Positions 1-64,000 of a stretch of DNA of 64,000 nt are shown in pieces (position 1 is the first letter of the stretch; the number at the start of each line of letters is the position of its first letter). A program made the translations under genes and the position numbers. This DNA comes from Allobosea sp. Leaf344 (GTDB lineage Bacteria > Pseudomonadota > Alphaproteobacteria > Rhizobiales > Beijerinckiaceae), in the NCBI RefSeq assembly GCF_001426225.1, contig NZ_LMRT01000001.1, forward strand, positions 599,090-663,089, read 5' to 3'. The notes under the pieces were generated by a model. The model saw only the letters and a list, made by a program, of their open reading frames with translations. It made no database searches and was not told the origin of the DNA.

Positions 1-1
1 G

Positions 2-235
2 GGGCGCAAGGAGCTGATGGCGCGCGCCAAACAGACCGAGCAGATCCGCGACGACCAGAAGGCACGCAGCGAGAATTTCGAGATCGCCTCGGGCCTGCTG
101 CAGATCGGCATCGTCGTCGCCTCAGCCTCGATCATCACCGGCGTCGCGATCCTGAGCTATGCGGCGGGCGGGCTGGGCCTGCTCTCGCTGGTCTTCATGG
201 GATTGGCTCTGTTGGCCCCGCGGCTGTTGTTTTGA
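2..235 (+). CDS. DUF4337-like membrane protein, C-terminal part (partial)
   Basis: The frame is open from the left edge to a TGA at 235, so only the C-terminal ~77 residues of a longer protein are visible. An ATG at 17 lies inside the frame and is probably internal. The visible part has a charged K/R/E-rich stretch ending in KARSENFEIASGLLQIGIVV, then two hydrophobic segments and the end ALLAPRLLF. This matches the C-terminal layout of DUF4337 proteins, which are small inner-membrane proteins of unknown function. The family call rests on pattern memory only. No link to the following homogentisate genes is apparent, and the next gene lies on the other strand. Confidence 0.6.
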   Translation, partial: GRKELMARAKQTEQIRDDQKARSENFEIASGLLQIGIVVASASIITGVAILSYAAGGLGLLSLVFMGLALLAPRLLF

Positions 236-283
236 GGGGGGTGCGGGGGCAACATCCTGTCTCGCCAAATGTCGCCCCACCGC

Positions 284-1636
284 TCAAGGCAGGGTTGGAT
301 CGAAATGCTTGGCTAGCTTGTGGCCATAGCCGCCATAGTCGCGCTGGAGAGAATCCGAGCCGGCGGCAAACGCCGTGACCTGCTGCGCGAACCGCGTCTC
401 GAACATGAAGGCCAGCGTGCCCTCGAGCTTGTGCGGCTTCAATTCGACATGGCTCGCCTTCTCGAAGGCATCGACGTCCGGCCCGTGTGGCAGCATGGTG
501 TTATGCAGCGAGACGCCGCCAGGCACGAATCCGCCGCCGGTTTTCGCGTCATAGACTCCGTAGACCAGCCCCATGAACTCGCTCATCACGTTCATATGAT
601 ACCAGGGCGGCCGAAAGGTGTTCTCGGCCACCAGCCAGCGATCCGAGAAGATGACGAAATCGATATTGGCGGTGCCGGGCGTCTCAGAGGGCGAGGTCAG
701 CACCGTGAAGATCGACGGATCGGCATGGTCATAAAGGATCGGCCCGACCGGCGAGAAGCGTCTGAGATCATATTTGTACGGGGCGTAGTTGCCGTGCCAG
801 GCGACGACGTCGAGCGGCGAATGTTCGATATCGGCCACCCAGAGACTGCCGCCCCACTTCACGTACATCTTCGACGGCGCGTCGCGATCCTCATAGGCTG
901 CCACGGGCGTCAGGAAGTCACGCGGATTGGCGAGGCAGTTGGCGCCGATCGGCCCGCGCTCCGGCAAGGTGAAGGCGCCGCCGTAGTTCTCGCAGATATA
1001 GCCGCGGGCCGGCCCGTCCCTGAGCTCGACGCGGATCTTCACGCCGCGCGGGATCACGGCGATCTCGCCGGGCTCGATATCAATGATGCCGAACTCGGTC
1101 CACAGCCGCAGAGCCCCCTGTTGCGCCACGAACAGCATCTCGCCATCGGCATTGTAGAAGTATTCGTCCGCCATCGAGCGCGTGATCAGGTAGATATGCG
1201 CGCCCATGCCACCCTGGCTGCCGGCATCGCCGGCGGTGGTCATGCTGCGGATGCCTTCGACGAAGGAGATCGGCTCCGGCGGGATCGGGATCGGGCTCCA
1301 GCGCAGCGGGGCGATCGGCATGTCGACCTCGCGGGCCGGTGCGGTGCGCCAGAACCCGGCATCGACCTTCCGGAACTCGTTCCAGTGGGCGACCGTCGGT
1401 CGGATGCGGTAGAGCCAGGAACGCTCATTGGTGGTTCGCGGCGCTGTGAAGGGCGAGCCGGAGAGCTGCTCGGCATAAAGCCCATAGGGGCATTTCTGCG
1501 GAGAGTTGCGTCCGAGCGGCAGGGCGCCCGGCAGCGCCTCGGTCTCGAAGCCGTTGCCGAAACCGGACATGTAGCCGGCAGCGATGGCGCTCGCGGCTTT
1601 GGCAGCACCGGCCTCGGTCGGGGTCTGAACGTTCAT
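284..1636 (-). CDS. hmgA: homogentisate 1,2-dioxygenase
   Basis: Predicted to open the ring of homogentisate with O2 and Fe(II), giving maleylacetoacetate, in the cytoplasm. The protein has 450 residues, close to the usual 430-450. The Fe-ligand pattern is complete: PPWYHMN gives His347, six residues later Glu353, and LPHGPD gives His384. This is the spacing of the human enzyme's His335/Glu341/His371. The ATG at 1636 is preferred over one 19 codons upstream because a GAGGAGAGG ribosome-binding site lies about 9 nt before it. The gene is divergent from a MarR regulator, and the pathway's isomerase and hydrolase are in the operon on the other side, so the assignment is strong. Confidence 0.97.
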
Positions 1637-1739
1637 GGTAGCGCCCTCTCCTCGCGACGGCCGCGGGCCGGCGACATGCCTCTGCGGCTTCATTCAATAT
1701 GGTTGCTTCGGTAACTGTCGATTTTGTAACTAACAAGGC
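1637..1739. promoter_or_regulatory. divergent hmgA / marR promoter region with repeated GTAACT boxes
   Basis: This 103-bp spacer separates two divergent start codons. It holds a direct repeat GTAACT at 1711-1716 and 1726-1731. The first copy also forms an imperfect inverted repeat, GTTGC-TTCG-GTAAC (1702-1715). MarR regulators often bind such short palindromes in the spacer next to their own gene, so these are candidate operators for the regulator starting at 1740. The repeats are visible; the binding is inferred. Confidence 0.4.
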
Positions 1740-2174
1740 ATGTCGAAACTCGCGCTCGAGCATTTCCTACCCTATCGGCTGAACCGCCTGAGCTCGGCGG
1801 TTTCCCAGCAATTCCGGGCGGTCTACGGGCCCCATCACGATCTGACCGTGCCGGAATGGCGGGTGCTGGCAACCCTCGCACAGTTCGGCACGATGACCGC
1901 CAAGGCCATCGGCAAGCATTCCTCGATGCACAAGACCAAGGTCAGCCGGGCCGTGCGGGCGCTGGAGGAGCGACGCTGGCTCGTGAGGCGCGAAAGCGAG
2001 CATGACCGGCGCGAGGAAAGCCTGTCGCTGACGGCGACGGGGCTGAAGGCCTATAGCGAGATCGTGCCGCGGGCCCTGGCTTTCGAAGCGCGCATCCTCG
2101 CCGCGCTCGGCCCCAACGCCGAACCCTTGCTCGAAGCACTCGCGCTGATGGAACAGCACTTCCCAATGGATTAG
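1740..2174 (+). CDS. MarR-family transcriptional regulator
   Basis: 144 residues, the usual length for MarR dimers. A winged helix-turn-helix spans about residues 35-95: LTVPEWRVLATLAQFG, then MTAKAIGKHSSMHKTKVSRA as the recognition-helix region, then the wing with EHDRREESLSLTATG. It is divergent from hmgA and upstream of fumarylacetoacetase, so it probably represses homogentisate genes until an aromatic ligand binds. The ligand cannot be read from sequence. The start is the first ATG after the divergent promoter region and keeps the full family length. Confidence 0.9.
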   Translation: MSKLALEHFLPYRLNRLSSAVSQQFRAVYGPHHDLTVPEWRVLATLAQFGTMTAKAIGKHSSMHKTKVSRAVRALEERRWLVRRESEHDRREESLSLTATGLKAYSEIVPRALAFEARILAALGPNAEPLLEALALMEQHFPMD

Positions 2175-2259
2175 TGCCCCTTGCGTCCCACGCGCTGGGG
2201 ACAGAGGCCGGGCCGCTGTTCCGCTTACGCTTGCCGCCGAACTGACCGAGTCGGAACGG

Positions 2260-3636
2260 ATGGATGAGCCTATGCAGGGCAGTATTCTCGACGCACGGGC
2301 GAAAGCTCCTGGCCCCACTCCCGCCGCCGCCATGATGCTCGATGCCAGCCACGACCCGTCCCTGCGCAGCTGGGTCGCGTCGGCGCGGAACCATGCGGAG
2401 TTTCCAATCCAGAACCTCCCCCTTGGCGTGTTCGCGCCTGATGCCGGGCCGGCGCGCGGCGGCGTCGCCATCGGCGACGAGATTCTCGATCTGGCGGCGC
2501 TCGCGACGTCGGGCCTTTGTGCCGACATCAGGGAGATCGTCATGGTCGCTTCGGCGCCTAGCCTGAATGGCTTCCTCGGACTGGGCACGGGTGCGCGCAA
2601 GCGGCTGCGGGCGCGGCTTTCGGCCTTGCTGGCGGACGGTTCGCCCGCGCAAGCCGCGCTGAAACCGATGCTGCATCCGGCAGAGAAGTGTACGCTCGGC
2701 CTGCCGGCACGGATCGGAGACTATACGGATTTCTATGCCGGCATCCAGCACGCCCTGAATATCGGGTCGCTTCTGCGGCCGGACAATCCGCTGCTGCCGA
2801 ACTACAAGCATATCCCGATCGGGTATAATGGCCGCGCCTCGTCGGTCCGGCCGTCGGGTGAGGCCTTCCCGCGCCCAAAAGGCCAGCGCAAGCGGCCGGA
2901 CGACACTGATCCCACCTTTGGCCCCTGCCGCAATCTCGATTACGAGTTGGAACTGGGCATCTGGATCGGCCCCGGCAACGCGCCGGGGTCAGCCATACCG
3001 ATCGACGAGGCCGACGACCGTATCGCCGGCTTCTGCCTGCTCAACGATTGGTCGGCGCGCGATATCCAGGCTTGGGAATATCAGCCGCTCGGCCCCTTCT
3101 TGTCGAAGGGTTTCGCCACGACGATCTCGCCCTGGATTGTCACCGCTGAGGCGATGGCGCCCTTCCGGAAGGCTCAAAAGCCACGTCCGAAAGGCGATCC
3201 GGCCGCCCTCGCCTATCTCAGCCCGAGCGATGCCACAGTGCCGCATGCGCTCGACGTCACGTTGGAGGTCTACATCGAGACCGCCGCCATGCGCGCAAAG
3301 GGCCTTGCGCCGCATCGGCTATCGCTCGGCACGACGCAGGACCTCTATTGGACGCCGGCGCAGTTCGTGGCCCATCACAGCTCGAACGGTTGCAACCTGG
3401 CACCAGGGGATCTCTTCGGTTCCGGCACGATCTCCGGCCGAGATCCCGGCTCGTTCGGCAGCCTGATGGAGATCACGCGCGGTGGCCGTGAACCGATCAC
3501 GCTGCCCAATGGTGAAAGCCGGACCTATCTCGTCGATGGCGACGCCATCATCATGCGAGCCGCGGCCCGCCGTGAAGGCTTTGCCTCGATCGGCTTCGGC
3601 GAATGCCGTGCCGAAGTCCTGCCGGCCCGCGGCTGA
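2260..3636 (+). CDS. fahA: fumarylacetoacetase
   Basis: Predicted to hydrolyse fumarylacetoacetate to fumarate and acetoacetate, the last step of homogentisate catabolism. Key residues of the mammalian enzyme are recognisable: the metal ligand Asp157 and catalytic His164 in DYTDFYAGIQHA, Glu229 and Glu231 in LDYELELG, and Asp263 in NDWSARDIQ. At 458 residues it is slightly longer than most family members (about 420). The extra N-terminal ~25 residues are poorly conserved in character, so the true start could be the ATG near 2335; neither site has a strong ribosome-binding site. It follows the MarR gene by 85 bp on the same strand and precedes a GntR regulator. Confidence 0.94.
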   Translation: MDEPMQGSILDARAKAPGPTPAAAMMLDASHDPSLRSWVASARNHAEFPIQNLPLGVFAPDAGPARGGVAIGDEILDLAALATSGLCADIREIVMVASAPSLNGFLGLGTGARKRLRARLSALLADGSPAQAALKPMLHPAEKCTLGLPARIGDYTDFYAGIQHALNIGSLLRPDNPLLPNYKHIPIGYNGRASSVRPSGEAFPRPKGQRKRPDDTDPTFGPCRNLDYELELGIWIGPGNAPGSAIPIDEADDRIAGFCLLNDWSARDIQAWEYQPLGPFLSKGFATTISPWIVTAEAMAPFRKAQKPRPKGDPAALAYLSPSDATVPHALDVTLEVYIETAAMRAKGLAPHRLSLGTTQDLYWTPAQFVAHHSSNGCNLAPGDLFGSGTISGRDPGSFGSLMEITRGGREPITLPNGESRTYLVDGDAIIMRAAARREGFASIGFGECRAEVLPARG

Positions 3637-3722
3637 AGCGGGTGCCGCTGTCTCCTTCTCCGGTGACAGCGAGCCCGCTATGGCTTCGGCATCGTCGTCT
3701 TGTCGCTATATTCGGGGAACGC

Positions 3723-4490
3723 ATGCAGAAGCGTTTTACACTCGCCGCTTCGAACCAGCCATCGGGAGACGCCAACAAGGGCGCGCCCGGCCGGCGCCGG
3801 TCCGGCGATGCCTATGAAACTCTGCGCAACGCCATCCTTTCCGGAGAGACGCGGCCGAACGAACCCTTGATCGAGGCCGATATCGCGGCTGCGCTCGCTG
3901 TGAGCCGCACGCCGGTGCGCGAGGCCTTGCAGCGTCTGGCCGTCGAGCAACTCATCGTGCCGCGCCGGCGCGGCTGGGCCGTGCGCGAGATCACCGCCGT
4001 TGAGGCGAGCGAGAATTCGGAGGTCCGCGCCGCGCTGGAAGGCTATGCCGCAAGACTCGCCGCCGAGCGGGCGACAGATGAGGAGGTCGCGGCGGTCGCG
4101 GCCGTCCATGCCCGTCGCATCGCCAGCGACCCGGCCGACGACAGAGCCCGTGTCGAAACCAATCGCGAATTCCACGGCATCATCGTCGCCGCCGCCCGCA
4201 ACGAGACACTGCGCGACGCGATCCTGCGCTCGGGGAGGTTCTACTTCAACGGCTCGGTGGCGCGGCTGACCTCGCCGGCCGAATTTCGCCTCAGCAACGA
4301 CGATCACGAGATCATCCTGCAGGCCTTGCTGGCACGCGACGGCGACCGGGCCGAGCAGGCGATGCGCAAACACATCATGCGCACCTTCCACATCTTCCGT
4401 GAGCTCTCCTACCCGGCTCATGATGCGCCCTCGCTGGCGCCCTTGCATGGTTCGGAAGGTCAGCCGCCTCCCTGTCCCACGCCGCTGTGA
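3723..4490 (+). CDS. GntR-family regulator, FadR/FCD subfamily
   Basis: 255 residues. The N-terminal winged helix-turn-helix (about residues 25-95) contains AYETLRNAILSGETRPNEPL and AALAVSRTPVREALQRL, the classical GntR signature. The C-terminal half is an all-helical FCD ligand domain with EFHGIIVAAARN and the metal-site-like DDHEIILQALLARD. These regulators usually bind small organic acids and control catabolic operons. This one lies just upstream of the long ABC-transporter and oxidoreductase operon, its likely target. The start at 3723 follows a GGGGAAC box, and a longer in-frame extension to 3603 has no family similarity. Confidence 0.92.
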   Translation: MQKRFTLAASNQPSGDANKGAPGRRRSGDAYETLRNAILSGETRPNEPLIEADIAAALAVSRTPVREALQRLAVEQLIVPRRRGWAVREITAVEASENSEVRAALEGYAARLAAERATDEEVAAVAAVHARRIASDPADDRARVETNREFHGIIVAAARNETLRDAILRSGRFYFNGSVARLTSPAEFRLSNDDHEIILQALLARDGDRAEQAMRKHIMRTFHIFRELSYPAHDAPSLAPLHGSEGQPPPCPTPL

Positions 4491-4591
4491 CAGATGCCCG
4501 CCGCCGGGCCGCTATGATCCCGTCAGGATCGAACCGCCACGAGCCGACGACCTCAACGACAAGACAATCCGACGACCAAGGGAGAGAGACG

Positions 4592-5800
4592 ATGAGCATG
4601 AACAAGACCGCAGCCGGCGTGACGCTGGCCGCCAGCCTGCTGATCGGGGCCGCTGCCGTCGCGCAGGAACCGGGCATCACCGACAAGGCGATCAAAATCG
4701 GCATCTTCGGCCCGCTGTCGGGCCCGAACATGGCCTACGGCTTCGACGTCGTGAATGCGGCCAAGATGTACTACGACAAGATCAACAAGGAAGGCGGCAT
4801 CCACGGCCGCAAGATCGAGTATGTCGTCGAGGACGATCGCTGCAACGCCAACGACCTCGTCGCGGCTGTCAAGAAGCTCGTCGAGCAGGAAAACGTGTTC
4901 ATGCTCAATGGCGGCTCGTGCTCGGCCGCCGTCGTCGCCGCCAAGGACTATGTCGTCCGTAACAAGGTGCCGTATCTGATGCTGAACGCGTCGGGCGACG
5001 GCGCGCTGTTCCCGCCGACCGACTACATCTTCGGTGCCTATTCGATCTCTCAATATGCCGTCGGCGGCGCGATGGTCGAGTTCGCGGCCAAGCAGTTCGG
5101 CGCCAAGAACGTCGCTTACATCAACCATGACGACGCCTATGGCGCCTGGAACCTCGAAGGCTCGAAGAAGGACGCCGAGGTCAACGGCGTGAAGCTTTCG
5201 GTCGAGTCGATCAATCCCGGCATCAACGACGTGACCGCGCCGTTTCTGAAGATCCGCGCCGCCAATCCCGACGCGATCCTGCTGGTCACCTATGCCCGTC
5301 CAGCGGCGCTGTTGATCAAGAAGGCGGCGGAGATGGGCTTCAACAAGCCGATCATCCTGTCGGTCACCGGCACGGCCAGCCTCAATCAACTCGCCGAGAA
5401 TGTCGGCAAAGATGCGCTCAAGAACTTCTACACCCAGGAGGTCATGGTCGACTCGCCCGGCGGCGCGAAGCTGAAGCCGATCTACGACATGTACAAGGCG
5501 GCTTATCCGGATCTGGCGGCCAAGCCCGACCATCCGCAAACCTACATGCCCTATGGCATCCCCTCCGCGATGTCGCTGGTCAAGGCGCTGCAGGACGCCG
5601 GCCCGAACCCGACCCGCGAGAAGGTGCTCGCCGCGCTGAAGACGCAGGATTTCGACTCGGGGGTCATGGCCGGCCGCATGCAGTTCGGCCCGGAGCAGCG
5701 TGCCGCCAACCGCTCGACGATCTTCATCAAATATGACGGCACGACGATGAGCCCGCTACCGGGCGTCTTCACCAGCCGCTGGACCTACCAGGCGAAGTGA
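4592..5800 (+). CDS. branched-chain-amino-acid-type ABC transporter substrate-binding protein
   Basis: 402 residues, periplasmic. A Sec signal peptide (KTAAGVTLAASLLIGAAAVAQ) is followed by the mature type I fold starting PGITDKAIKIGIFGPLSGPN, typical of LivK/HAAT proteins. A GGGAGAGA Shine-Dalgarno lies just upstream of the ATG at 4592. The four other components of a complete Liv-type importer follow. Proteins of this family also bind aromatic and alicyclic acids. Given the homogentisate genes around it, an aromatic or cyclic acid is a better guess than leucine, but the ligand is not visible from sequence. Confidence 0.93.
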   Translation: MSMNKTAAGVTLAASLLIGAAAVAQEPGITDKAIKIGIFGPLSGPNMAYGFDVVNAAKMYYDKINKEGGIHGRKIEYVVEDDRCNANDLVAAVKKLVEQENVFMLNGGSCSAAVVAAKDYVVRNKVPYLMLNASGDGALFPPTDYIFGAYSISQYAVGGAMVEFAAKQFGAKNVAYINHDDAYGAWNLEGSKKDAEVNGVKLSVESINPGINDVTAPFLKIRAANPDAILLVTYARPAALLIKKAAEMGFNKPIILSVTGTASLNQLAENVGKDALKNFYTQEVMVDSPGGAKLKPIYDMYKAAYPDLAAKPDHPQTYMPYGIPSAMSLVKALQDAGPNPTREKVLAALKTQDFDSGVMAGRMQFGPEQRAANRSTIFIKYDGTTMSPLPGVFTSRWTYQAK

Positions 5801-5841
5801 CCGCCACGGGCGGGCCTGTCGGCCTTCCCTCATGAGACCGC

Positions 5842-5863
5842 GCGGCGGCCTTCGCGCCGCCGC
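5842..5863 (+). promoter_or_regulatory. intercistronic stem-loop after substrate-binding protein gene
   Basis: An 8-bp perfect GC stem (GCGGCGGC / GCCGCCGC) with a 6-nt loop lies between the binding-protein gene and the first permease gene. Hairpins here commonly protect the binding-protein mRNA and lower expression of downstream genes. There is no U-rich tail, so it is unlikely to be a full terminator. Confidence 0.5.
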
Positions 5864-5887
5864 CCTTTCCTGACCCGAGCACCGGAT

Positions 5888-6805
5888 GTGGATCTGGCAC
5901 TGATGGACCTGCAAGTCGCGCTAATCTTCCTGCAGCAAGGCATCGCCTCTGGCCTCGTCTCGGGCAGCGTCTATGCCCTGCTGGCGCTCGCCATCGTGGT
6001 GATCTTCAAGACATCGGACGTGCCGAACTTCGCCCAGGGCGAGGTCTTCATGGCGGCGGGCTATGTCGCGCTCTATCTCTTCGTCTTCCAGAAGATGCCG
6101 ATCTGGGTCGTGCTGCCGGCGACGCTGGTCGTCGCCTTCCTCGCGATGGCGCTGTTTCGCCGCTTCGTCCTCGATCAGGTCGCCAAATCGGCCAAGGACC
6201 TCGTCTATCTGGTCATCGCGACGCTCGGCCTATCCTATGTCCTGAAGGGCCTCGTGCGCCGCACCGGCTTCGGCGACACGCCGCGCTCCTTCCCCGCCCT
6301 GGTCTCGACCGAATCCGTCATGATCGGCCAAGCCTCGGTCACGATGCTCGACCTCACCATCTTCGGCACCGCCGTGACCGTGATGGCCGCCTTCTTCTGG
6401 ATGTTCAACTACACCAAGACCGGCCGTGTCATGCGCGCGGTCGGCATGAACCCGAAGGCCGCCCAGCTTGTCGGTGTCGACCTGCGCCGCTGCCATATGC
6501 TGATCTGGGGCCTGTCCGGCGGAATCTCCGCCATCGCAGCGCTGCTGATCTCGCCGAAGATTTTGATGACGGCCGATATGGGATCGATCGTCATGCTCGC
6601 CTTCGCGGCGGCGATCGTCGGCGGCTTCTCCAGCCTGCCCGGCGCGGTGGTCGGTGGCTTCGTCATCGGCATCGTCGAAAACATGGTCGGCCTGTTCATC
6701 TCGTCGCGCGCCATCGTGCTCGCCCCCTTCCTCGCCATCCTGATCGTGCTCGTCCTGCGTCCGCAGGGCCTGTTCGGTGGGAAGCTGACGATCAAGAAGG
6801 TCTGA
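5888..6805 (+). CDS. livH: branched-chain-type ABC transporter permease LivH-like
   Basis: 305 residues of mostly hydrophobic sequence with about eight membrane segments. The opening QQGIASGLVSGSVYALLALA and the conserved NFAQGEVFMAAGY are hallmarks of the LivH permease family. The start shown is GTG at 5888; an ATG at 5903 (MDLQVAL) is equally possible. It would pair with the LivM-like permease encoded 5 bp downstream to form the membrane channel of the importer. Confidence 0.93.
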   Translation: MDLALMDLQVALIFLQQGIASGLVSGSVYALLALAIVVIFKTSDVPNFAQGEVFMAAGYVALYLFVFQKMPIWVVLPATLVVAFLAMALFRRFVLDQVAKSAKDLVYLVIATLGLSYVLKGLVRRTGFGDTPRSFPALVSTESVMIGQASVTMLDLTIFGTAVTVMAAFFWMFNYTKTGRVMRAVGMNPKAAQLVGVDLRRCHMLIWGLSGGISAIAALLISPKILMTADMGSIVMLAFAAAIVGGFSSLPGAVVGGFVIGIVENMVGLFISSRAIVLAPFLAILIVLVLRPQGLFGGKLTIKKV

Positions 6806-6810
6806 GCGCC

Positions 6811-7794
6811 GTGTCTTCCACCCCTCTCGCATCCCCGGCGCCAGCCAGGCGCGCGCGCTCCGGGCCTGTTCTGGTTGGGCTCGTCGCGGCCGCGATCGTC
6901 GCCGTTGCGCTACCCGTCTTGACCTCGGGCTATGTCGTCTACATCGCCAATCTGCTGCTGGTCTTCGTGGTGCTCTGCCTCGGCCTGCACATCGTCATCG
7001 GCGAGACCGGCCAGTTCTCGATGGCCCATGCCGCCTTCTACGGCATCGGCATCTATGCGAGCGCGCTCGCCAATCGCGCCGTCGATCTGCCCTACCCCGT
7101 GGCCATGCTGTTCGGCGCGCTCGTTGCAGGCGCCGTCGGCCTCTTCATCGGCGCGCTCGCCCTCAGGATGCGGGACATCTATCTGGCGCTCGCCACCTTC
7201 GCCTTCGGCGAGGCGATGCAATGGGTCTTCGCCAATTGGGACAGCGTCACCAACGGCCCGAACGGCCTGCGCATCAGCCCGGCCCGCTTCGGCCCGATCG
7301 AGATCCTCAGCGACAAGCAGGCCTACCCCTTCGTGCTGTTCTTCTGCCTCCTGATGATCGGGCTCACCGTCGCGATCTCGCGCTCGCGACTCGGACGATC
7401 CTTCCGGGCCGTGCGGGAATCGGAAGTCGCGGCGATGGCGATGGGCATCGACGTGCGTCGGGCCCGCATCATCTCCTTCGGGCTTTCGGCCGCGGTCGCG
7501 GGTTTTGCCGGCGGCATGTTCGGCCTGTTCCAGACCTTCATCCACCCGGACAGCCTGGGATTCCAGACCACGATCCTCGTGCTCACCATGGTCGTGGTCG
7601 GTGGACTCGGCTCGATCGCGGGCGCGATCGGCGGAGCGATCGTCTTCGGCTTGATTTCGGAGATGCTGCGCCAGGCGCCGCAGTATCAGGAGATCATCTA
7701 CGGGGCGATCCTGATCCTTTTCATGATGTATGCGCCGCGCGGCCTCTTCGTCTTCATCGGCGACCGGATCCGGGAGGCGCGCCATGGCCGCTGA
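6811..7794 (+). CDS. livM: branched-chain-type ABC transporter permease LivM-like
   Basis: 327 residues, GTG start 5 bp after livH. The N-terminus is short and basic (ARRARSG), followed by membrane segments and the family signature GETGQFSMAHAAFYGIGIYA. A second conserved stretch, AVRESEVAAMAMGIDVRRAR, is the cytoplasmic loop that contacts the ATPase. The end overlaps the next gene by 11 nt, consistent with one polycistronic transcript. Confidence 0.93.
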   Translation: MSSTPLASPAPARRARSGPVLVGLVAAAIVAVALPVLTSGYVVYIANLLLVFVVLCLGLHIVIGETGQFSMAHAAFYGIGIYASALANRAVDLPYPVAMLFGALVAGAVGLFIGALALRMRDIYLALATFAFGEAMQWVFANWDSVTNGPNGLRISPARFGPIEILSDKQAYPFVLFFCLLMIGLTVAISRSRLGRSFRAVRESEVAAMAMGIDVRRARIISFGLSAAVAGFAGGMFGLFQTFIHPDSLGFQTTILVLTMVVVGGLGSIAGAIGGAIVFGLISEMLRQAPQYQEIIYGAILILFMMYAPRGLFVFIGDRIREARHGR

Positions 7795-8575
7795 GACCTC
7801 CGCCCCCTTCCTGAATGTGGAGGGGCTGACCATCCGCTTCGGCGGGCTCACCGCGGTCGGCGGTCTCGACATGGCGGTCGCCAAGGGCTCGATCCATGCG
7901 CTGATCGGCCCGAACGGCGCCGGCAAGTCGACCACCTTCAACTGCATCTCGCGCTTCTATACGCCGAGCGCCGGGCGCATCACCTATGACGGGCGTGACA
8001 TCACACGCATGCCGGCCCGCGAGATGGCTGGCCTCGGCATCGCCCGCAGCTTCCAGAACCTCGAACTCTTCGGTGAACTCACCGTTTTCGAGAACGTGCT
8101 GATCGGCGCCCATGTCCACGCAGGCCGCTCCTGGCGCGACGCGATCAGCGCCCGACCGCGCGGCATCGCCGAGCATGTCGACGAGTTGCTGGAACGTACG
8201 GGACTGACCTCCTACGCTCGGACCAATGCGCGCAATCTCGATTTCGGCCACCAGAAGATGGTCGAGATCGCCCGAGCGCTCGCGATCCGCCCGAAGCTCC
8301 TGCTGCTCGACGAGCCGGCCGCCGGGCTCCGCAATCGCGAGATCGCCGCCCTCGACCGGTTGCTCTGTGAATTGCGCGAGCGCGACGGCATCACGATCCT
8401 GCTGGTCGAGCATGTCATGCAGCTCGTCATGTCGATCTCGGACAAGATCACGGTGCTGAGCTTCGGCACCAAGATCGCCGAGGGCACGGCCGCCGAGGTA
8501 CGTGCCCATCCCGCTGTGATCGAGGCCTATCTCGGCCACGAGGCGGCGACCACCGGGGAGGCGAACCATGGGTGA
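7784..8575 (+). CDS. livG: branched-chain-type ABC transporter ATP-binding protein LivG-like
   Basis: 263 residues from the ATG at 7784, which has a GGGAGGCGC box upstream. Walker A is GPNGAGKST; the Walker B region reads LLLLDEPAAGL; the switch histidine is in LVEHVM. The ABC signature is atypical (LDFGHQKMVEIARAL instead of LSGGQ), as is common in LivG proteins. It powers uptake together with LivF. Confidence 0.93.
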   Translation: MAAETSAPFLNVEGLTIRFGGLTAVGGLDMAVAKGSIHALIGPNGAGKSTTFNCISRFYTPSAGRITYDGRDITRMPAREMAGLGIARSFQNLELFGELTVFENVLIGAHVHAGRSWRDAISARPRGIAEHVDELLERTGLTSYARTNARNLDFGHQKMVEIARALAIRPKLLLLDEPAAGLRNREIAALDRLLCELRERDGITILLVEHVMQLVMSISDKITVLSFGTKIAEGTAAEVRAHPAVIEAYLGHEAATTGEANHG

Positions 8576-9281
8576 TCTCCTCGAAATCGACGGCATGTCC
8601 GCCGCCTATGGCCGAATCCAGGCGCTGTCCGAGGTCTCGCTCAAGGTGCCCGAGGGTGCGATCGTCGCCCTGCTCGGCTCGAATGGTGCCGGCAAGAGCA
8701 CGACGCTGAGCACCGTATCGCGCCTCGTGCCGGTGACGAAGGGGCGGATCCGCTTCGCCGGCGAGGAGATCCAGTCATGGGCCTCGCACAAGGTCGTCTC
8801 GGCCGGCGTGCTGCAGGTGCCGGAGGGCCGAGAGGTCTTCCGCGACATGAGCGTGCGCGAGAATCTCGACATGGGCGCCTATCGCCGCAACGACTCCGCC
8901 GGCATCAGGCGCGATCTCGACAAGGTCTTCGAATATTTCCCGAAGCTGCAGGAGCGCCTCCAGCAGAAGGCCGGCACGCTCTCCGGCGGCGAGCAGCAGA
9001 TGCTTCTGATCGGCCGGGCCCTGATGGCCGGTCCGCGCCTGCTGCTTCTCGACGAGCCCTCACTCGGCCTCTCGCCGGTGCTGGTGCAGCAGATCTTCGC
9101 GATCATCGAGCGTCTCAACAAGGACGGCCTCACTATCCTGCTGGTCGAGCAGAACGCAGCGATCGCATTGGGCTGCTCGACCTATGCCTACATCCTCGAG
9201 AACGGTGAAATGGCTCTCGAAGGTGCATCCGCAAAACTGCGGGAGGACGACAGCGTCCGCCGCACCTATCTCGGCGGCTGA
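8568..9281 (+). CDS. livF: branched-chain-type ABC transporter ATP-binding protein LivF-like
   Basis: 237 residues, the standard LivF length. Walker A GSNGAGKST, signature LSGGEQQMLLIGRALM and Walker B LLLLDEPSLGLSP are all intact, as is the VPEGREVF motif typical of LivF. It overlaps livG by 8 nt and completes the five-component importer. Confidence 0.94.
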   Translation: MGDLLEIDGMSAAYGRIQALSEVSLKVPEGAIVALLGSNGAGKSTTLSTVSRLVPVTKGRIRFAGEEIQSWASHKVVSAGVLQVPEGREVFRDMSVRENLDMGAYRRNDSAGIRRDLDKVFEYFPKLQERLQQKAGTLSGGEQQMLLIGRALMAGPRLLLLDEPSLGLSPVLVQQIFAIIERLNKDGLTILLVEQNAAIALGCSTYAYILENGEMALEGASAKLREDDSVRRTYLGG

Positions 9282-9311
9282 GCCCGGGGTTACGCAGACA
9301 GGGACCGGCAC

Positions 9312-10055
9312 ATGGCTGAACCGCAGGACAATCCTATCGCCCTCGTCACGGGCGGCGCCCGTGGGATCGGCCGGGCCATCGTCGAGCGCCTCTGCGCCGA
9401 CGGCTTTGCGGTCGGCATCCTCGATCGCGAGGCCGGGGCCGCGACGGCGCTGGTGAAGGAGCTCGAGACGCAGGGCCATAGCGTCTTCTTCGAGCCGATC
9501 GATCTCGCCGATCATGCCGGGCTCTCGGCGCTGGCGGAACGGCTGCCGGTGGCGCAGGCGCTGATCAACAATGCCGGCATCTTCGAGAACAAGCCGTTCT
9601 TCGATCTCGGGGCCGGCGATTTCGGCCGGATGATGGATGTGAACGTCACCGCTCTGTTCCTGCTCTCGCAGGCGGTGGCACGGCGGATGGGCAAGGGCGG
9701 GCGCATCGTCAACATCGCTTCGCGCACATTTTTGGGCGCTCGCAACCATGCCCATTACGTCGCCTCAAAAGCCGCCGTTGTCGGCCTGACGCGAGCGATG
9801 GCGATGGAACTTCTGCCACTCGGCATCGCCGTCAATGCGGTGGCGCCGGGTGGAGTCGCGACCGAGATGGTGGCTCAGCAGTCGGAAGAGGCGCGCGTGG
9901 CCTTGCTCGCCCAGCAGCCGACAGGCGCGCTCGCCGCGCCTGAGGACATCGCCCACGCCGTTGCCTTTCTCGCCTCGCCGGGCACCAACTTCATTTACGG
10001 CCAGATCCTGCTCGTCGACGGCGGCAAATCGCTCGGCGGCGGCATGGGCGGCTGA
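9312..10055 (+). CDS. SDR-family NAD(P)-dependent oxidoreductase
   Basis: 247 residues, classical short-chain dehydrogenase. The cofactor motif is TGGARGIG near residue 14; NNAG is present; the catalytic pair is Tyr149 and Lys153 in HYVASK. The nucleotide-binding region has ILDRE, with an acidic residue after the second strand that suggests NAD(H). It starts 30 bp after livF and ends 4 bp before the flavoprotein gene, so it is co-transcribed with the importer. It probably oxidises an alcohol or reduces a ketone on the imported compound; the substrate is unknown. Confidence 0.9.
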   Translation: MAEPQDNPIALVTGGARGIGRAIVERLCADGFAVGILDREAGAATALVKELETQGHSVFFEPIDLADHAGLSALAERLPVAQALINNAGIFENKPFFDLGAGDFGRMMDVNVTALFLLSQAVARRMGKGGRIVNIASRTFLGARNHAHYVASKAAVVGLTRAMAMELLPLGIAVNAVAPGGVATEMVAQQSEEARVALLAQQPTGALAAPEDIAHAVAFLASPGTNFIYGQILLVDGGKSLGGGMGG

Positions 10056-10059
10056 GGGC

Positions 10060-11781
10060 ATGGCGATGAGCGAAGGCTTTGACGAAATCCGCGATGTCGT
10101 CGTGATCGGCTCGGGGGCCGGCGGCATGTCGGCGGCGATCACGGCCGCCAAAGCCGGGCTCGATGTGCTGCTGATCGAAAAGAGCGAATATGTCGGCGGC
10201 AGCACCGCCGTCTCGGGCGGCGCGATGTGGGTGCCCGAAAATCCGCACGCCGCCAAGGCCGGTCATGCCGACACCCGCGAAGCGGCGATGACCTATCTCG
10301 AAGCCGTGCTCGGCAATCGCCTGCGGCCGGACATGATGCGCGCCTTCCTCGACAACGGGCCGGAGATGGTCCGCTTCTTCGAGCGCGAGACGGCGCTGAA
10401 ATTCGAGGCGCGCGCCTACTCGCCGGATTACCAGCCCGAGCAGCCCGGCGCCTCCAGGGGGGGTCGGACGATCGATCCCGCGCCCTATGATGGCAACGAA
10501 CTCGGCGCCGATTTCGCCCTGCTTCGCCCGCCGCTGAAGGAATTCACGGTGCTCGGCGGCATGATGGTCAACCGCAAGGATATCGATGCGCTGGTCGGTC
10601 GTTTCCGCAGTCTGGCGAATTTCAGGCGCAGCGCGAAACTCCTGATCCAGTACGGGCTCGACCGACTTCGCCATCCGCGCGGCGCGCGGCTGCTGATGGG
10701 CAATGCGCTGGCGGGTCGCCTGCTGAAATCGGCGCGGCAGGCCGGCGTGGACATCCGCACGCAGGCATCAGCGGGCGAGCTGGTCCTCGAGGACCGCTCC
10801 GTCGTCGGCGTCACCGTCGATGCGGCGCAGGGCAAGCGCCGCATCGGTGCACGGCGCGGCATCGTGCTGGCGAGCGGCGGCTTCCCGGCCAATGCCGCGA
10901 TGCGCGGGGAGCACATGCCGCATGCCGAGGTGCATCGCTCGATGGCGCCGAAGACCGATACCGGCGACGGCATCAATCTGGGCCTCTCGGCCGGCGGGGC
11001 CTTGTGCGACGACAATTTGGGGGCGGCCTTCTGGACGCCGGTCTCCGTGCTGAAGAAGCCGGATGGCAGCGAAGTGCAGTTTCCCCACCTCATCCTCGAC
11101 CGGGCCAAGCCCGGCCTTATCGCCGTAGACGGGCAGGGCCGGCGTTTCGTCAATGAGGCGACCTCCTATCACGGCTTCGTCGAGGCGATGCATGCGAACG
11201 GAGCCGTGCCCGCCTTCCTCGTCTGTGACAGCGACTTCCTGCGCAGATACGGGCTCGGCCTCGTTCACCCTGGGCTCAAGACGCCGAAGGCTTTCGTTGA
11301 AGCCGGCTATCTTTTCGAGGGCGAGAGCGTCGCAGCGCTCGCGGGGCGCATCGGCGTTCCCGTTGCGGCGTTGAGAGAAGCGATCGCCGGCATGAACGCC
11401 GCTGCGAGAACCGGCACGGATACCGCCTTCGGCAAGGGCTCGAGCGAGTACAACCGCTATCTCGGCGATCCCAATCACAAGCCCAATGCCTGTCTCGGGC
11501 CGATCGAGACCGCGCCTTTCTACGCCGTGAAGGTCTGGCCCGGCGATATCGGCACCGCGACCGGCCTGACCTGCGATCCGCAGGCCCGTGTGCTCGGCCG
11601 AGACGAGCAGCCTGTCGCCGGACTCTACGCCTGCGGCAATGACATGAATTCGATCATGGCCGGTGCCTATCCGGGCGCCGGTATCACGCTCGGCCCCGCG
11701 CTCACCTTCGGCTTCATCGCCGGGCGGGCGCTCGCGGCCGAGCCCGACCGCCTGCCGCGCCGAGAAGAGGCATTCCGATGA
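10060..11781 (+). CDS. FAD-dependent oxidoreductase, 3-ketosteroid-delta1-dehydrogenase / fumarate-reductase flavoprotein family
   Basis: 573 residues. The N-terminal FAD motif is VVVIGSGAGGMSAAITAAKA with Glu in LLIEKSEYVGG. GGSTAVSGGAMWVPEN is very like the corresponding stretch of KstD enzymes, and the C-terminal FAD contact AGAYPGAGITLGPALTFGF is also typical. Family members introduce a C=C bond next to a carbonyl, or reduce one. Between SDR genes and next to a homogentisate pathway, it could desaturate or aromatise a cyclohexenone-like intermediate (inference). ATG at 10060 is chosen because upstream in-frame codons overlap the SDR gene. Confidence 0.88.
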   Translation: MAMSEGFDEIRDVVVIGSGAGGMSAAITAAKAGLDVLLIEKSEYVGGSTAVSGGAMWVPENPHAAKAGHADTREAAMTYLEAVLGNRLRPDMMRAFLDNGPEMVRFFERETALKFEARAYSPDYQPEQPGASRGGRTIDPAPYDGNELGADFALLRPPLKEFTVLGGMMVNRKDIDALVGRFRSLANFRRSAKLLIQYGLDRLRHPRGARLLMGNALAGRLLKSARQAGVDIRTQASAGELVLEDRSVVGVTVDAAQGKRRIGARRGIVLASGGFPANAAMRGEHMPHAEVHRSMAPKTDTGDGINLGLSAGGALCDDNLGAAFWTPVSVLKKPDGSEVQFPHLILDRAKPGLIAVDGQGRRFVNEATSYHGFVEAMHANGAVPAFLVCDSDFLRRYGLGLVHPGLKTPKAFVEAGYLFEGESVAALAGRIGVPVAALREAIAGMNAAARTGTDTAFGKGSSEYNRYLGDPNHKPNACLGPIETAPFYAVKVWPGDIGTATGLTCDPQARVLGRDEQPVAGLYACGNDMNSIMAGAYPGAGITLGPALTFGFIAGRALAAEPDRLPRREEAFR

Positions 11782-12398
11782 AACTCTACCAATCCGCCAC
11801 TTCGCCTTTCGTGCTCAAGGTCCGGATCGTCGCCGCCGAGCTCGGCCTGCTCGACCGGATCGAAATGCTCGACGTATCGCAGGAATATAAGTCCGGTGGG
11901 CCGCTCGCGCGCGAGCAGAACATCATAAAGAGCAATCCGCTCGGCCAGGTTCCGACCCTGTTGCTCGAAGACGGCTCGACGATCGCCGACAGCCGCGTCA
12001 TCTGTGAATATCTCGATGAGCAGGGCGGCGGCTCGCTGTTCCCGGCCGAGTCCAAGGCGCGATGGAACGCCCTGACCGAACAGAGCTATGGCGACGGCCT
12101 GCTGGATGCCGCACTCGCCGCCCGCTACGAGGTCCTGCTGCGCAGCGAGGAGCAGCGTTGGCAGCGCTGGATCGATGGGCAACTCGCCAAGGTCCATGCC
12201 ACGCTCGACCTGATCGAGAGCAAGGCCGCCGGCTTCGGCGGGCGCGTCGATATCGGCACGATCACCTTCTATTGCGCGATGTCCTATCTCGACCTGCGCT
12301 TCGCCGAGCTGAACTGGCGCGATGGCAGGCCGCAGGCGGCGCGATGGTTCGCCGAGATCGCCCAGCGTCCCGCCTTTGGCGGCCAGAAGCTAGGCTGA
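11778..12398 (+). CDS. glutathione S-transferase family protein
   Basis: 206 residues. The N-terminal thioredoxin-like domain contains SATSPFVLKVRIVAAELGL and the glutathione-contacting NPLGQVPTLLLEDG followed by ADSRVICEYLD. The C-terminal half is all helical. The start overlaps the flavoprotein stop by 4 nt (ATGA). It is a different protein from the zeta-class isomerase at 14050. It may use glutathione in an isomerisation or conjugation step of the same pathway, but its substrate is not evident. Confidence 0.88.
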   Translation: MKLYQSATSPFVLKVRIVAAELGLLDRIEMLDVSQEYKSGGPLAREQNIIKSNPLGQVPTLLLEDGSTIADSRVICEYLDEQGGGSLFPAESKARWNALTEQSYGDGLLDAALAARYEVLLRSEEQRWQRWIDGQLAKVHATLDLIESKAAGFGGRVDIGTITFYCAMSYLDLRFAELNWRDGRPQAARWFAEIAQRPAFGGQKLG

Positions 12399-12421
12399 GT
12401 CCGAAACGGCAGGAGGCGGCG

Positions 12422-13252
12422 ATGCGCGCCAATCTCGAACTCTCCGGCCGGACCGTTCTGATCACCGGCGGCGCCTCCGGCATCGGGCGGGAATGTGCGC
12501 TGGCGCTGGCCCGAGAAGGCGCCGCCATCGCCATCGCCGATTCCAACGAGCGAGGTGCGACCGAGACAGTCTGCGAGATCGCGGCGCTTGGAGCCCGCGC
12601 CGTCGTGGCGAGCTTCGATGTCCGCAGTCCGACCGACACCGAGGCGGCCATCGAGGCGGTCGAGCGCGACCTCGGTCCGCTCGATGGGCTGATCACGGCC
12701 GCCGGCATATCCCGCCCTGCGCCAGCGACCGACCTCGCTGCCGAGAGCTGGGAAGCCGTGATCGGCGTCAATCTCTCCGGAACCTTCTATTCCTGTCAGG
12801 CGGCGGGCCGGCGCATGGTCGCACGCGGGCGCGGCGCCATCGTCACGATCGGCTCGGTCTCTTCGCTCGGCGGCCAATCCGGCCGCGCGCATTACTGTGC
12901 CTCCAAAGCCGGTGTCGTCGGATTGACGCGCGATCTCGCGATCGAATGGGGTTCACGTGGCGTGCGGGTGAACTGCATCGGCCCGAGCGCGACCGATACA
13001 CCGATGATCCGCCGCGGCATCCCCGAAAACTTCGTCTCGCGGGTTATGGAGGACCGTACGCCGCTCGCGCGGCTGGCTCAGCCTTCGGAGGTGGCCTCGG
13101 TCTGCTTGTTCCTGCTTTCGGACCTCGCGAGCTTCGTGAACGGCGCGCTCATCATGGTCGATGGCGGCGTCTCGGCCGGCTTCTTCACACGCGGCCATGG
13201 CCGCGACTTCTCCTCCCAGACCCTGCTCGCGCAGGGCGTCTACAGCGAATGA
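12422..13252 (+). CDS. SDR-family oxidoreductase
   Basis: 276 residues; the ATG at 12422 follows an AGGAGG-like ribosome-binding site. The cofactor motif is TGGASGIG; the active site is Tyr158/Lys162 in HYCASK, preceded by the serine of TIGSVSSLGG. An extension of about 25 residues after the usual DGG end (GFFTRGHGRDFSSQTLLAQG) is slightly longer than usual and could shape the substrate site. It is co-transcribed in the putative homogentisate-feeding operon. Confidence 0.9.
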   Translation: MRANLELSGRTVLITGGASGIGRECALALAREGAAIAIADSNERGATETVCEIAALGARAVVASFDVRSPTDTEAAIEAVERDLGPLDGLITAAGISRPAPATDLAAESWEAVIGVNLSGTFYSCQAAGRRMVARGRGAIVTIGSVSSLGGQSGRAHYCASKAGVVGLTRDLAIEWGSRGVRVNCIGPSATDTPMIRRGIPENFVSRVMEDRTPLARLAQPSEVASVCLFLLSDLASFVNGALIMVDGGVSAGFFTRGHGRDFSSQTLLAQGVYSE

Positions 13253-13265
13253 CCCGGAGACCGAC

Positions 13266-14036
13266 ATGAGCAAACTCGCCCTCGTCACCGGCGCCGGCCG
13301 CGGTATCGGGGCGGCCATCGCCCGGAAGCTCGCTGTGGACGGCTGGCGCGTCGCCGTCTGCGACCAGATGAAGGAGCCGGCAGCGGCGGTCGCGACCGCG
13401 CTACCGGGCTCCGGCCATAGCGGCTGGGCCGTCGACGTGTCCGACGAGGCCTCGGTCGAGTTGCTGTTCGAGGCGGTCGAGGCGGCGCATGGGCCGGTGA
13501 CCGGGCTGGTCTGCAATGCCGGCGTCCTGCTGATGGGCGCCGATGGCGAACGGCCGACCATCTTCGACATGACGCTCGACGACTGGGAGAAGACCCATGC
13601 CGTCAATACCCGCGGCGTCTTCCTGAGCATCCGGGCCTATGCGCGCCGGCGCAGGGCGTTGCCGGTCGAGAGCGGGCGCATCACCACGACGAGTTCCGTT
13701 GCGGCCGAACTCGGCGGCTATCGCGGCTCGGCGAGCTACATCTCGTCGAAATCCGCGATCCTCGGCTTCACCAAGGCGATGGCGCGCGAGCTATCGTCGC
13801 TCGGGATCACCGTCAATTGCGTCGCGCCCGGCGTGATCGACGCGCCGATGCTTGCCGCTGCGACGCCACGTTCGGCCGCGCCGGGCTCGATGGATGCGCT
13901 AGCGCAAGCCGTGCCGCTCGGCCGGCTCGGGACGCCCCAGGATATCGCCGGGGCCGTATCCTTCCTGCTCTCGGAACAGGCGTCCTACGTCACGGGCGCG
14001 ACGATCGACGTCAATGGCGGATACCGCATGGCCTGA
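13266..14036 (+). CDS. SDR-family oxidoreductase
   Basis: 256 residues. TGAGRGIG binds the cofactor; CNAG replaces the usual NNAG; the catalytic pair is Tyr158/Lys162 in SYISSK. It begins 13 bp after the previous SDR and ends 13 bp before maleylacetoacetate isomerase. Three different SDRs in one operon imply several alcohol/ketone steps, or a substrate family rather than one compound. Confidence 0.9.
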   Translation: MSKLALVTGAGRGIGAAIARKLAVDGWRVAVCDQMKEPAAAVATALPGSGHSGWAVDVSDEASVELLFEAVEAAHGPVTGLVCNAGVLLMGADGERPTIFDMTLDDWEKTHAVNTRGVFLSIRAYARRRRALPVESGRITTTSSVAAELGGYRGSASYISSKSAILGFTKAMARELSSLGITVNCVAPGVIDAPMLAAATPRSAAPGSMDALAQAVPLGRLGTPQDIAGAVSFLLSEQASYVTGATIDVNGGYRMA

Positions 14037-14049
14037 TTGGGAGCCCAAC

Positions 14050-14679
14050 ATGATCCTGCACGGTTATTTCCGCTCCTCGGCCGCCTGGCGCACGCGAATC
14101 GCCTTCAACCTCAAGGGCGTGGCACCGCAAAGCGTCCACAATCTGCGCGGCGGCGCCCAGAACGAGCCAGCCTATGCGGCTATCAACCCGCAGAAGCTGA
14201 TCCCCGCGCTGGAGTTGGACGATGGCACCGTCCTCACGCAATCGCTGGCGATCATCGGCTGGCTCGATCGAGAGGTGCCCCGGCCGCCGCTCTTCCCAGC
14301 CGACAACGTCCTGCGCGCCCGTGTCGAGGCCTTCGCGCTGGTCATCGCTTGCGAAACCCATCCCTTCCAGAACCCGAAAATCCAGAAGCGCCTACAGGGC
14401 AAGGGTTTCTCGGAAGCGGACATCAAGGAGTGGCTCGCGACCGCGATGAGCGAGGGCCTGAGCGCCTGCGAAAGGCTCATCCAGGACCAGCCCGGCCCGT
14501 TCTGCTTCGGCGCAGCGCCGACGCTGGCCGATATCTGCCTCGTGCCGCAGATCGGCAGCGCGCGGCGCTATGGGATCGAACTCACGCCTTATCCGAAGCT
14601 CGTCGCCATCGACGCGCATTGCGCCGCACTGCCCGCCTTCATCGCGGCAAGGCCCGACCAGCAGCCCGACGCCGACTGA
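14050..14679 (+). CDS. maiA: maleylacetoacetate isomerase (zeta-class GST)
   Basis: 209 residues. It would convert maleylacetoacetate to fumarylacetoacetate with glutathione as cofactor, linking hmgA and fumarylacetoacetase. The zeta-class signature SSAAWRTRIA sits at residues ~9-18, followed by NPQKLIPALELDDG with the glutathione-site contacts and TLTQSLAIIGWLD-like sequence. The C-terminal domain has TLADICLVPQ. The ATG at 14050 is preferred because GGGAG lies 6-10 nt upstream; the in-frame ATG at 14014 overlaps the previous gene. Confidence 0.93.
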   Translation: MILHGYFRSSAAWRTRIAFNLKGVAPQSVHNLRGGAQNEPAYAAINPQKLIPALELDDGTVLTQSLAIIGWLDREVPRPPLFPADNVLRARVEAFALVIACETHPFQNPKIQKRLQGKGFSEADIKEWLATAMSEGLSACERLIQDQPGPFCFGAAPTLADICLVPQIGSARRYGIELTPYPKLVAIDAHCAALPAFIAARPDQQPDAD

Positions 14680-14685
14680 GCCGGT

Positions 14686-15468
14686 TCACATCAGGATGCG
14701 CATCAGCTCGTTCTGAGAGGAAATGCCGAGCCTCGCATAGGCGCGCTTGCGATAAGTCAGCACGGTGTTGATACCGACGCCGAGTTCAAGCGCGATGCCT
14801 TCCGAAGTCAGGCCGGCGGCGACGAGCGCGCAGACATCTCGCTCGCGCTTCGACAGGCCGGGCGCGGCCTTCTCCAGCCGGGCATGAAAATCCTGCGCGG
14901 CCCCGCGGCCTCCCGTCGGCTTCGTAACCTCGTAATGCCGCCAGAGTGCCGCCATCAGGAGCGGCGCGCTCTCCATCAGATTATCGATCTCCGCCTCGCT
15001 GAAGCTCTCCTTGCGGCGACGGTAGATGCTGAGACGGAGCGTACCGGTCGCGCGGCGCTGCAAAAGCGAGAAGCGCTCGGACAACCCGACCGAGAGATAG
15101 CATTCGCTGCGATAGGCGGAGCTTTCGATGTCGCCCGCCTTCATCCGTACGCCCCAGCAATCGGCCTCGTCGCCGTCATCGAGGGCGATCGCGTTGGCCG
15201 GATCGGCGCCCCAGTGCCGCGACACGTAGCGGCGGGCGATGTCGAGCGCCGGCTGACCAGAATTGTAGTGGTTCTCGGCCAGCAGCGTGTGCACATCGCC
15301 ATTGGGCGCAGCGACGAAGGCGGTGACGATTTCGGTGCCGGTGAAACGGCGGGCAATATCGAACAAGCCGCTGGAAAAATCGGAGCGACCGACGCTTTCG
15401 ATCACGCGCGGCATGGTTGCCAAGATACCGCGCGCCGCCAAGGCCTGCTGGATGGCCACAAGCTGCAT
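14686..15468 (-). CDS. LuxR-type helix-turn-helix regulator
   Basis: 260 residues. The C-terminal ~60 residues form a LuxR/GerE HTH: LSKRERDVCALVAAGLTSEG, IALELGVGINTVLTYRKRAY, then a final helix. The N-terminal ~180 residues contain no receiver-type aspartate region or recognisable acyl-homoserine-lactone pocket and look like a small-molecule sensor of GAF-like length. The gene converges on maiA with 6 bp between stops. Regulation of the catabolic operon is plausible but not shown. Confidence 0.85.
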   Translation of the reverse strand: MQLVAIQQALAARGILATMPRVIESVGRSDFSSGLFDIARRFTGTEIVTAFVAAPNGDVHTLLAENHYNSGQPALDIARRYVSRHWGADPANAIALDDGDEADCWGVRMKAGDIESSAYRSECYLSVGLSERFSLLQRRATGTLRLSIYRRRKESFSEAEIDNLMESAPLLMAALWRHYEVTKPTGGRGAAQDFHARLEKAAPGLSKRERDVCALVAAGLTSEGIALELGVGINTVLTYRKRAYARLGISSQNELMRILM

Positions 15469-15868
15469 TCGAACCTCCCGCCGGCCTCTCTTTCAGTCCG
15501 GCTTGCAGCCGGCGGTGAAGGCCTTTTCAGGCTTACAGCGATACCAGTATCCAACTTCGCATGCAAACTTTCGGACGGCCCCTCCCGGCGTACCTAGTGC
15601 CAGGCAAACGCCACCGGCGACCTCCCCCGACACCCGCGCGCGCAACTCCTCCACGCCGAACAGACCCTATCGTCAGGTCCGAAAAACTCCGCGCCGCGTC
15701 GTCTATCGTCCGCCGCGTCCCAGGTGTGAAACAGCCAGCGCTGCAGCTGCGAGCAGCGCGGCCATGGCGAAGGTCGCTTGCAGTCCGGCCTCGCCGCCGG
15801 TGCCAGGACGCCGGATGGCAGGTCGAATGGCGCCGGCGATCAGGCACGGCGCGTCCGAACGGAGCGCG
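15469..15868. other. non-coding stretch with gene remnant
   Basis: No intact gene is seen here. Just upstream of the luxR start is a perfect short palindrome, CCGGCT-TGC-AGCCGG (15498-15512), a possible operator or hairpin in its leader. The right part holds the decayed transporter end described separately. The remaining bases show no codon bias in any frame. Confidence 0.5.
15703..15840 (-). pseudogene. possible C-terminal remnant of an MFS-type transporter
   Basis: On the minus strand a frame ending in TAG at 15703 reads IAGAIRPAIRRPGTGGEAGL and then ATFAMAALLAAAALAVSHLG. The order of a glycine-rich loop followed by a final hydrophobic helix is what is seen at the end of major-facilitator transporters. 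Nothing upstream in the frame looks transporter-like, because the aquaporin gene ends 29 bp away. If real, it is a truncated leftover. Confidence 0.3.
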
Positions 15869-16594
15869 TCACTCCGCCGGGGCCGTGCCCACCACCTGCC
15901 CGCGCGGATCCTCGCTCAGCCAGCGATAGACGAGCCCGCCGAGCGCGCCGCCGATGAGCGGCGCGACCCAGAACAGCCAGAGCTGCGCCATCGCCCAGCC
16001 GCCGACGAACAGGGCCGGCCCCGTGCTGCGCGCCGGATTCACCGAGGTGTTGGTGACGGGAATGCTGACCAGATGGATCAGGCACAGGCCGAGACCGATC
16101 GCCAGCGGCGCGAAGCCGGCCGGCGCCTTGCCATGGGTGGCTCCCATGATGATGAACAGGAACATCATGGTCATGACGACTTCGGTGAGAAACGCCGAAA
16201 CCAGGCTGTAGCGCCCCGGAGAATGCTCGCCAAAGCCGTTGGCGGCGAAGCCCTTGGCCAGATCGAAGCCCGGCGCCCCGCTCGCGATCAGATACAGCAG
16301 CAAGGCGGCGACGACCCCGCCGACCAGCTGCGCCACCACATAGGGAAGGATCTGGCTCGTCGGAAAACGCCCGCCCGCAGCGAGGCCGACCGTGACCGCC
16401 GGGTTGAGGTGACAGCCCGAGATATGGCCGATCGCATAGGCCATCGTCACGACGGTGAGACCGAAGGCGAGCGACACGCCGAGGAGGCCGATTCCAACCT
16501 GGGGAAAGCCCGCTGCGATCACGGCGCTGCCGCAACCGGCGAATGTCAGCCAGAACGTGCCGATGGCTTCGGCGGCGAGCTTCTTGCTGTCCAT
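15869..16594 (-). CDS. aqpZ: aquaporin Z
   Basis: 241 residues with six membrane helices and two half-helices carrying the NPA motifs (HLNPAVTVG and [11 protein letters not shown]). The arginine after the second NPA, and the small/His filter residues typical of water-selective channels, fit AqpZ rather than a glycerol facilitator. The N-terminus [20 protein letters not shown] is canonical. It would let water cross the inner membrane. It is an isolated gene with no operon partner, and the tandem repeat array at 16731-16897 lies upstream of its start. Confidence 0.95.
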
Positions 16595-17053
16595 TGCCGG
16601 TTCCCCCCAGAACGCCGCCTCATCCTGCCGCCCGCTGCGGATGCGGTCAATCGGGCACGAAGAGCTAACTCGTTCAGCGCCTGCCGCCGCGTGGTGCGTT
16701 GGGAAGCGCGCGGTTCGATATGGGCGGCCCGGCTGGTCAGGCTCGACGGCTGGATACAGAGCCGGCTGGTTAGGCTCGGGCGTGTGGATAAAGATCCGGA
16801 TAGTGAGGCTCGACCGCTGGATACAGATCCAGCTGGTCAGGCCCGACCGGCTGGATCAAGATCCGGCTGGTCAGTCTCGACCGTGTGGATACAGAGGGGA
16901 GACATGGGTCTCCGGCCCACGCGCCATCGGCCCGCCACACAAGCGGCGCGTCCGACACGACTTGAACGGTGACCATTGCCGCCTCGGGCGCTGCCCAGTC
17001 AGAAATCCCGCATTGCCGAGCGCGCCGCGATCGGCTATCCACACTCCACGGTT
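16595..17053. other. intergenic region upstream of aqpZ with tandem repeats
   Basis: This 459-bp gap contains no convincing gene. It holds the aqpZ leader and promoter, although no clear -35/-10 pair stands out, and the five-unit tandem repeat listed separately. It ends at the tRNA-Arg gene. Confidence 0.6.
16731..16897. repeat. five degenerate tandem copies of a 33-34-bp repeat
   Basis: Units start at 16731, 16764, 16798, 16831 and 16865 and alternate 33, 34, 33, 34 and 33 bp. Each begins with a variant of GGCTGGTCAGGCTCGAC and ends with a variant of TGGATACAGATCC. At the junction of units 3 and 4, CTGGAT-ACAG-ATCCAG forms a perfect 6-bp hairpin, and other junctions form weaker versions. 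No spacers of independent sequence are present, so it is not a CRISPR array. Function is unknown. Confidence 0.85.
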
Positions 17054-17131
17054 TGCGCCCGTAGCTCAGCTGGATAGAGCGTTGCCCTCCGAAGGCAAAG
17101 GTCACACGTTCGAATCGTGTCGGGCGCGCCA
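17054..17131 (+). tRNA. tRNA-Arg (anticodon CCG)
   Basis: A full cloverleaf can be folded. The acceptor stem is GCGCCCG with CGGGCGC, followed by G and an encoded CCA. The D-arm reads GCTCAGCTGGATAGAGC. The anticodon arm is TTGCC-CTCCGAA-GGCAA, giving anticodon CCG for the arginine codon CGG. The T-arm is ACACG-TTCGAAT-CGTGT. The gene stands alone, and its 3' end borders the accessory region that begins with a broken insertion sequence. Confidence 0.97.
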
Positions 17132-17437
17132 TTTTCCTCTCTTTTTTGATAGTTTTTTCATGCGGCAAGCCATCGGCGGCGAGTCTTTTGTCGACCATAG
17201 CCACCGGTAACCATTTTGCCGCCGCCGTGTTGTCGGTAGCCGGCCCGCAGCGACCAAAGCCCAAAGGGCGCTCACCATCATCGGGCGGGGGGCAGAACCG
17301 GATGACATCCTAGGTTGTCCGGGGAGGAGACCGTCCCTATGCGGACTCTAGGAAGGTCCACTCACTGGTCAGCTGCGCTGACCTCTTACTTTTTTCTCCC
17401 CAAGTCCGAGAGAGAGTCCTGAGTTTGCTTTCTGGCC
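17132..17437. other. spacer after tRNA-Arg
   Basis: About 300 bp with no supported gene. It begins with T-rich runs directly after the tRNA and contains one hairpin with a T-tract (17367-17396). The right boundary is the end of the transposase remnant. No copy of the tRNA 3' end that could mark an attachment site was found by eye in the rest of the window. Confidence 0.5.
17367..17396 (+). terminator. Rho-independent terminator-like hairpin
   Basis: GGTCAGC-TGC-GCTGACC forms a 7-bp perfect stem with a 3-nt loop and is followed by a T-rich run ending in six T. Orientation is plus. It may serve the tRNA transcript or be part of the end of the insertion sequence remnant. Confidence 0.4.
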
Positions 17438-17439
17438 CT

Positions 17440-18075
17440 AAGCGGCCTGTTTTTCCAGCGTGGATTTGAGTGCGAACTCGGCGGGCGTGATGTTGCCGAG
17501 GGCCGAGTTGGGTCGGTTCCGGTTGTAGTCCTCCTTCCATGAGGTGACGGCGCTGCGAGCTTCAGCGAGCGTCGAGAACGGCGTGTCGTTGAGGCACTCA
17601 TCCCTGAAGCGCGCGTCGATGCTCTCGCCGAAGGCGTTCTGCGTCGGCTTGCCGGGGCGATGCAGTGCCACGCGACGCCGGTCTCCTGGCATTAGCGCAG
17701 GATCGCCATCGAGGTGACTCGGTGCCGCTGTCGGACCCGATGTTCTCGGCCGACAGGAAGTGCGAATGATATCATCCAGTTCGCGGGCACCCGCAGGCCC
17801 GAAAGCGAGGTGTTGGCGGCGAGCGCCAGGCACTTGCGCGTATAGCCGTCGACGAAGGCGAGCACCCTGGAGCGGCGACCATCCGTGATCCTGGTAGCAC
17901 AACCGCCGGCGCCCTCCGCCACGGAATTCTTCGCCTCGCGCCAAAGCACATCGTCCGGCCGGGTGCCCGTGTAAGGCACCGTCGAGCAGTCGAGCTTCGA
18001 GGCCAGGGACGGCTTTCCGCTTTCGCCAGTCTCGCCTCCGCCGATGATAGAGCGGCAAATTTGCACTAGCCTCAT
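17440..18075 (-). pseudogene. IS3-family transposase (OrfB) remnant, frameshifted
   Basis: The C-terminal part (about 17440-17668) reads GKPTQNAFGESIDARFRDEC then SWKEDYNRNRPNSALGNITP, the end of an IS3-type integrase domain including its catalytic Glu. The preceding part is in another frame (17692-18075) with LAFVDGYTRKCLALAANTSL, containing the first catalytic Asp. The middle segment that should hold the second Asp is split by shifts. At least one frameshift separates the blocks and no orfA or clear terminal inverted repeats are seen, so the element is dead. Confidence 0.8.
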
Positions 18076-18270
18076 TCACACAATTCGTATTCAACTCCCT
18101 TTACGCCATTCAGCGATTTGCTTGATTTCTCATAGTCAAATACGATCTTTCAATAATAAAATATACTATAAAGTCGTTATGACGGATATCTATTGTTGCG
18201 TAATCTTCGAATTCAGTACGCGGCGCTCGAATTCGGCGGCGCGTCGAGGTCGCCATGTAGCGAGATCCAG
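18076..18270 (+). promoter_or_regulatory. AT-rich leader upstream of the autotransporter gene
   Basis: About 195 bp, with the stretch around 18110-18200 far richer in A+T than anything else in the window. It contains TATACT at 18162-18167, a good -10 hexamer, but no convincing -35 at the right distance. Such AT-rich islands in GC-rich genomes are often targets of xenogeneic silencers and mark acquired DNA. The promoter role is inferred. Confidence 0.35.
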
Positions 18271-21200
18271 ATGACGAGTCCGATACCGTACCAGAAAGCA
18301 ATTGGGGGCGATAAGCTCCGCAGGCCCGAAGCCGAACGCAAGCTCGGCTATTCCCGGTTTCACGTGACGGCTTTGACGCTTCTGACCGCCGCTGGCGCGA
18401 TGTGCGGCTCCGCTGATGCGCTCGAGCCCAACGAAATTCCTTACGTCAAAGCCGATGGCTCGCGGACCTCGTCCCTGGAACAGGCCGCTCAAAGCTGGCG
18501 GAACGACGAAGAGTTCCGCAAGATGAGCAGCACGAACGGACTTGGGCAGATCAATGCGGAATATGCCTATGCGCGAGGCATCACGGGCCTCGGCGTCAAG
18601 GTTGGCGTGTTCGATACGGGTGTCTATGGCAAGCACCCCGAATTCGACGGCGCAGGCAAGCTGACCGGCCTCAGCACCGCGGGGCGTTACGCCTATACGT
18701 ACAAGAACTATTACCGGGCTGGCGACCGGTTCTCCTTCAAGGGCGATGACCCGCTGAATGGTACGGGCATCGTTCAAGCCCAGTATCACGGCACCCATGT
18801 GGCGGGTATCATCGCCGCTAATCGAGACGGCGCGAGGATGCATGGGGTGGCATTCAACGCTGAGCTCGTCGCCGCGATGAATAGCGACGCAGGCCCCGAG
18901 GATGGGGTCGTGGCCGGCAATGATGCCAACGCCTACAGTATCGGGTTTGCCGCGCTCCGCACGAGCGGCGTCCGAATCATCAACAATAGCTGGGGAATCG
19001 GTTTTCTCGGCAGCCTGGGGACCAGCCCGTCACGAAGGGCGAGCCAGTCGGATACGATGCAACAGTATTTCTCGGCTCCCGGTGACGGCACGATGAATGC
19101 CGCGGATGGAGTAGCACGCTCGGGCATCCTCTTCGTCAAAAGCGCCGGCAACAAATTCGGATCTCAGCCGGACGCGCTCGGCGCCCTACCCTATTTCCGG
19201 CCGGATCTGGAAAAAAATTGGATCACCGTCGCAAACCTGTCACGCGAAGAATTGGATGATTCCTCCAGCATCTGCGGGATGTCTAAATATTACTGTGCAT
19301 CCGCCCCAGGAACATCGATCTATAGCGCCAGTTTTGTTGGAAACAAGACAAGCAATACAGCTGGATATAAGACATTGACGGGCACGTCGATGGCCGCCCC
19401 GATGGTGTCGGGATCGCTCGCGCTTCTGATGGAGCGCTTCCCCTATATGAGCGGTGAGGCGATCCGCGACACGCTCCTCACCACCGCACGGGATCTCGGC
19501 TCGCCGGGGGTCGACAAGACATATGGCTGGGGGCTGATCGATATCGGGGCAGCGATGAGGGGGCCCGGCCAATTCCTGGGGCCCTTCGGCGTGTCTCTGC
19601 CGGCGGGGCAATCCGACATTTGGTCGAACGATATTTCCGACGCAGCGATACGGGTGCGACGGCAGGACGATCTCAACGAGATCGCGTCTCTCAAGCGGCA
19701 GGCCGAACGTCGCATCTGGGCTGACGGCGACCGGATCGACGACAGTCAGCTCGCTCAACTCAACGCTCTCGTCGAGACGCACGAGGTTGCGGCTAAAACC
19801 AGGGGCAAGGATGCGCTGACGGGCGCGACCTATGTCGGCAGCCTCGAAAAGCGGGGTGACGGTACTTTGGTCCTGGCGGGCCGCAATACCTACACCGGCA
19901 GCACCTGGGTCCGCAGTGGCCGACTCGTGCTGAATGGCTCGATCACCTCCGACACGACCGTCGACGGTTCCGGCGTCGGACTCGTTTCCGTGAACCCGAC
20001 GACGCAGGCTCAGGAGGTGGCGACGCAGGCCGGGACTTTCGTCGTGGAAGCCAGCGGCACCGCAGCGGGCGTGACTGTCCGGCAGGGTGGCACGGCCATG
20101 ATCAAGGGCCAGGCAGGTGATGTGAACGCCGGCATGGGCGGCACGGCCATCATCGATGGACATGTCGGAAACGTCGCCGCCGCCGGCGGTGCCGCCGTCA
20201 TCAATGGCCGATCAGGCGACGTGACCGCGACCGCCGGCGGCTCGGCTCTGATCGCCGGGCGATCGGGAGACGTTGCAGCCCATGACGGCGGCAGCGTCAC
20301 CATCAGCGGGCAGGCCGGCAATGTGTCGGCTGGCGCAAGCGGCACCGCCATCATCAACGGATACGCTGGCAATGTGACGGCCGGCGCGGGCAGCTTCCTC
20401 GGCGGATCCGGCACACTGGCTTCGCTTTCGGCGCTGTCGGGTTCCGTCGTCGCCCCCGGAAATTCGATCGGCACGATGAACGTCTCGGGGCCGATCGTTT
20501 TTGCCCCAGGCGCAACCTATCGCGTCGAGATCTCGCGCGACGGGCGCAGCGACCTCATCGCCACGACCGGTGCGGCGCAGCTCGACGGTGGTCTCGTCAC
20601 CGTGTCGATGGAGCGATCACCGACTCTACTCAATCTGCGCCAGGGCTGGTCGATCCTGGGGCGGCGCTTCACCATCCTCGATGCGAGAGACGGGGTGAAA
20701 GGGCGGTTTAAGGAGGCGGCCCCGAGTTTTGTCTTCCTCAACACCGTTCTGGACTACAGCCAGCAGGCTGTCGGCCTAACCATGGAGCGCAGCGCGACCA
20801 GCTTCGACTCCGCAGGGGTCAACACGAAACAGCGCAGGGTCGGAGCAGCCGTGGAAGCACTCGGATTGGGCAATCCGGTGTTCGAAGCGGTCCTGACCCT
20901 ACCGGATGCAGAATCAGCGAGGGCAGCCTTTCAAGCACTCTCGGCCGACGCATCGCCCGCCGTCACGGCCAATGCCGCATCGACCGCTTACTTCCTCCGC
21001 GAGACCTTGTCCGGCCGCAGCCGCTGGACCGGGGGTACAACTGGCATGCCGACGGGCGCGGCCCCGGTCGTTGGTCACTATTCCGCTCTCGGCCCCAACG
21101 AGGCTTCCGAGGCCGATCCCACTCCGTCGCCGCCGGCGAACCGCTACGGCCTCTGGGGCCAGGCCTTCGGAACCTATGGCAGGACCGGTTCTACCGCCGA

Positions 21201-22008
21201 CGCCGGAGGTACCAGCCATCGTGTCGGCGGGTTCGTGATCGGCGCCGATGGGCTCCTCGACAACGGTCTGAAGCTCGGCGCGGCGGCCGGTCTGGCCAAA
21301 ACATCGGTTCGCAGCACCGGTACTGGGCCTGCGGCCGAGATCTCGAGCCCCTTCGTCTCGCTCTATGGAGGGCATGACATCGGCCGGTTCTCGCTTCAGT
21401 TCGGTGGCGTCTATACCGACAACACCGCGACGGCGCGCCGCAACGTTTCGTTTCCCGGCTTCTTCAACAGCCTGACCAGCAAAGGCCGTAGCGCCAGCCT
21501 GCTCGGCTTTGGCGAGTTCGGCTATAAGCTTGCGGTCGACCAACAGCTCACGCTGTCGGGTCCGGTTCCGGCGCAGCTGACCCTGGCTTATGTGCAGCCC
21601 TATCTCGGGCTCGGCTACACCCAGATTCGGAGCGACCGCTACGCGGAAAGAGGTGGCGTGGCTGCACTGATGCATTTGTCCAACACCTCGGACATCGGCG
21701 ATATGACGATCGGCGTAAAGGCCGAGGCCCAACTCGATCTGGGGCTGAAGGCACCAATCGCGCTGCGTGGACTGATCGGCTACCGTCGCAACTATGGCGA
21801 TCTCACCCTGGCCTCCAATCTGGCCTTTTCCGGCGGCACGCCGTTCAGGAGCAGCGGCAGCCCACTCGACCGGCAGGCGCTCGTTACGGAAGCCGGGCTC
21901 GATCTGCGCCTCGCACGAAACGTCGACCTGACTCTCACCTATGCCGGGCAGTTCAGCAAGAACAGCCTCGAACACACCGGAAAAGGGTCTCTCACCTATC
22001 GGTGGTGA
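18271..22008 (+). CDS. subtilisin-like (S8) serine protease autotransporter
   Basis: 1245 residues from the ATG at 18271; a TTG extension to 18193 is possible but less likely. A long basic N-terminus precedes a signal segment (VTALTLLTAAGAMCGSADA). The protease domain carries the triad Asp115 (GVFDTGVY), His173 (YHGTHVAGI) and Ser373 (GTSMAAPMVSG). A passenger-transport motif follows (GRNTYTGSTWVRSGRLVLNG), then a tandem ~17-residue repeat region at about 20082-20395. The last ~280 residues form the translocator beta-barrel, starting near NRYGLWGQAFGTYG and ending in an aromatic residue (LTYRW). It would be exported to the cell surface by type V secretion; its targets are unknown. Confidence 0.93.
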   Translation: MTSPIPYQKAIGGDKLRRPEAERKLGYSRFHVTALTLLTAAGAMCGSADALEPNEIPYVKADGSRTSSLEQAAQSWRNDEEFRKMSSTNGLGQINAEYAYARGITGLGVKVGVFDTGVYGKHPEFDGAGKLTGLSTAGRYAYTYKNYYRAGDRFSFKGDDPLNGTGIVQAQYHGTHVAGIIAANRDGARMHGVAFNAELVAAMNSDAGPEDGVVAGNDANAYSIGFAALRTSGVRIINNSWGIGFLGSLGTSPSRRASQSDTMQQYFSAPGDGTMNAADGVARSGILFVKSAGNKFGSQPDALGALPYFRPDLEKNWITVANLSREELDDSSSICGMSKYYCASAPGTSIYSASFVGNKTSNTAGYKTLTGTSMAAPMVSGSLALLMERFPYMSGEAIRDTLLTTARDLGSPGVDKTYGWGLIDIGAAMRGPGQFLGPFGVSLPAGQSDIWSNDISDAAIRVRRQDDLNEIASLKRQAERRIWADGDRIDDSQLAQLNALVETHEVAAKTRGKDALTGATYVGSLEKRGDGTLVLAGRNTYTGSTWVRSGRLVLNGSITSDTTVDGSGVGLVSVNPTTQAQEVATQAGTFVVEASGTAAGVTVRQGGTAMIKGQAGDVNAGMGGTAIIDGHVGNVAAAGGAAVINGRSGDVTATAGGSALIAGRSGDVAAHDGGSVTISGQAGNVSAGASGTAIINGYAGNVTAGAGSFLGGSGTLASLSALSGSVVAPGNSIGTMNVSGPIVFAPGATYRVEISRDGRSDLIATTGAAQLDGGLVTVSMERSPTLLNLRQGWSILGRRFTILDARDGVKGRFKEAAPSFVFLNTVLDYSQQAVGLTMERSATSFDSAGVNTKQRRVGAAVEALGLGNPVFEAVLTLPDAESARAAFQALSADASPAVTANAASTAYFLRETLSGRSRWTGGTTGMPTGAAPVVGHYSALGPNEASEADPTPSPPANRYGLWGQAFGTYGRTGSTADAGGTSHRVGGFVIGADGLLDNGLKLGAAAGLAKTSVRSTGTGPAAEISSPFVSLYGGHDIGRFSLQFGGVYTDNTATARRNVSFPGFFNSLTSKGRSASLLGFGEFGYKLAVDQQLTLSGPVPAQLTLAYVQPYLGLGYTQIRSDRYAERGGVAALMHLSNTSDIGDMTIGVKAEAQLDLGLKAPIALRGLIGYRRNYGDLTLASNLAFSGGTPFRSSGSPLDRQALVTEAGLDLRLARNVDLTLTYAGQFSKNSLEHTGKGSLTYRW
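20082..20395 (+). repeat. in-frame ~51-54-bp repeats coding GGTAxIxGxxGxVxA units
   Basis: Inside the autotransporter passenger, six consecutive units follow GGTAIIxGxxGNVxAxx (for example GGTAIIDGHVGNVAAA and GGSALIAGRSGDVAAHD). Each is 16-18 residues long, the period of about one beta-helix turn. The copies differ at many silent and replacement sites, so the array is old and maintained. Confidence 0.75.
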
Positions 22009-22398
22009 TGAGCCGCGCTTTGCCCTTCCCAGGGGCCAGCCGCTCCATGGTGGCAGGCTGGGTCTTCTCGGCGTGTCGCTCGGCGCGCAGATCGCCGCGG
22101 CCGTGTCGGCCGGTCCGAGCCCTGTCGACGCTCTTGTGCTGGTCGATGGCGGTTTGCCGCATGGCTCTTCGCAGCCGGTCCGGTTGATATTTGAGTTCTG
22201 CAGTGAATTCACTAGCAGCACTGTTGAACCAGCTCTCGCAACAGCGTCAGGCCATCGGTTTGTCGGGCCGGGATCGCGCTGGAAATCTGCATCGGTAAAG
22301 AAACCGTTAATTTAACTTCACGATGACTTGCCCCTATCGCGCGACGAGCGCCCGCAGAGTTTTGCAAAGGCGCCGTGTCTCGTCGCTTGGGGGTGGGC
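22009..22398. other. gap with hydrolase-gene fragment and RTX leader
   Basis: The 390 bp between the autotransporter stop and the RTX start hold a 149-bp copy of part of the hydrolase gene (22036-22184). The remaining 214 bp are unique and moderately AT-rich, including GTAAAGAAACCGTTAATTTA around 22296-22315, the probable promoter area of the RTX gene. No other coding signal is seen. Confidence 0.6.
22036..22184 (+). pseudogene. 149-bp duplicated fragment of the hydrolase gene at 29126-29274
   Basis: The sequence matches 29126-29274 base for base at a constant offset of 7090, with about five differences (roughly 97% identity). In the intact gene the segment encodes the nucleophile region (LGVSLGAQIAAAVSAGPSPV). 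Here there is no start, no reading context and no downstream part, so it is a non-functional fragment in direct orientation to the full gene. Confidence 0.9.
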
Positions 22399-25300
22399 AT
22401 GTCGAATCCGAAGAAACAGGTCGCCGAGATCATCGGCGATGTCGTCGCGCCGGTGCTCTCCGGTGGCTCGATCGCAGCTGCCGCCGTTCAAGCCATCCTG
22501 ACGTCGCGAGATCTGCTCTCCCCGCCGCCGGCATCGCAGCGGACCGCCCCGCCTTCCAGTTCTGTGCAGGCGCAGGCTTTCGCACCTCCGCCCGGCGCTC
22601 AGGTGATGAACGACGACGGCGCCGACGCGGAGACGGTCGGCAGCATCGGCGCGCATCCGGCCGGGCGCGCCCAGCACCATGGTAGCTCGAACGATCAGCC
22701 GATCGTTGTATCGCTCGCCAAGAGTGCCCGGCCGCATACGTCGCTTGCCGCGAGCCACGGCCAGTCGGCTTCCGTTTCGGTCGCCACGCTTTCGGCGGCT
22801 ATGGCCCAGATTGGCCAGAACAATGGTCCCGGCGGGTCGATCGGCGCCGCCATTCGTTCGGGAATCGAGGTCGGCGGACTTGCAGGCACGTGGGATGAAG
22901 CCGCGAGCACGGCCGCGGAAAAGCAGCTGCGGACTGCCATGGTCCAGAAGACCGGCATCGGAAACACGAGCCCGGCCGCGCCCGTCAGCGACTCGATCCT
23001 GACCGGAACGCCTGGTGACGATGTTCTGGAGGGTGGCGAGGGCGATGATACGATATCCGGCCTGGCAGGCGACGACGTTCTGACCGGCCATGGCGGCGAC
23101 GATCTGATCGATGCGGGCGACGGCGACGACACGCTGATCGGCGGTGCGGGCGATGATCGCCTGAGCGGCGGCGCCGGGGACGACAAGCTGATCGGCGGCG
23201 AAGGACAGGACACGCTCGACGGCGGCGCTGGCAATGACCGGATCCTCGCCGGCGACGAGGATAGCGTCAGCGGCGGTGCCGGCGACGACAGGATCGAAGT
23301 CACGGCTGAAGGCGGTCCGGCGCGCAGCGTCGACGGTGGCGACGGTGACGATACGCTGGTGCTGTCCGGAGCGCGTGCGGGCTCGCTCGGCAGAACGGCA
23401 GTGAGCAATGTCGAGCATCTGGTCGTCGAAAGCGGCGACTGGGCACTCGGCGCGAACCAGCCCTATGTCGATATCCACGTCAAAAGCGGCGCCCGCACGA
23501 CCGATGCGATCCTTCTGAAGGGCAGCCAGCGGCTGGTCGTGGAGGCCGGTGGAGCCGTCGGCGCGGGCGATGGCATGGGCGTCCTGACGACGGGATCGCT
23601 GGCCGGCGCCTCGATCGACAATTCCGGTCTCATCACCGGTATTTCCTACAATTATTTCGGGCCGATCGGTCGCGGGCCGATCACGATCGTCAACCGGGTC
23701 GGTGGGGTGATCAAGTCGCCGGAAAACACCGGAGCGGCCCTGAAGCTCGCGGGAGAACTCGCCCAGGCCGCGCCCGCGATCGCCAATCATGGGTCGATCA
23801 TCGGAAGCGATCATGCGAGCTCGATCGCCATCGACTTCGAGTCCGTCACCGGCACCGGCGCCCGCATTCTCAACGAGGCTGGCGGGGTGATCGAGACCGT
23901 CGCCTATCAGGACGTGATCCGTGGCGGCACCGGCACCGTCGTCGAGAACCATGGCACAATCCGGTCCTACCGGGATCATGTCGCGGAGGACGGTACGGTC
24001 AGGCATGGCGGCGATGCCATCGACTACAAGAAGAAGACCGGCGGACTCGTCCACAACTACGGTGGCGGCCTGATCGAGGGCTCGCGTCACGCGGTCACCG
24101 GCAAGAAGGGGATCACGGTCATCAACGATGCCGGGGCGACCATGATCGGCCGCAACGGCTCAGCTCTCAACATGGACAACGACGCCGCGGTCGCCAACAC
24201 CGCCCGCGTCACCAATCATGGCCTCATGGAAGGCCGCTCGGCCGGCTATGACGACAGCGATGGCGACGCCATCGACACCGACGGGTTGCTGCAGCTGGAC
24301 AATTGGGGGCGCATCGCGGGCCTGGGCGCCCATGGCTCTCATGATGGCGAGGCCAATGTCGCGGAGGGTGTCGCCATGGGCGGCGGCGCCATCACCAACC
24401 ATGTCGGCGCGACGATCTACGGCTGGGGTCGTGCCATCCAGGTCGACGACAGTGCCAATGGCGGCGCCCTGGCTGCAACCACGATCCACAATGACGGCAC
24501 CATCCAGGGCGACGGCCATGGCCCCGCCGGCGTCGACGCCGACACGGCGGCGCTGTTCGCCGCACGTCTCAAGGGCGGCGAGGCCATCAACATTGTCGGC
24601 GGTTTCGCCGACGACGTCACCAACTCGGCCACCGGCAAGATCATCGGCGGTATCAGGCTCGATGCCGGTGATGACAATCTGTCGAACGCAGGCTCGATCA
24701 CGGCGACAGGCGGATCGGCCATCGACATGGGAAGCGGCGACGACAGGATCACCAATTCCGGCACGATCAATGGTGCCGTCTCGACCGGCGACGGCGACGA
24801 CAGCATCGTCAATTCCGGCACGATCCAGGGCGACGTGCAGCTGGGCAGTGGCAGCAATACGCTGACCAATGCCGGCACCATCGCGGGCGATGTCGGCGGC
24901 GGCTCCGGCGTCGATGAGATCACGCTCAAATCCGGCTCGACGACCGTCGGCACCGTCTCCCTCGGCGAGGGCAGCGATACGCTGACGATCGAGGCCGGCG
25001 CGAGCTTGAAGACGAAGGCGGCGAGCGCAGTGCGCGAACCCGCCAAGGTCGCCGACATCCCGGCCTTTTCCCAGGCCGATGGCGGTATTCTGGTCAAACT
25101 CAACATCGCGCAAAACACGGTGGTGAAGTCCTACTCGCTCGTCTACGACGTGCTCATCAAGGCCGGCGTGCAGAGCTATTTCTCCTTCCTGCAGACCGAT
25201 CTGACCAACCGATCGGACGAGGACCTCTGCCTCAAGGCCAAGGACCCGAAGTTCGGCGGGATCGGCATCAACGGGGATTACGAAGGCCAGCTCACCTATG

Positions 25301-28300
25301 GCGCATGGCACCGGGTGGCCTTCACGATCACGGATCGCGGCGACAGCGTACTCATCAAGAAATACATCGACGGTGTCTTCGTCGGTGAAACCGTTCAGTC
25401 GGGCGCCAATTACGCCCGTTATCAGCTGGACATGTCGAAGGGCATCCTGCTTTTCGCGGATGAGGACGGCGAGACCTCGAAGGGGGCCGCAGCGCGGTTC
25501 CTGTTCACGGACACCGTGCTGTCAGACGCGGCCATCAAGGCGCTCGGCGGTGCCAGCAGCGACCCGATCCTGAAAACGCCGCCGAGTAAGAACTCGGTCC
25601 AGATCGATTTCGGCACAGCGGGCTGGACCGACATTTACGGCCAGGGCAGCGCCTCGGTCAGCAAGTCCCGGGGCGCTTCCGACTGGGGCAAGAATACCCA
25701 ATCGACCGAAGCCCTCGGCCTGCCCGAGCTGAAGTCGACCACCGCTGCGCCGATCGTCGACGCTTACGGCAAGGCCGTCGATACGGGCGCCGGCGACGAC
25801 AAGCTGAGCAATTCCGGCACGGTGGCGGGCGACGTCGATATGGGGGCTGGAGACGACGCCTTCTCCATCACCGCCACCGGATCTATCACCGGCGGGGCTC
25901 TGATGGGCACCGGCAAGGATACGCTCACCAATGCGGGCTCGATGGTCGCCAAGGGCGGCCCAGCGGTCGACATGGGCGCCGGCGACGATACGCTGGACAA
26001 TGGCGGGACCATCACCGGCGCCGTTCTGATGGGCGAAGGCGACGACAAGCTGATCAACACCGAGGTAATCAAGGGCCTGGTTTCGCTCGGCGCCGGCAAG
26101 GATGAGTTGACCAATAGCGGCCTGATCGAGGGCGCGGGTCACGCGGTGACGGCGACTGGCGGCGCGATGATCATCAACGACACCGCCGGAACGCTGTCGG
26201 CCCGCAACGGCTCGGCCGTCTCCGCTACCAACGCGGCGGATGCGGCGGTGCATGTCACCAACCGCGGCAAGATCGAAGCGCGAACCGCCGACAATTCGGA
26301 TGGCGATGCCAGCGCCGCGATCGACATCCGCGGCCTCGCCGACATCAACAATTCTGGCTCGATCCAGAAGTTCTTCAGCTGGAGCCATTCTCGGTCCGGC
26401 ATCGCCACGGCGATCTCCATCGGCGGCGGTGTCATCCGCAATGCCCAGGGCGCGACGATCTACGCCAGCGGCCGCGCCATCGCCGTCGACGATACCAAGG
26501 GAGGGGCGGCCCTCGCGGCGACCCGGATCATCAACGATGGCACCATCTCGGCCGATGGACGCGGTGGCGAAGGCGTCACCGGCGACAGCAGGCTCTACGG
26601 CCGCGAGGCGATCAATCTGATCGGCGACTGGAACGATCGCATCACCAATGGCGCGACCGGCCGGATCAACGCCGGCATCGCCATGGGCGGCGGAGACGAC
26701 AAGCTCGAGAACGCCGGATCGATCATCGCGAACGGGCTCTGGGCCATCGATATGGGCGATGGCGACGACAGCATCGCCAATACCGGGTCGATTCTCGGCC
26801 GGATCGTGCTCGGCGCCGGAAACGATACAATCGAGAACAGCCGTCAGATCAACGGCAGCATCAATGGCGGCTCGGGCGCTGACACGCTGAAAAACAGCGG
26901 CACGATCGAATTTTGGGCCACCAGCGCGGTCGATCTCGGTGACGGCAACGACAGGCTGGAGAATGGCGGCCGGATCAACGGCAAGGTTCTTACGGGCGCT
27001 GGCGACGACATCGTCACCAATTCCGGCTCGATCGCTGCGGGCTGGGGCGTGGCGATCGAGATGGGCGATGGCGACGACAAGCTGACGCTGTCCGGCACGA
27101 TCACCGGCCAGGTCTTCATGGGAGCCGGCAACGATACCGCCATCGTCGAGGCAAGCGGATCGATCAGCGGTGCGATCGACGGCGGGGATGGCGTCGACAG
27201 GCTCGTCAATGGCGGCAGGATCGAAGCGGTCCAGGCCGTCACCGAGTTCGCGGTCGATCTGGGCGCCGGCGACGACGTCATCAACAATAGCGGCACCATC
27301 AAGGGCACGGTGACCACCGGCGATGGCGCGGACGAAGTCATCAACACCAGCACCGGCGCGATCATCGGACTGGTCTCGATGGAGGCCGGCAACGACCAGC
27401 TCGGCAATTCGGGCAAGATCACCGCGACGACTGGTGCCGCGATCGACATGGGCGACGGCGACGACGTCGTGAAGCTCTATATCGGCTCCGACATCCGCGG
27501 TGCGATCCTGCTCGGTGCCGGAAACGACCGCCTCACCGCCGACACCTACCTCTCCACTGCGGTGGATGTGGATGCCGGCGATGGCAATGACGAAGTCTAT
27601 AGCGCTCTTGGCGACGACATCATCCATGGTGGCGCCGGCAACGATACCGTCTATGCCGGCGACGGCGCCGACAAGCTCTATGGCGATGCCGGCAACGATG
27701 TCCTCCATGGCGAAGCCGGGGATGACGCGCTCGATGGCGGGGCCGGAGACGATGTGATCGACGGAGGCGCGGGCAACGACACCATCGATGGCGGCGATGG
27801 CGAAGACATGCTCGATTTCAGTTCAGCGACCGGGCGGATCTCGGTCGATTTCAGAACCGGGACCGCCTCGGGCGACGGGATCGGGATCGATCGTTTCAGC
27901 CATATCGAGCAGGCCCGTCTCGGCGCGCAGGGCGGCCAGATCGACGGTGGCGACGGCAACGAGACGCTTTTTGGCGGTGGCGGATCTTCCGTGCTCAACG
28001 GCGGTGCCGGCGACGACAGGCTGATCGGCGGCAGCGGGGTCAATACGCTGAGCGGCGGCTCCGGCAACGACACGCTGATGGCGGGAGACAAGGGCGACAC
28101 GCTCAACGGCGGATCGGGGGACGATCGCCTCAAAGGGGGAGCCGGCAACGACACGATCAGCGGCGGGTCCGGCAGGGACGTGATCACAGGCGGTGCCGGC
28201 GATGACGTGCTGACCGGCGGTTCCGGGCAGGACAACTTCGTCTTCGCCGCCGGCTCCGGGAGAGACAGGATCACCGACTTCAAGGCGAGCGGCGCCGACC

Positions 28301-28467
28301 ATGACCTGATCAGTTTCGATCACGTCTTCGCGGATTTCGCCGCGGCCATGGCTTCGGCCCGTCAGGTCGGCGCCGATGTGGTCTTCACCATCGACGACCA
28401 CACATCGCTCACGCTGGCCCAGACGCAGATCGGTTCGCTGAGCGCGGACGATTTCCGCTTCAGCTGA
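22399..28467 (+). CDS. giant RTX / adhesin-like calcium-binding repeat protein
   Basis: 2022 residues from the ATG at 22399 (a GGGGGTGGG box lies just upstream). Layout: residues 1-200 low complexity without a Sec signal; ~200-300 RTX nonapeptides (GGAGDDRLSGGAGDDKLIGG); ~300-880 and ~1130-1720 long repeats mixing GxGDD with NSGTIxG turns; ~890-1055 a LamG/concanavalin-like insert (YGAWHRVAFTITDRGDSVL); ~1728-1950 a second RTX block; and a C-terminal 70 residues (FDHVFADFAAAM, ending DDFRFS) typical of a type I secretion signal. It is therefore probably secreted in one step by a type I system, none of which is encoded in the window. Ca2+ would fold the repeats outside the cell. Role in adhesion or biofilm is inferred. 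Confidence 0.9.
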   Translation: MSNPKKQVAEIIGDVVAPVLSGGSIAAAAVQAILTSRDLLSPPPASQRTAPPSSSVQAQAFAPPPGAQVMNDDGADAETVGSIGAHPAGRAQHHGSSNDQPIVVSLAKSARPHTSLAASHGQSASVSVATLSAAMAQIGQNNGPGGSIGAAIRSGIEVGGLAGTWDEAASTAAEKQLRTAMVQKTGIGNTSPAAPVSDSILTGTPGDDVLEGGEGDDTISGLAGDDVLTGHGGDDLIDAGDGDDTLIGGAGDDRLSGGAGDDKLIGGEGQDTLDGGAGNDRILAGDEDSVSGGAGDDRIEVTAEGGPARSVDGGDGDDTLVLSGARAGSLGRTAVSNVEHLVVESGDWALGANQPYVDIHVKSGARTTDAILLKGSQRLVVEAGGAVGAGDGMGVLTTGSLAGASIDNSGLITGISYNYFGPIGRGPITIVNRVGGVIKSPENTGAALKLAGELAQAAPAIANHGSIIGSDHASSIAIDFESVTGTGARILNEAGGVIETVAYQDVIRGGTGTVVENHGTIRSYRDHVAEDGTVRHGGDAIDYKKKTGGLVHNYGGGLIEGSRHAVTGKKGITVINDAGATMIGRNGSALNMDNDAAVANTARVTNHGLMEGRSAGYDDSDGDAIDTDGLLQLDNWGRIAGLGAHGSHDGEANVAEGVAMGGGAITNHVGATIYGWGRAIQVDDSANGGALAATTIHNDGTIQGDGHGPAGVDADTAALFAARLKGGEAINIVGGFADDVTNSATGKIIGGIRLDAGDDNLSNAGSITATGGSAIDMGSGDDRITNSGTINGAVSTGDGDDSIVNSGTIQGDVQLGSGSNTLTNAGTIAGDVGGGSGVDEITLKSGSTTVGTVSLGEGSDTLTIEAGASLKTKAASAVREPAKVADIPAFSQADGGILVKLNIAQNTVVKSYSLVYDVLIKAGVQSYFSFLQTDLTNRSDEDLCLKAKDPKFGGIGINGDYEGQLTYGAWHRVAFTITDRGDSVLIKKYIDGVFVGETVQSGANYARYQLDMSKGILLFADEDGETSKGAAARFLFTDTVLSDAAIKALGGASSDPILKTPPSKNSVQIDFGTAGWTDIYGQGSASVSKSRGASDWGKNTQSTEALGLPELKSTTAAPIVDAYGKAVDTGAGDDKLSNSGTVAGDVDMGAGDDAFSITATGSITGGALMGTGKDTLTNAGSMVAKGGPAVDMGAGDDTLDNGGTITGAVLMGEGDDKLINTEVIKGLVSLGAGKDELTNSGLIEGAGHAVTATGGAMIINDTAGTLSARNGSAVSATNAADAAVHVTNRGKIEARTADNSDGDASAAIDIRGLADINNSGSIQKFFSWSHSRSGIATAISIGGGVIRNAQGATIYASGRAIAVDDTKGGAALAATRIINDGTISADGRGGEGVTGDSRLYGREAINLIGDWNDRITNGATGRINAGIAMGGGDDKLENAGSIIANGLWAIDMGDGDDSIANTGSILGRIVLGAGNDTIENSRQINGSINGGSGADTLKNSGTIEFWATSAVDLGDGNDRLENGGRINGKVLTGAGDDIVTNSGSIAAGWGVAIEMGDGDDKLTLSGTITGQVFMGAGNDTAIVEASGSISGAIDGGDGVDRLVNGGRIEAVQAVTEFAVDLGAGDDVINNSGTIKGTVTTGDGADEVINTSTGAIIGLVSMEAGNDQLGNSGKITATTGAAIDMGDGDDVVKLYIGSDIRGAILLGAGNDRLTADTYLSTAVDVDAGDGNDEVYSALGDDIIHGGAGNDTVYAGDGADKLYGDAGNDVLHGEAGDDALDGGAGDDVIDGGAGNDTIDGGDGEDMLDFSSATGRISVDFRTGTASGDGIGIDRFSHIEQARLGAQGGQIDGGDGNETLFGGGGSSVLNGGAGDDRLIGGSGVNTLSGGSGNDTLMAGDKGDTLNGGSGDDRLKGGAGNDTISGGSGRDVITGGAGDDVLTGGSGQDNFVFAAGSGRDRITDFKASGADHDLISFDHVFADFAAAMASARQVGADVVFTIDDHTSLTLAQTQIGSLSADDFRFS

Positions 28468-28706
28468 TCGGGTTCACGCAGATCCGGCATGGCGGCGCGC
28501 CTCCTTACGCGCGACCGCAATGTCGTTTCGCCAATGCCCTCGACGCTCATTCGCAATGCCGCCGCCCCGGACGGGCGACGGCGGAGGACGCCTCTGCACC
28601 GGCCATCGCCTTCTCGCCTTAGCGCTGACCAGGCGTTCCGGAATTTATGAACCCCCACGACGATCTGTAGACTGCGGCGCAGTCAAAACACGCCTAAACC
28701 GGTCGA

Positions 28707-29495
28707 CTGAGAGTTTCCGCGCGCGCCCCCCCACGATCCAGGCCTCTATTCACCATCATCATCGCGGCCCTGATCGTCGCCCTTTGGGCGACCGAGGCGG
28801 ATGCTCGGTCTGCGCGGCAGCAATTCAGCGTGCTGACGGCTCGCGGCGCGGCGCTGGTGGAGAGTCTGGGAGATTGCGCGAACAGGACCTGCCCCGCCGT
28901 TCTCCTATTGAGCGGCAGCAGAGGCTTCGGATCGCCCGTCTATGACGAGATCGGCGAGAGGCTGAGTGCGTCTGGCCTGAAGCCTTATCTCGTTCACATC
29001 CTGTCGGCGCGGGACCTCGACACGATCGGCAGGGCGGGCGGAGCGCGGGCACGGATCGCCTATTATGCGCAGCGCTTTCCGGACTGGATATCTGCCGTTC
29101 AAAGCGTGGCCGCCTCTTTCAAAGCCCAGCCGCGCCATGGTGGCAGGCTGGGTCTTCTCGGCGTGTCGCTCGGCGCGCAAATCGCCGCGGCCGTGTCGGC
29201 CGGTCCGAGCCCTGTCGACGCTCTGGTGCTGGTCGATGGCGGTTTGCCGCCTGGCTCTTCGCAGCCGGTGCGGTCATGGCCGCCGCTGCTTCTGATCTGG
29301 GGGAGCGCCGACCAGACCTTTCCCTTGTCCATCGGCCGGGATTTGCAGCGACAGGCCCGGCAGCTCGGCGGGCCGGTCACCCTCGATGTCTATGATGGCG
29401 GCGCGCATGATTTTTTCCTGCGCTCCGGAACCCGCAACGCCATGGCAGCCCACAGCAGCACGGCCGATTTTCTGTCCTCGCATCTGTCACGATAG
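28707..29495 (+). CDS. alpha/beta-hydrolase-like protein, probably periplasmic; start uncertain
   Basis: The annotated-style start would be GTG at 28830 (221 residues). In-frame upstream sequence, however, reads RPLFTIIIAALIVALWATEA, a convincing signal peptide ending before DARSARQQ. No ATG, GTG or TTG exists between the upstream stop (28695) and that segment, only CTG at 28707. Either a CTG start is used or the 5' end is damaged near a run of seven C at 28726-28732. The hydrolase core is present: nucleophile Ser in LLGVSLGAQ, acid Asp in WGSADQTF and His in GGAHDFF. Substrate is unknown; dienelactone-hydrolase-like enzymes are the nearest family by pattern. Confidence 0.6.
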   Translation: MRVSARAPPRSRPLFTIIIAALIVALWATEADARSARQQFSVLTARGAALVESLGDCANRTCPAVLLLSGSRGFGSPVYDEIGERLSASGLKPYLVHILSARDLDTIGRAGGARARIAYYAQRFPDWISAVQSVAASFKAQPRHGGRLGLLGVSLGAQIAAAVSAGPSPVDALVLVDGGLPPGSSQPVRSWPPLLLIWGSADQTFPLSIGRDLQRQARQLGGPVTLDVYDGGAHDFFLRSGTRNAMAAHSSTADFLSSHLSR

Positions 29496-29625
29496 GGCTG
29501 GATGTGCCGGGACGATGGCGCAGCTGGAGTCGCCGGCGATCCAGCCTCGAAATCCGTCGCACAGGATTAGAGTGACGCCCCCGCCTCTCGCGCCCTTGCT
29601 CGAGCCCTCGCCCGGCCTCCCGCCC

Positions 29626-30570
29626 TCAGTCCCTCTCCCGGCCGGGCGCCGCTCCCGCCCCTGCTCCCACCCCGCTCTTCGTCTCGCGCGCCTCGTGTTC
29701 GTAGAGCTTCACCACCCCCGCGGAATCGCTCATCTCATGGCCGAGCGCGACATAGGCGGCGTAGCGTGCGACGGCCTGTTCGATCACCGCGAGATCGAGG
29801 CCGAGCTCCCGCGAAAACTGCTTCACCGCCTTGAGATCCTTCAGCAATTGGCGGGCATAGCTGGAGGGCGGTTCGAAGGCGCGCTGCTGCATCTGCGGAT
29901 AGAGCCGCTGCAGCAGGCTGGAATCGGCATGGCCGCCGGCCAGGCATTGCGGCAGGCGGCTGGCGTCGATGCCGGCCGCCTCGGCCAGTAGCAGCGCCTC
30001 CGTCATCACGACATAGCCGGTGCCGACGATGGCCTGGTTGATGATCTTGGTGGTCTGCCCCGCCCCGACCGGGCCCATCCGCGTGACATTCGCCGCCATC
30101 TCTTCGAGCAGCGGGCGCGCCTGTTCGAAATCGGCCTCGGAGCCGCCGGCCATCACGGTCATGGCGCCCGAACGGGCCAGAGCCGGGCCGCCCGAGACCG
30201 GGGCATCGACCCAGCCCGCGCCGGTCATCGCCTGCAGCCGCGCCGCCGCGCGGCGCGTGCCCTCGGGATCGGCGGTCGAGAGGTCGATGATCAGCCTGGC
30301 GCCGGGGCCGGCGGAGGCGACGCCGTTCTCGCCGAAGATGCAGGCCTCGACCGCCGCCATATGCAGCACGCAGAGCATCACCACATCGCTCACCGCCGCG
30401 ACCTCGGCCGGCGAGGCCGCGGGTACGGCGCCATGCGGAACCACGCAATCCAGCCGCTCCGGCTCGAGATTCCAGACGGTGACGGCATAGCCCTTGTCGA
30501 GCAGGCGGCGCGTCATCGCCTCGCCCATGATGCCGATGCCGATGAAACCGATGCGTGGCCTGGTCGTCAC
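29626..30570 (-). CDS. 3-hydroxyisobutyrate-dehydrogenase-family NAD(P) oxidoreductase (sulfolactaldehyde-reductase-like?)
   Basis: 314 residues from a GTG at 30570, chosen because GAGAAAGAGGG precedes it; a longer in-frame extension is arginine-rich junk. The N-terminus IGFIGIGIMGEAMTRRLL is the dinucleotide-binding fold; VDAPVSGGPALARSG is the substrate-binding signature; the catalytic Lys is in GAGQTTKIINQ. Family members act on 3-hydroxyisobutyrate, tartronate semialdehyde or sulfolactaldehyde (YihU). Next to a YihV-like kinase and an aldolase, reduction or oxidation of the three-carbon aldehyde made by the aldolase is a reasonable inference. Confidence 0.88.
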   Translation of the reverse strand: MTTRPRIGFIGIGIMGEAMTRRLLDKGYAVTVWNLEPERLDCVVPHGAVPAASPAEVAAVSDVVMLCVLHMAAVEACIFGENGVASAGPGARLIIDLSTADPEGTRRAAARLQAMTGAGWVDAPVSGGPALARSGAMTVMAGGSEADFEQARPLLEEMAANVTRMGPVGAGQTTKIINQAIVGTGYVVMTEALLLAEAAGIDASRLPQCLAGGHADSSLLQRLYPQMQQRAFEPPSSYARQLLKDLKAVKQFSRELGLDLAVIEQAVARYAAYVALGHEMSDSAGVVKLYEHEARETKSGVGAGAGAAPGRERD

Positions 30571-30720
30571 GGTCGCCCTCTTTCTCCCGCGGCGCGAGGG
30601 CCGTCGCAGCCGTCCCGCCCGGCGCTCATCGCGCCGTCGCAGGATATGTCCCTCGCCGGCCGCCCCCGATGCTGTCATCGAACCATGGGGCTGAGGCGCT
30701 GTCCAACCGGGCGGCGCGCG

Positions 30721-31506
30721 CTACCGCGCCACCACCACCTCGCAGCCCGAAGCCGCCACCATCTTCGCCGCCTCCTCGGGCGGCTCGCGGTCGGTCACCA
30801 GCGTGTCGACCTCGCTGAGATGCGCGAGGCGCGACGTCGCCACCCGCCCGAATTTGGTGTGGTCGACGAGCAGGACGCGCCGCCTGGCATTGCGGAACAT
30901 CACGCGGGCGACCGCGACATCCTCGTCCCGGTATTCCAGCAGATTTCCCGCCGCATCGATCGCGCCGATGCTGGCGAGATAGAGATCGCAGCGATAATTC
31001 TCGATGAAGGCGGCCGCCGCCGGGCCGCTCAGGGCGCGGTTATGGCGCATCCATTGCCCGCCGGTGACCTGGATCGAGATGTCGGGGCAGGTCTCGAGGA
31101 TCGAGGCCGCCGCGATGCTGTTCGTGACGACGCGCAGCCCGCGCGGCCCGCGCTCGGCGATGGCCTTGGCCAGCGCATCGACCGTGGTGCCCGGGCTCAG
31201 GAACAGCGAACTGCCGGGCTTCACATAGGAAGCCGCGACGCGGCCGATCGCGGCCTTGCCCTCGGCCGTCTCGACGTGACGCAGCCCATATTCGGCATTG
31301 GCGGTGCTGAGATTGGCGCTGGCCCCGCCATGATGGCGCCGAAGCAGGCCGCGATCCGCCAGATCCTGCAAATCCCGCCGCAGCGTCTGCGGGGTGACAT
31401 TGAAGGCGGCGACCATCTCCTCGATCGCGAGATAGCCGCGCCGACCGAGGCTCTCGAGAATATCGCTCTGACGCTTGCTGAGCCGGTCCATCCTGGATCT
31501 TGCCAT
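30721..31506 (-). CDS. DeoR-family transcriptional regulator
   Basis: About 261 residues; the start could also be the ATG at 31491 or 31527. The N-terminal HTH reads LSKRQSDILESLGRRGYLAI and FNVTPQTLRRDLQDLADRGL followed by RRHHGGA, the DeoR signature. The C-terminal sugar-phosphate sensor domain includes LFLSPGTTVDALAKAI and LVDHTKFGR. Such proteins usually repress sugar operons until a phosphorylated sugar binds. It is divergent from the kinase gene, and two matching candidate operators lie at 31542-31580 and 32654-32693. YihW/CsqR, the regulator of the E. coli sulfoquinovose genes, is of the same family. Confidence 0.9.
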   Translation of the reverse strand: MARSRMDRLSKRQSDILESLGRRGYLAIEEMVAAFNVTPQTLRRDLQDLADRGLLRRHHGGASANLSTANAEYGLRHVETAEGKAAIGRVAASYVKPGSSLFLSPGTTVDALAKAIAERGPRGLRVVTNSIAAASILETCPDISIQVTGGQWMRHNRALSGPAAAAFIENYRCDLYLASIGAIDAAGNLLEYRDEDVAVARVMFRNARRRVLLVDHTKFGRVATSRLAHLSEVDTLVTDREPPEEAAKMVAASGCEVVVAR

Positions 31507-31541
31507 ACAACCAGCCACCCGCTCCATGCAATGCGCGTTTC

Positions 31542-31580
31542 CGAAAACTCATGTTGCGAAACGAAATAGCCAATGCATGA
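31542..31580. promoter_or_regulatory. putative DeoR operator upstream of the kinase gene
   Basis: Contains CGAAAACTC, three bases, then TTGCGAAACGAAA and CCAATGCATGA. The order and spacing match the element at 32654-32693 (12 bp from the first CGAAAA to TTGCG in both). It lies in the divergent spacer between the DeoR gene and the kinase gene, where the regulator would be expected to act. Confidence 0.6.
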
Positions 31581-31738
31581 TTTGTCACCGTAATCGCACA
31601 GGGCCGCGCGGGCTCGGCGGAGACGGGTCCGGCGGAGGCAGGTCCTCCGGCGGGATATGTCCGCCCGTCCCGCGGCGAAGGAGCACCGCACCGCATGAGC
31701 ACCAGCGCGACAAAAGGCCGTCCAAGGCCCCGTTTTCG

Positions 31739-32647
31739 ATGAGACGCCGGATCGTCTGCGTCGGAAATCTGGTCCATGACGAGGTCTACCGGGTGGAGAT
31801 GCTGCCGGCGTCCGGGATCAAGACCGGCGTGCTCGGCTATGAATCGCGGTTCGGCGGCCCGGCGGCGACGGCGGCGGTGGCGATCAGCCATCTCGGCGGG
31901 CAAGCCAGCTATTGGGGGCGGCTCGGCCGGGACGAGGCCGGCGAGGCGGCGCTCGCGCTGTTGCAGCGGCACGGGGTCGATTGCGCCGGTGTCGCGATGC
32001 TGGCCGAGGGGCGGACGCTGCGGGCGATCGTGATGGTCGATCCGCGCGGCGAGCGCAGCATCGTCTCCGACCGGCGCAGCCTATCGGCCGATGCCGGCGT
32101 GCTGCCGCAGGACGATCTCGCCGATGTCGCCGTGGTGCTCGCCGATACGCGCTGGCCCGCCGGGGCGGAGGTGGCGCTGGAGCGGGCCGCCGCTTCCGGA
32201 ATCCCCGGCGTGCTCGATGCCGATGGCGGCGCGCCCGACGCCAATCAGCGGCTGATCGCCCGATGCGATCATGTGATCTTCTCCAGCGAGGGGCTGCGCG
32301 ACCATGCCGGCGACGGCGCGCCGGCCGACCTGCTGCGGCGCTGCCCGGCCCGGCCCGGGCAGATCCTGGCCGCGACCTGCGGCGCGGCCGGCAGCCTCTG
32401 GCTGATCCAGGGCGAGATCGCCCGGGTGCCCGCCTTCGACATCGTCATGCGCGATACCACCGGCTGCGGCGACGTGTTCCACGGCGCCTATGCGCTCGGC
32501 ATCGGCGAAGGCATGGCACCGCTCGAAGCGGCCAGGCTCGCCTCGGCGACGGCGGCGCTGAAAGGCGCCCGCGCCGCCGGCTGGGACGGCATGCCGGACC
32601 GCGCCGCCGTGCTGGAATTGATGCGGAGCGGCCCGACCCGCGAATAG
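31739..32647 (+). CDS. PfkB-family sugar kinase, YihV (sulfofructose kinase)-like
   Basis: 302 residues, ribokinase/PfkB fold. The N-terminal substrate-binding region reads GGPAATAAVAISHLGG and GRLGRDEAGE. The C-terminal PfkB signature is DTTGCGDVFHGAYALG with catalytic Asp; the anion-hole Ala of the usual GAGD is replaced by Cys. Several stretches (GPAATAAVA, VMVDPRGERSIV, VVLADTRW, TTGCGDVFHGA) recall E. coli YihV more than fructokinase or ribokinase. It probably phosphorylates a ketose or sulfoketose at C1 before aldol cleavage. ATG at 31739 gives the normal length. Confidence 0.88.
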   Translation: MRRRIVCVGNLVHDEVYRVEMLPASGIKTGVLGYESRFGGPAATAAVAISHLGGQASYWGRLGRDEAGEAALALLQRHGVDCAGVAMLAEGRTLRAIVMVDPRGERSIVSDRRSLSADAGVLPQDDLADVAVVLADTRWPAGAEVALERAAASGIPGVLDADGGAPDANQRLIARCDHVIFSSEGLRDHAGDGAPADLLRRCPARPGQILAATCGAAGSLWLIQGEIARVPAFDIVMRDTTGCGDVFHGAYALGIGEGMAPLEAARLASATAALKGARAAGWDGMPDRAAVLELMRSGPTRE

Positions 32648-32653
32648 CGATAA

Positions 32654-32693
32654 CGAAAATTGAGATTGCGAAAACGAAACTTCCATGCATCAA
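32654..32693. promoter_or_regulatory. putative DeoR operator between kinase and aldolase genes
   Basis: CGAAAATTG, three bases, TTGCGAAAACGAAA, then CCATGCATCAA repeat the element found at 31542-31580. A third, inverted and shorter copy (CGTTTTCGCTTTCGAAC) is at 32803-32819, just before the aldolase gene. This suggests a second regulated promoter here. Confidence 0.6.
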
Positions 32694-32843
32694 TCGCGCT
32701 CAGCGAGTGACGCCGCTTCAGCGGGCAAACCGAGCTCTTGGCGCTTTCAATGCTTACGGGAGCGCGAGCGGTGCGACGGCAGGCTGCGCGAACGCCGTGG
32801 GGCGTTTTCGCTTTCGAACAATGATTGAGAAGGTTGACCGATA

Positions 32844-34247
32844 ATGGCCTGTTCCACCCTCGCCGACATCCGCGCCGATCTGGAAAGCCTCGGCTTCGTC
32901 CTGGATGGCCGGCCGGACGTCTCGCAAACGCGGCGGCCGACGGATGCGATGATCGATCGCTGGGCGGAGACGGCGGCGCTGGCGGAGCCGGCTGCCCGGG
33001 CGATGGCGATCTGGGCCATCCGCGCGGCGGCGCTGTCGGCGGGCATCGTGCCGGCCTCGGTGCAGGAGCTCTATCTGGCCCGGGCCGCGGGAGCTTGGGA
33101 GGGCAGGACCGTCCCCGCCATGAATCTGCGGGGCTGGACCTATCACACCTGCAGGGCCGTGTTCCGCGCGGCGCAGAAGATGGACGCCAAGCTGTTCATC
33201 TTCGAGCAGGCGGTCGGCGAATCCATCTATGCCGCGCAGCCGCCGGCCGAATATACCGCCGGCGTGCTGGCGGCGGCCCTGCGCGAGGGGCATCGCGGCG
33301 CGGTCTTCCTGCAGGCCGACCATGACCAGGTCAACGCCACCGCCTATGGCAAGGACGGCCCGGCGGAGATCCGCAAGCTCGAGGCGATCATGCGCGAGCA
33401 GGTCGCGGCCGGCTTCTACAGCATCGACATCGACGCCTCGACGGTGGTCGATCTCTCCAAGCCGAACGTGCGCGAGCAGCAGCGGCTGAATGCCGAGCTG
33501 ACCGCGCATTTCACGCAATTCGTGCGCGGCATCGAGCCGGAGGGCATCACCATCTCGCTCGGTGCCGAGATCGGCGAGGTCGGCCATGACAACACCACCC
33601 CCGAGGAGCTGCGGGAGTTCATGGCGGTCTACCGCGAGAAACTGGCGGCCAAGGGCGGGGCTCTGGTGCCGGTCAGCAAGATCAGCATCAATTCCGGCAC
33701 CTATCACGGCGGCAAGATGCAGGCCGACGGCACGCTCGCCGATGTCGATGTCGACTACGCCCTGCTGAAGACGATCTCCGACATCTGCCGCGCCGAATTC
33801 GGCATGGGCGGCGCCGTGCAGCACGGCGCCTCGACCCTGCCCGGCCACCAGCTGGCGAAATTCCCCGGCACCGGCGCGGTCGAGATCCATCTCGCACTGG
33901 GCTTCACCAATCTGACCTTCGACCATCCCAGCCTGCCGAAGGAATTCGCCGAGGAGATCCGCGCCTATGTCTTCGCCCATCACGCGGCCGAGCGGCAGGC
34001 GGAGGAGAACGACGTGCAGTTCCTCTATAATGTCCGCAAGAAGGCCTGGAAGGTGATGAAGGCGCGGTATTGGTCGCTGCCGGAGCCCGTCGCGAACGAG
34101 GTGATGGGCGCCCTCGAGGGCATGTTCCACAACATGTTCACTTGGATGAATGTCGGCGACACCGCGCGGCTGGTGGACGAGCACACGACGCTGGTGCCGG
34201 TCGTCCCGCCGCTGCCCGAGACGCTTGCGGGAGCGGATGCGGCCTGA
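32844..34247 (+). CDS. class II (metal-dependent) aldolase family protein
   Basis: 467 residues, longer than standard class II fructose-bisphosphate aldolases (about 340-360) because of extra N- and C-terminal helices. Class II landmarks are present: VFLQADHDQVNA (catalytic Asp and zinc His region), SIDIDAST, LGAEIGEVGHDN (zinc Glu region), INSGTYHGGK (zinc His) and GAVQHGASTLPG (second zinc His and phosphate loop). It would cleave a ketose-1-phosphate into dihydroxyacetone phosphate plus an aldehyde. Its position after a YihV-like kinase is consistent with a sulfo-EMP-type pathway in which a class II enzyme replaces YihT, but a plain sugar is equally possible. Confidence 0.82.
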   Translation: MACSTLADIRADLESLGFVLDGRPDVSQTRRPTDAMIDRWAETAALAEPAARAMAIWAIRAAALSAGIVPASVQELYLARAAGAWEGRTVPAMNLRGWTYHTCRAVFRAAQKMDAKLFIFEQAVGESIYAAQPPAEYTAGVLAAALREGHRGAVFLQADHDQVNATAYGKDGPAEIRKLEAIMREQVAAGFYSIDIDASTVVDLSKPNVREQQRLNAELTAHFTQFVRGIEPEGITISLGAEIGEVGHDNTTPEELREFMAVYREKLAAKGGALVPVSKISINSGTYHGGKMQADGTLADVDVDYALLKTISDICRAEFGMGGAVQHGASTLPGHQLAKFPGTGAVEIHLALGFTNLTFDHPSLPKEFAEEIRAYVFAHHAAERQAEENDVQFLYNVRKKAWKVMKARYWSLPEPVANEVMGALEGMFHNMFTWMNVGDTARLVDEHTTLVPVVPPLPETLAGADAA

Positions 34248-34350
34248 CAGCCGCCCGCCCCGCACGTGACCTGCGAGCGGCCCGCAGCAAGTGGGCCGCC
34301 GTCAAGAAAAGACCGAGGAAACGCAAAAACCCAACCCGAGGAGGACACTC

Positions 34351-35628
34351 ATGCATCTGCACCGTAGGTCATCATTGCTGACGCTCGCCGCAATGACGCT
34401 GGCGTCCCTGATCAGCCTGCCCGGGCCTGCGCTCGCACAGCAGAAGGAGGTGCGCTGGGGCCAGTGGAAGGGCACGGAGGTCGGCGAGAAGTTCATGGCC
34501 GAGCTGAAGGCCGCCTTCGAGAAGGACAATCCCGGGATCAAGCTCGTGCCGGTCGATGCGCCCTTCACCGGCTTTCACGACCGCGCCATCGTCCAGCACC
34601 AGGCCAAGAAGCTGCCCGACGTGCTGATGGTGCAGGTCGACTGGGTCGCGGAATTCGCCGATCTCGGCATGATCGAGGCGCTGGACGAGCGTATCGCCAA
34701 GGAGCCGAAGGAGTTCTGGGAGAACATCCCCAAGACCTTCCACCAGCAATGGCGCGGCAAGCAATATTACCTGCCGGTCGAGAGCGGCGCGGTGGCGCTG
34801 TTCTGGAATACCGACCTGTTCAAGGCGGCGGGCCTCTCGGCCGCGCCCAAGACCTGGGACGAATTCGCGGAGATGGGGCGCAAGCTCACCAATCCGGACA
34901 AGCGGCAGTTCGCCATCACCGGCACGTTGCAGGGCGAGCCGCCGACCAACATGACCTATGAGATCTATCCGCTGCTGCTGCAGGCGGGCGCCAAGCTGAT
35001 CGACGCCGGCAACAAGGCCGTGTTCAACAGCCCCGAGGGGGTGAAGGCGGTCGAGTGGTATGTCGAGCGCATCAACAAGGACAAGATCTCCGTCCCCGGC
35101 GTGCTGAGCAATGGCGAGAAGGAGAAGCGGGCGAATTTCGCTTCGGGCAATGTCGCGATGATGTTCGAGGGGCCCTGGGGCATCGCCATCCAGAAGCAGC
35201 TCAACCCGAACCTGAACTATGCGATCGCGCCGCTGCCGGCCGGCCAGACGACGGGAACGATGGTGCGCGGCTCGCTCAACACGCTGAGCAGCCAGGCCCA
35301 GGACAAGGACGCGGCCTGGGCCTTCATCCGCTGGCTCTCCGGCCCCAAGGGCATCGAGATCTGGGCCAAGGGCACCGGCGCCTTCCCGGCGCGGACGGAT
35401 GTCGCGGCGCAGGACTGGTTCAAGGAGCGCAAGCAGTTCGAGGCCTTCGTCACCCAGATGCAGCAGCCCAACGCGGAATCGCCCTATCTGGTGATGCCCA
35501 ACGCCGTCCAGATGAACAAGATCATGACGACGGAGATCCAGAACGCGGTGCAGGGCAAGAAGTCCGCGAAACAGGCGCTCGACGACGCCGCCGCCGAATG
35601 GAACAAGATCCTGGCCGCGGCGAAATAG
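34351..35628 (+). CDS. sugar ABC transporter substrate-binding protein
   Basis: 425 residues, periplasmic, family 1 (maltose-type) binding protein. The signal peptide is RRSSLLTLAAMTLASLISLP ending PALAQ. The mature part contains LPDVLMVQVDWVAEFADLG, GAVALFWNTDLFKAAGL and FASGNVAMMFEGPWG, all typical of the group. A strong CGAGGAGGAC site precedes the ATG. Two permease genes follow but no ATPase, so a shared UgpC/MsmX-like ATPase elsewhere is needed. Confidence 0.93.
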   Translation: MHLHRRSSLLTLAAMTLASLISLPGPALAQQKEVRWGQWKGTEVGEKFMAELKAAFEKDNPGIKLVPVDAPFTGFHDRAIVQHQAKKLPDVLMVQVDWVAEFADLGMIEALDERIAKEPKEFWENIPKTFHQQWRGKQYYLPVESGAVALFWNTDLFKAAGLSAAPKTWDEFAEMGRKLTNPDKRQFAITGTLQGEPPTNMTYEIYPLLLQAGAKLIDAGNKAVFNSPEGVKAVEWYVERINKDKISVPGVLSNGEKEKRANFASGNVAMMFEGPWGIAIQKQLNPNLNYAIAPLPAGQTTGTMVRGSLNTLSSQAQDKDAAWAFIRWLSGPKGIEIWAKGTGAFPARTDVAAQDWFKERKQFEAFVTQMQQPNAESPYLVMPNAVQMNKIMTTEIQNAVQGKKSAKQALDDAAAEWNKILAAAK

Positions 35629-35648
35629 CCTCACCTCGACGGCATCGC

Positions 35649-35670
35649 TGAGGGGCCGCCCCGCCCCTCA
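35649..35670 (+). promoter_or_regulatory. intercistronic stem-loop after sugar-binding protein gene
   Basis: TGAGGGGC and GCCCCTCA form an 8-bp perfect stem around a 6-nt loop, 21 nt after the binding-protein stop. It occupies the same relative position as the hairpin at 5842-5863 in the first ABC operon and probably sets the binding protein to permease ratio. Confidence 0.5.
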
Positions 35671-35735
35671 CCTTTCGCTCAGCGACCGCCCTGGCGCCTT
35701 CGCCGCCGGGACGGTCGCGCATCGAACGGCAACCC

Positions 35736-36626
35736 ATGCTCGCCTTCAAACGGAAATATGCGGACGATCTCCTCGCCTATTCCTTCCTTTGGCCGTCCTT
35801 GCTCATCCTCGTCGCTCTGCTGCTCTACCCGCTCGCCGATGTGGTGAGGCTGAGCTTCCACGACAGCAATCTGCAGCGCGAGACCTGGATCGGGCTCGGC
35901 AATTACAGCGCGCTGCTGCAGGACCCGCTGTTCTACAAGGCACTGTGGCAGACCGTGCTGTTCACCGCCGCGAGCGTCATCCTGCACCTGCTGATCGGGC
36001 TCGGGCTCGCGGTCCTGCTCAACATGCAGATCAACGAGACCTTCCGCGCCTGGGCGCGCGGCCTGCTGATCGTGCCCTGGCTGCTGGCCCCGACGGTGGC
36101 GGGCATGATCTGGGTGCTGATGCTGGCGCCCTTCGGCGTGTTCAACGGGCTGCTGGTCTCGCTCGGGCTGATCGACGTCAACGCCTCCGTGTCCTGGCTC
36201 GGCAATCCGGAGACGGCGCTGGGCTCGGTCACCGCGATGAATGTCTGGCGCGCCTTCCCCTTCTTCATGGTGATGCTGCTGGCCGGGCTGCAGGCGATCC
36301 CGAAACAGCTCTACGAGGCGGCCGAGATCGACGGCGCGACGCTGTGGCAGCAATTCTGGCACATCACCCTGCCGCAGCTGCGCGGCGTGATCACCACCGT
36401 TGTGCTGCTCGATTCGATCTGGACCTTCCGCGCCTTCGACCCGGTCTTCGTGATGACCGGCGGCGGCCCGGCGCATAGTTCGGAAGTCCTCGCCACGGCG
36501 ATCTATTTCGACGGATTCCAGAAGCTGCGTTTCGGCTACGCCTCGGCCGAAGCCGTGGTGATGTTCGTCATCCTCTTCATCGTCAGCGCCATCTATGTGC
36601 GCAGAACCATGAGCAACGGGACCTGA
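35736..36626 (+). CDS. sugar ABC transporter permease (MalF-like)
   Basis: 296 residues with six predicted membrane helices. The opening ADDLLAYSFLWPSLLILVAL and the cytoplasmic EAA loop YEAAEIDGATLWQQFWHITL are standard for carbohydrate permeases of this family. It ends 1 bp before its partner permease gene. Confidence 0.93.
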   Translation: MLAFKRKYADDLLAYSFLWPSLLILVALLLYPLADVVRLSFHDSNLQRETWIGLGNYSALLQDPLFYKALWQTVLFTAASVILHLLIGLGLAVLLNMQINETFRAWARGLLIVPWLLAPTVAGMIWVLMLAPFGVFNGLLVSLGLIDVNASVSWLGNPETALGSVTAMNVWRAFPFFMVMLLAGLQAIPKQLYEAAEIDGATLWQQFWHITLPQLRGVITTVVLLDSIWTFRAFDPVFVMTGGGPAHSSEVLATAIYFDGFQKLRFGYASAEAVVMFVILFIVSAIYVRRTMSNGT

Positions 36627-36627
36627 C

Positions 36628-37509
36628 ATGCGCACAGCCACCCTGCCCGCGACCGTCTCGCGCTATCATCTCGGCCAGCGCAACCGCGAGAGGATGCTCA
36701 ACCTGCTGGCCTATGGCCTGCTGATGCTGGCGATCGTGATCGTCTTCTTCCCGCTCGCCTGGATGGCGACGGTGTCGGTCCGCCCGAACATCGAGGTGAT
36801 GAAGATGCCGCCGGACTGGATCCCCGCGGTGTTCACGCTGCAGGCCTATGCGAAAATCTTCTCCAGCCCGCGTTATCTCGTGGTCTTCGCCAACACCATG
36901 CTGGTGTCGCTGCTGGTCACCGTGCTGTCGCTGGTGCTCGGCGCCATGGCGGCCTATGCGCTGGCGCGCTTCAAATTCGCCGGCCAGCGCGCCGTGCTGA
37001 TGTTCCTGATCACCACGCAGATGTTTCCGCTGGTGCTGCTCTGCATCCCCTATTTCCGCATCTTCATCACGCTCGGGCTCTACGACACCCGCACCTCGCT
37101 GGTGATCGTCTACCTCACCTTCACCCTGCCCTTCTGCATACTGATGCTGCGCAGCTACTTCCTGAACATCCCGCGCGACATCGAGGAGGCGGCGATGGTC
37201 GATGGCTGCTCGCGGCTCGGGGCGATCTTCCGGACGCTGATCCCGATGTCCTATCCCGCCTTCATCGGCGCGGGGCTCTACACCTTCCTGCTGGCCTGGA
37301 ACGAATTCCTGTTCGCGGTGGTGCTGATCGAATCCTGGGAGAACCGGGTGCTGACCATGGCGATCTACAGCCTGATGGCGGAATTCGTGACCGAGTGGAA
37401 CATGATGATGGCCTTCTCCGTGCTGGCCAGCCTGCCGCTCGTCATCGCCTTCGTCTTCCTGCAGAAATTCATGGTACAGGGCATGACGGCCGGCGCCCTG
37501 ACATCCTGA
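36628..37509 (+). CDS. sugar ABC transporter permease (MalG-like)
   Basis: 293 residues with six membrane helices. It contains FFPLAWMATVSVRPNIEVM in the first external loop and the EAA loop EEAAMVDGCSRLGAIFRTLI. The C-terminus (FLQKFMVQGMTAGALTS) is the conserved end of the family. It forms the heterodimeric channel with the preceding protein. Confidence 0.93.
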   Translation: MRTATLPATVSRYHLGQRNRERMLNLLAYGLLMLAIVIVFFPLAWMATVSVRPNIEVMKMPPDWIPAVFTLQAYAKIFSSPRYLVVFANTMLVSLLVTVLSLVLGAMAAYALARFKFAGQRAVLMFLITTQMFPLVLLCIPYFRIFITLGLYDTRTSLVIVYLTFTLPFCILMLRSYFLNIPRDIEEAAMVDGCSRLGAIFRTLIPMSYPAFIGAGLYTFLLAWNEFLFAVVLIESWENRVLTMAIYSLMAEFVTEWNMMMAFSVLASLPLVIAFVFLQKFMVQGMTAGALTS

Positions 37510-37544
37510 CCCGGGCTCCCGCCACACCATTCCAGAGGATCAAC

Positions 37545-38309
37545 ATGTTTCCCGACATCAAGGACAAGGTCGTGCTCGTCACCGGGGCGAGCACCGGCAT
37601 CGGCGCCGCCGTCGCCAAGGGTTTCGCCCGCGAAGGCGCGCGCGTGCTGGTGCATTACAACGCCAGCCGCGACGCGGCGACGGCGGTCGCCGGGGCGATC
37701 ACCGAGGCGGGTGGCGAGGCTCTCGCGGTGCAGGCCGACGTGACGCGCCCCGACGAGGTCGCGGCGCTGGTCGCCCAGACGCTGGAGCGCTTCGGGCGCA
37801 TCGACATCCTGATCAACAACGCCGGCGGCATGCTCGGCCGGGTGGTGACCACCGAGATGGACGATGCCCATTACGAGAACGTCATGCGGCTGAATTGCTG
37901 GTCGGTCTTCGCCCTGACCCGCGCGGTGGCGCCGCTGATGGCGAAAGACGGCGGCAGCTCGATCATCAACGTCACCTCGATCGCGGCGCGCAATGGCGGC
38001 GGCGGCGGCGCGATCCTCTATGGCGCGGCCAAGGGCTTCGTCAGCGCCTTCACCAAGGGCATGGCGCGGGAGCTCGTCGCCTCGAAGATCCGGGTCAATG
38101 CGGTGGCGCCGGGCGTGATCGATACGCCCTTCCACGAGCGCTACTCCAATGCCGAGCAGATCGAGACGATGCGCCGGCAGGTGCCGATGGGCCGGCTCGG
38201 CACCTCGGATGATTGCGTCGGCACCTTCCTCTATCTCGCCTCGGGCACGCTCAGCGGCTACGTCACCGGCCAGGTGATCGAGGTGAATGGCGGGCAGCTC
38301 ATGCCCTGA
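37545..38309 (+). CDS. SDR-family oxidoreductase
   Basis: 254 residues. The cofactor motif is TGASTGIG; NNAGG is present; the catalytic pair is Tyr159/Lys163 in LYGAAK, after Ser in NVTSIAAR. VHYNASRD after the second strand, without an acidic residue, suggests NADP(H). It is co-directional with the ABC permeases (35-bp gap). Together with the lactonase gene downstream, it could oxidise the C1 of an aldose to a lactone, as in sulfo-ED or oxidative sugar routes (inference). Confidence 0.9.
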   Translation: MFPDIKDKVVLVTGASTGIGAAVAKGFAREGARVLVHYNASRDAATAVAGAITEAGGEALAVQADVTRPDEVAALVAQTLERFGRIDILINNAGGMLGRVVTTEMDDAHYENVMRLNCWSVFALTRAVAPLMAKDGGSSIINVTSIAARNGGGGGAILYGAAKGFVSAFTKGMARELVASKIRVNAVAPGVIDTPFHERYSNAEQIETMRRQVPMGRLGTSDDCVGTFLYLASGTLSGYVTGQVIEVNGGQLMP

Positions 38310-38349
38310 CAGGGCTGATCCGGCCAGATTTCAATGCGGTGAAAAACGC

Positions 38350-38377
38350 AGGCCCGGCCATTTACAGAGCCGGGCCT
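38350..38377 (+). terminator. terminator-like hairpin after SDR gene
   Basis: AGGCCCGGC and GCCGGGCCT form a 9-bp perfect stem with a 10-nt loop, 40 bp after the SDR stop. The tail (CGCTTCTAC) is only weakly T-rich. It probably ends or attenuates the ABC-SDR transcript before the lactonase gene. Confidence 0.5.
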
Positions 38378-38584
38378 CGCTTCTACAACCAGTTGACCTT
38401 ACGTCATATTGGTGATGTTGATGCCGGCCGACCGCATGACGCTGCATTGTTTCGGGCGGAGCCTCGGCGACGCGGCCGGCGTGCATCGCGCGCCGCACCG
38501 GTCTTTCGCAGGCTTCGTCGCGCCGCTGGCGCCGGCCGAGTTTGCGCTTCGGCTGGGCCGGCAGCGTCCCGTGGCGGCCCTGCC

Positions 38585-39466
38585 ATGCTGAGAGCTGGCC
38601 ATTCCATCCTCGGCGACACACGCTGCCTCCTGGGCGAGGGGCCGGCCTATGACCCCGACACCGATACCGCCTCCTGGTTCGACATCCCGGAGCGGAAGCT
38701 GTTCGAGGCGACGCTGTACGACAGCCTGGTGACGCATCAGAGCCTGCCGCTGATGGCCTCCGCTCTGGCCGCCGTCGACCGCGACCGCCAGATCCTGGCG
38801 ACCGAGAACGGGCTCTATATCCGCTGGCGCAGTTCGGGGACGCTGACCCGATTCTGCGCCATCGACGACGACAGGCCGGCCATGCGCTCGAACGATGCGC
38901 GCGCCCATCCCAGCGGCGCCTTCTGGTTCAGCATGATGAGCAGGACGGAAGAGGCGGGCCTCGCCTCGATCTATGCTTTGGCGAAAGGGAATGTCGCGCT
39001 GCTGTTCAGCGGGCTGACCATCCCGGATTCGATCGGTTTCTCGGCCGATGGCAGCCTCGGCTTCTTCTCGGACAGCGCGCTGAACGCGCTCTACCGCGTC
39101 CCGCTCGATCCGGCGAGCGGGCTGCCCTGCGACATGCCGGTGCGCGTGCCGCTGGTCGATGGCGGCGCCGGGCTCGACGGCGCGGCGGTCGATGGCGAGG
39201 GCCTGCTCTGGCTGGCGCGCCGCGGCGGCGCGCGCATCGATGCCTTCACCGTCGAAGGCGAGCTCAGGCGCAGCCTGCCGGTGCCGGCGCGGCAGCCGAG
39301 CTGCCCGCTCTTCGTCGGCCGCCGCTTCGACCGGATGCTGGTGACCAGCGCCGCGCCGGGCCGGGATGAGGTCGGCCCGACCGCCGACCGGCTGGGCGGC
39401 GCCACCTTCCTGCTGGCCGCGGGCGCCAAGGGCCGCCCGGAGCCTCGCGTCCGGCTGGAGATCTAG
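38585..39466 (+). CDS. SMP-30/gluconolactonase-family protein
   Basis: 293 residues, six-bladed beta-propeller lactonase family. The metal-ligand glutamate is in CLLGEGPAYD near residue 18; NDARAHPSGAFWFSMM is the substrate loop; LDGAAVDGEGLLWLA holds the catalytic Asp. The middle ligand position, normally Asn in a PNG motif, reads IPDSIGFSADG, so an Asp replaces Asn. It would hydrolyse a sugar lactone, possibly the product of the upstream SDR. The stop overlaps the stop of the convergent formate dehydrogenase gene within CTAG (39463-39466). Confidence 0.88.
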   Translation: MLRAGHSILGDTRCLLGEGPAYDPDTDTASWFDIPERKLFEATLYDSLVTHQSLPLMASALAAVDRDRQILATENGLYIRWRSSGTLTRFCAIDDDRPAMRSNDARAHPSGAFWFSMMSRTEEAGLASIYALAKGNVALLFSGLTIPDSIGFSADGSLGFFSDSALNALYRVPLDPASGLPCDMPVRVPLVDGGAGLDGAAVDGEGLLWLARRGGARIDAFTVEGELRRSLPVPARQPSCPLFVGRRFDRMLVTSAAPGRDEVGPTADRLGGATFLLAAGAKGRPEPRVRLEI

Positions 39467-42228
39467 CCGCCGCGCACCGGCGCGAGCGGCCGGGCCCTGA
39501 CCGCGCAGAACTTGAATTCCGGGATCTTCCCCGTGGGATCCAGCGCCGGATTGGTCAGCAGATTGGCCGCCGCCTCCGCATAGCAGAAGGGCAGGAACAC
39601 CATGTTCTCCGGCACGTCGCGATCGGCCCGCGCCGTCAGCGCGACGCTCCCGCGCCGGGTCTCCAGCTGGACGCGGCCTCCCGGCGACAGGCCAAGCCGC
39701 CCGAGATCGCGCGGCGACATCAGCGCCACCGCCTCGGGCTCGATCTCGTCCAGAATGCCGGCGCGCCGGGTCATCGAGCCGGTATGCCAATGCTCCAGCA
39801 CGCGGCCGGTCGAGAGCACCATCGGGAATTCGGCGTCGGGCAGCTCATCCGGCGGCGCGAAGGCGGCCGGCACGATCTTCGCCCTGCCGCTCTCGGTCGG
39901 GAAGCCCTGCGCGAAAATGATCTCGTTGCCGGGCTGGTCGGGTCCGTCCACGGGATAGGTCACGGCGCCCTCCCGCTCCAGCCGCTCCCAGCTGATGTGA
40001 CGCAGCGAGGGCATAACCGACGCCATTTCGGCGAAGACGGCGGCGGGGCCGTCATAATGCCAGTCGCAGCCCATGCGGCGGGCGATCTCCTGGATGATCC
40101 ACCAATCCTGCCTCGCCTCGCCCGGCGGCCGCACCACCTGCCGCGCCATCTGCACCCGCCGGTCGGTATTGGTGAAGCTGCCGCTCTTCTCGGCGAAGGC
40201 GGAGGCCGGCAGCACGACATCGGCATGGAAGGCCGTCTCGGTCAGGAACAGGTCCTGGACCACGAGATGCTCCAGCTTCGCCAGCGCCTGGCGGGCGTGG
40301 TTGAGGTCGGGATCCGACATTGCGGGGTTTTCGCCCTCGATATACATGCCGGCGATGCTGCCCTGATGGATCGCGTCCAGGATCTCCACCACGGTGAGAC
40401 CCTTGTCGGGATCGAGGGACTGGCCCCAGAGCGTCTCGAAAATCGCCCGGACCTCGGCCTTCTCGACCGATTGGTAATCGGGATAGACCATCGGGATCAG
40501 CCCCGCATCGGAGGCGCCCTGGACATTGTTCTGCCCGCGCAGCGGGTGGAGCCCGGTGCCCTTCCGGCCGATCTGGCCGGTGACCATGGCGAGGGCTATC
40601 AGGCAGCGGGCATTGTCGGTGCCATGGACATGCTGGCTGATGCCCATGCCCCAGAAGATGATCGCCGCCGGCGAACGGGCATAGGCCCGCGCCACCTCGC
40701 GCAAGGTCTCGGCCGGGATGCCGCAGATTTCGGCCATATCTTCCGGCGGGAAGGCAGCGACGCTCTGTTTCAGCCGCTCGAAGCCTTCTGTGTAGCCGGC
40801 TACATACTGCTCGTCGACCAGCCCCTCGGCGATGATCGTATGCAGCATGGCGTTGAGCATGGCGACGTCGCTGCCCGGCTTGAAGGCGAGATGGCGCCAA
40901 GCATGGCGCGTCAGCGACTGGCCGCGCGGGTCCATCACCACCAGCCTGGCGCCGTTTTTCGCTGCGTTCTTGATGAAGGTGGCGGCGACGGGGTGGTTCA
41001 CCGCCGGATTGGCGCCGATGACGATGATCAGCTCGGCATCCAGCGCGGCCGCGAAGGGCGCGGTCACGGCGCCGGAATTGACGCCCTCCATCAGCGCGGC
41101 GACGGAGGAGGCATGGCAGAGCCTGGTGCAATGGTCGACATTGTTGGAGCCGAAGCCGGTGCGCACCAGCTTCTGGAACAGATAGGCTTCCTCGTTCGAG
41201 CCCTTGGCCGAGCCGAAGCCGGCCAGCGCCTTGCGACCCCTGAGATCGCGGATGCGGGCGAGGCCGCTGGCCGCGAGATCGAGCGCCTCGTCCCATTCGG
41301 CCTCGCGGAAATGCGTCCAGGGATTGGCCGGATCGACCTGGTCCTCGGTATGTTTGGGACGGCCGGGCAGGCGGATCAGCGGCTTGGTCAGCCGGTGGGG
41401 ATGGTGGATGTAGTCGAAGCCGAAGCGCCCCTTGACGCAGAGCCGGTTGTGATTGGCCGGGCCGTCGCGCCCTTCGGCCAGGACGATGCGCTCCTGCGCC
41501 ACGCCATAGCTGATCTGGCAGCCGACACCGCAATAGGGGCAGAGCGAGTCCACCCGGCGCTCGGGCCAGACGATGCGGGTCTGGGCTTCGTCGAGCAGGG
41601 CACGCGGCATCAGCGCCCCGGTCGGACAGGCCTGGACGCATTCGCCGCAGGCGACGCAGGTGGAGTCCCCCATCGGATCGTCGAAATCGAAGACGATCTT
41701 GGCCCCGGCATTGCGATAGGCCATGCCGATCACGTCATTGACCTGAACCTCGCGGCAGGCGCGGACGCAGAGCCCGCACTGGATGCAGGCATCGAGATTG
41801 ACGCTCATGGCGGCGTGGCTGAGATCGGCTGGACAGCGCTCGGCGCGCGGGAAACGGCTCGCCGTGACGCCCGTCCTGTCGGCCCAGCCCCAGAAGGCGG
41901 AGCTCGGATCATGCGAGGTCTCGCGCTGCGGCTGGTCGGCGACCAGCAACTCCATCACCAGCGCCCGCGCCGTCCTGGCGCGCTGGCTGGCGCTGTGGAC
42001 CTTCATGCCGATGGCGGGCTTGCGCAGGCAGGAGGCGGCGAGCACGCGCTCGCCCTCGATCTCGACCATGCAGGCGCGGCAATTGCCGTCAGGCCGGTAA
42101 TCCGGCGCCGGCGAGTGGCAGAGATGCGGGATGTCGGTGCCGCAGCGCTTGGCCACCTGCCAGATGGTCTCGCCCGCCGCGGCCTCGACCTGGGCGCCAT
42201 CGAGCTCGAAGAGGATGCCGCCGCTCAT
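39463..42228 (-). CDS. fdhF: NAD-dependent formate dehydrogenase, alpha (catalytic) subunit
   Basis: 921 residues. N-terminal 2Fe-2S domain (CGTDIPHLCHSPAPDYRPDG with further Cys), a histidine-Cys cluster region, two 4Fe-4S motifs (CIQCGLCVRAC, CVACGECVQAC), and the molybdopterin domain starting CPYCGVGCQISYGV. The catalytic metal ligand is Cys (HCTRLCHASSV) where E. coli FdhF has selenocysteine. The C-terminal MGD-binding domain ends near GKIPEFKFCAVRARP. Oxidises formate to CO2 at a Mo or W bis-MGD centre, in the cytoplasm. It starts inside the beta-subunit stop (4-nt overlap). Longer in-frame extensions overlap that gene and are not supported. Confidence 0.95.
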   Translation of the reverse strand: MSGGILFELDGAQVEAAAGETIWQVAKRCGTDIPHLCHSPAPDYRPDGNCRACMVEIEGERVLAASCLRKPAIGMKVHSASQRARTARALVMELLVADQPQRETSHDPSSAFWGWADRTGVTASRFPRAERCPADLSHAAMSVNLDACIQCGLCVRACREVQVNDVIGMAYRNAGAKIVFDFDDPMGDSTCVACGECVQACPTGALMPRALLDEAQTRIVWPERRVDSLCPYCGVGCQISYGVAQERIVLAEGRDGPANHNRLCVKGRFGFDYIHHPHRLTKPLIRLPGRPKHTEDQVDPANPWTHFREAEWDEALDLAASGLARIRDLRGRKALAGFGSAKGSNEEAYLFQKLVRTGFGSNNVDHCTRLCHASSVAALMEGVNSGAVTAPFAAALDAELIIVIGANPAVNHPVAATFIKNAAKNGARLVVMDPRGQSLTRHAWRHLAFKPGSDVAMLNAMLHTIIAEGLVDEQYVAGYTEGFERLKQSVAAFPPEDMAEICGIPAETLREVARAYARSPAAIIFWGMGISQHVHGTDNARCLIALAMVTGQIGRKGTGLHPLRGQNNVQGASDAGLIPMVYPDYQSVEKAEVRAIFETLWGQSLDPDKGLTVVEILDAIHQGSIAGMYIEGENPAMSDPDLNHARQALAKLEHLVVQDLFLTETAFHADVVLPASAFAEKSGSFTNTDRRVQMARQVVRPPGEARQDWWIIQEIARRMGCDWHYDGPAAVFAEMASVMPSLRHISWERLEREGAVTYPVDGPDQPGNEIIFAQGFPTESGRAKIVPAAFAPPDELPDAEFPMVLSTGRVLEHWHTGSMTRRAGILDEIEPEAVALMSPRDLGRLGLSPGGRVQLETRRGSVALTARADRDVPENMVFLPFCYAEAAANLLTNPALDPTGKIPEFKFCAVRARPLAPVRGG

Positions 42229-43964
42229 GGAAGCATATCCGGCGTCGCGACTTCCTTTGGCGTCGCGAATTCCTCGGGAAAATAGCGCAGCAGGCAGGTC
42301 AGCGGGTTGGAGGCGGCCTGGCCGAGCCCGCAGATCGAGGCGTCGCGCATCACCTGCGAGAGCTCGCCCAGCAGATCCTGGTCCCAGTCCCGCTCCTGCA
42401 TCAGCATCACCGCCTTCTGCGTGCCGACGCGGCAGGGCGTGCATTGCCCGCAGCTCTCATCGGCGAAGAAGCGCATCAGATTGAGCACGGCCGCGCGCAG
42501 ATCATCCTGGTCGGAGAGGATGATTACAGCCGCGGAGCCGATGAAGCAGCCATGTTTCTCCAGTGAGCCGAAATCCAGCGGGATATCGTCCAGGGCGGCG
42601 GGCAGCAGCCCGCCCGAGGCGCCGCCGGGGCAATAGGCACGCAGGCGATGGCCTTGCTGCATGCCGCCGCAATGCTCCGCCAGTAGTTCGCGCAACGTGA
42701 TGCCGGACGGGGCGAGTTTCACGCCGGGCTCGCGGACCCGGCCCGAGACCGAGAAGCTGCGCAGCCCAATGCGGCCGTTGCGGCCATGGCCGGTCCACCA
42801 GCCCGGGCCCCGTTCGACGATGTCGCGCACCCAATACAGCGTCTCGACATTGTTGATCAGGGTCGGGCGGCCGAACAGCCCGTTCTGGAAGGGAAAGGGC
42901 GGCTTGTGGCGCGGCAGGCCGCGCTTGCCCTCGAGGCTCTCCAGCAGCGCCGATTCCTCGCCGCAGATATAGGCGCCGGCGCCGCGGCGCAGATGGATGG
43001 CCGGGCCCCCGGCCGGCAGCCGGGCGATCTCGCGCTGCAGGATCACGCGGGCGGCGGGGTATTCGTCGCGCAGATAGATATAGACCGCCTCCGCCCCGAC
43101 CAGATGCGCGCCGATCAGCATCCCTTCGAGGAAGCGGTGCGGGTCGCTGTCGAGGTAATGGCGGTCCTTGAACGTCCCGGGCTCGCCCTCATCGGCATTG
43201 ACCGCCATCAGGCGCGGTCCCGGCTCCGCCCGCACGGCCCGCCATTTGCGACCCGCCGGAAAGCCCGCCCCGCCGAGCCCGCGCAGCCCGGCCTGTTCCA
43301 GCGCCTCCAGCACCGTCTCCACCGGCCGCGCGCCGCTGCGCAGCGCCTCCAGCAACGCGTAGCCGCCGGCCGACCGATAGGCCTCATAGCCGAGATAGGG
43401 CGGCAGGACGGGCTCTGTGAGGCCCGCCTCGCGCGCGGCAGCGACGGCGAGCGGCGTCGCCCGGGTGACGAAACGATGGCCGATCTCGGCGACGGGCGCC
43501 TGGTCGCACAGGCCGACGCAGGGCGCGCGGACAACGCGGCAGCCGGTGCCGGCATGATCCCGCTGCAGCGTCGCGAGCAAATCCTCGCCGCCCTGCATGG
43601 CACAGCTCAGGCTGTCGCAGACCCGGATGGTGAGAGGCGGCACCGGCGCCTGGCCCTCCTTCACCACGTCGAAATGCGCGTAGAAGGTCGCGGTCTCGAA
43701 GACCTCGGCGAAGGAGAGCCGCATCGCCTCGGCCAGCGCGGCGAGATGGGCCGCGGAGATCTGGTGATAGCGGTCCTGGATCAGATGCAGATGCTCGATC
43801 AGCAGGTCGCGGCGCAGCGGGCGCCCGGCGAGCAGCGTCGCGATCTCGCTCTGCGCCGCCGGGTCGATCTGGCGGCCCTTCGGCGTCGGTCTGGCCCGTC
43901 CCCTGCCCAGCCCCGGATGCTGGACAGGCCGGGCCGTCCGGCCCAGCGTATCAGGCTCGCTCAT
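42225..43964 (-). CDS. NAD-dependent formate dehydrogenase, beta subunit (NuoE-NuoF fusion)
   Basis: 579 residues. Residues ~40-165 are a NuoE-like thioredoxin-fold 2Fe-2S domain (CDSLSCAMQGG and APCVGLCDQAP supply the four Cys). Residues ~200-560 are a NuoF-like NADH dehydrogenase with the FMN motif GLRGLGGAGFPAGRKW, the NAD-binding region GAGAYICGEESALLESLEGK and the 4Fe-4S motif SCGQCTPCRVGTQK. It passes formate electrons to NAD+. The fused two-subunit layout is that of the soluble FDH1 type known in methylotrophic alphaproteobacteria. No separate gamma or delta subunit and no fdhD are in the window. Confidence 0.95.
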   Translation of the reverse strand: MSEPDTLGRTARPVQHPGLGRGRARPTPKGRQIDPAAQSEIATLLAGRPLRRDLLIEHLHLIQDRYHQISAAHLAALAEAMRLSFAEVFETATFYAHFDVVKEGQAPVPPLTIRVCDSLSCAMQGGEDLLATLQRDHAGTGCRVVRAPCVGLCDQAPVAEIGHRFVTRATPLAVAAAREAGLTEPVLPPYLGYEAYRSAGGYALLEALRSGARPVETVLEALEQAGLRGLGGAGFPAGRKWRAVRAEPGPRLMAVNADEGEPGTFKDRHYLDSDPHRFLEGMLIGAHLVGAEAVYIYLRDEYPAARVILQREIARLPAGGPAIHLRRGAGAYICGEESALLESLEGKRGLPRHKPPFPFQNGLFGRPTLINNVETLYWVRDIVERGPGWWTGHGRNGRIGLRSFSVSGRVREPGVKLAPSGITLRELLAEHCGGMQQGHRLRAYCPGGASGGLLPAALDDIPLDFGSLEKHGCFIGSAAVIILSDQDDLRAAVLNLMRFFADESCGQCTPCRVGTQKAVMLMQERDWDQDLLGELSQVMRDASICGLGQAASNPLTCLLRYFPEEFATPKEVATPDMLP

Positions 43965-44116
43965 CGCGGCACGTCTCTCCCACCCTGCACGGGCGCGCTT
44001 ACCCGTCGGCGCCGCTCTCCGGCGGCTTGCTCATACGGCAGGCTAGCCCAATGCGCCGGCGGGCTCGACCCCCAAATGCAGCCCGGCCTGCATGCCGGCA
44101 GCGCACGACCCGAGGG

Positions 44117-44338
44117 TCATTCGCAGCGGGACAGCATCATGCCGGTTTCGATCAGCTCGAACTTGCAATCATCGACGAAGCGCAGGCTCCTGCCATCGGC
44201 CAGCCGGTAGCGCGTCAGGCCGATCGCATCCTTGGAGACGATCACGTCGTGGACGACCCCGTTCTCGTCCCGGCAGCGCTCGCGATAGCGTTCGTGCCAG
44301 CCGGTCCGGGGCGCGGCATCCGCGAGCCCGGCCCTCAT
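44117..44338 (-). CDS. small protein of unknown function (73 aa)
   Basis: The reading frame codes for 73 residues, starting MRAGLADAAPRTGWHERYRE and ending KFELIETGMMLSRCE. It has a mixed-charge, beta-rich look (HDVIVSKDAIGLTRYRLADG) and two cysteines, but no motif I recognise. Its ATG overlaps the stop of the upstream 58-residue gene by 4 nt, supporting real translation. A 200-residue extension in the same frame is arginine-rich and unlikely. Confidence 0.6.
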   Translation of the reverse strand: MRAGLADAAPRTGWHERYRERCRDENGVVHDVIVSKDAIGLTRYRLADGRSLRFVDDCKFELIETGMMLSRCE

Positions 44339-44511
44339 CGCTGCACACCCTGCACGTCGCGCACCACGACGCGCAGCCCCTGGCCACGGGCCCGGCGCGC
44401 GGCCGCCGCCTCGGCGCTCTCGCGGCTGGCGGAGACATCCCAGAAGGCTCCGCTGGGGTCCTTGACGGCCCAGTTCGGGCCGAGACGGCACACCTGCAAC
44501 ACACCCGACAT
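44335..44511 (-). CDS. small DUF2188-like protein (58 aa)
   Basis: The frame begins MSGVLQVCRLGPNWAVKDPS and continues FWDVSASRESAEAAAARRAR, ending VVVRDVQGVQR. The order of a WAVK strand, an alanine-rich helix and a final VVV strand resembles the DUF2188 family of tiny proteins. It overlaps the following 73-residue gene by 4 nt (ATGA), so the two probably form an operon. Function is unknown. Confidence 0.6.
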   Translation of the reverse strand: MSGVLQVCRLGPNWAVKDPSGAFWDVSASRESAEAAAARRARGQGLRVVVRDVQGVQR

Positions 44512-44803
44512 GACGCAACTCCGACGACACGCAACACCACTCCCGGCTGAACGTCCCGCGATGGGAGCGGTTCCGGCTCTTGGCCGGGCACGAAAGATCG
44601 ATGCGGGCCGCTTGGCTTGTTCGAAGTCGGCGAAGGGCTGTGCAGGCCGCGAGCGGAATGCTTACCGAAGCGTTGATCCGATCGCTCGAAGTGCGCGGCT
44701 CACATGAACCAAGTCTTTGGCACGTCATAACGACGCAACGTCAATTTCAGGAGGATTTAAGCAGGCGAGCCTAAAGACGTCATGTCCATTCGCGAGACCG
44801 ACC

Positions 44804-45973
44804 ATGACTCTTCATCTCGACGCACAGCCCCAGACGACGCGCGCAGAACTGCTGCCTTCACGGGATCACGCGCACTCTACTGAAGGCCAGCCAGTCTCGT
44901 GGCCGGCGATACAGACCGAGGCGGCACGGCCTCGCGCCATTCATGCCGCCCGGCGGGGTGTGCCGCTCCTCACCCTGCCCCCGCCACACGCCGTCCCGAC
45001 GCGATCGCAGCTGATCGCGTCCCTTCCCGAGGACGTATTGCTCCTGTGCCGCAGCGCGCTGGAGCGCCCGGGCTCGCGGCATGGCCGCGCGAGGGCGGCG
45101 CTGGCATCGCGGCTTCCTCCCGTCCCGCGCAGCCGGCGCAGCGCAGGGCTCGCGCGGATCGCGGCGACGCAACCGGCGGATTGCGAAACGCATGACGCGT
45201 TCTTCCGCATCCGCCGATGCGACGCCGCCCCGGCCGAGCGCTTTCTGCTGGGGCTGTTCGACGCGCACCGGCTGCTGCGCCGCGACATCGCGCAGAGCAT
45301 GACCTCGCTGCCGGACGAGCGGCTGGCGATCCTCGCCGATGGTCTCCTGGCGATCCTGGCCGCCGCGATCGGGCCTGCGAAGCTGGCACCCTCGGTCTGG
45401 AGACGGCAGGAGCGGGAGACGTCGCCGGACAATGCCGGGCTGCGCTGGATCAGGGGCCATCAGATCTTCGCCGTCCTCAGCCAGGGGATGATCTACGCAT
45501 TGGCCGAGACGGACAGCGCCGATCGCGACGGCGACGCGGCCAGCCGTGCCGGCGCGGCCGAACTCATGGCCGAACTGCTGGCGGCCAGCGCGGTCTCGCT
45601 GGAGCTGACCGGGGATTTTCCGGAGAGCTATTATCGGCAGACCGTGCGCGTCGGCATGGAAAGCCCGTTCTTGCCGCGCGGCTTCAGCGGGCTGCTCTCC
45701 CGCGATCATCGCGAGCTGGTCGCGCAGATGAAGCGGCTGCGCCCGATGATCGACCGGTTGCGCGAGCAGGAGCCGGCGCTTCATTCCCGGATCACGCGCA
45801 ATCTCGGCGCCGTCTATGCCAGCCACAAACATGTCTGCGCCCGTTTCGTCGGCGCCGACCAGTCGAGCCTGCTGATGGCGGAGATGCAAGGCCGCTCCGC
45901 CGTCGAGCAGATCGACAGGTTCGAGGCCATGCGGCTGCGGAGCTGGGCGCCGGCTGCGGAGACCGGCCGGTGA
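44804..45973 (+). CDS. unknown protein coupled to the phosphopantetheinyl transferase gene
   Basis: 389 residues from the ATG at 44804; a TTG start at 44717 would add 29 residues. I do not recognise the family. The first ~90 residues are Pro/Arg/Ala-rich and probably disordered. The rest is helical, with two hydrophobic stretches (RLAILADGLLAILAAAIG and IFAVLSQGMIYALAE), the segment GDFPESYYRQTVRVGME, and an amphipathic C-terminal part (HRELVAQMKRLRPMIDRLRE). Its stop overlaps the next start as GTGA, so it is translated together with the PPTase and belongs to the PKS-NRPS cluster. A role in acyl transfer, tailoring or regulation is possible but not shown. Confidence 0.75.
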   Translation: MTLHLDAQPQTTRAELLPSRDHAHSTEGQPVSWPAIQTEAARPRAIHAARRGVPLLTLPPPHAVPTRSQLIASLPEDVLLLCRSALERPGSRHGRARAALASRLPPVPRSRRSAGLARIAATQPADCETHDAFFRIRRCDAAPAERFLLGLFDAHRLLRRDIAQSMTSLPDERLAILADGLLAILAAAIGPAKLAPSVWRRQERETSPDNAGLRWIRGHQIFAVLSQGMIYALAETDSADRDGDAASRAGAAELMAELLAASAVSLELTGDFPESYYRQTVRVGMESPFLPRGFSGLLSRDHRELVAQMKRLRPMIDRLREQEPALHSRITRNLGAVYASHKHVCARFVGADQSSLLMAEMQGRSAVEQIDRFEAMRLRSWAPAAETGR

Positions 45974-46698
45974 CACCGATCGCCCCGAGCGGACCGCCGC
46001 TCGTCGTGATGCGCTCGCTCAGCCGGGCGCGCGCCGCCTTGCCCGCCTATGCCGCGCTGCTCGGCGAGGAGGAACGCGCCCAGGCCGGCCGCCTGCGCCA
46101 GATCACCGACCGCGACAGGTTCGTTCTGGGGCGCGGCCTGGCGCGGCTGCTGCTCGCGCAGGCCACGGGACGACAGCCGCGCGCGCTCGCCTTGACCCGC
46201 GACGAGCATGGCAAGCCCCGGCTCGCAGATGCGCAGGGGCTGGAATTCAACATCGCCCATTCCGGCGATCTCGTCGCCGTCGCCATCGGCCGCGACTGCG
46301 AGCTCGGGATCGACGTCGAGCGCCACCGGCCGGGCCTCGACACCGCCGCCATCGGCAGGCTGGTCTTCACCGAGGCGGAGATGGCCGGACTGGCGAGCCG
46401 GGCGGCGGGCGCCGGAACCGAGCCGTTCTTCCGGCAATGGGTGTTCAAGGAGGCGCTGGTCAAGGCTCTCGGGACGGGTCTGGCCCGCGACCCCAGGCGG
46501 TTCGAGATCCGCTTGGAAGGCGGCGAGCCCGCCGCCGCCTTCGTCGGCGGCGGAGAGGACGATATCGGCGGCCGCTGGCGCCTCTCGGCTCTGCCGGTCA
46601 CGCCAGGCTATTCCGCCGCATTGGCGTGGCGCTCGGCTTCACCGACAAAGACGATACCCGATTATGCCGCAACGTCGTTTTCTGATGTTCATGGTTAA
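45970..46698 (+). CDS. 4'-phosphopantetheinyl transferase (Sfp type)
   Basis: 242 residues, GTG start overlapping the previous stop. Sfp-type motifs are in order: GKPRLADAQG, FNIAHSGDLVAVAI, LGIDVERHRP (Mg-binding Asp and Glu) and FFRQWVFKEALVKALGTGL (the WxxKEAxxK signature). It would move the phosphopantetheine arm of CoA onto the serine of carrier domains in the PKS and NRPS of this cluster (Ser codons at 60081-60083, 55503-55505 and 52341-52343). Confidence 0.94.
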   Translation: MTPIAPSGPPLVVMRSLSRARAALPAYAALLGEEERAQAGRLRQITDRDRFVLGRGLARLLLAQATGRQPRALALTRDEHGKPRLADAQGLEFNIAHSGDLVAVAIGRDCELGIDVERHRPGLDTAAIGRLVFTEAEMAGLASRAAGAGTEPFFRQWVFKEALVKALGTGLARDPRRFEIRLEGGEPAAAFVGGGEDDIGGRWRLSALPVTPGYSAALAWRSASPTKTIPDYAATSFSDVHG

Positions 46699-46788
46699 CG
46701 CTTCATTGTCATCTTGGCTGCATTGATCTTGCCCATGCGCAGCCTGGGCGGCCTTCGCCGGCCTGGCCTGCGCCTGGAGCTCTCCCGC

Positions 46789-48201
46789 ATGCGCAAGATC
46801 GGCCTCCTGGTGCTCATGGCCCTGACCGGCTGCACGATGGGGCCGCAGCTGCCGCGGCAGGAACTTCCCGCCCTGCCGGCGGCCTATTCCGAGACGACCG
46901 GCAGCCTCAAAACCGCCGCCGCGCCGGCCGATGCGCCCTGGTGGCGCGCCTTCCGGGACCCGACGCTCGATCAGATCCTCGAGAGCGGGCTCGGCGGCAA
47001 TCTCGACATCCGCCAGGCCCAGGCCAGGCTGGCTGCGGCCGAAGCGGGCATCGCTTCGGCCGGGGCGAGCGGCTTTCCCGCGCTGACGCTCGGTGCCGCG
47101 AGCGGCGCGACGCGCGAGATCGGCCGGATGAAGCAGAAGCAGGGCGTGGTGCAGAGCACCGGCTATCAGCTTTCGGCGAGCTGGCTCCTCGATCTCTTCG
47201 GCGAGGTCCGCTCGCAGATCCAATCCGCCGAGGCCGCGCGCGATGCCGCCAAGGCGGCGACGGAGGTGGCGAGGCTGGCGCTGACCTCGGCGCTGGCGAG
47301 CCAATATGTGGAAGCGCGCCATCAGCAGGAACTGGCGGCGATCACCGCGCGCAGCCTGGCCGCGCGACGGCGGGCGCTGGCCCTGACGCAGGGGCTGCAG
47401 CGCGAGGGCATGGCGTCCGGCCTCGATGTCTCGCGCAGCGAAGAGGCGATGCGGGCGATCGCGGCGGAACAGCCGCTGCAGGAAGCGAATTTCCGCCGCG
47501 CGGCGCATCGTATGGCGACGCTGATCGGGCAGCCCGCCACCGCGCTGGTGCCGCTGCTCGACAGGCCGGCGGCGCAGCCGGAGCCGGCTTGGCCGGCCGA
47601 AACGGGCGTTCCCGCGGATCTGCTGCGCAACCGGCCGGACATCAGGCGCGCGGAACTCGATTATCTCGGCAGTCTCGCCGAGATCGGCTTCGCCTGGTCG
47701 CAGCTGTTTCCCTCGGTGACGCTGTCGGGCTCCATCGCCCCCTCCTATGTCAAGACGTCCGCCGCGAGCGGCCATCTCACGACATGGTCCTTCGGGCCGC
47801 AGCTGAAGCTGCCGATCTTCGATGGCGGCCGCCTGAACGCCAATGTGAAGATCGCCGTCGCGCGGGCGCAGGAGAAGGAGGCGGCGTGGCGAGCCAGCGT
47901 GCTGGCGGCCGTCGAGGAGGTCGAGACGGCGCTGGTGAGCTATCGTCGCGAGGCGGCGACGCTGAGCCGTACACAGGCGCGGCTCCGGGCGGCGCAGCGC
48001 AGCGCCGATCTGGCGCGCGCGGCCTATCGCGAGGGGCTGTCGGCGGCGTTCGAGATGCTCGATGCCGAGCGCCAGCTTTCCGATGCACAGACCGCGCAAG
48101 CGCAGTCGCGGCGCAATCTCGCTCTGCACTACATCGCGCTCAGCGTCGCTCTGGGGCGCGGCCTGCCCGGCCCCGGCAGCAGCCGGCCCGCCGCGGGCTG
48201 A
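46789..48201 (+). CDS. outer-membrane efflux lipoprotein (NodT/TolC family)
   Basis: 470 residues from the ATG at 46789. The N-terminus RKIGLLVLMALTGC is a lipoprotein signal with lipobox LTGC. Two tandem OEP repeats follow, each with long coiled-coil helices (NLDIRQAQARLAAAEAGIAS and VAIARAQEKEAAWRAS-like), plus FGPQLKLPIFDGGRLNANVK and the conserved LLRNRPDIRRAELDY. It forms the outer-membrane duct for the tripartite exporter encoded next. An upstream in-frame ATG at 46735 would bury the lipobox and is less likely. Confidence 0.92.
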   Translation: MRKIGLLVLMALTGCTMGPQLPRQELPALPAAYSETTGSLKTAAAPADAPWWRAFRDPTLDQILESGLGGNLDIRQAQARLAAAEAGIASAGASGFPALTLGAASGATREIGRMKQKQGVVQSTGYQLSASWLLDLFGEVRSQIQSAEAARDAAKAATEVARLALTSALASQYVEARHQQELAAITARSLAARRRALALTQGLQREGMASGLDVSRSEEAMRAIAAEQPLQEANFRRAAHRMATLIGQPATALVPLLDRPAAQPEPAWPAETGVPADLLRNRPDIRRAELDYLGSLAEIGFAWSQLFPSVTLSGSIAPSYVKTSAASGHLTTWSFGPQLKLPIFDGGRLNANVKIAVARAQEKEAAWRASVLAAVEEVETALVSYRREAATLSRTQARLRAAQRSADLARAAYREGLSAAFEMLDAERQLSDAQTAQAQSRRNLALHYIALSVALGRGLPGPGSSRPAAG

Positions 48202-48402
48202 CGAAGACGCGTGGATGCTTGCACATCGCGCTTTCATCCCTGAAATGCCGCTTGGTTAGCATGTTGTTTACCATGCGAGGCTTAGACAGGATCGATGCGC
48301 CGCCCGGAGCCTGAACGTGTCCATTCCCCTCCCCACACGGCCCGATCGTCAGGCTGAGCCGGCGCCGGCGTCACCGGCCGGCGGCTGCGGGACGAGGGCG
48401 CG
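48202..48402 (+). promoter_or_regulatory. 201-bp gap upstream of the ABC exporter genes
   Basis: No gene fits here. The spacer contains an inverted repeat, GCATG-TTGTTTAC-CATGC (about 48259-48276), in a locally AT-richer patch. It may be a protein-binding site for a promoter serving the exporter operon. Nothing else stands out. Confidence 0.3.
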
Positions 48403-49527
48403 GTGACGACGCTGATCGCCTGGCGCAACCTGATCCACGACCCGGTCAGGTTCGCGGCGACCTTGATCGGGATCATCTTCTCGGTGGTGCTGATGGCCGT
48501 CCAGGCCGGCATGCTGCTCGGCTTCGCCGAGACGACGACGGGGCTGGTGCGCCAGTCCCGGGCGAATATCTGGCTGGTGCCGCGCGGCACCACCAATGTC
48601 GACCAATCGGCGATCCTGCCGCAGAGAACCTATTTCCAGGCGCTGAAGACCGCCGGCGTGGCGGAGGCCGCCCGCCACATCGTGCGCTTCGTCAGCTGGC
48701 GCCTGCCGCGGGGCGGCTCCCAGCTCGTCATCGTCGTCGGCTTCGATCCCGTCTCCGGGCTGGCCGGGCCCTGGAACGTGGTCGAGGGCTCGGTGGCGGC
48801 GCTCTCCGCGCCGCATATGGTGATGATCGACCGGCTCTATGCCGCCAAGCTCGGCGTCAGGGCGATCGGCGACAGCGTCGAGATCTCGGGGCGGCGGGCG
48901 ATCGTCGCCGGCTTCACGCAGGGCGCGCGCACCTTCACCCAGGCGCCCTATGTCTTCACCAGCTACGCCAACGCGCTGCGCTATACCGAGGTGCTGGACG
49001 GCGATGCGAGCTATGTGCTGGTGCGCGCCCAGCCGGGGATCGCGCTGGCGCCCCTGGTCGCCAGGCTGCAGGCGGCGGCGCCCAACACCGACGTGATGAC
49101 GGCGGAGGCCTTCGCCGCCAAGACCCGCGATTACTGGATCTTCACCACCGGCGCCGGCTCCGCCCTGATCATGGGGGCCTCGCTCGGCGCGCTGGTCGGC
49201 ATCGTCATCGTCGCCCAGACGCTCTATGCGGCGACGCTGGAGCGGATCGGCGAATATGCGACGCTGGCCGCGATCGGCGCCGGACATGGCTATCTCAGTG
49301 CCATCGTCATCAAGCAGGCGCTGATCTGCGGCGCGGCCGGCTATGGCATCGCCGCCCTGGTCGCGCTCAGCATCGCCTTCGCCGCCCGCGGCGCGCCAGC
49401 CGCCATCCTGTTCACGCCAAGCGCGCTCGGCCTGCTGGCCGTAGCGGCGCTGCTGATGTGCTGCCTCTCGGCGCTGATCGCCATCCGCAAGCTGTCGACG
49501 ATCGACCCCACGAGCGTGTTCCGATGA
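48403..49527 (+). CDS. ABC exporter permease, DevC/FtsX-like
   Basis: 374 residues, GTG start after GAGGG. One N-terminal membrane helix (AATLIGIIFSVVLMAVQAGM), a large periplasmic domain of about 220 residues, then three C-terminal helices (GALVGIVIVAQTLYAATLER, CGAAGYGIAALVALSIAF, ALGLLAVAALLMCCLSALIA). This four-helix layout is that of MacB/DevC-type permeases. It overlaps the ATPase gene by 4 nt. Confidence 0.9.
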   Translation: MTTLIAWRNLIHDPVRFAATLIGIIFSVVLMAVQAGMLLGFAETTTGLVRQSRANIWLVPRGTTNVDQSAILPQRTYFQALKTAGVAEAARHIVRFVSWRLPRGGSQLVIVVGFDPVSGLAGPWNVVEGSVAALSAPHMVMIDRLYAAKLGVRAIGDSVEISGRRAIVAGFTQGARTFTQAPYVFTSYANALRYTEVLDGDASYVLVRAQPGIALAPLVARLQAAAPNTDVMTAEAFAAKTRDYWIFTTGAGSALIMGASLGALVGIVIVAQTLYAATLERIGEYATLAAIGAGHGYLSAIVIKQALICGAAGYGIAALVALSIAFAARGAPAAILFTPSALGLLAVAALLMCCLSALIAIRKLSTIDPTSVFR

Positions 49528-50261
49528 GCGAAGCCGATCGCAGCATCCGGGTCGAGGCGGCCGAGCTCCGCTATGGCCGCGCCGATACCGGCACCCATGC
49601 CCTGCGCGGCGTCAGCCTCCAGGCCATGCCGGGGGAGGTGCTGATGATCCGCGGCCCGTCCGGCAGCGGCAAGACCACGCTGCTGCAGCTGATGGGCGCG
49701 CTCAAGACGCCGGATAAGGGGATGGTGAGCATCTGCGGCGAGACCACCGGCGGCTGTTCGGCGGCGGCGCTGCGCAGCCTGAGGCTGCGGCGGATCGGCT
49801 TCGTCTTCCAGTTCTTCAACCTGTTCCCGACGCTCTCGGCCTGGGAGAACGTGGCCATCCCGCTCGATATCCGGGGTGTGCCGCGGCAGGATTCGGAGCG
49901 GGCGGCGCGGGCGATGCTCGAGGAGGTCGGCCTCGGCGACCGGGCCGATTTCAAGCCGGGCCAGCTTTCCGGCGGGCAGCGCCAGCGTGTCGCCGTCGCG
50001 CGCGCCCTGATGAACGAGCCCGACGTCATTCTCGCCGACGAGCCGACCGCGGCGCTGGACGGCGTCAACGGCGCCATCGTCATCGCCGCGCTCCGGCGGC
50101 TCGCCCATCGCAAGGGCCGCGTCGTGGTGGTGGTATCGCATGACCAGCGCCTGCAGGACCAGGTCGACCGCTGCATCACCATCGAGGACGGGCTCGTCGT
50201 CGCCACCCCGGCGCCGCCCGCCCCCTTCTCCCCGCGTCGCGTATCGGAGTCGATCGGATGA
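49524..50261 (+). CDS. ABC exporter ATP-binding protein, DevA/LolD-like
   Basis: 245 residues. Walker A is GPSGSGKTT, the Q-loop region reads FVFQFFNLFPTLSAWENV, the signature is LSGGQRQRVAVARAL, and Walker B is VILADEPTAALD. The sequence is of the MacB/LolD/DevA type that energises tripartite exporters. Overlaps of 4 nt at both ends tie it to the permease and membrane-fusion genes. Confidence 0.94.
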   Translation: MSEADRSIRVEAAELRYGRADTGTHALRGVSLQAMPGEVLMIRGPSGSGKTTLLQLMGALKTPDKGMVSICGETTGGCSAAALRSLRLRRIGFVFQFFNLFPTLSAWENVAIPLDIRGVPRQDSERAARAMLEEVGLGDRADFKPGQLSGGQRQRVAVARALMNEPDVILADEPTAALDGVNGAIVIAALRRLAHRKGRVVVVVSHDQRLQDQVDRCITIEDGLVVATPAPPAPFSPRRVSESIG

Positions 50262-51499
50262 CAGCGCAGCCGAAGGCCTCCGCCAGCGTCGCCCTGGTGC
50301 TGATCCTGATCGCCGGCGCCTATACCAGCCTGGATCGCGGCGGGATCGGCGGCGGCCAGGGCCATGCGACGACGGCGGGTGGAACGGGCGGTGCCGGCCC
50401 GCGGCGGCAGGTGGTGGCCGGGCTGGGCGTGGTCGAGCCGAGCTCCGGCACCATCGACCTCGCCGCGCCGGCGCTCGGCATCCTGTCCTCCGTCAGGGTC
50501 CGCGAGGGCGACCGCGTCCGCCGGGGCGAGATCGTCGCGGAGATCGCCAATGACGATCTGAAGGCGCGCCTCGCGCAGGCGGAGGCGACGCTCGCGATCA
50601 GGACCGCGCAGGCGCGGCTGATCGAGGAGGGTCCCCGCACCGAGGAGATCCGCAAGGCCGAGGCGCAGTTGCGCGAAGAGGAGGGCAATCTCAGGCTGAT
50701 GCAGGCGCAGTTCGAGCGGCGCCAGCGGCTGGTGCGCGAGGGCGCGGTCTCCTCCGAGGCGCTCAACGCCGCCGGCAACAGCCTGACCGCGGCGCGGGAG
50801 CGGCGCAGCGCCGCCGAGAACAGCCTGCAGATCCTGCGCCAGGGCGCCCGCCCGGACGAGATCGGCGCGGCACGGGCCGAGGTGCGGCTGGCGGAGAACC
50901 AGCTGGCCGAGGCGCGGGCCGCTCTGGCCAAATCCTTCGTCCGGGCCAGCACCGACGGCGTGGTGCTGCGCCGCTACCGCGAGCCGGGCGAGGCGATCTC
51001 GACCCAGAACATCGTGCCGGTGGTGCAGATCGCCGATCTGTCGCGGCTGGTCGTGCGCACCCAGATCGACGAGAACGACATCGCCGAGCTGAGCATCGGC
51101 CAGGGCGCCGAGATCTCGGCGCCGGCCCTCAACGGCCGCAGGCTCGCCGGGCGGGTCGAGCGGATCAGCCCCCGCCTCGGCGCCAAGATCGTGTCCTCGG
51201 ATTCGCCGACCGAGAAGCGCGATGCCCGCGTGCTCGACGTGATCGTGGCGCTGCCGCCGGGTGCCAGCCTGCCGATCAATCTGCGCGTCGACGTCGTCAT
51301 CGACCTCACCAGCGCGGCCGTGCCGGTGGCGGGGCTGCGCGGCCCGCTCGGCAACGGTCCGGCGCCGCTCCCGCGCGCCCTTGCGGCTGCGCCCCCGCCC
51401 TGCGCCGTCACGGGCTGCAAGCCGGCCGAGGCGGTTTTGGCCGGCTCCGCGCTCGACCCGCGTCCCGTGCCGATCCGGCAGAGCCGGCTCTACGACTGA
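50258..51499 (+). CDS. membrane-fusion (HlyD/DevB-type) subunit
   Basis: 413 residues. One N-terminal membrane anchor (ASASVALVLILIAGAY), a first half-lipoyl strand set (GILSSVRVREGDRVRRGEIV), a long coiled coil (about residues 100-215, with KAEAQLREEEGNLRLMQAQF), the second half-lipoyl part and a beta-barrel region (VVRTQIDENDIAELSIGQG). It would bridge the inner-membrane ABC pump and the NodT-like outer-membrane protein. Its stop codon lies 10 bp from that of the convergent NRPS gene. Confidence 0.92.
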   Translation: MTAQPKASASVALVLILIAGAYTSLDRGGIGGGQGHATTAGGTGGAGPRRQVVAGLGVVEPSSGTIDLAAPALGILSSVRVREGDRVRRGEIVAEIANDDLKARLAQAEATLAIRTAQARLIEEGPRTEEIRKAEAQLREEEGNLRLMQAQFERRQRLVREGAVSSEALNAAGNSLTAARERRSAAENSLQILRQGARPDEIGAARAEVRLAENQLAEARAALAKSFVRASTDGVVLRRYREPGEAISTQNIVPVVQIADLSRLVVRTQIDENDIAELSIGQGAEISAPALNGRRLAGRVERISPRLGAKIVSSDSPTEKRDARVLDVIVALPPGASLPINLRVDVVIDLTSAAVPVAGLRGPLGNGPAPLPRALAAAPPPCAVTGCKPAEAVLAGSALDPRPVPIRQSRLYD

Positions 51500-51513
51500 C
51501 CGGCGCGGGTCAG
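51496..51513. terminator. short hairpin between convergent operons
   Basis: CTGACC and GGTCAG form a 6-bp stem with a 6-nt loop. It spans the 10-bp gap between the HlyD-like and NRPS stop codons, and both stops are inside the stem. It may help end transcription from both sides, but the stem is short and no T-run follows. Confidence 0.35.
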
Positions 51514-54500
51514 GGCTGGTCGAACAGCACGGCGAGCTTCGCGACATTGTCGCGGTTCAGCACGGCGTAATGGTCGCAATCCAGCGGCGGATAGGCGAGC
51601 GGCCGCTCGCTCATCGCCTGCCAATAATCGCGGCGCCCATCGGGCGGCAGGTCGCCGCGCCGCGCCAGCAGATAGATCATCGGCGTGGCGATGATCTCGG
51701 GCACATAGGTTTCCGACAGGCGCATATTATTGGCGACGATCGCCGCGACGCGCCGCTCCTGGTCCGGATCGATCGGCGCGGTCGAGCCGCTGCGTTCCTT
51801 CTCCAGCCGGACGATGCGATGGGCGGTGTATTGCGCCATCTCCATCGTCCAGGCCTCGCCGGCGGCGGAGGTGTCGAGCAGGACGAGCCGGTCCACCACC
51901 TCGCCCACCGCCTCGAGCCGGCGGGTGATCTCGAAGGCGGCGAGGCCGCCGAAGGAATGGCCGAGCAGCGCGTAGGGACCGACGGGCTGGACGCTGCGGA
52001 TGGCGCCCAGATACGCCTCCATCATCGAGTCGATGGTCTCGGCCAGGGGTTCGCCCGCCTCCAGCCCCGAGGCCTGCACGCCATAGACCGGGCGGCGGCC
52101 GGCCAGGGCCTCGGCCAGGCCGATATAGCCGAAGGAGGCGCCGCCGACGGGGTGGAAGCAGAAGACCGGCCGCCCCGGCCCGTCGCCGAGCCGCACCAGC
52201 GGGCCGCGCGCCTGCAGCGCCTTGCCCGAGGCGATCGCGTCGGCCAGAGCGCGGATCGTCTGGTGGCGATAGATCGCCGCGATCGGCAGCGCGACCTGCA
52301 ATTGAGCCTGACAGGCTGCGGCCAGGCGCAGCGCCTGCAGCGAATGCCCGCCGAGCCCGAAGAAATTATCGTCGATGCCGACCTCGCATTGCAGCAGCGA
52401 GCCGACGATCGCGACGAGGGCCTGGTCGAGCGCGTCGCGCGGCGCCGTCTTCTCCGCCCTGTCCCCGGCCTCCGGCGCCGGCAGGGCGGCGAGGTCGAGC
52501 TTGCCGTTCACGGTCATCGGCAGCGCCGCCAGCAGCACCAGCGCGCTCGGCACCATGTAATGCGGCAGGCGCGCCTCGAGATGGCCGCGCCAATCGGCGA
52601 CCGGCCGTGCCGTGTCGCCGTTTTCGGGCACGGCATAAGCGAGGATGGCGGGCTCGCCCTGATGGTCGCGGAGGACGGCCACGGCCGAGCGGATCTCCGG
52701 ATGGCTGCTGAGAGCGGCGGCAACCTCTTCCAGCTCGATACGGAAGCCGCGGATCTTCACCTGCCGGTCGGCGCGGCCGAGGAAGCTGATCTCGCCGGCA
52801 TCGTCGAGGCGGCCGAGATCGCCGCTGCGATAGAGCCGCTCGCCTGCGGCCCCGAACGGATCCGGCACGAAGCGCTCCGCCGTCTCCTGCGGCAGGGCGA
52901 GATAGCCGATCGCCACGCTCGGGCCGCCGATGCAGATTTCGCCGACGATACCGGGCGGCACCGGCTGCAGCGCCTCGTCCAGCAGGATCACCCGGTAATC
53001 GGGGAGGGCGCGGCCGATCGGCAAAGTCGCGCCGGTCTCGGTGCCGTCATAGCGATGGATCGCCGCGTCGATGCAGCTCTCCGTCGGCCCATAGGCGTTG
53101 ACGATTTCGGTTCCCGGCAGCGCCGCCCGGAGCCTGCGGGCCAGCGCCACCGGGAACGGCTCGCCGCCCAGGATGAGGCGGCGCAGCGCCAGCGCCGGCG
53201 GCGGGGTGTCCAGCATGGCGTCCAGGAAGGCCGGGCCGGAATTGAGGGAGGTAATGCTTTCGCGCGCCATCAGCGACCAGAATTCCGGGCCGGCGAGCGC
53301 CCCCGCATCGTCGGCGACGACCACGGTTGCGCCGCTCAGCAGCGGCGTGACGAGCTGGCCGATGGAGACGTCGAAGCTGACCGAGAGCGTCGCCAGCACC
53401 CGGTCGCCCGGGCCGATCGGATCATGCCCCTGCCTGGCCGCCGCCAGATTGGCGAGGGCCGCATGGCTGACGACGACGCCCTTCGGCGCACCCGTCGAGC
53501 CGGAGGTGTGGATGATATAGGCGGGCGATTGCGGGGTGAGCGGCTCCAGCCTCTCGGCATCGGTCGGTTCATCCTGCCGCGGCCCGTGCCAGTCGCCGGC
53601 GTCGCAGAGCAAAGCCGGCCATTGCCGCGGGGCCAGGGTGCAGGTCTCCCGGTCCGCCAGGATGACCGAGGGCCGGGCCTGCGCCAGGATGGCTGCGATG
53701 CGCTGGGCGGGGTGCGACGGATCGACAGGCATGTAGACGCCGCCCGCCTTCATGATGCCGAGCGCGGCGATGACGAGCGCCTCCGAGCGGCCGAGCAGCA
53801 CCGCCACCGGCCGGCCCGGCCCGACGCCCCAGGTGATCAGCGCATGGGCGAGGCGGTTGGCGCGCCGATCGAGCTCGGCGAAGCTCAGGCTCACCGCGCG
53901 ATAGCGGACCGCCTCCCGCTCCGGCTGCTCGGCAACCCGGCATGCGAAGAGCGCGGGGATGGTGTCGAGCGGCTGGCCATGCGCGGGCTCGCGGCTGGCG
54001 GCCGCCAGCCGCGCCTGCGCCGCCTCGTCGAGCAGGGCGAGCTGCGTGAAGGGGCGCTCCGGCGCCGCCAGCGCGGCCTCGAGAAGCCGGGGCAACTGCT
54101 CCGCCAGCCGCGCCATGGTCTTCGGCAGGAACAGGTCGAGCGCATAGGTGATCGACGCCTCGAAGGCGCCCTCGCATTCGTTGACGACGAGCGTCAGGTC
54201 GAATTTCGCGGTGGTCTCCGGCAGCGGCAGCGCGCTGGCCGTGAGCCCGGCGAAGGCGAGCTTCGCCGGTGGCGCGGATTGATAGGCGATGACGCTCTGG
54301 AAGAGCGGGTGCAGGCCCGGGCGGCGCACCGGCTTCACCGCCTCGACGATCTGCTCCAGCGGCAGCGCGGCATGGGCGAAGACGTCGAGCGCATGGTCGC
54401 GCAGCCGCTCGACCAGCGTGCCGAAGCCCGGGCGGCCGGTGAGATCGGCCCGGAGCGCGACGGTATTGACGAAGAAGCCGATCAGCGCCTGCGTCGCGGG

Positions 54501-57500
54501 CTCGGCTCGGTTGGCGATCGGCGCTCCGAGCACGATCTCGTCCTGCCCCGACCAGCGCGCCAGCAGGGCCGCCCAGGCGGCCGCCATCACGATGAAGGGC
54601 GTGGCCTGCCGCGTTCTGGCGAAGGCGAGGATGCGCTCGGCCAGCTCCGGCGGCAGCGCGACCGCGCAGGATGCGCCGGCGTCGCTGCGCTGCGCCGGGC
54701 GCCGATGGTCGAATGGCAGGCTCAACTGCTCCGGCGCTCCCGCAAGCCGTGCCGTCCAGAAGGCGAGATGGGAGGCGATGGCGTCGGGCCCGAGCTGCGC
54801 CCGCTGCCACAGCGCATAATCCGCATACTGGGCCGGAAGCGGCGCGAGGGCCGCGCGCTCGCCCGACACCGCCTCGTGATAGAGCGCCGCCAGCTCGCGC
54901 TGCAGGATGGCGACCGACCACCCGTCGGAGACGATGTGATGCAGCGTCACCAGCACGATGTGATCGGCGGGCCCCAGCTTCAGGACCAGCACGCGCAGCG
55001 GCGGATCGGATTCGAGGTCGAATGGCCGCAGCGCCTCTTCCCGCGCGCGCCTCAGCGCCTCCGCCGGGCCCTGCGCCGAGACATCCTCGCGGCGGAAGCC
55101 GGGCTCGCCCTCGGCCAGCACCTGCTGCGAGGGCTGGCCGCCGCTGTCGGAAAAGCGCGTCCGCAGCGATTCGTGCCGTGCGACCAGCCCCGCGAAAGCC
55201 CGGCGCAGCGCGTCGAGGTCCAGCTCGCCTTCGAGCCGGATCGCGACGGGGATGTTGTAGGCGGGGCTGGCCGGATCGAGCTTGTGCAGGAACCAGAGCC
55301 GCTCCTGCTCGAAGGAGAGCGGGATCGCGGGCGGGCGCGGCAGGGCGCCGAAAGCCACGCCCGCGGCATCGGCGGCGGCGGGCTGGAGCGCATCGATCCG
55401 GGCGGCGAGTTCGCCGAGGCGCGGCGCCTCGAAGAGCAGGCGGATCGGCAGGTCGAGCCCGATGCTCTGCCGCAGATGCGAGGCGAGCTGCGTCGCCAGC
55501 AGCGAATGGCCGCCGAGCTCGAAGAAATGGCTGCCGGTATCGGGCGCGGAGACGCCGAGCACCGCCGCGAAAGCCTCGGCCAGCAGCCGCTCGGTCGCGG
55601 TGCCGGGCGCCACGCCCGTCACGGCGGCGAACTCCGGCTCCGGCAGGGCGCGCTCGTCGAGCTTGCCATGCGGCGTCAGCGGCAGAGCGGGCAGGATGAT
55701 GATGGCGGCCGGCACCATATGCGCCGGCAGGCGCCGCTGCAGGGACGCGCGCAGCGCCTCAGGCTCCGGCGCGGTTTGCGCCTGCTCCGGCACCGCATAG
55801 GCGAGCAACCGGGTCGCCCCCCTGGCGTCCGGACGGGCGATGACCGCCGCCTGAATGATCCCGGGATGGGCGCGCAGCACCGCCTCGACCTCTCCCGGCT
55901 CCACCCGGAAGCCGCGGATCTTCACCTGCGCATCGCTGCGGCCGAGGCAGAGGAGCTGACCGTCCTCGCGCCAGCAGCCGCGATCGCCCGTGCGATAGAG
56001 CCTGCCGAAGACAGGATGCGTGACGAAGCGCGCCGCCGTCTCCGCCTCCCTGTCGAGATAGGCTTCCGCCAGGCCGGCGCCGCCGATGCAGAGTTCGCCC
56101 TCGGCCCCGATGCCGAGCGGCTCCAGCTCCGCATCCAGCACATGCAGGCTGTAATTCGGCAAAGGCCGGCCGATCGGCAGGACCCGCCCGGGATCCGCCG
56201 AGGCCGCGGGCGCGCGATAGGCGGTGGCGTCGATGCAGGCCTCCGTCGGCCCGTAGATGTTGAAGACCGGCACGCCGAGTCTTTGCTGCAGCCGCGCGGC
56301 GAGCGCGCCCGATAGCGGCTCCCCACCCAGCATGAGCTGCTTCAGCGTGGTGCGCGCCGGCGCATCCGGCAGCACCGCCTCAAGGAAGGAGGGGACGGAA
56401 TTGACATGGGTGACCGCGTGGCGCCGCAGGATGTCCCAGAATTGCGCGCCCGAGGCGACGCCGAGTTCGCCGGCGATGACGATGGTCGCTCCGGCCAGGA
56501 GCGGCGTCAGCAACTGCCCGAGCGAGACGTCGAAGCCGATCGCCGCCGCCGCCAGCACCCGGTCCCCCGGCCCGATCGGATCGTGATCGAGCCGGGCATG
56601 AGCGAAATTGACCAGCGCCCCGTGCGAGACCGCGACGCCCTTGGGCCGCCCGGTCGAGCCGGAGGTATAGATGAGATAAGCGAGGCTGCGCGGCGTGAGC
56701 GCGGGCGCCACGAGATCGCCCGACGTCTCGTCATCGGCCTCCACCGCCAGGCGGACGGGCCCCGCAGGCGCGCGCGCGCCCGTCTCGGCATCGACGATGA
56801 CGAAGCCGGCGCCGGCATCCGCGCTCATCGCCTGCAGCCGGTCCTGCGGATAGGCGGGGTCGAGCGGGAGATAGACGCAGCCCGCCTTGAGCAGGCCGAG
56901 CAGCGCGACCACGCTCTGCGGCGAGCGCGGCAGCATCACGCCGACGACGTCGCCGCAGGCGGCGCCCCGCGCCTGGAGCCGTCGCGCGAGACGATCGGAG
57001 GCGGCGTCGAGCTGGGCATAGCTCAGCTGCACCCCGTCGGCGACGATGGCGGGCGCGTCCGGCTGGCGCGCGGCGCGCCTGGCGAAGAGGGCCTGGAGCG
57101 GCTCCTCCGGCACGGCCAGGCGCCGCCCCTCGCTCCAGCTGGCCAGCAATCGCCGCTCCACCGGCACCAGGCCGTCGATGCGCGTGAGCGCTGTCGCCTC
57201 GCCTGCCGTGACGTCGCGGATGACCTCGCGCAGGCACAGGGCGAAGCGCTCGACCTCGGCCCGCGCCAGGATGGCCGGATCGAACCGCAGGGCGATCGCC
57301 AGCCCGGTGCGATCGGCGGCTTCGTCGACATAGATCCCCAGCGCCGAGGTTTCGCGGCGGCGCAGCGGCAGCGACCAGACCGGCCGGCCGCCGATGCTGG
57401 GGCGCAGCTCGCGCAGCGGCGGCATCATCGTCACGGCGACGTCGAACAGGCTGCGATCGGCGCGGTCGGCGAAGGCGCCGTCGGCGGCGAGATGCCGGCC

Positions 57501-58547
57501 GAGCGCGTCGATCGGAAGGCGCTGATGGCGGAGATCCGCGTCGAAACCCGCCGCGAGCGCCCGCAGCGCCCCGCTCAGATCGTCCTCCGGCGCGATCCGG
57601 CAGCGGAGCGGGACCATCCCCGCCAGCATCCCGATCACGGCGCGGCTGGCGAGGTCGCGGCCATGCAGCGCCATGCCCAGCGAAAACTCGCGCAGCCGGT
57701 AGCGGCGCGAAAGCGCGATCGCAATCGTCGCCAGCAGCGCGCGATGCAGCGTGGTCCCGGCCGCCTGCGCGGCGGTGTCGAGGGCCTCGAACTCGCTCCG
57801 GTCGAGGCTGAAGGCGATGTCGTCCTGCTCCTCGCCGGGGGGCGGCGCAGCGACCTCCATCGGCTTCGGGCGACCCGCGAAGACCAGGGCGGGCAGAGGC
57901 GAGAGCCGCGCGCGCCAATAGGCGAGATCCTCCTGATAGCGTGCGGAGGCGGCATAGGCTTCGTCTTCATCGACGATGCGGCGATACTGCGCCTGCGGGA
58001 TCGCCGGAGTATCCGCACCCGCTTCCTCGCCGGGCTCCGCCTCGCCGCAGAGCGAGCGATAGGCCCGCAGCCAGTAGAGCTGCGCCAGCCCGATCGAGAC
58101 GCCGTCGGCCGCGAGGTGATGCGCCAGCATCAGCAGCCGCCAGCGCGCCGGGCCGAGCCTTATGAGCTCGACCCGGAACAGCGGCTCCTCGTCCAGGCGA
58201 AAGCCCCGCTCCTGCGCGGCGCGCAGATGAGCGCGCAGTGCCGCATCCGGCTCCGCGGCTTGCGAGAGGTCGACCAGGGCGAAGGGCGGAGCGCCCGCCG
58301 GCTCGAGCCATTGCAGCGGCCTGTCCCGGCACACCCTGAGGCGCAGCCCGTCCTGCCTGCCCATCATCAGGCGCACGGCCTGGCGCGCGAGATCGGGGTC
58401 GATCTCGCTGTCGAAGGCGACGAGACAGCCGAGCTGATACGCGGCGGGATCGTCGATCAGGCAGGTATCGAGCCAGACGGCGCGCTGCGCATGGCTGAGG
58501 GGAAAGAGTTCGCGGGTCGGCGCGGGCGGCTTCTGCTGGATCGTCAT
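51510..58547 (-). CDS. two-module non-ribosomal peptide synthetase (C-A-T-C-A-T-TE)
   Basis: 2345 residues from the ATG at 58547, which overlaps the MATE stop; longer frames overlap that gene. Domains: C1 with HHLAADG at 143-149; A1 with TSGSTG at 628; T1 serine 1015 (GGHSL); C2 with HHIVSDG at 1203; A2 with TSGSTG at 1681; T2 serine 2069; and a C-terminal thioesterase with GHSFGG, serine 2198, and a His in CDHYAVLN. By alignment to GrsA from memory, the specificity residues read DVGNMGIIDK (A1) and DVGNIGAIDK (A2). These are nearly equal, and the Asp at position 331 resembles ornithine/arginine-type codes (tentative). C1 probably accepts the chain from the PKS ACP. No epimerase domain is present. 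Confidence 0.95.
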   Translation of the reverse strand: MTIQQKPPAPTRELFPLSHAQRAVWLDTCLIDDPAAYQLGCLVAFDSEIDPDLARQAVRLMMGRQDGLRLRVCRDRPLQWLEPAGAPPFALVDLSQAAEPDAALRAHLRAAQERGFRLDEEPLFRVELIRLGPARWRLLMLAHHLAADGVSIGLAQLYWLRAYRSLCGEAEPGEEAGADTPAIPQAQYRRIVDEDEAYAASARYQEDLAYWRARLSPLPALVFAGRPKPMEVAAPPPGEEQDDIAFSLDRSEFEALDTAAQAAGTTLHRALLATIAIALSRRYRLREFSLGMALHGRDLASRAVIGMLAGMVPLRCRIAPEDDLSGALRALAAGFDADLRHQRLPIDALGRHLAADGAFADRADRSLFDVAVTMMPPLRELRPSIGGRPVWSLPLRRRETSALGIYVDEAADRTGLAIALRFDPAILARAEVERFALCLREVIRDVTAGEATALTRIDGLVPVERRLLASWSEGRRLAVPEEPLQALFARRAARQPDAPAIVADGVQLSYAQLDAASDRLARRLQARGAACGDVVGVMLPRSPQSVVALLGLLKAGCVYLPLDPAYPQDRLQAMSADAGAGFVIVDAETGARAPAGPVRLAVEADDETSGDLVAPALTPRSLAYLIYTSGSTGRPKGVAVSHGALVNFAHARLDHDPIGPGDRVLAAAAIGFDVSLGQLLTPLLAGATIVIAGELGVASGAQFWDILRRHAVTHVNSVPSFLEAVLPDAPARTTLKQLMLGGEPLSGALAARLQQRLGVPVFNIYGPTEACIDATAYRAPAASADPGRVLPIGRPLPNYSLHVLDAELEPLGIGAEGELCIGGAGLAEAYLDREAETAARFVTHPVFGRLYRTGDRGCWREDGQLLCLGRSDAQVKIRGFRVEPGEVEAVLRAHPGIIQAAVIARPDARGATRLLAYAVPEQAQTAPEPEALRASLQRRLPAHMVPAAIIILPALPLTPHGKLDERALPEPEFAAVTGVAPGTATERLLAEAFAAVLGVSAPDTGSHFFELGGHSLLATQLASHLRQSIGLDLPIRLLFEAPRLGELAARIDALQPAAADAAGVAFGALPRPPAIPLSFEQERLWFLHKLDPASPAYNIPVAIRLEGELDLDALRRAFAGLVARHESLRTRFSDSGGQPSQQVLAEGEPGFRREDVSAQGPAEALRRAREEALRPFDLESDPPLRVLVLKLGPADHIVLVTLHHIVSDGWSVAILQRELAALYHEAVSGERAALAPLPAQYADYALWQRAQLGPDAIASHLAFWTARLAGAPEQLSLPFDHRRPAQRSDAGASCAVALPPELAERILAFARTRQATPFIVMAAAWAALLARWSGQDEIVLGAPIANRAEPATQALIGFFVNTVALRADLTGRPGFGTLVERLRDHALDVFAHAALPLEQIVEAVKPVRRPGLHPLFQSVIAYQSAPPAKLAFAGLTASALPLPETTAKFDLTLVVNECEGAFEASITYALDLFLPKTMARLAEQLPRLLEAALAAPERPFTQLALLDEAAQARLAAASREPAHGQPLDTIPALFACRVAEQPEREAVRYRAVSLSFAELDRRANRLAHALITWGVGPGRPVAVLLGRSEALVIAALGIMKAGGVYMPVDPSHPAQRIAAILAQARPSVILADRETCTLAPRQWPALLCDAGDWHGPRQDEPTDAERLEPLTPQSPAYIIHTSGSTGAPKGVVVSHAALANLAAARQGHDPIGPGDRVLATLSVSFDVSIGQLVTPLLSGATVVVADDAGALAGPEFWSLMARESITSLNSGPAFLDAMLDTPPPALALRRLILGGEPFPVALARRLRAALPGTEIVNAYGPTESCIDAAIHRYDGTETGATLPIGRALPDYRVILLDEALQPVPPGIVGEICIGGPSVAIGYLALPQETAERFVPDPFGAAGERLYRSGDLGRLDDAGEISFLGRADRQVKIRGFRIELEEVAAALSSHPEIRSAVAVLRDHQGEPAILAYAVPENGDTARPVADWRGHLEARLPHYMVPSALVLLAALPMTVNGKLDLAALPAPEAGDRAEKTAPRDALDQALVAIVGSLLQCEVGIDDNFFGLGGHSLQALRLAAACQAQLQVALPIAAIYRHQTIRALADAIASGKALQARGPLVRLGDGPGRPVFCFHPVGGASFGYIGLAEALAGRRPVYGVQASGLEAGEPLAETIDSMMEAYLGAIRSVQPVGPYALLGHSFGGLAAFEITRRLEAVGEVVDRLVLLDTSAAGEAWTMEMAQYTAHRIVRLEKERSGSTAPIDPDQERRVAAIVANNMRLSETYVPEIIATPMIYLLARRGDLPPDGRRDYWQAMSERPLAYPPLDCDHYAVLNRDNVAKLAVLFDQP

Positions 58548-59893
58548 GGTAAATCCGTGGAGGGGAGCAGGGCGCGGGGCCGGAGCGTTCCGGCATGGCG
58601 CGCGGCGATGCGCATCAGCAGCAGAGCGAGCCGCGCGGCGCTGGTGAGCAGGATGGCGCCGACGAGGCCGCCGGCGCCGAGCCCCTGCGAGAAGGCCAGC
58701 ATGGCGGCGAGCGGCGGCGTCGCGGCCATGCTCGCGATCTGGATCGCGGTGGGAACGGCGATGTCGTGCAAAGCGCGCAGCCCGGCCGAAGCCGCGAGGC
58801 TGAGCCCGTCGAGCATCAGGACGAGGCCGATGACGGGCAGCAGCGCCGCCATCGCGCCGGCGAGGCCCGGGTCGGGGGCATAGGCCCGCGCCACCTCTCC
58901 CGGCGCGAGCAGCCAGAGCAGCGTCACCGGGGACAGCATCAGCGCCAGCGTGACGAGATCGCGCCGCAGCCGCGCCGGCCTGGCCTCGGCCGACGCGGCC
59001 GCCACTCGGATGGCGGCGGCGTCGCCGATGCCGGCCGCCAGCAGCAGCGCCGGCAGGCTCAGGATCCAGCAGGACGCATAGGCCGCGAGCGGCACGGGGC
59101 CGAGCCAGCCGGCGAAGATCGTCAGCCAAAGGCCGAGCAGATGCAGGGTGCCCGCGGCACCGGCGGCGGAGAGGCCCAGCCCGATCTGCCGGGCCCGGTC
59201 CCGATGCGGGATCGGCTCCGCGCCGGCCCCGTCCGGCCGCTCGATGCGCAGCAGGGTCAGCACCAGCGCGATCGCCAGCGCCAGCCGCACGAGCGCGGTG
59301 GCCAGCGCCGAACCCAGCGCGCCCAGCGCCGGCACGCCCCAACCGCCGGCGATCAGCAGAGCGTTCAGAGCGAGATTGACGAGGTTGGCGAGCAGCATCG
59401 AGACGGCGACCAGGCCCGGCCGGCCGATCCCCTCGAGATGCACCGCGCAGGCCAGGGCGACCAGCCCGGCCGGGAGACCGAGCGCGGCGACCAGCATGAC
59501 AGGCGCGGCCGCGGCCACGAGGCCGGCCTCCTGGCCGCCCGCCAGCAGCAGCGCCGGAGCGAGCCAGGCGGCGGCGAGGCCGAGCCCGGCCATGGCGGCG
59601 GCGCAGGCCATGGCCCGCCGCCAGATCGCCAGCCGCCGCGCGCGCTCCGCCGGCGGTCTCGCGGCAGCGACCAGCACCAGCGCCGACAGGATGAAGGCGC
59701 CGAAGACCTCGCTCAGCCGCCCAAAACTGCCCTCGGCGAGCGTCGCCACGGCGAGCTCCCGCGCGCCGAACCGGGCCAGCATGACGGCGTCGACCAGCAC
59801 CATGGCGGCCAGCCCCGCCCGCGAGACGAGCATCGGCGCGGCGAGGCGCAGCAGCGAAGGCGCGATCGCGGCATCGGTCGGGGCGCGGGTCAT
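58544..59893 (-). CDS. MATE-family efflux transporter
   Basis: 449 residues with about twelve hydrophobic helices. The paired-half layout is visible: the first half begins APSLLRLAAPMLVSRAGLAA and the second LSAAGAAGTLHLLGLWLTIF, with GIGDAAAIRVAAA near the usual GxGxAxxxxV position. The start at 59893 is 1 nt from the PKS stop, and the end overlaps the NRPS start by 4 nt. It is co-transcribed with the synthases and may export the product or a precursor, or confer self-resistance. Confidence 0.85.
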   Translation of the reverse strand: MTRAPTDAAIAPSLLRLAAPMLVSRAGLAAMVLVDAVMLARFGARELAVATLAEGSFGRLSEVFGAFILSALVLVAAARPPAERARRLAIWRRAMACAAAMAGLGLAAAWLAPALLLAGGQEAGLVAAAAPVMLVAALGLPAGLVALACAVHLEGIGRPGLVAVSMLLANLVNLALNALLIAGGWGVPALGALGSALATALVRLALAIALVLTLLRIERPDGAGAEPIPHRDRARQIGLGLSAAGAAGTLHLLGLWLTIFAGWLGPVPLAAYASCWILSLPALLLAAGIGDAAAIRVAAASAEARPARLRRDLVTLALMLSPVTLLWLLAPGEVARAYAPDPGLAGAMAALLPVIGLVLMLDGLSLAASAGLRALHDIAVPTAIQIASMAATPPLAAMLAFSQGLGAGGLVGAILLTSAARLALLLMRIAARHAGTLRPRALLPSTDLP

Positions 59894-59894
59894 C

Positions 59895-62800
59895 TCAAGC
59901 AGCGAGGTTCGCCTGCGCCGGACCGGCGGGCTCGGCCGGCTGGCCCGGCGCGGCGCCCGCGAAACCGCGCGCCACCACATCGACCACGCCGGAGACCGTG
60001 CCGGCCTGGATCATCTGCATCACCGAGACCGGCCGCCCGAGCGTCTGCTCCAGCGCCTCCGCCAGTTCGACCGCCATCAGCGAATCGAGGCCGAGCTCCG
60101 ACAGGGCGCGGTCGGGCTCCACCTGGGCGGGCGGCGAGCCGACGACGCGGGCGACGCTGTCGGTGACGCAGGCCAGGATCGCGGCGCGGCGCTCCTCCGG
60201 GCTCATGGCGGCCAGCGCATCGGCCATCGATCCGGCATCCTGGCCGATCACCGCCATGCCCTCCGGGATCAGCTCGGAGAAGCGCGGCGTGCGCGCGCCG
60301 GGCAGGCTCTGGCCCAGCCGCAGCAGGTTGAACTGAGCGGCCGAGACCACGCCGGCCCCCGCGGCCATCAGCCGGCCGAGTTCGGCCAGAATGACCTTCG
60401 TCGGCGTCGCCTCCATGCCGGCGCGCTGTTCGAGCAGGCTCTCCACCTGCGCGTTGCGGGTGAGGAAGCCGCTATCCTTGATCGCGCCCCAGCCGACGGA
60501 CAGCGCCGGACGCCCCGCCGCGCGCCGCAGCTCGGCCAGCGCGTTCAGGAAGCTGTTGGCCGCGACATAGACGGCCTGGCCGGGATTGCCGACGACCACG
60601 GCGGAGGATGAGAACATGACGAAATGATCGAGCTCGTCCTGCAGCGTCGCGCGGTGCAGCGTCCAGGCTCCGAGCATCTTGGCCGCCATGACGTCATGCA
60701 TCAGCCTGCGGTCGACCTTGAGGAGAGGGGCGTCCTCGATCAGCGCGGCCGAATGGATCACGCCCCGCAGCGGCGGCATGGTGGCGCGCACCTCCCGCAG
60801 CACAGCTTCGAGCGCCGCGGCATCCGAGACATCGGCCGCGAAAGCGCGCGGGGCGGCGCCGGCCGCGTGCATCCGCGCCAGCCCGGCCTGCGCCTCCGCC
60901 GTGGCATCGCCGCGACGGGAGACGAGCGCCAGCGAGCGCGCGCCCTGCGCCACCAGCCATTCGGCGGTGGCGAGGCCGACGCCGCCGAGGCCGCCGGTGA
61001 CGAGATAGGTGGCATCGGGCCGGATCAGCCCGGCGCCGCTCGCCACCACCGTCAGCCTGTCCTGCGGCTCGGCATCCAGGGCGATCACCAGCTTGCCGAC
61101 ATGGCGGGCCTGCTGCATGGCGCGGAAGGCTTCCGCCGCGCGCGAGATCGGCATGAGCTGATGCGGCAGCGGGCGCAGCTCGCCCCCGGACAGCGCCGCG
61201 ACGATCCGGGCGAAGACGCGCTGCGCCAGATCCGGCCGCTCGACCAGCAGCGTATCGGCGTCGATCCCGAAATAGCTGAGGTTCTGGCGGAACGGCCGCA
61301 GGCCGATGCGGCTATTGGCGTAGAGATCACGCTTGCCGATTTCGAGGAAGCGGCCGAAGGGCTTCAGCACCTGCAGCCCCTTGGTGATCGCCTCCCCGGC
61401 CAGCGAGTTGAGCACGACATCGACGCCCTTGCCGCCGGTCAGCCGCATGACGTCGTCGGCGAAGGCGAGCGAGCGCGAGCTCAGCACATGATCGGCGCCC
61501 AAAGTCCTGACCAGCTGCTGCTTGTCGTCCGAGCTCGCGGTCGCGAAGATCACCGCGCCCTTCAGCCTGGCGATCTGCAGGGCGGCGAGGCCGACCCCGC
61601 CCGCCGCACCATGGATCAGCACGGATTCGCCCGGCTGGATCCGGGCGAGATGGTCGAGCGCGTACCAGGCCGTGACGAAGGCGGTCGGAATCGTCGCCGC
61701 TTCGGCGAAGCTCAGGCCCGCCGGGATCGCGGCGGCGCTGTCGACGCTGGTGGTGACATGGCTGGCGAAGCAGGAGGAGGCGAAGGCGATGACGCGGTCG
61801 CCCGGGCCGAACGCGGTCACGCCCGGCCCGACGCGCACGACCTCGCCGGCGCATTCCATGCCGATGGTCGGCCCCGAAAACCCTTTCTCGACCGCCTCCT
61901 CCGGCAGCATGCCCATGGTCCAGAGCACGTCGCGGAAATTGAGCCCCGCGGCCCGTATCGCGATCTCGATCTCGCCTCGCCCCGGCGCGCGACGCTCGAT
62001 CTCGCGCAGATGCAGCGAGGCGATGCCGCCGGCCGGCAGGAAATCGAGGCGGAAGGGCCGCCCCTCCCCGCCGGCCGTGGCCCGTTCCGGAGAGGAGGCG
62101 AGGCGCGTCTGGTCGGCGATCGAGCTTTCGCGGGTGCGGTGGACGTAGCGGCGCCCGCCCTCGAGTAGGGTCTCGGTCTCGTCGTCGCGGCGAAGCAGGG
62201 CCTGCGCCAGGCTCCTGCCGGCGGCGAGATCGCCGGGTTCGGCGTGGAGATCGATCAGCCGGCCGCCGATCGCGACCTGCTCATTGGCGATGACGCGGCT
62301 GACGCCGGCGATCGTCGCCTGGAACGGATCGCGCGGGGCGGCTCCCGAGGGGCTGGCGAAGGCGCCGCGCGTGACGATGGTCAGCACCGCCGCCACAGGC
62401 GGGGCAGCCGCGTCGACGGGGCGAAGCTCGAGAGCGCGGGCGAGCTGGATCGCGCTGAGGCAGCGCATCTCCTGCCGCGCCAGAATGCCGGCCTCCTCGC
62501 TGGCGGCCTCGGCGAAGCCGGCGAGATGGACGAATTCGACGGCGAGCGGCTCCGCGGCGACGATGGTCGCGAGATCCTCATCCGTCGGCTCGGCAGGCAG
62601 TTCGTGGATGGCGGCTCCGCCGATGCCCTGCAGCGCGTCCGCCAGTGCTGCGACCAGCGGGCAGTCGCGCTCGGCAGGCCCGATGACCAGAGCGCGCCGG
62701 CCGGGCAGGCGCGGCTCGGGCGCCGGTGCAGGCGCAGATGCTTTGGCGGGGCGCCGCACCAGCAGCAGCGCATGAAGCGCCGTCACATCCCCCGGCAGCG

Positions 62801-64000
62801 GGCCGATCTCGAAACCGGCCGCAGCGAGCCCGGCCGCGACATCGTCCGCAGCCGGAACCCGGCGCGAGAGCTGGAGCAGCGTGGCGAGCCGGCCGGGCTG
62901 CGGCAGGACCAGCAGGGCGACCCCGCCCGGCACCAGCAGCCTGGTCAGCGCATCCGCCGAGACCTCTGCCGAGGCGATGGCGAGGTCGAAGCCGGTCTCC
63001 TCCAGCGTCTGCGCCTCGGCGACGGCGCCGCGCAGGAAGTGGTAGCCGGCAAAGCGATTGGTGGCGCGGGCCACCGCCTGTTCGGACGGATCGGTTAACA
63101 GATAGTCGCTGCGCGCCGGCGGCAGGACCGGCAGGATCGCGGCAGCGAGCCCGCCGGTCGCGCCGGCGAGCTCGACGATGCGGATCGCGCGCCCCTCGGG
63201 CCAGCGGGAGACGAGCACATGCACCGCCTCGGCGGCCAGGGCATTGGCGGCCATGCGGGTCGGTGCCGTGTCTTCCAGCGCCTCGGCCATGGCGAGGGTA
63301 GGCGCCTCGCTCTCGCCGGCGATCCAGGACGCCAGCATCCGCCCGGCACGGCCGAGCGCCACCAGCTCCGCGGCATAGGCCGGCTGGGCCAAAAGGAGGT
63401 CGCGGCGCAGGCTCTCCGGGTCGGGCGGCTCCACATCCCTGGTCCAGGCATGGACCGGGGTCTGGCCGAGCTCGCCACGCTGCAGGAACCCATCCTCGAC
63501 GGCGATGTCGAGCAGGGCCTGAAGCCGCGGCAGACGATCCGGCGGGGTCCCCGCGGCCTCGGCCAGCGCGGCCAGAGTGAAGGGGCGGCCGGCGGGGGCG
63601 AGGCTGCGGAGCGCCGTCACGGCATAGGCGGCGACGAGCGCATCGAGCCCGGGCCGAACCGTCTCGGCGAAGCCGGCGCCGCCACCGGCCGCCGCGATCA
63701 GCGTGAGCCGCGGCCGCAGCGCATCGGCGATCTCCGCCAGCGGCGGCAAGGCGAGCTTGCCGGACCGGGCGAGCGGCCAGGCCGGATCGGGGCGCCAATC
63801 CTCGGTCAGGATCGGCAGGGTCGCGGGCTTGAACTCGACCTTCTGGAAACGCCCCTCCTCGAGGAGGAGCACGACCCGGCCCTGCGCGTCCGTGACGGTG
63901 AAATCGGCCACGCCGGTGCGGGCGTTTTCGTGCCTCAGCACGACACGGCAGAACAGCCGGGCGGGCAGAGGCGCGAAGCTGCGGATCCGGCCGAGCTGCA
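59895..64000 (-). CDS. reducing type I polyketide synthase (partial, 5' end outside window)
   Basis: The frame stays open to the right edge, so at least 1368 residues belong to a larger protein. Order seen from the edge: the end of a dehydratase domain (RTGVADFTVTDAQGRVVLLL); a methyltransferase-like region (about 62800-63400) whose motif I reads VELAGATGGLAAAI; a ketoreductase structural half; an enoyl reductase (about 61100-62070) with HGAAGGVGLAALQIA; a ketoreductase (about 60350-61030) with TGGLGGVGLATAEW and the catalytic YVAANSFL; and an ACP with LGLDSLMAVEL (serine codon 60081-60083). KS and AT are expected beyond 64000. It would make a fully reduced acyl chain that C1 of the NRPS then condenses with an amino acid. 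Confidence 0.93.
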   Translation of the reverse strand, partial: QLGRIRSFAPLPARLFCRVVLRHENARTGVADFTVTDAQGRVVLLLEEGRFQKVEFKPATLPILTEDWRPDPAWPLARSGKLALPPLAEIADALRPRLTLIAAAGGGAGFAETVRPGLDALVAAYAVTALRSLAPAGRPFTLAALAEAAGTPPDRLPRLQALLDIAVEDGFLQRGELGQTPVHAWTRDVEPPDPESLRRDLLLAQPAYAAELVALGRAGRMLASWIAGESEAPTLAMAEALEDTAPTRMAANALAAEAVHVLVSRWPEGRAIRIVELAGATGGLAAAILPVLPPARSDYLLTDPSEQAVARATNRFAGYHFLRGAVAEAQTLEETGFDLAIASAEVSADALTRLLVPGGVALLVLPQPGRLATLLQLSRRVPAADDVAAGLAAAGFEIGPLPGDVTALHALLLVRRPAKASAPAPAPEPRLPGRRALVIGPAERDCPLVAALADALQGIGGAAIHELPAEPTDEDLATIVAAEPLAVEFVHLAGFAEAASEEAGILARQEMRCLSAIQLARALELRPVDAAAPPVAAVLTIVTRGAFASPSGAAPRDPFQATIAGVSRVIANEQVAIGGRLIDLHAEPGDLAAGRSLAQALLRRDDETETLLEGGRRYVHRTRESSIADQTRLASSPERATAGGEGRPFRLDFLPAGGIASLHLREIERRAPGRGEIEIAIRAAGLNFRDVLWTMGMLPEEAVEKGFSGPTIGMECAGEVVRVGPGVTAFGPGDRVIAFASSCFASHVTTSVDSAAAIPAGLSFAEAATIPTAFVTAWYALDHLARIQPGESVLIHGAAGGVGLAALQIARLKGAVIFATASSDDKQQLVRTLGADHVLSSRSLAFADDVMRLTGGKGVDVVLNSLAGEAITKGLQVLKPFGRFLEIGKRDLYANSRIGLRPFRQNLSYFGIDADTLLVERPDLAQRVFARIVAALSGGELRPLPHQLMPISRAAEAFRAMQQARHVGKLVIALDAEPQDRLTVVASGAGLIRPDATYLVTGGLGGVGLATAEWLVAQGARSLALVSRRGDATAEAQAGLARMHAAGAAPRAFAADVSDAAALEAVLREVRATMPPLRGVIHSAALIEDAPLLKVDRRLMHDVMAAKMLGAWTLHRATLQDELDHFVMFSSSAVVVGNPGQAVYVAANSFLNALAELRRAAGRPALSVGWGAIKDSGFLTRNAQVESLLEQRAGMEATPTKVILAELGRLMAAGAGVVSAAQFNLLRLGQSLPGARTPRFSELIPEGMAVIGQDAGSMADALAAMSPEERRAAILACVTDSVARVVGSPPAQVEPDRALSELGLDSLMAVELAEALEQTLGRPVSVMQMIQAGTVSGVVDVVARGFAGAAPGQPAEPAGPAQANLAA

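What the first reader, a model, noticed from the sequence alone, without database searches (positions are those of the whole stretch)
44804..64000. Hybrid PKS-NRPS locus with its own PPTase and DevBCA-NodT-type exporter
On one strand sit an unknown protein, a PPTase, an outer-membrane lipoprotein and a full ABC/membrane-fusion pump. On the other sit a reducing PKS, a MATE pump and a C-A-T-C-A-T-TE NRPS. DevBCA/TolC systems are known for glycolipid export in cyanobacterial heterocysts, where reducing PKS genes and a PPTase also occur. The combination here suggests an alphaproteobacterial acyl-dipeptide lipid pushed through the envelope. The parts are seen; the product and export role are inferred.
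Basis: partly seen in the sequence, partly recalled or inferred. Interest (0 to 1): 0.72.

Follow-up and report, generated by a model that had tools for sequence, protein, structure and literature searches.

The report
Rare PKS-NRPS cluster with SfmD-like enzyme
A bacterium carries a rare set of genes that probably makes a fatty acid joined to two amino acids; an unrecognised heme enzyme probably oxidises part of it and a dedicated pump probably exports it, and the same core set turns up in two unrelated bacteria, so it is a real but uncharacterised pathway.

The parts
44804..45973 (+). SfmD-like histidine-ligated heme oxygenase/peroxygenase (389 aa; a TTG start at 44717 is also possible; first ~41 residues predicted disordered)
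46009..46698 (+). 4'-phosphopantetheinyl transferase, Sfp/HetI-like; ATG at 46009, start not certain
   Evidence: Pfam ACPS 5.5e-14; NCBIfam HetI 96.6 bits, below cut-off 370; one of 3 ACPS-domain matches in the genome; ATG checked
46714..48201 (+). NodT-family outer-membrane factor, lipoprotein (true start probably ATG 46789)
   Evidence: TIGR01845 333 bits, cut-off 210.05; lipobox LMALTGC
48403..49527 (+). DevC-like / MacB-FtsX ABC permease
   Evidence: Pfam MacB_PCD and FtsX; TIGR01185 DevC 131.6 bits, below cut-off 290.35; sister to the Methylobacterium cluster's DevC, 96/97 support
49524..50261 (+). DevA-like ABC ATPase
   Evidence: Pfam ABC_tran 8.3e-33; DevA model 223.2 bits, below cut-off 295.8; sister to the Methylobacterium DevA, 99/99
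50258..51499 (+). DevB/HlyD-like membrane fusion protein
   Evidence: Pfam HlyD_D23 and HlyD_3; DevB model 121.1 bits, cut-off 129
51510..58547 (-). NRPS, 2345 aa, C-A-T-C-A-T-TE; A codes read as DVGNMGIIDK and DVGNIGAIDK; first C domain closest among solved structures to a lipoinitiating starter C domain
   Evidence: carrier GGHSL, C HHxxxDG and TE GHSFGG motifs present
58544..59893 (-). MATE-family transporter
   Evidence: Pfam MatE 2.9e-17; TIGR00797 85.1 bits, below cut-off 147.4
59895..64000 (-). C-terminal part of a highly reducing type I PKS (MT-like, ER, KR, ACP); the gene continues to window coordinate 67445 (N-terminal KS-AT-DH)
   Evidence: KS, AT, DH, ER, KR and ACP motifs read in a five-sequence alignment (motif definitions recalled)

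Best explanation
This is a rare, scattered biosynthetic cluster for an oxidised acyl-dipeptide with its own export. Proposed steps: (1) the PPTase loads the carrier domains; (2) the PKS, one module with KS, AT, DH, ER, KR and ACP, works repeatedly on malonyl units and makes a largely reduced acyl chain; (3) the first C domain of the NRPS joins this chain to amino acid 1, and the second module adds amino acid 2; (4) the TE domain releases the product by hydrolysis or ring closure; (5) the SfmD-like heme enzyme uses peroxide or oxygen to hydroxylate an aromatic ring, most likely a tyrosine-type building block or residue; (6) the MATE protein moves the product or a precursor across the inner membrane; (7) the DevC/A/B-like pump with its outer-membrane lipoprotein pushes it out of the envelope. 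Shown: gene content, domain order, intact catalytic motifs, fold and heme motif of the SfmD-like protein, conservation of the core in three organisms and of DevC/A/B in two. Inferred: every chemical and transport step.
For: Gene and domain content. SfmD identity by sequence, fold and conserved His/HxxxC residues. Same core in Methylobacterium nonmethylotrophicum and an Eremiobacterota MAG: PKS 61.3% and 54.8% identical, against 38-39% for the two RkpA-like PKSs aligned. Cluster SfmD-like proteins group together (91/92, a moderate value; window + Methylobacterium 98/97). DevC/A/B adjacent in both alphaproteobacterial clusters in a different gene order, DevC and DevA sister to each other (96/97, 99/99). 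First C domain closest to the RzmA starter C (7c1k, 1.6e-24; identity of 7C1H-7C1U from passages of PMC7804268). Members of the heme superfamily generally bind tyrosine- or tryptophan-type substrates (passages of PMC11791213).
Against: The A codes do not read as a known tyrosine code; by memory they are nearest to the ornithine code DVGEIGSIDK and share fewer positions with the saframycin-type code DPWGLGLIDK. No paper held contains either code. The starter-C match is only slightly better than the next solved C domain (Txo1, 1.2e-22). The Eremiobacterota genome has no DevC match. In Methylobacterium the outer-membrane factor is no close relative of the window's (E 0.011), and no PPTase match was found in about 51 kb around that cluster. 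Only three clusters are known to me, and 61/55% PKS identity does not prove an identical product.
Confidence: 0.55

Rival explanations
1. The biosynthetic core (SfmD-like, PKS, MATE, NRPS) is one unit, but the DevC/A/B-NodT pump is a neighbour that exports something else; MATE is the real exporter.
For: MATE is in 3 of 3 clusters, DevC/A/B in 2 of 3. The outer-membrane factors of the two are not close relatives. DevC-type genes occur in 60 of 297 genomes of the order; of 15 loci fetched (5-20 kb each), 0 had a PKS, NRPS, SfmD-like, PPTase or MATE match at E<=1e-6.
Against: DevC/A/B sits beside the SfmD-like gene in Methylobacterium too, in another gene order, and those DevC and DevA sequences are sister to the window's.
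Confidence: 0.25
2. The cluster makes a tetrahydroisoquinoline alkaloid of the saframycin/renieramycin kind from a hydroxylated methyltyrosine.
For: The SfmD family is known from those pathways; RenD and a single-contig relative (G1018) with two O-methyltransferase genes are in the same family.
Against: NRPS ends in a thioesterase; A codes differ from DPWGLGLIDK found beside the SfmD homologues of Azospirillum B510 and renieramycin; no separate methyltransferase among the cluster and flanking proteins tested; the cluster's SfmD-like proteins fall outside the RenD/Streptoalloteichus/G1018 group (98/95).
Confidence: 0.05
3. An envelope lipid like heterocyst glycolipid or a capsule lipid anchor: PKS chain attached to an amino-acid head group and laid down in the outer membrane.
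For: The PKS is 38-39% identical to RkpA-like PKSs beside capsule genes; devBCA is required for heterocyst glycolipid export in Anabaena (passages of PMC8064123).
Against: No glycosyltransferase or capsule gene among the cluster and flanking proteins tested; Dev and HetI models below cut-off; a sporadic distribution is unusual for an envelope component.
Confidence: 0.15

Closest known systems
SfmD, 3-methyl-L-tyrosine peroxygenase of saframycin biosynthesis (PDB 6vdp)
   Same: Fold, heme-ligand histidine and HxxxC motif, works beside an NRPS
   Different: 22-24% identical over the fold; partner enzymes, A codes and NRPS release domain differ; SfmD itself was not in my tree, its relatives RenD and Streptoalloteichus form another group
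Uncharacterised clusters of Methylobacterium nonmethylotrophicum 6HR-1 (NZ_SRLB01000004.1) and a Candidatus Eremiobacterota MAG (PLAE01000221.1)
   Same: SfmD-like, highly reducing PKS, MATE and NRPS; first A code DVGNMGMIDK in both; DevC/A/B also in Methylobacterium
   Different: Methylobacterium: divergent instead of convergent gene order, second A code DMEDMGVIDK, other outer-membrane factor, an FMN-dependent dehydrogenase gene, no PPTase found; Eremiobacterota: no DevC, NRPS cut by the contig end
RkpA-like PKSs of capsule clusters (Paraburkholderia dioscoreae, Pseudomonas sp. TMW 2.1634); the name RkpA is recalled
   Same: Alignable over nearly the whole length, same order of catalytic motifs
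   Different: 38-39% identical; beside an aminotransferase-family protein, LTA synthase and capsule genes, no NRPS
DevBCA-TolC glycolipid exporter of heterocystous cyanobacteria
   Same: Same three inner-membrane/periplasmic parts and an outer-membrane factor; DevC and DevA are the best NCBIfam models for the permease and ATPase
   Different: All three below the curated cut-offs; NodT-type lipoprotein as outer-membrane part
Lipopeptide NRPSs with a starter C domain (RzmA; CdaPS1)
   Same: First C domain most similar to the RzmA starter C
   Different: Acyl chain presumably comes from a dedicated PKS; only two modules

Membership tests
SfmD family / histidine-ligated heme-dependent aromatic oxygenases | Fold of the family | tested here: met
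SfmD family / histidine-ligated heme-dependent aromatic oxygenases | Axial His plus HxxxC heme attachment motif (motif recalled; the SfmD papers were not held) | tested here: met
   H302, H341, C345 invariant in the five-sequence alignments, aligned to SfmD; not invariant in the nine-row, where L057 is cut by its contig end before them
SfmD family / histidine-ligated heme-dependent aromatic oxygenases | Hydroxylates 3-methyltyrosine or another aromatic substrate | not testable with these tools
   needs enzyme assay
Saframycin-type tetrahydroisoquinoline cluster | SfmC-type A domain beside the SfmD gene (code DPWGLGLIDK, as read beside the Azospirillum and RenD genes) | tested here: not met
   A codes DVGNMGIIDK and DVGNIGAIDK; TE at the end of the NRPS
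DevBCA exporter | NCBIfam curated cut-offs for DevA, DevB, DevC | tested here: not met
   223.2/295.8, 121.1/129, 131.6/290.35 bits
DevBCA exporter | Exports a glycolipid through TolC | not testable with these tools
   needs mutants and lipid analysis
NodT outer-membrane factors | TIGR01845 cut-off | tested here: met
   333 bits, cut-off 210.05
HetI phosphopantetheinyl transferase | NF042922 cut-off | tested here: not met
   96.6 bits, cut-off 370; the general ACPS domain is present
Highly reducing type I PKS | KS, AT, DH, ER, KR and ACP with catalytic motifs in one chain | tested here: met
   the methyltransferase match (27.3 bits) is below its Pfam cut-off of 30
Starter (lipoinitiating) C domain | Closest to known starter C domains | tested here: inconclusive
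   RzmA starter C best at 1.6e-24, but Txo1 at 1.2e-22
MATE transporters | Pfam MatE cut-off | tested here: met
   63.3 bits, cut-off 24.9; below the TIGR00797 cut-off
Heterocyst glycolipid synthase set (hglB, C, D, E) | Presence of the hgl set | not tested
   no hgl proteins were compared

The most novel reading that the evidence does not exclude
An SfmD-clade heme enzyme has been recruited outside alkaloid biosynthesis to oxidise an acylated dipeptide (or a non-tyrosine building block) made by a single-module reducing PKS and a two-module NRPS. This would be an unrecognised lipopeptide class spread across Pseudomonadota and Eremiobacterota, with a DevC/A/B-like pump co-inherited in the alphaproteobacterial branch.
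Probability: 0.4. Interest if true: 0.65.

Novelty: new variant of a known kind. Interest (0 to 1): 0.5.

Why it matters
It extends a heme enzyme family known mainly from antitumour alkaloids to an acyl-peptide context in poorly studied bacteria, and offers three natural variants of one assembly line for finding its product. If the pump does carry the product, it would give a testable case of a DevBCA-like exporter moving a PKS-NRPS lipid outside cyanobacteria.

Tried and rejected
Idea that the heme enzyme N-hydroxylates arginine like DcsA (prompted by the basic-looking A codes): dropped, because DcsA is a YqcI/YcgG protein (passages of PMC8976061) and the fold here is the SfmD type.

Search for an empty site: relatives of the flanking M20 peptidase were found in 4 of 6 genomes searched (the congener G1097 and three family members, 37-55% identical); in the four stretches fetched none of the other flanking genes had a match at E<=1e-20. 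Insertion into a conserved site was not shown. The GC of the cluster (0.70-0.75 per 2 kb from 46 to 64 kb, against 0.59-0.71 before; 0.68-0.71 after) is only suggestive.

Known-product check: no paper held contains the A codes. SfmD with polyketide gives 3 papers; by their listing none describes such a cluster, and the one looked into names SfmD only in its reference list (PMC9570651). M. nonmethylotrophicum gives 6 papers; in the one read by passages (PMC8561711) antiSMASH classes are named but this cluster is not described in those passages. The SfmD papers PMC8179489 and PMC3281660 are not held, so the heme motif is recalled. No MIBiG or antiSMASH was available.

tRNA-Arg(gcg) at 63678-63748: inside the PKS gene, taken as a false positive.

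Substrate prediction from A codes: codes were read from motifs; the ornithine code used for comparison is recalled; no firm call made.
Full report
What is there. The window lies at contig C1:599090-663089 of a 4.35-Mb genome. Two gene sets converge, with 10 bases between them. On the plus strand: a 389-aa protein, a PPTase, a NodT-type outer-membrane lipoprotein, an FtsX/MacB-type permease, an ABC ATPase and an HlyD-type fusion protein. On the minus strand: PKS, MATE and NRPS. The PKS runs past the window to coordinate 67445 and is complete: KS, AT, DH, a methyltransferase-like region, ER, KR and ACP in 2516 aa. Next to it are an M20 peptidase, DUF808 and sugar/TRAP genes that look unrelated; on the other side is a formate dehydrogenase alpha gene (best plasmid-borne relatives are from Methylobacterium and Roseomonas, 78-80% identical).

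Relatives of the whole cluster. A genome-contig scan with an alignment of three SfmD-like proteins returned 8 confirmed loci. In two, other window proteins are also there: Methylobacterium nonmethylotrophicum (SfmD-like 37%, MATE 51%, NRPS 45%, DevC 54.5%, DevA 62%, DevB 44%) and a Candidatus Eremiobacterota MAG (SfmD-like 36%, MATE 41%, NRPS 42% up to the contig end). The aligned PKSs are 61.3% and 54.8% identical to the window's, against 38-39% for the two RkpA-like PKSs aligned. The other 6 of 8 loci have no full-length relative of this PKS; three of them have partial PKS matches of 28-34% identity (L053, L055, L057). In Methylobacterium the two gene sets diverge instead of converging, so content is kept while order is not; that argues for a functional link.

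What is not shared. The Methylobacterium locus has an outer-membrane efflux protein (Pfam OEP), but BLASTP against the window's NodT gives only E 0.011. No match to the window's PPTase was found in about 51 kb around that cluster. It has an FMN-dependent dehydrogenase gene next to the NRPS that the window lacks.

Is the pump part of it? DevC-type genes are common: 60 of 297 genomes of the order at E<=1e-10. In 15 loci fetched from 14 of these genomes, 12 have DevC, DevA and DevB matches together, and 0 of 15 have a match to the PKS, NRPS, SfmD-like, PPTase, MATE or NodT protein at E<=1e-6. The window's DevC and DevA group with those of the Methylobacterium cluster (96/97 and 99/99 support) apart from these 15 (14 for DevA). 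The Eremiobacterota genome and the window's congener G1097 have no DevC match at E<=1e-10; the former is a MAG, so absence is less certain there. My reading is that DevC/A/B joined the alphaproteobacterial branch and is inherited with it, while MATE is the constant transporter.

Rarity. SfmD-like matches: 3 of 297 genomes of the order, itself and two weak ones with stops in the matched stretch; 1 of 385 of the class, itself; 1 of 111 in the genus of M. nonmethylotrophicum, that species itself; 2 of 398 of the phylum, itself and G1018, whose locus has NRPS and two O-methyltransferase genes; 6 of 148 of the Eremiobacterota phylum, the known MAG and five weak ones. Some genomes recur among these samples. 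The congener and 11 other family members sampled have none. The distribution is scattered, as expected from horizontal transfer. The tree of 13 SfmD-family rows puts the three cluster proteins together (91/92, below the programme's star level) and apart from the RenD/Streptoalloteichus/G1018 group (98/95); three long branches (Sulfitobacter, G1018, A. vitis) and four weak forks limit it.

Chemistry. The PKS catalytic motifs are present; the AT motif (YAFH here, YPFH in the two relatives) is of the malonyl type by the usual rule (recalled). The methyltransferase-like region (Pfam 27.3 bits, below cut-off 30) has a differing glycine motif in each of the three PKSs and may be inactive. The NRPS has intact C, carrier and TE motifs. 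Its first C domain is closest to the RzmA starter C domain that attaches the acyl chain of rhizomide, though only slightly ahead of the next one. The A codes are DVGNMGIIDK and DVGNIGAIDK; the first is nearly the same in the two relatives (DVGNMGMIDK). They are not the saframycin-type DPWGLGLIDK found beside two SfmD homologues, and by memory are nearest to an ornithine code. So the amino acids are open, and the target of the heme enzyme is the main uncertainty.

Comparison with the known. The pump works like DevBCA in layout but is below the curated cut-offs for all three parts; the PPTase is below the HetI cut-off. The genome has two other ACPS-domain matches. The saframycin-type and heterocyst-type readings are set out under rivals. 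I saw no described cluster of this composition in the listings (open-licence papers only, 0 to 12 rows shown each; passages read).

Verdict. A real, conserved, uncharacterised cluster.

Noticed in passing
L013:10119-12558 and L053-L056: In Embleya sp. NBC_00888 and four Streptomyces loci, another SfmD-like gene lies head to head with a pyridoxal-dependent decarboxylase gene (PF00282 E 1.9e-93 in L013; 87-91% identical in the other four), which hints at hydroxylated aromatic amines.
   Followed up: partly
L012:14417-15552: In an Agrobacterium vitis plasmid the SfmD-like match covers the second of two adjacent reading frames inside an NRPS-PKS cluster; it is annotated 'siderophore biosynthesis protein'.
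   Followed up: no
L010 (Azospirillum sp. B510 plasmid pAB510f): NRPS genes with a DPWGLGLIDK A domain beside an SfmD homologue, a methyltransferase and a P450, with IS elements nearby: looks like a saframycin-type cluster on a plasmid.
   Followed up: no
L036-L044, L046, L048: Genomes of the window's order carry one or two DevC genes of a closer subgroup (about 37-42% to the window's DevC), mostly with DevA and DevB and with no PKS match; their cargo is unknown. The nearest outgroup L035 lies beside sugar transferase, glycosyltransferase and TetR genes.
   Followed up: partly
L064, L065: RkpA-like PKS beside aminotransferase, LTA synthase-family and capsule genes on plasmids of Paraburkholderia and Pseudomonas.
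   Followed up: no
window 63678-63748: ARAGORN calls a tRNA-Arg(gcg) inside the PKS gene on the same strand; probably a false positive.
   Followed up: no
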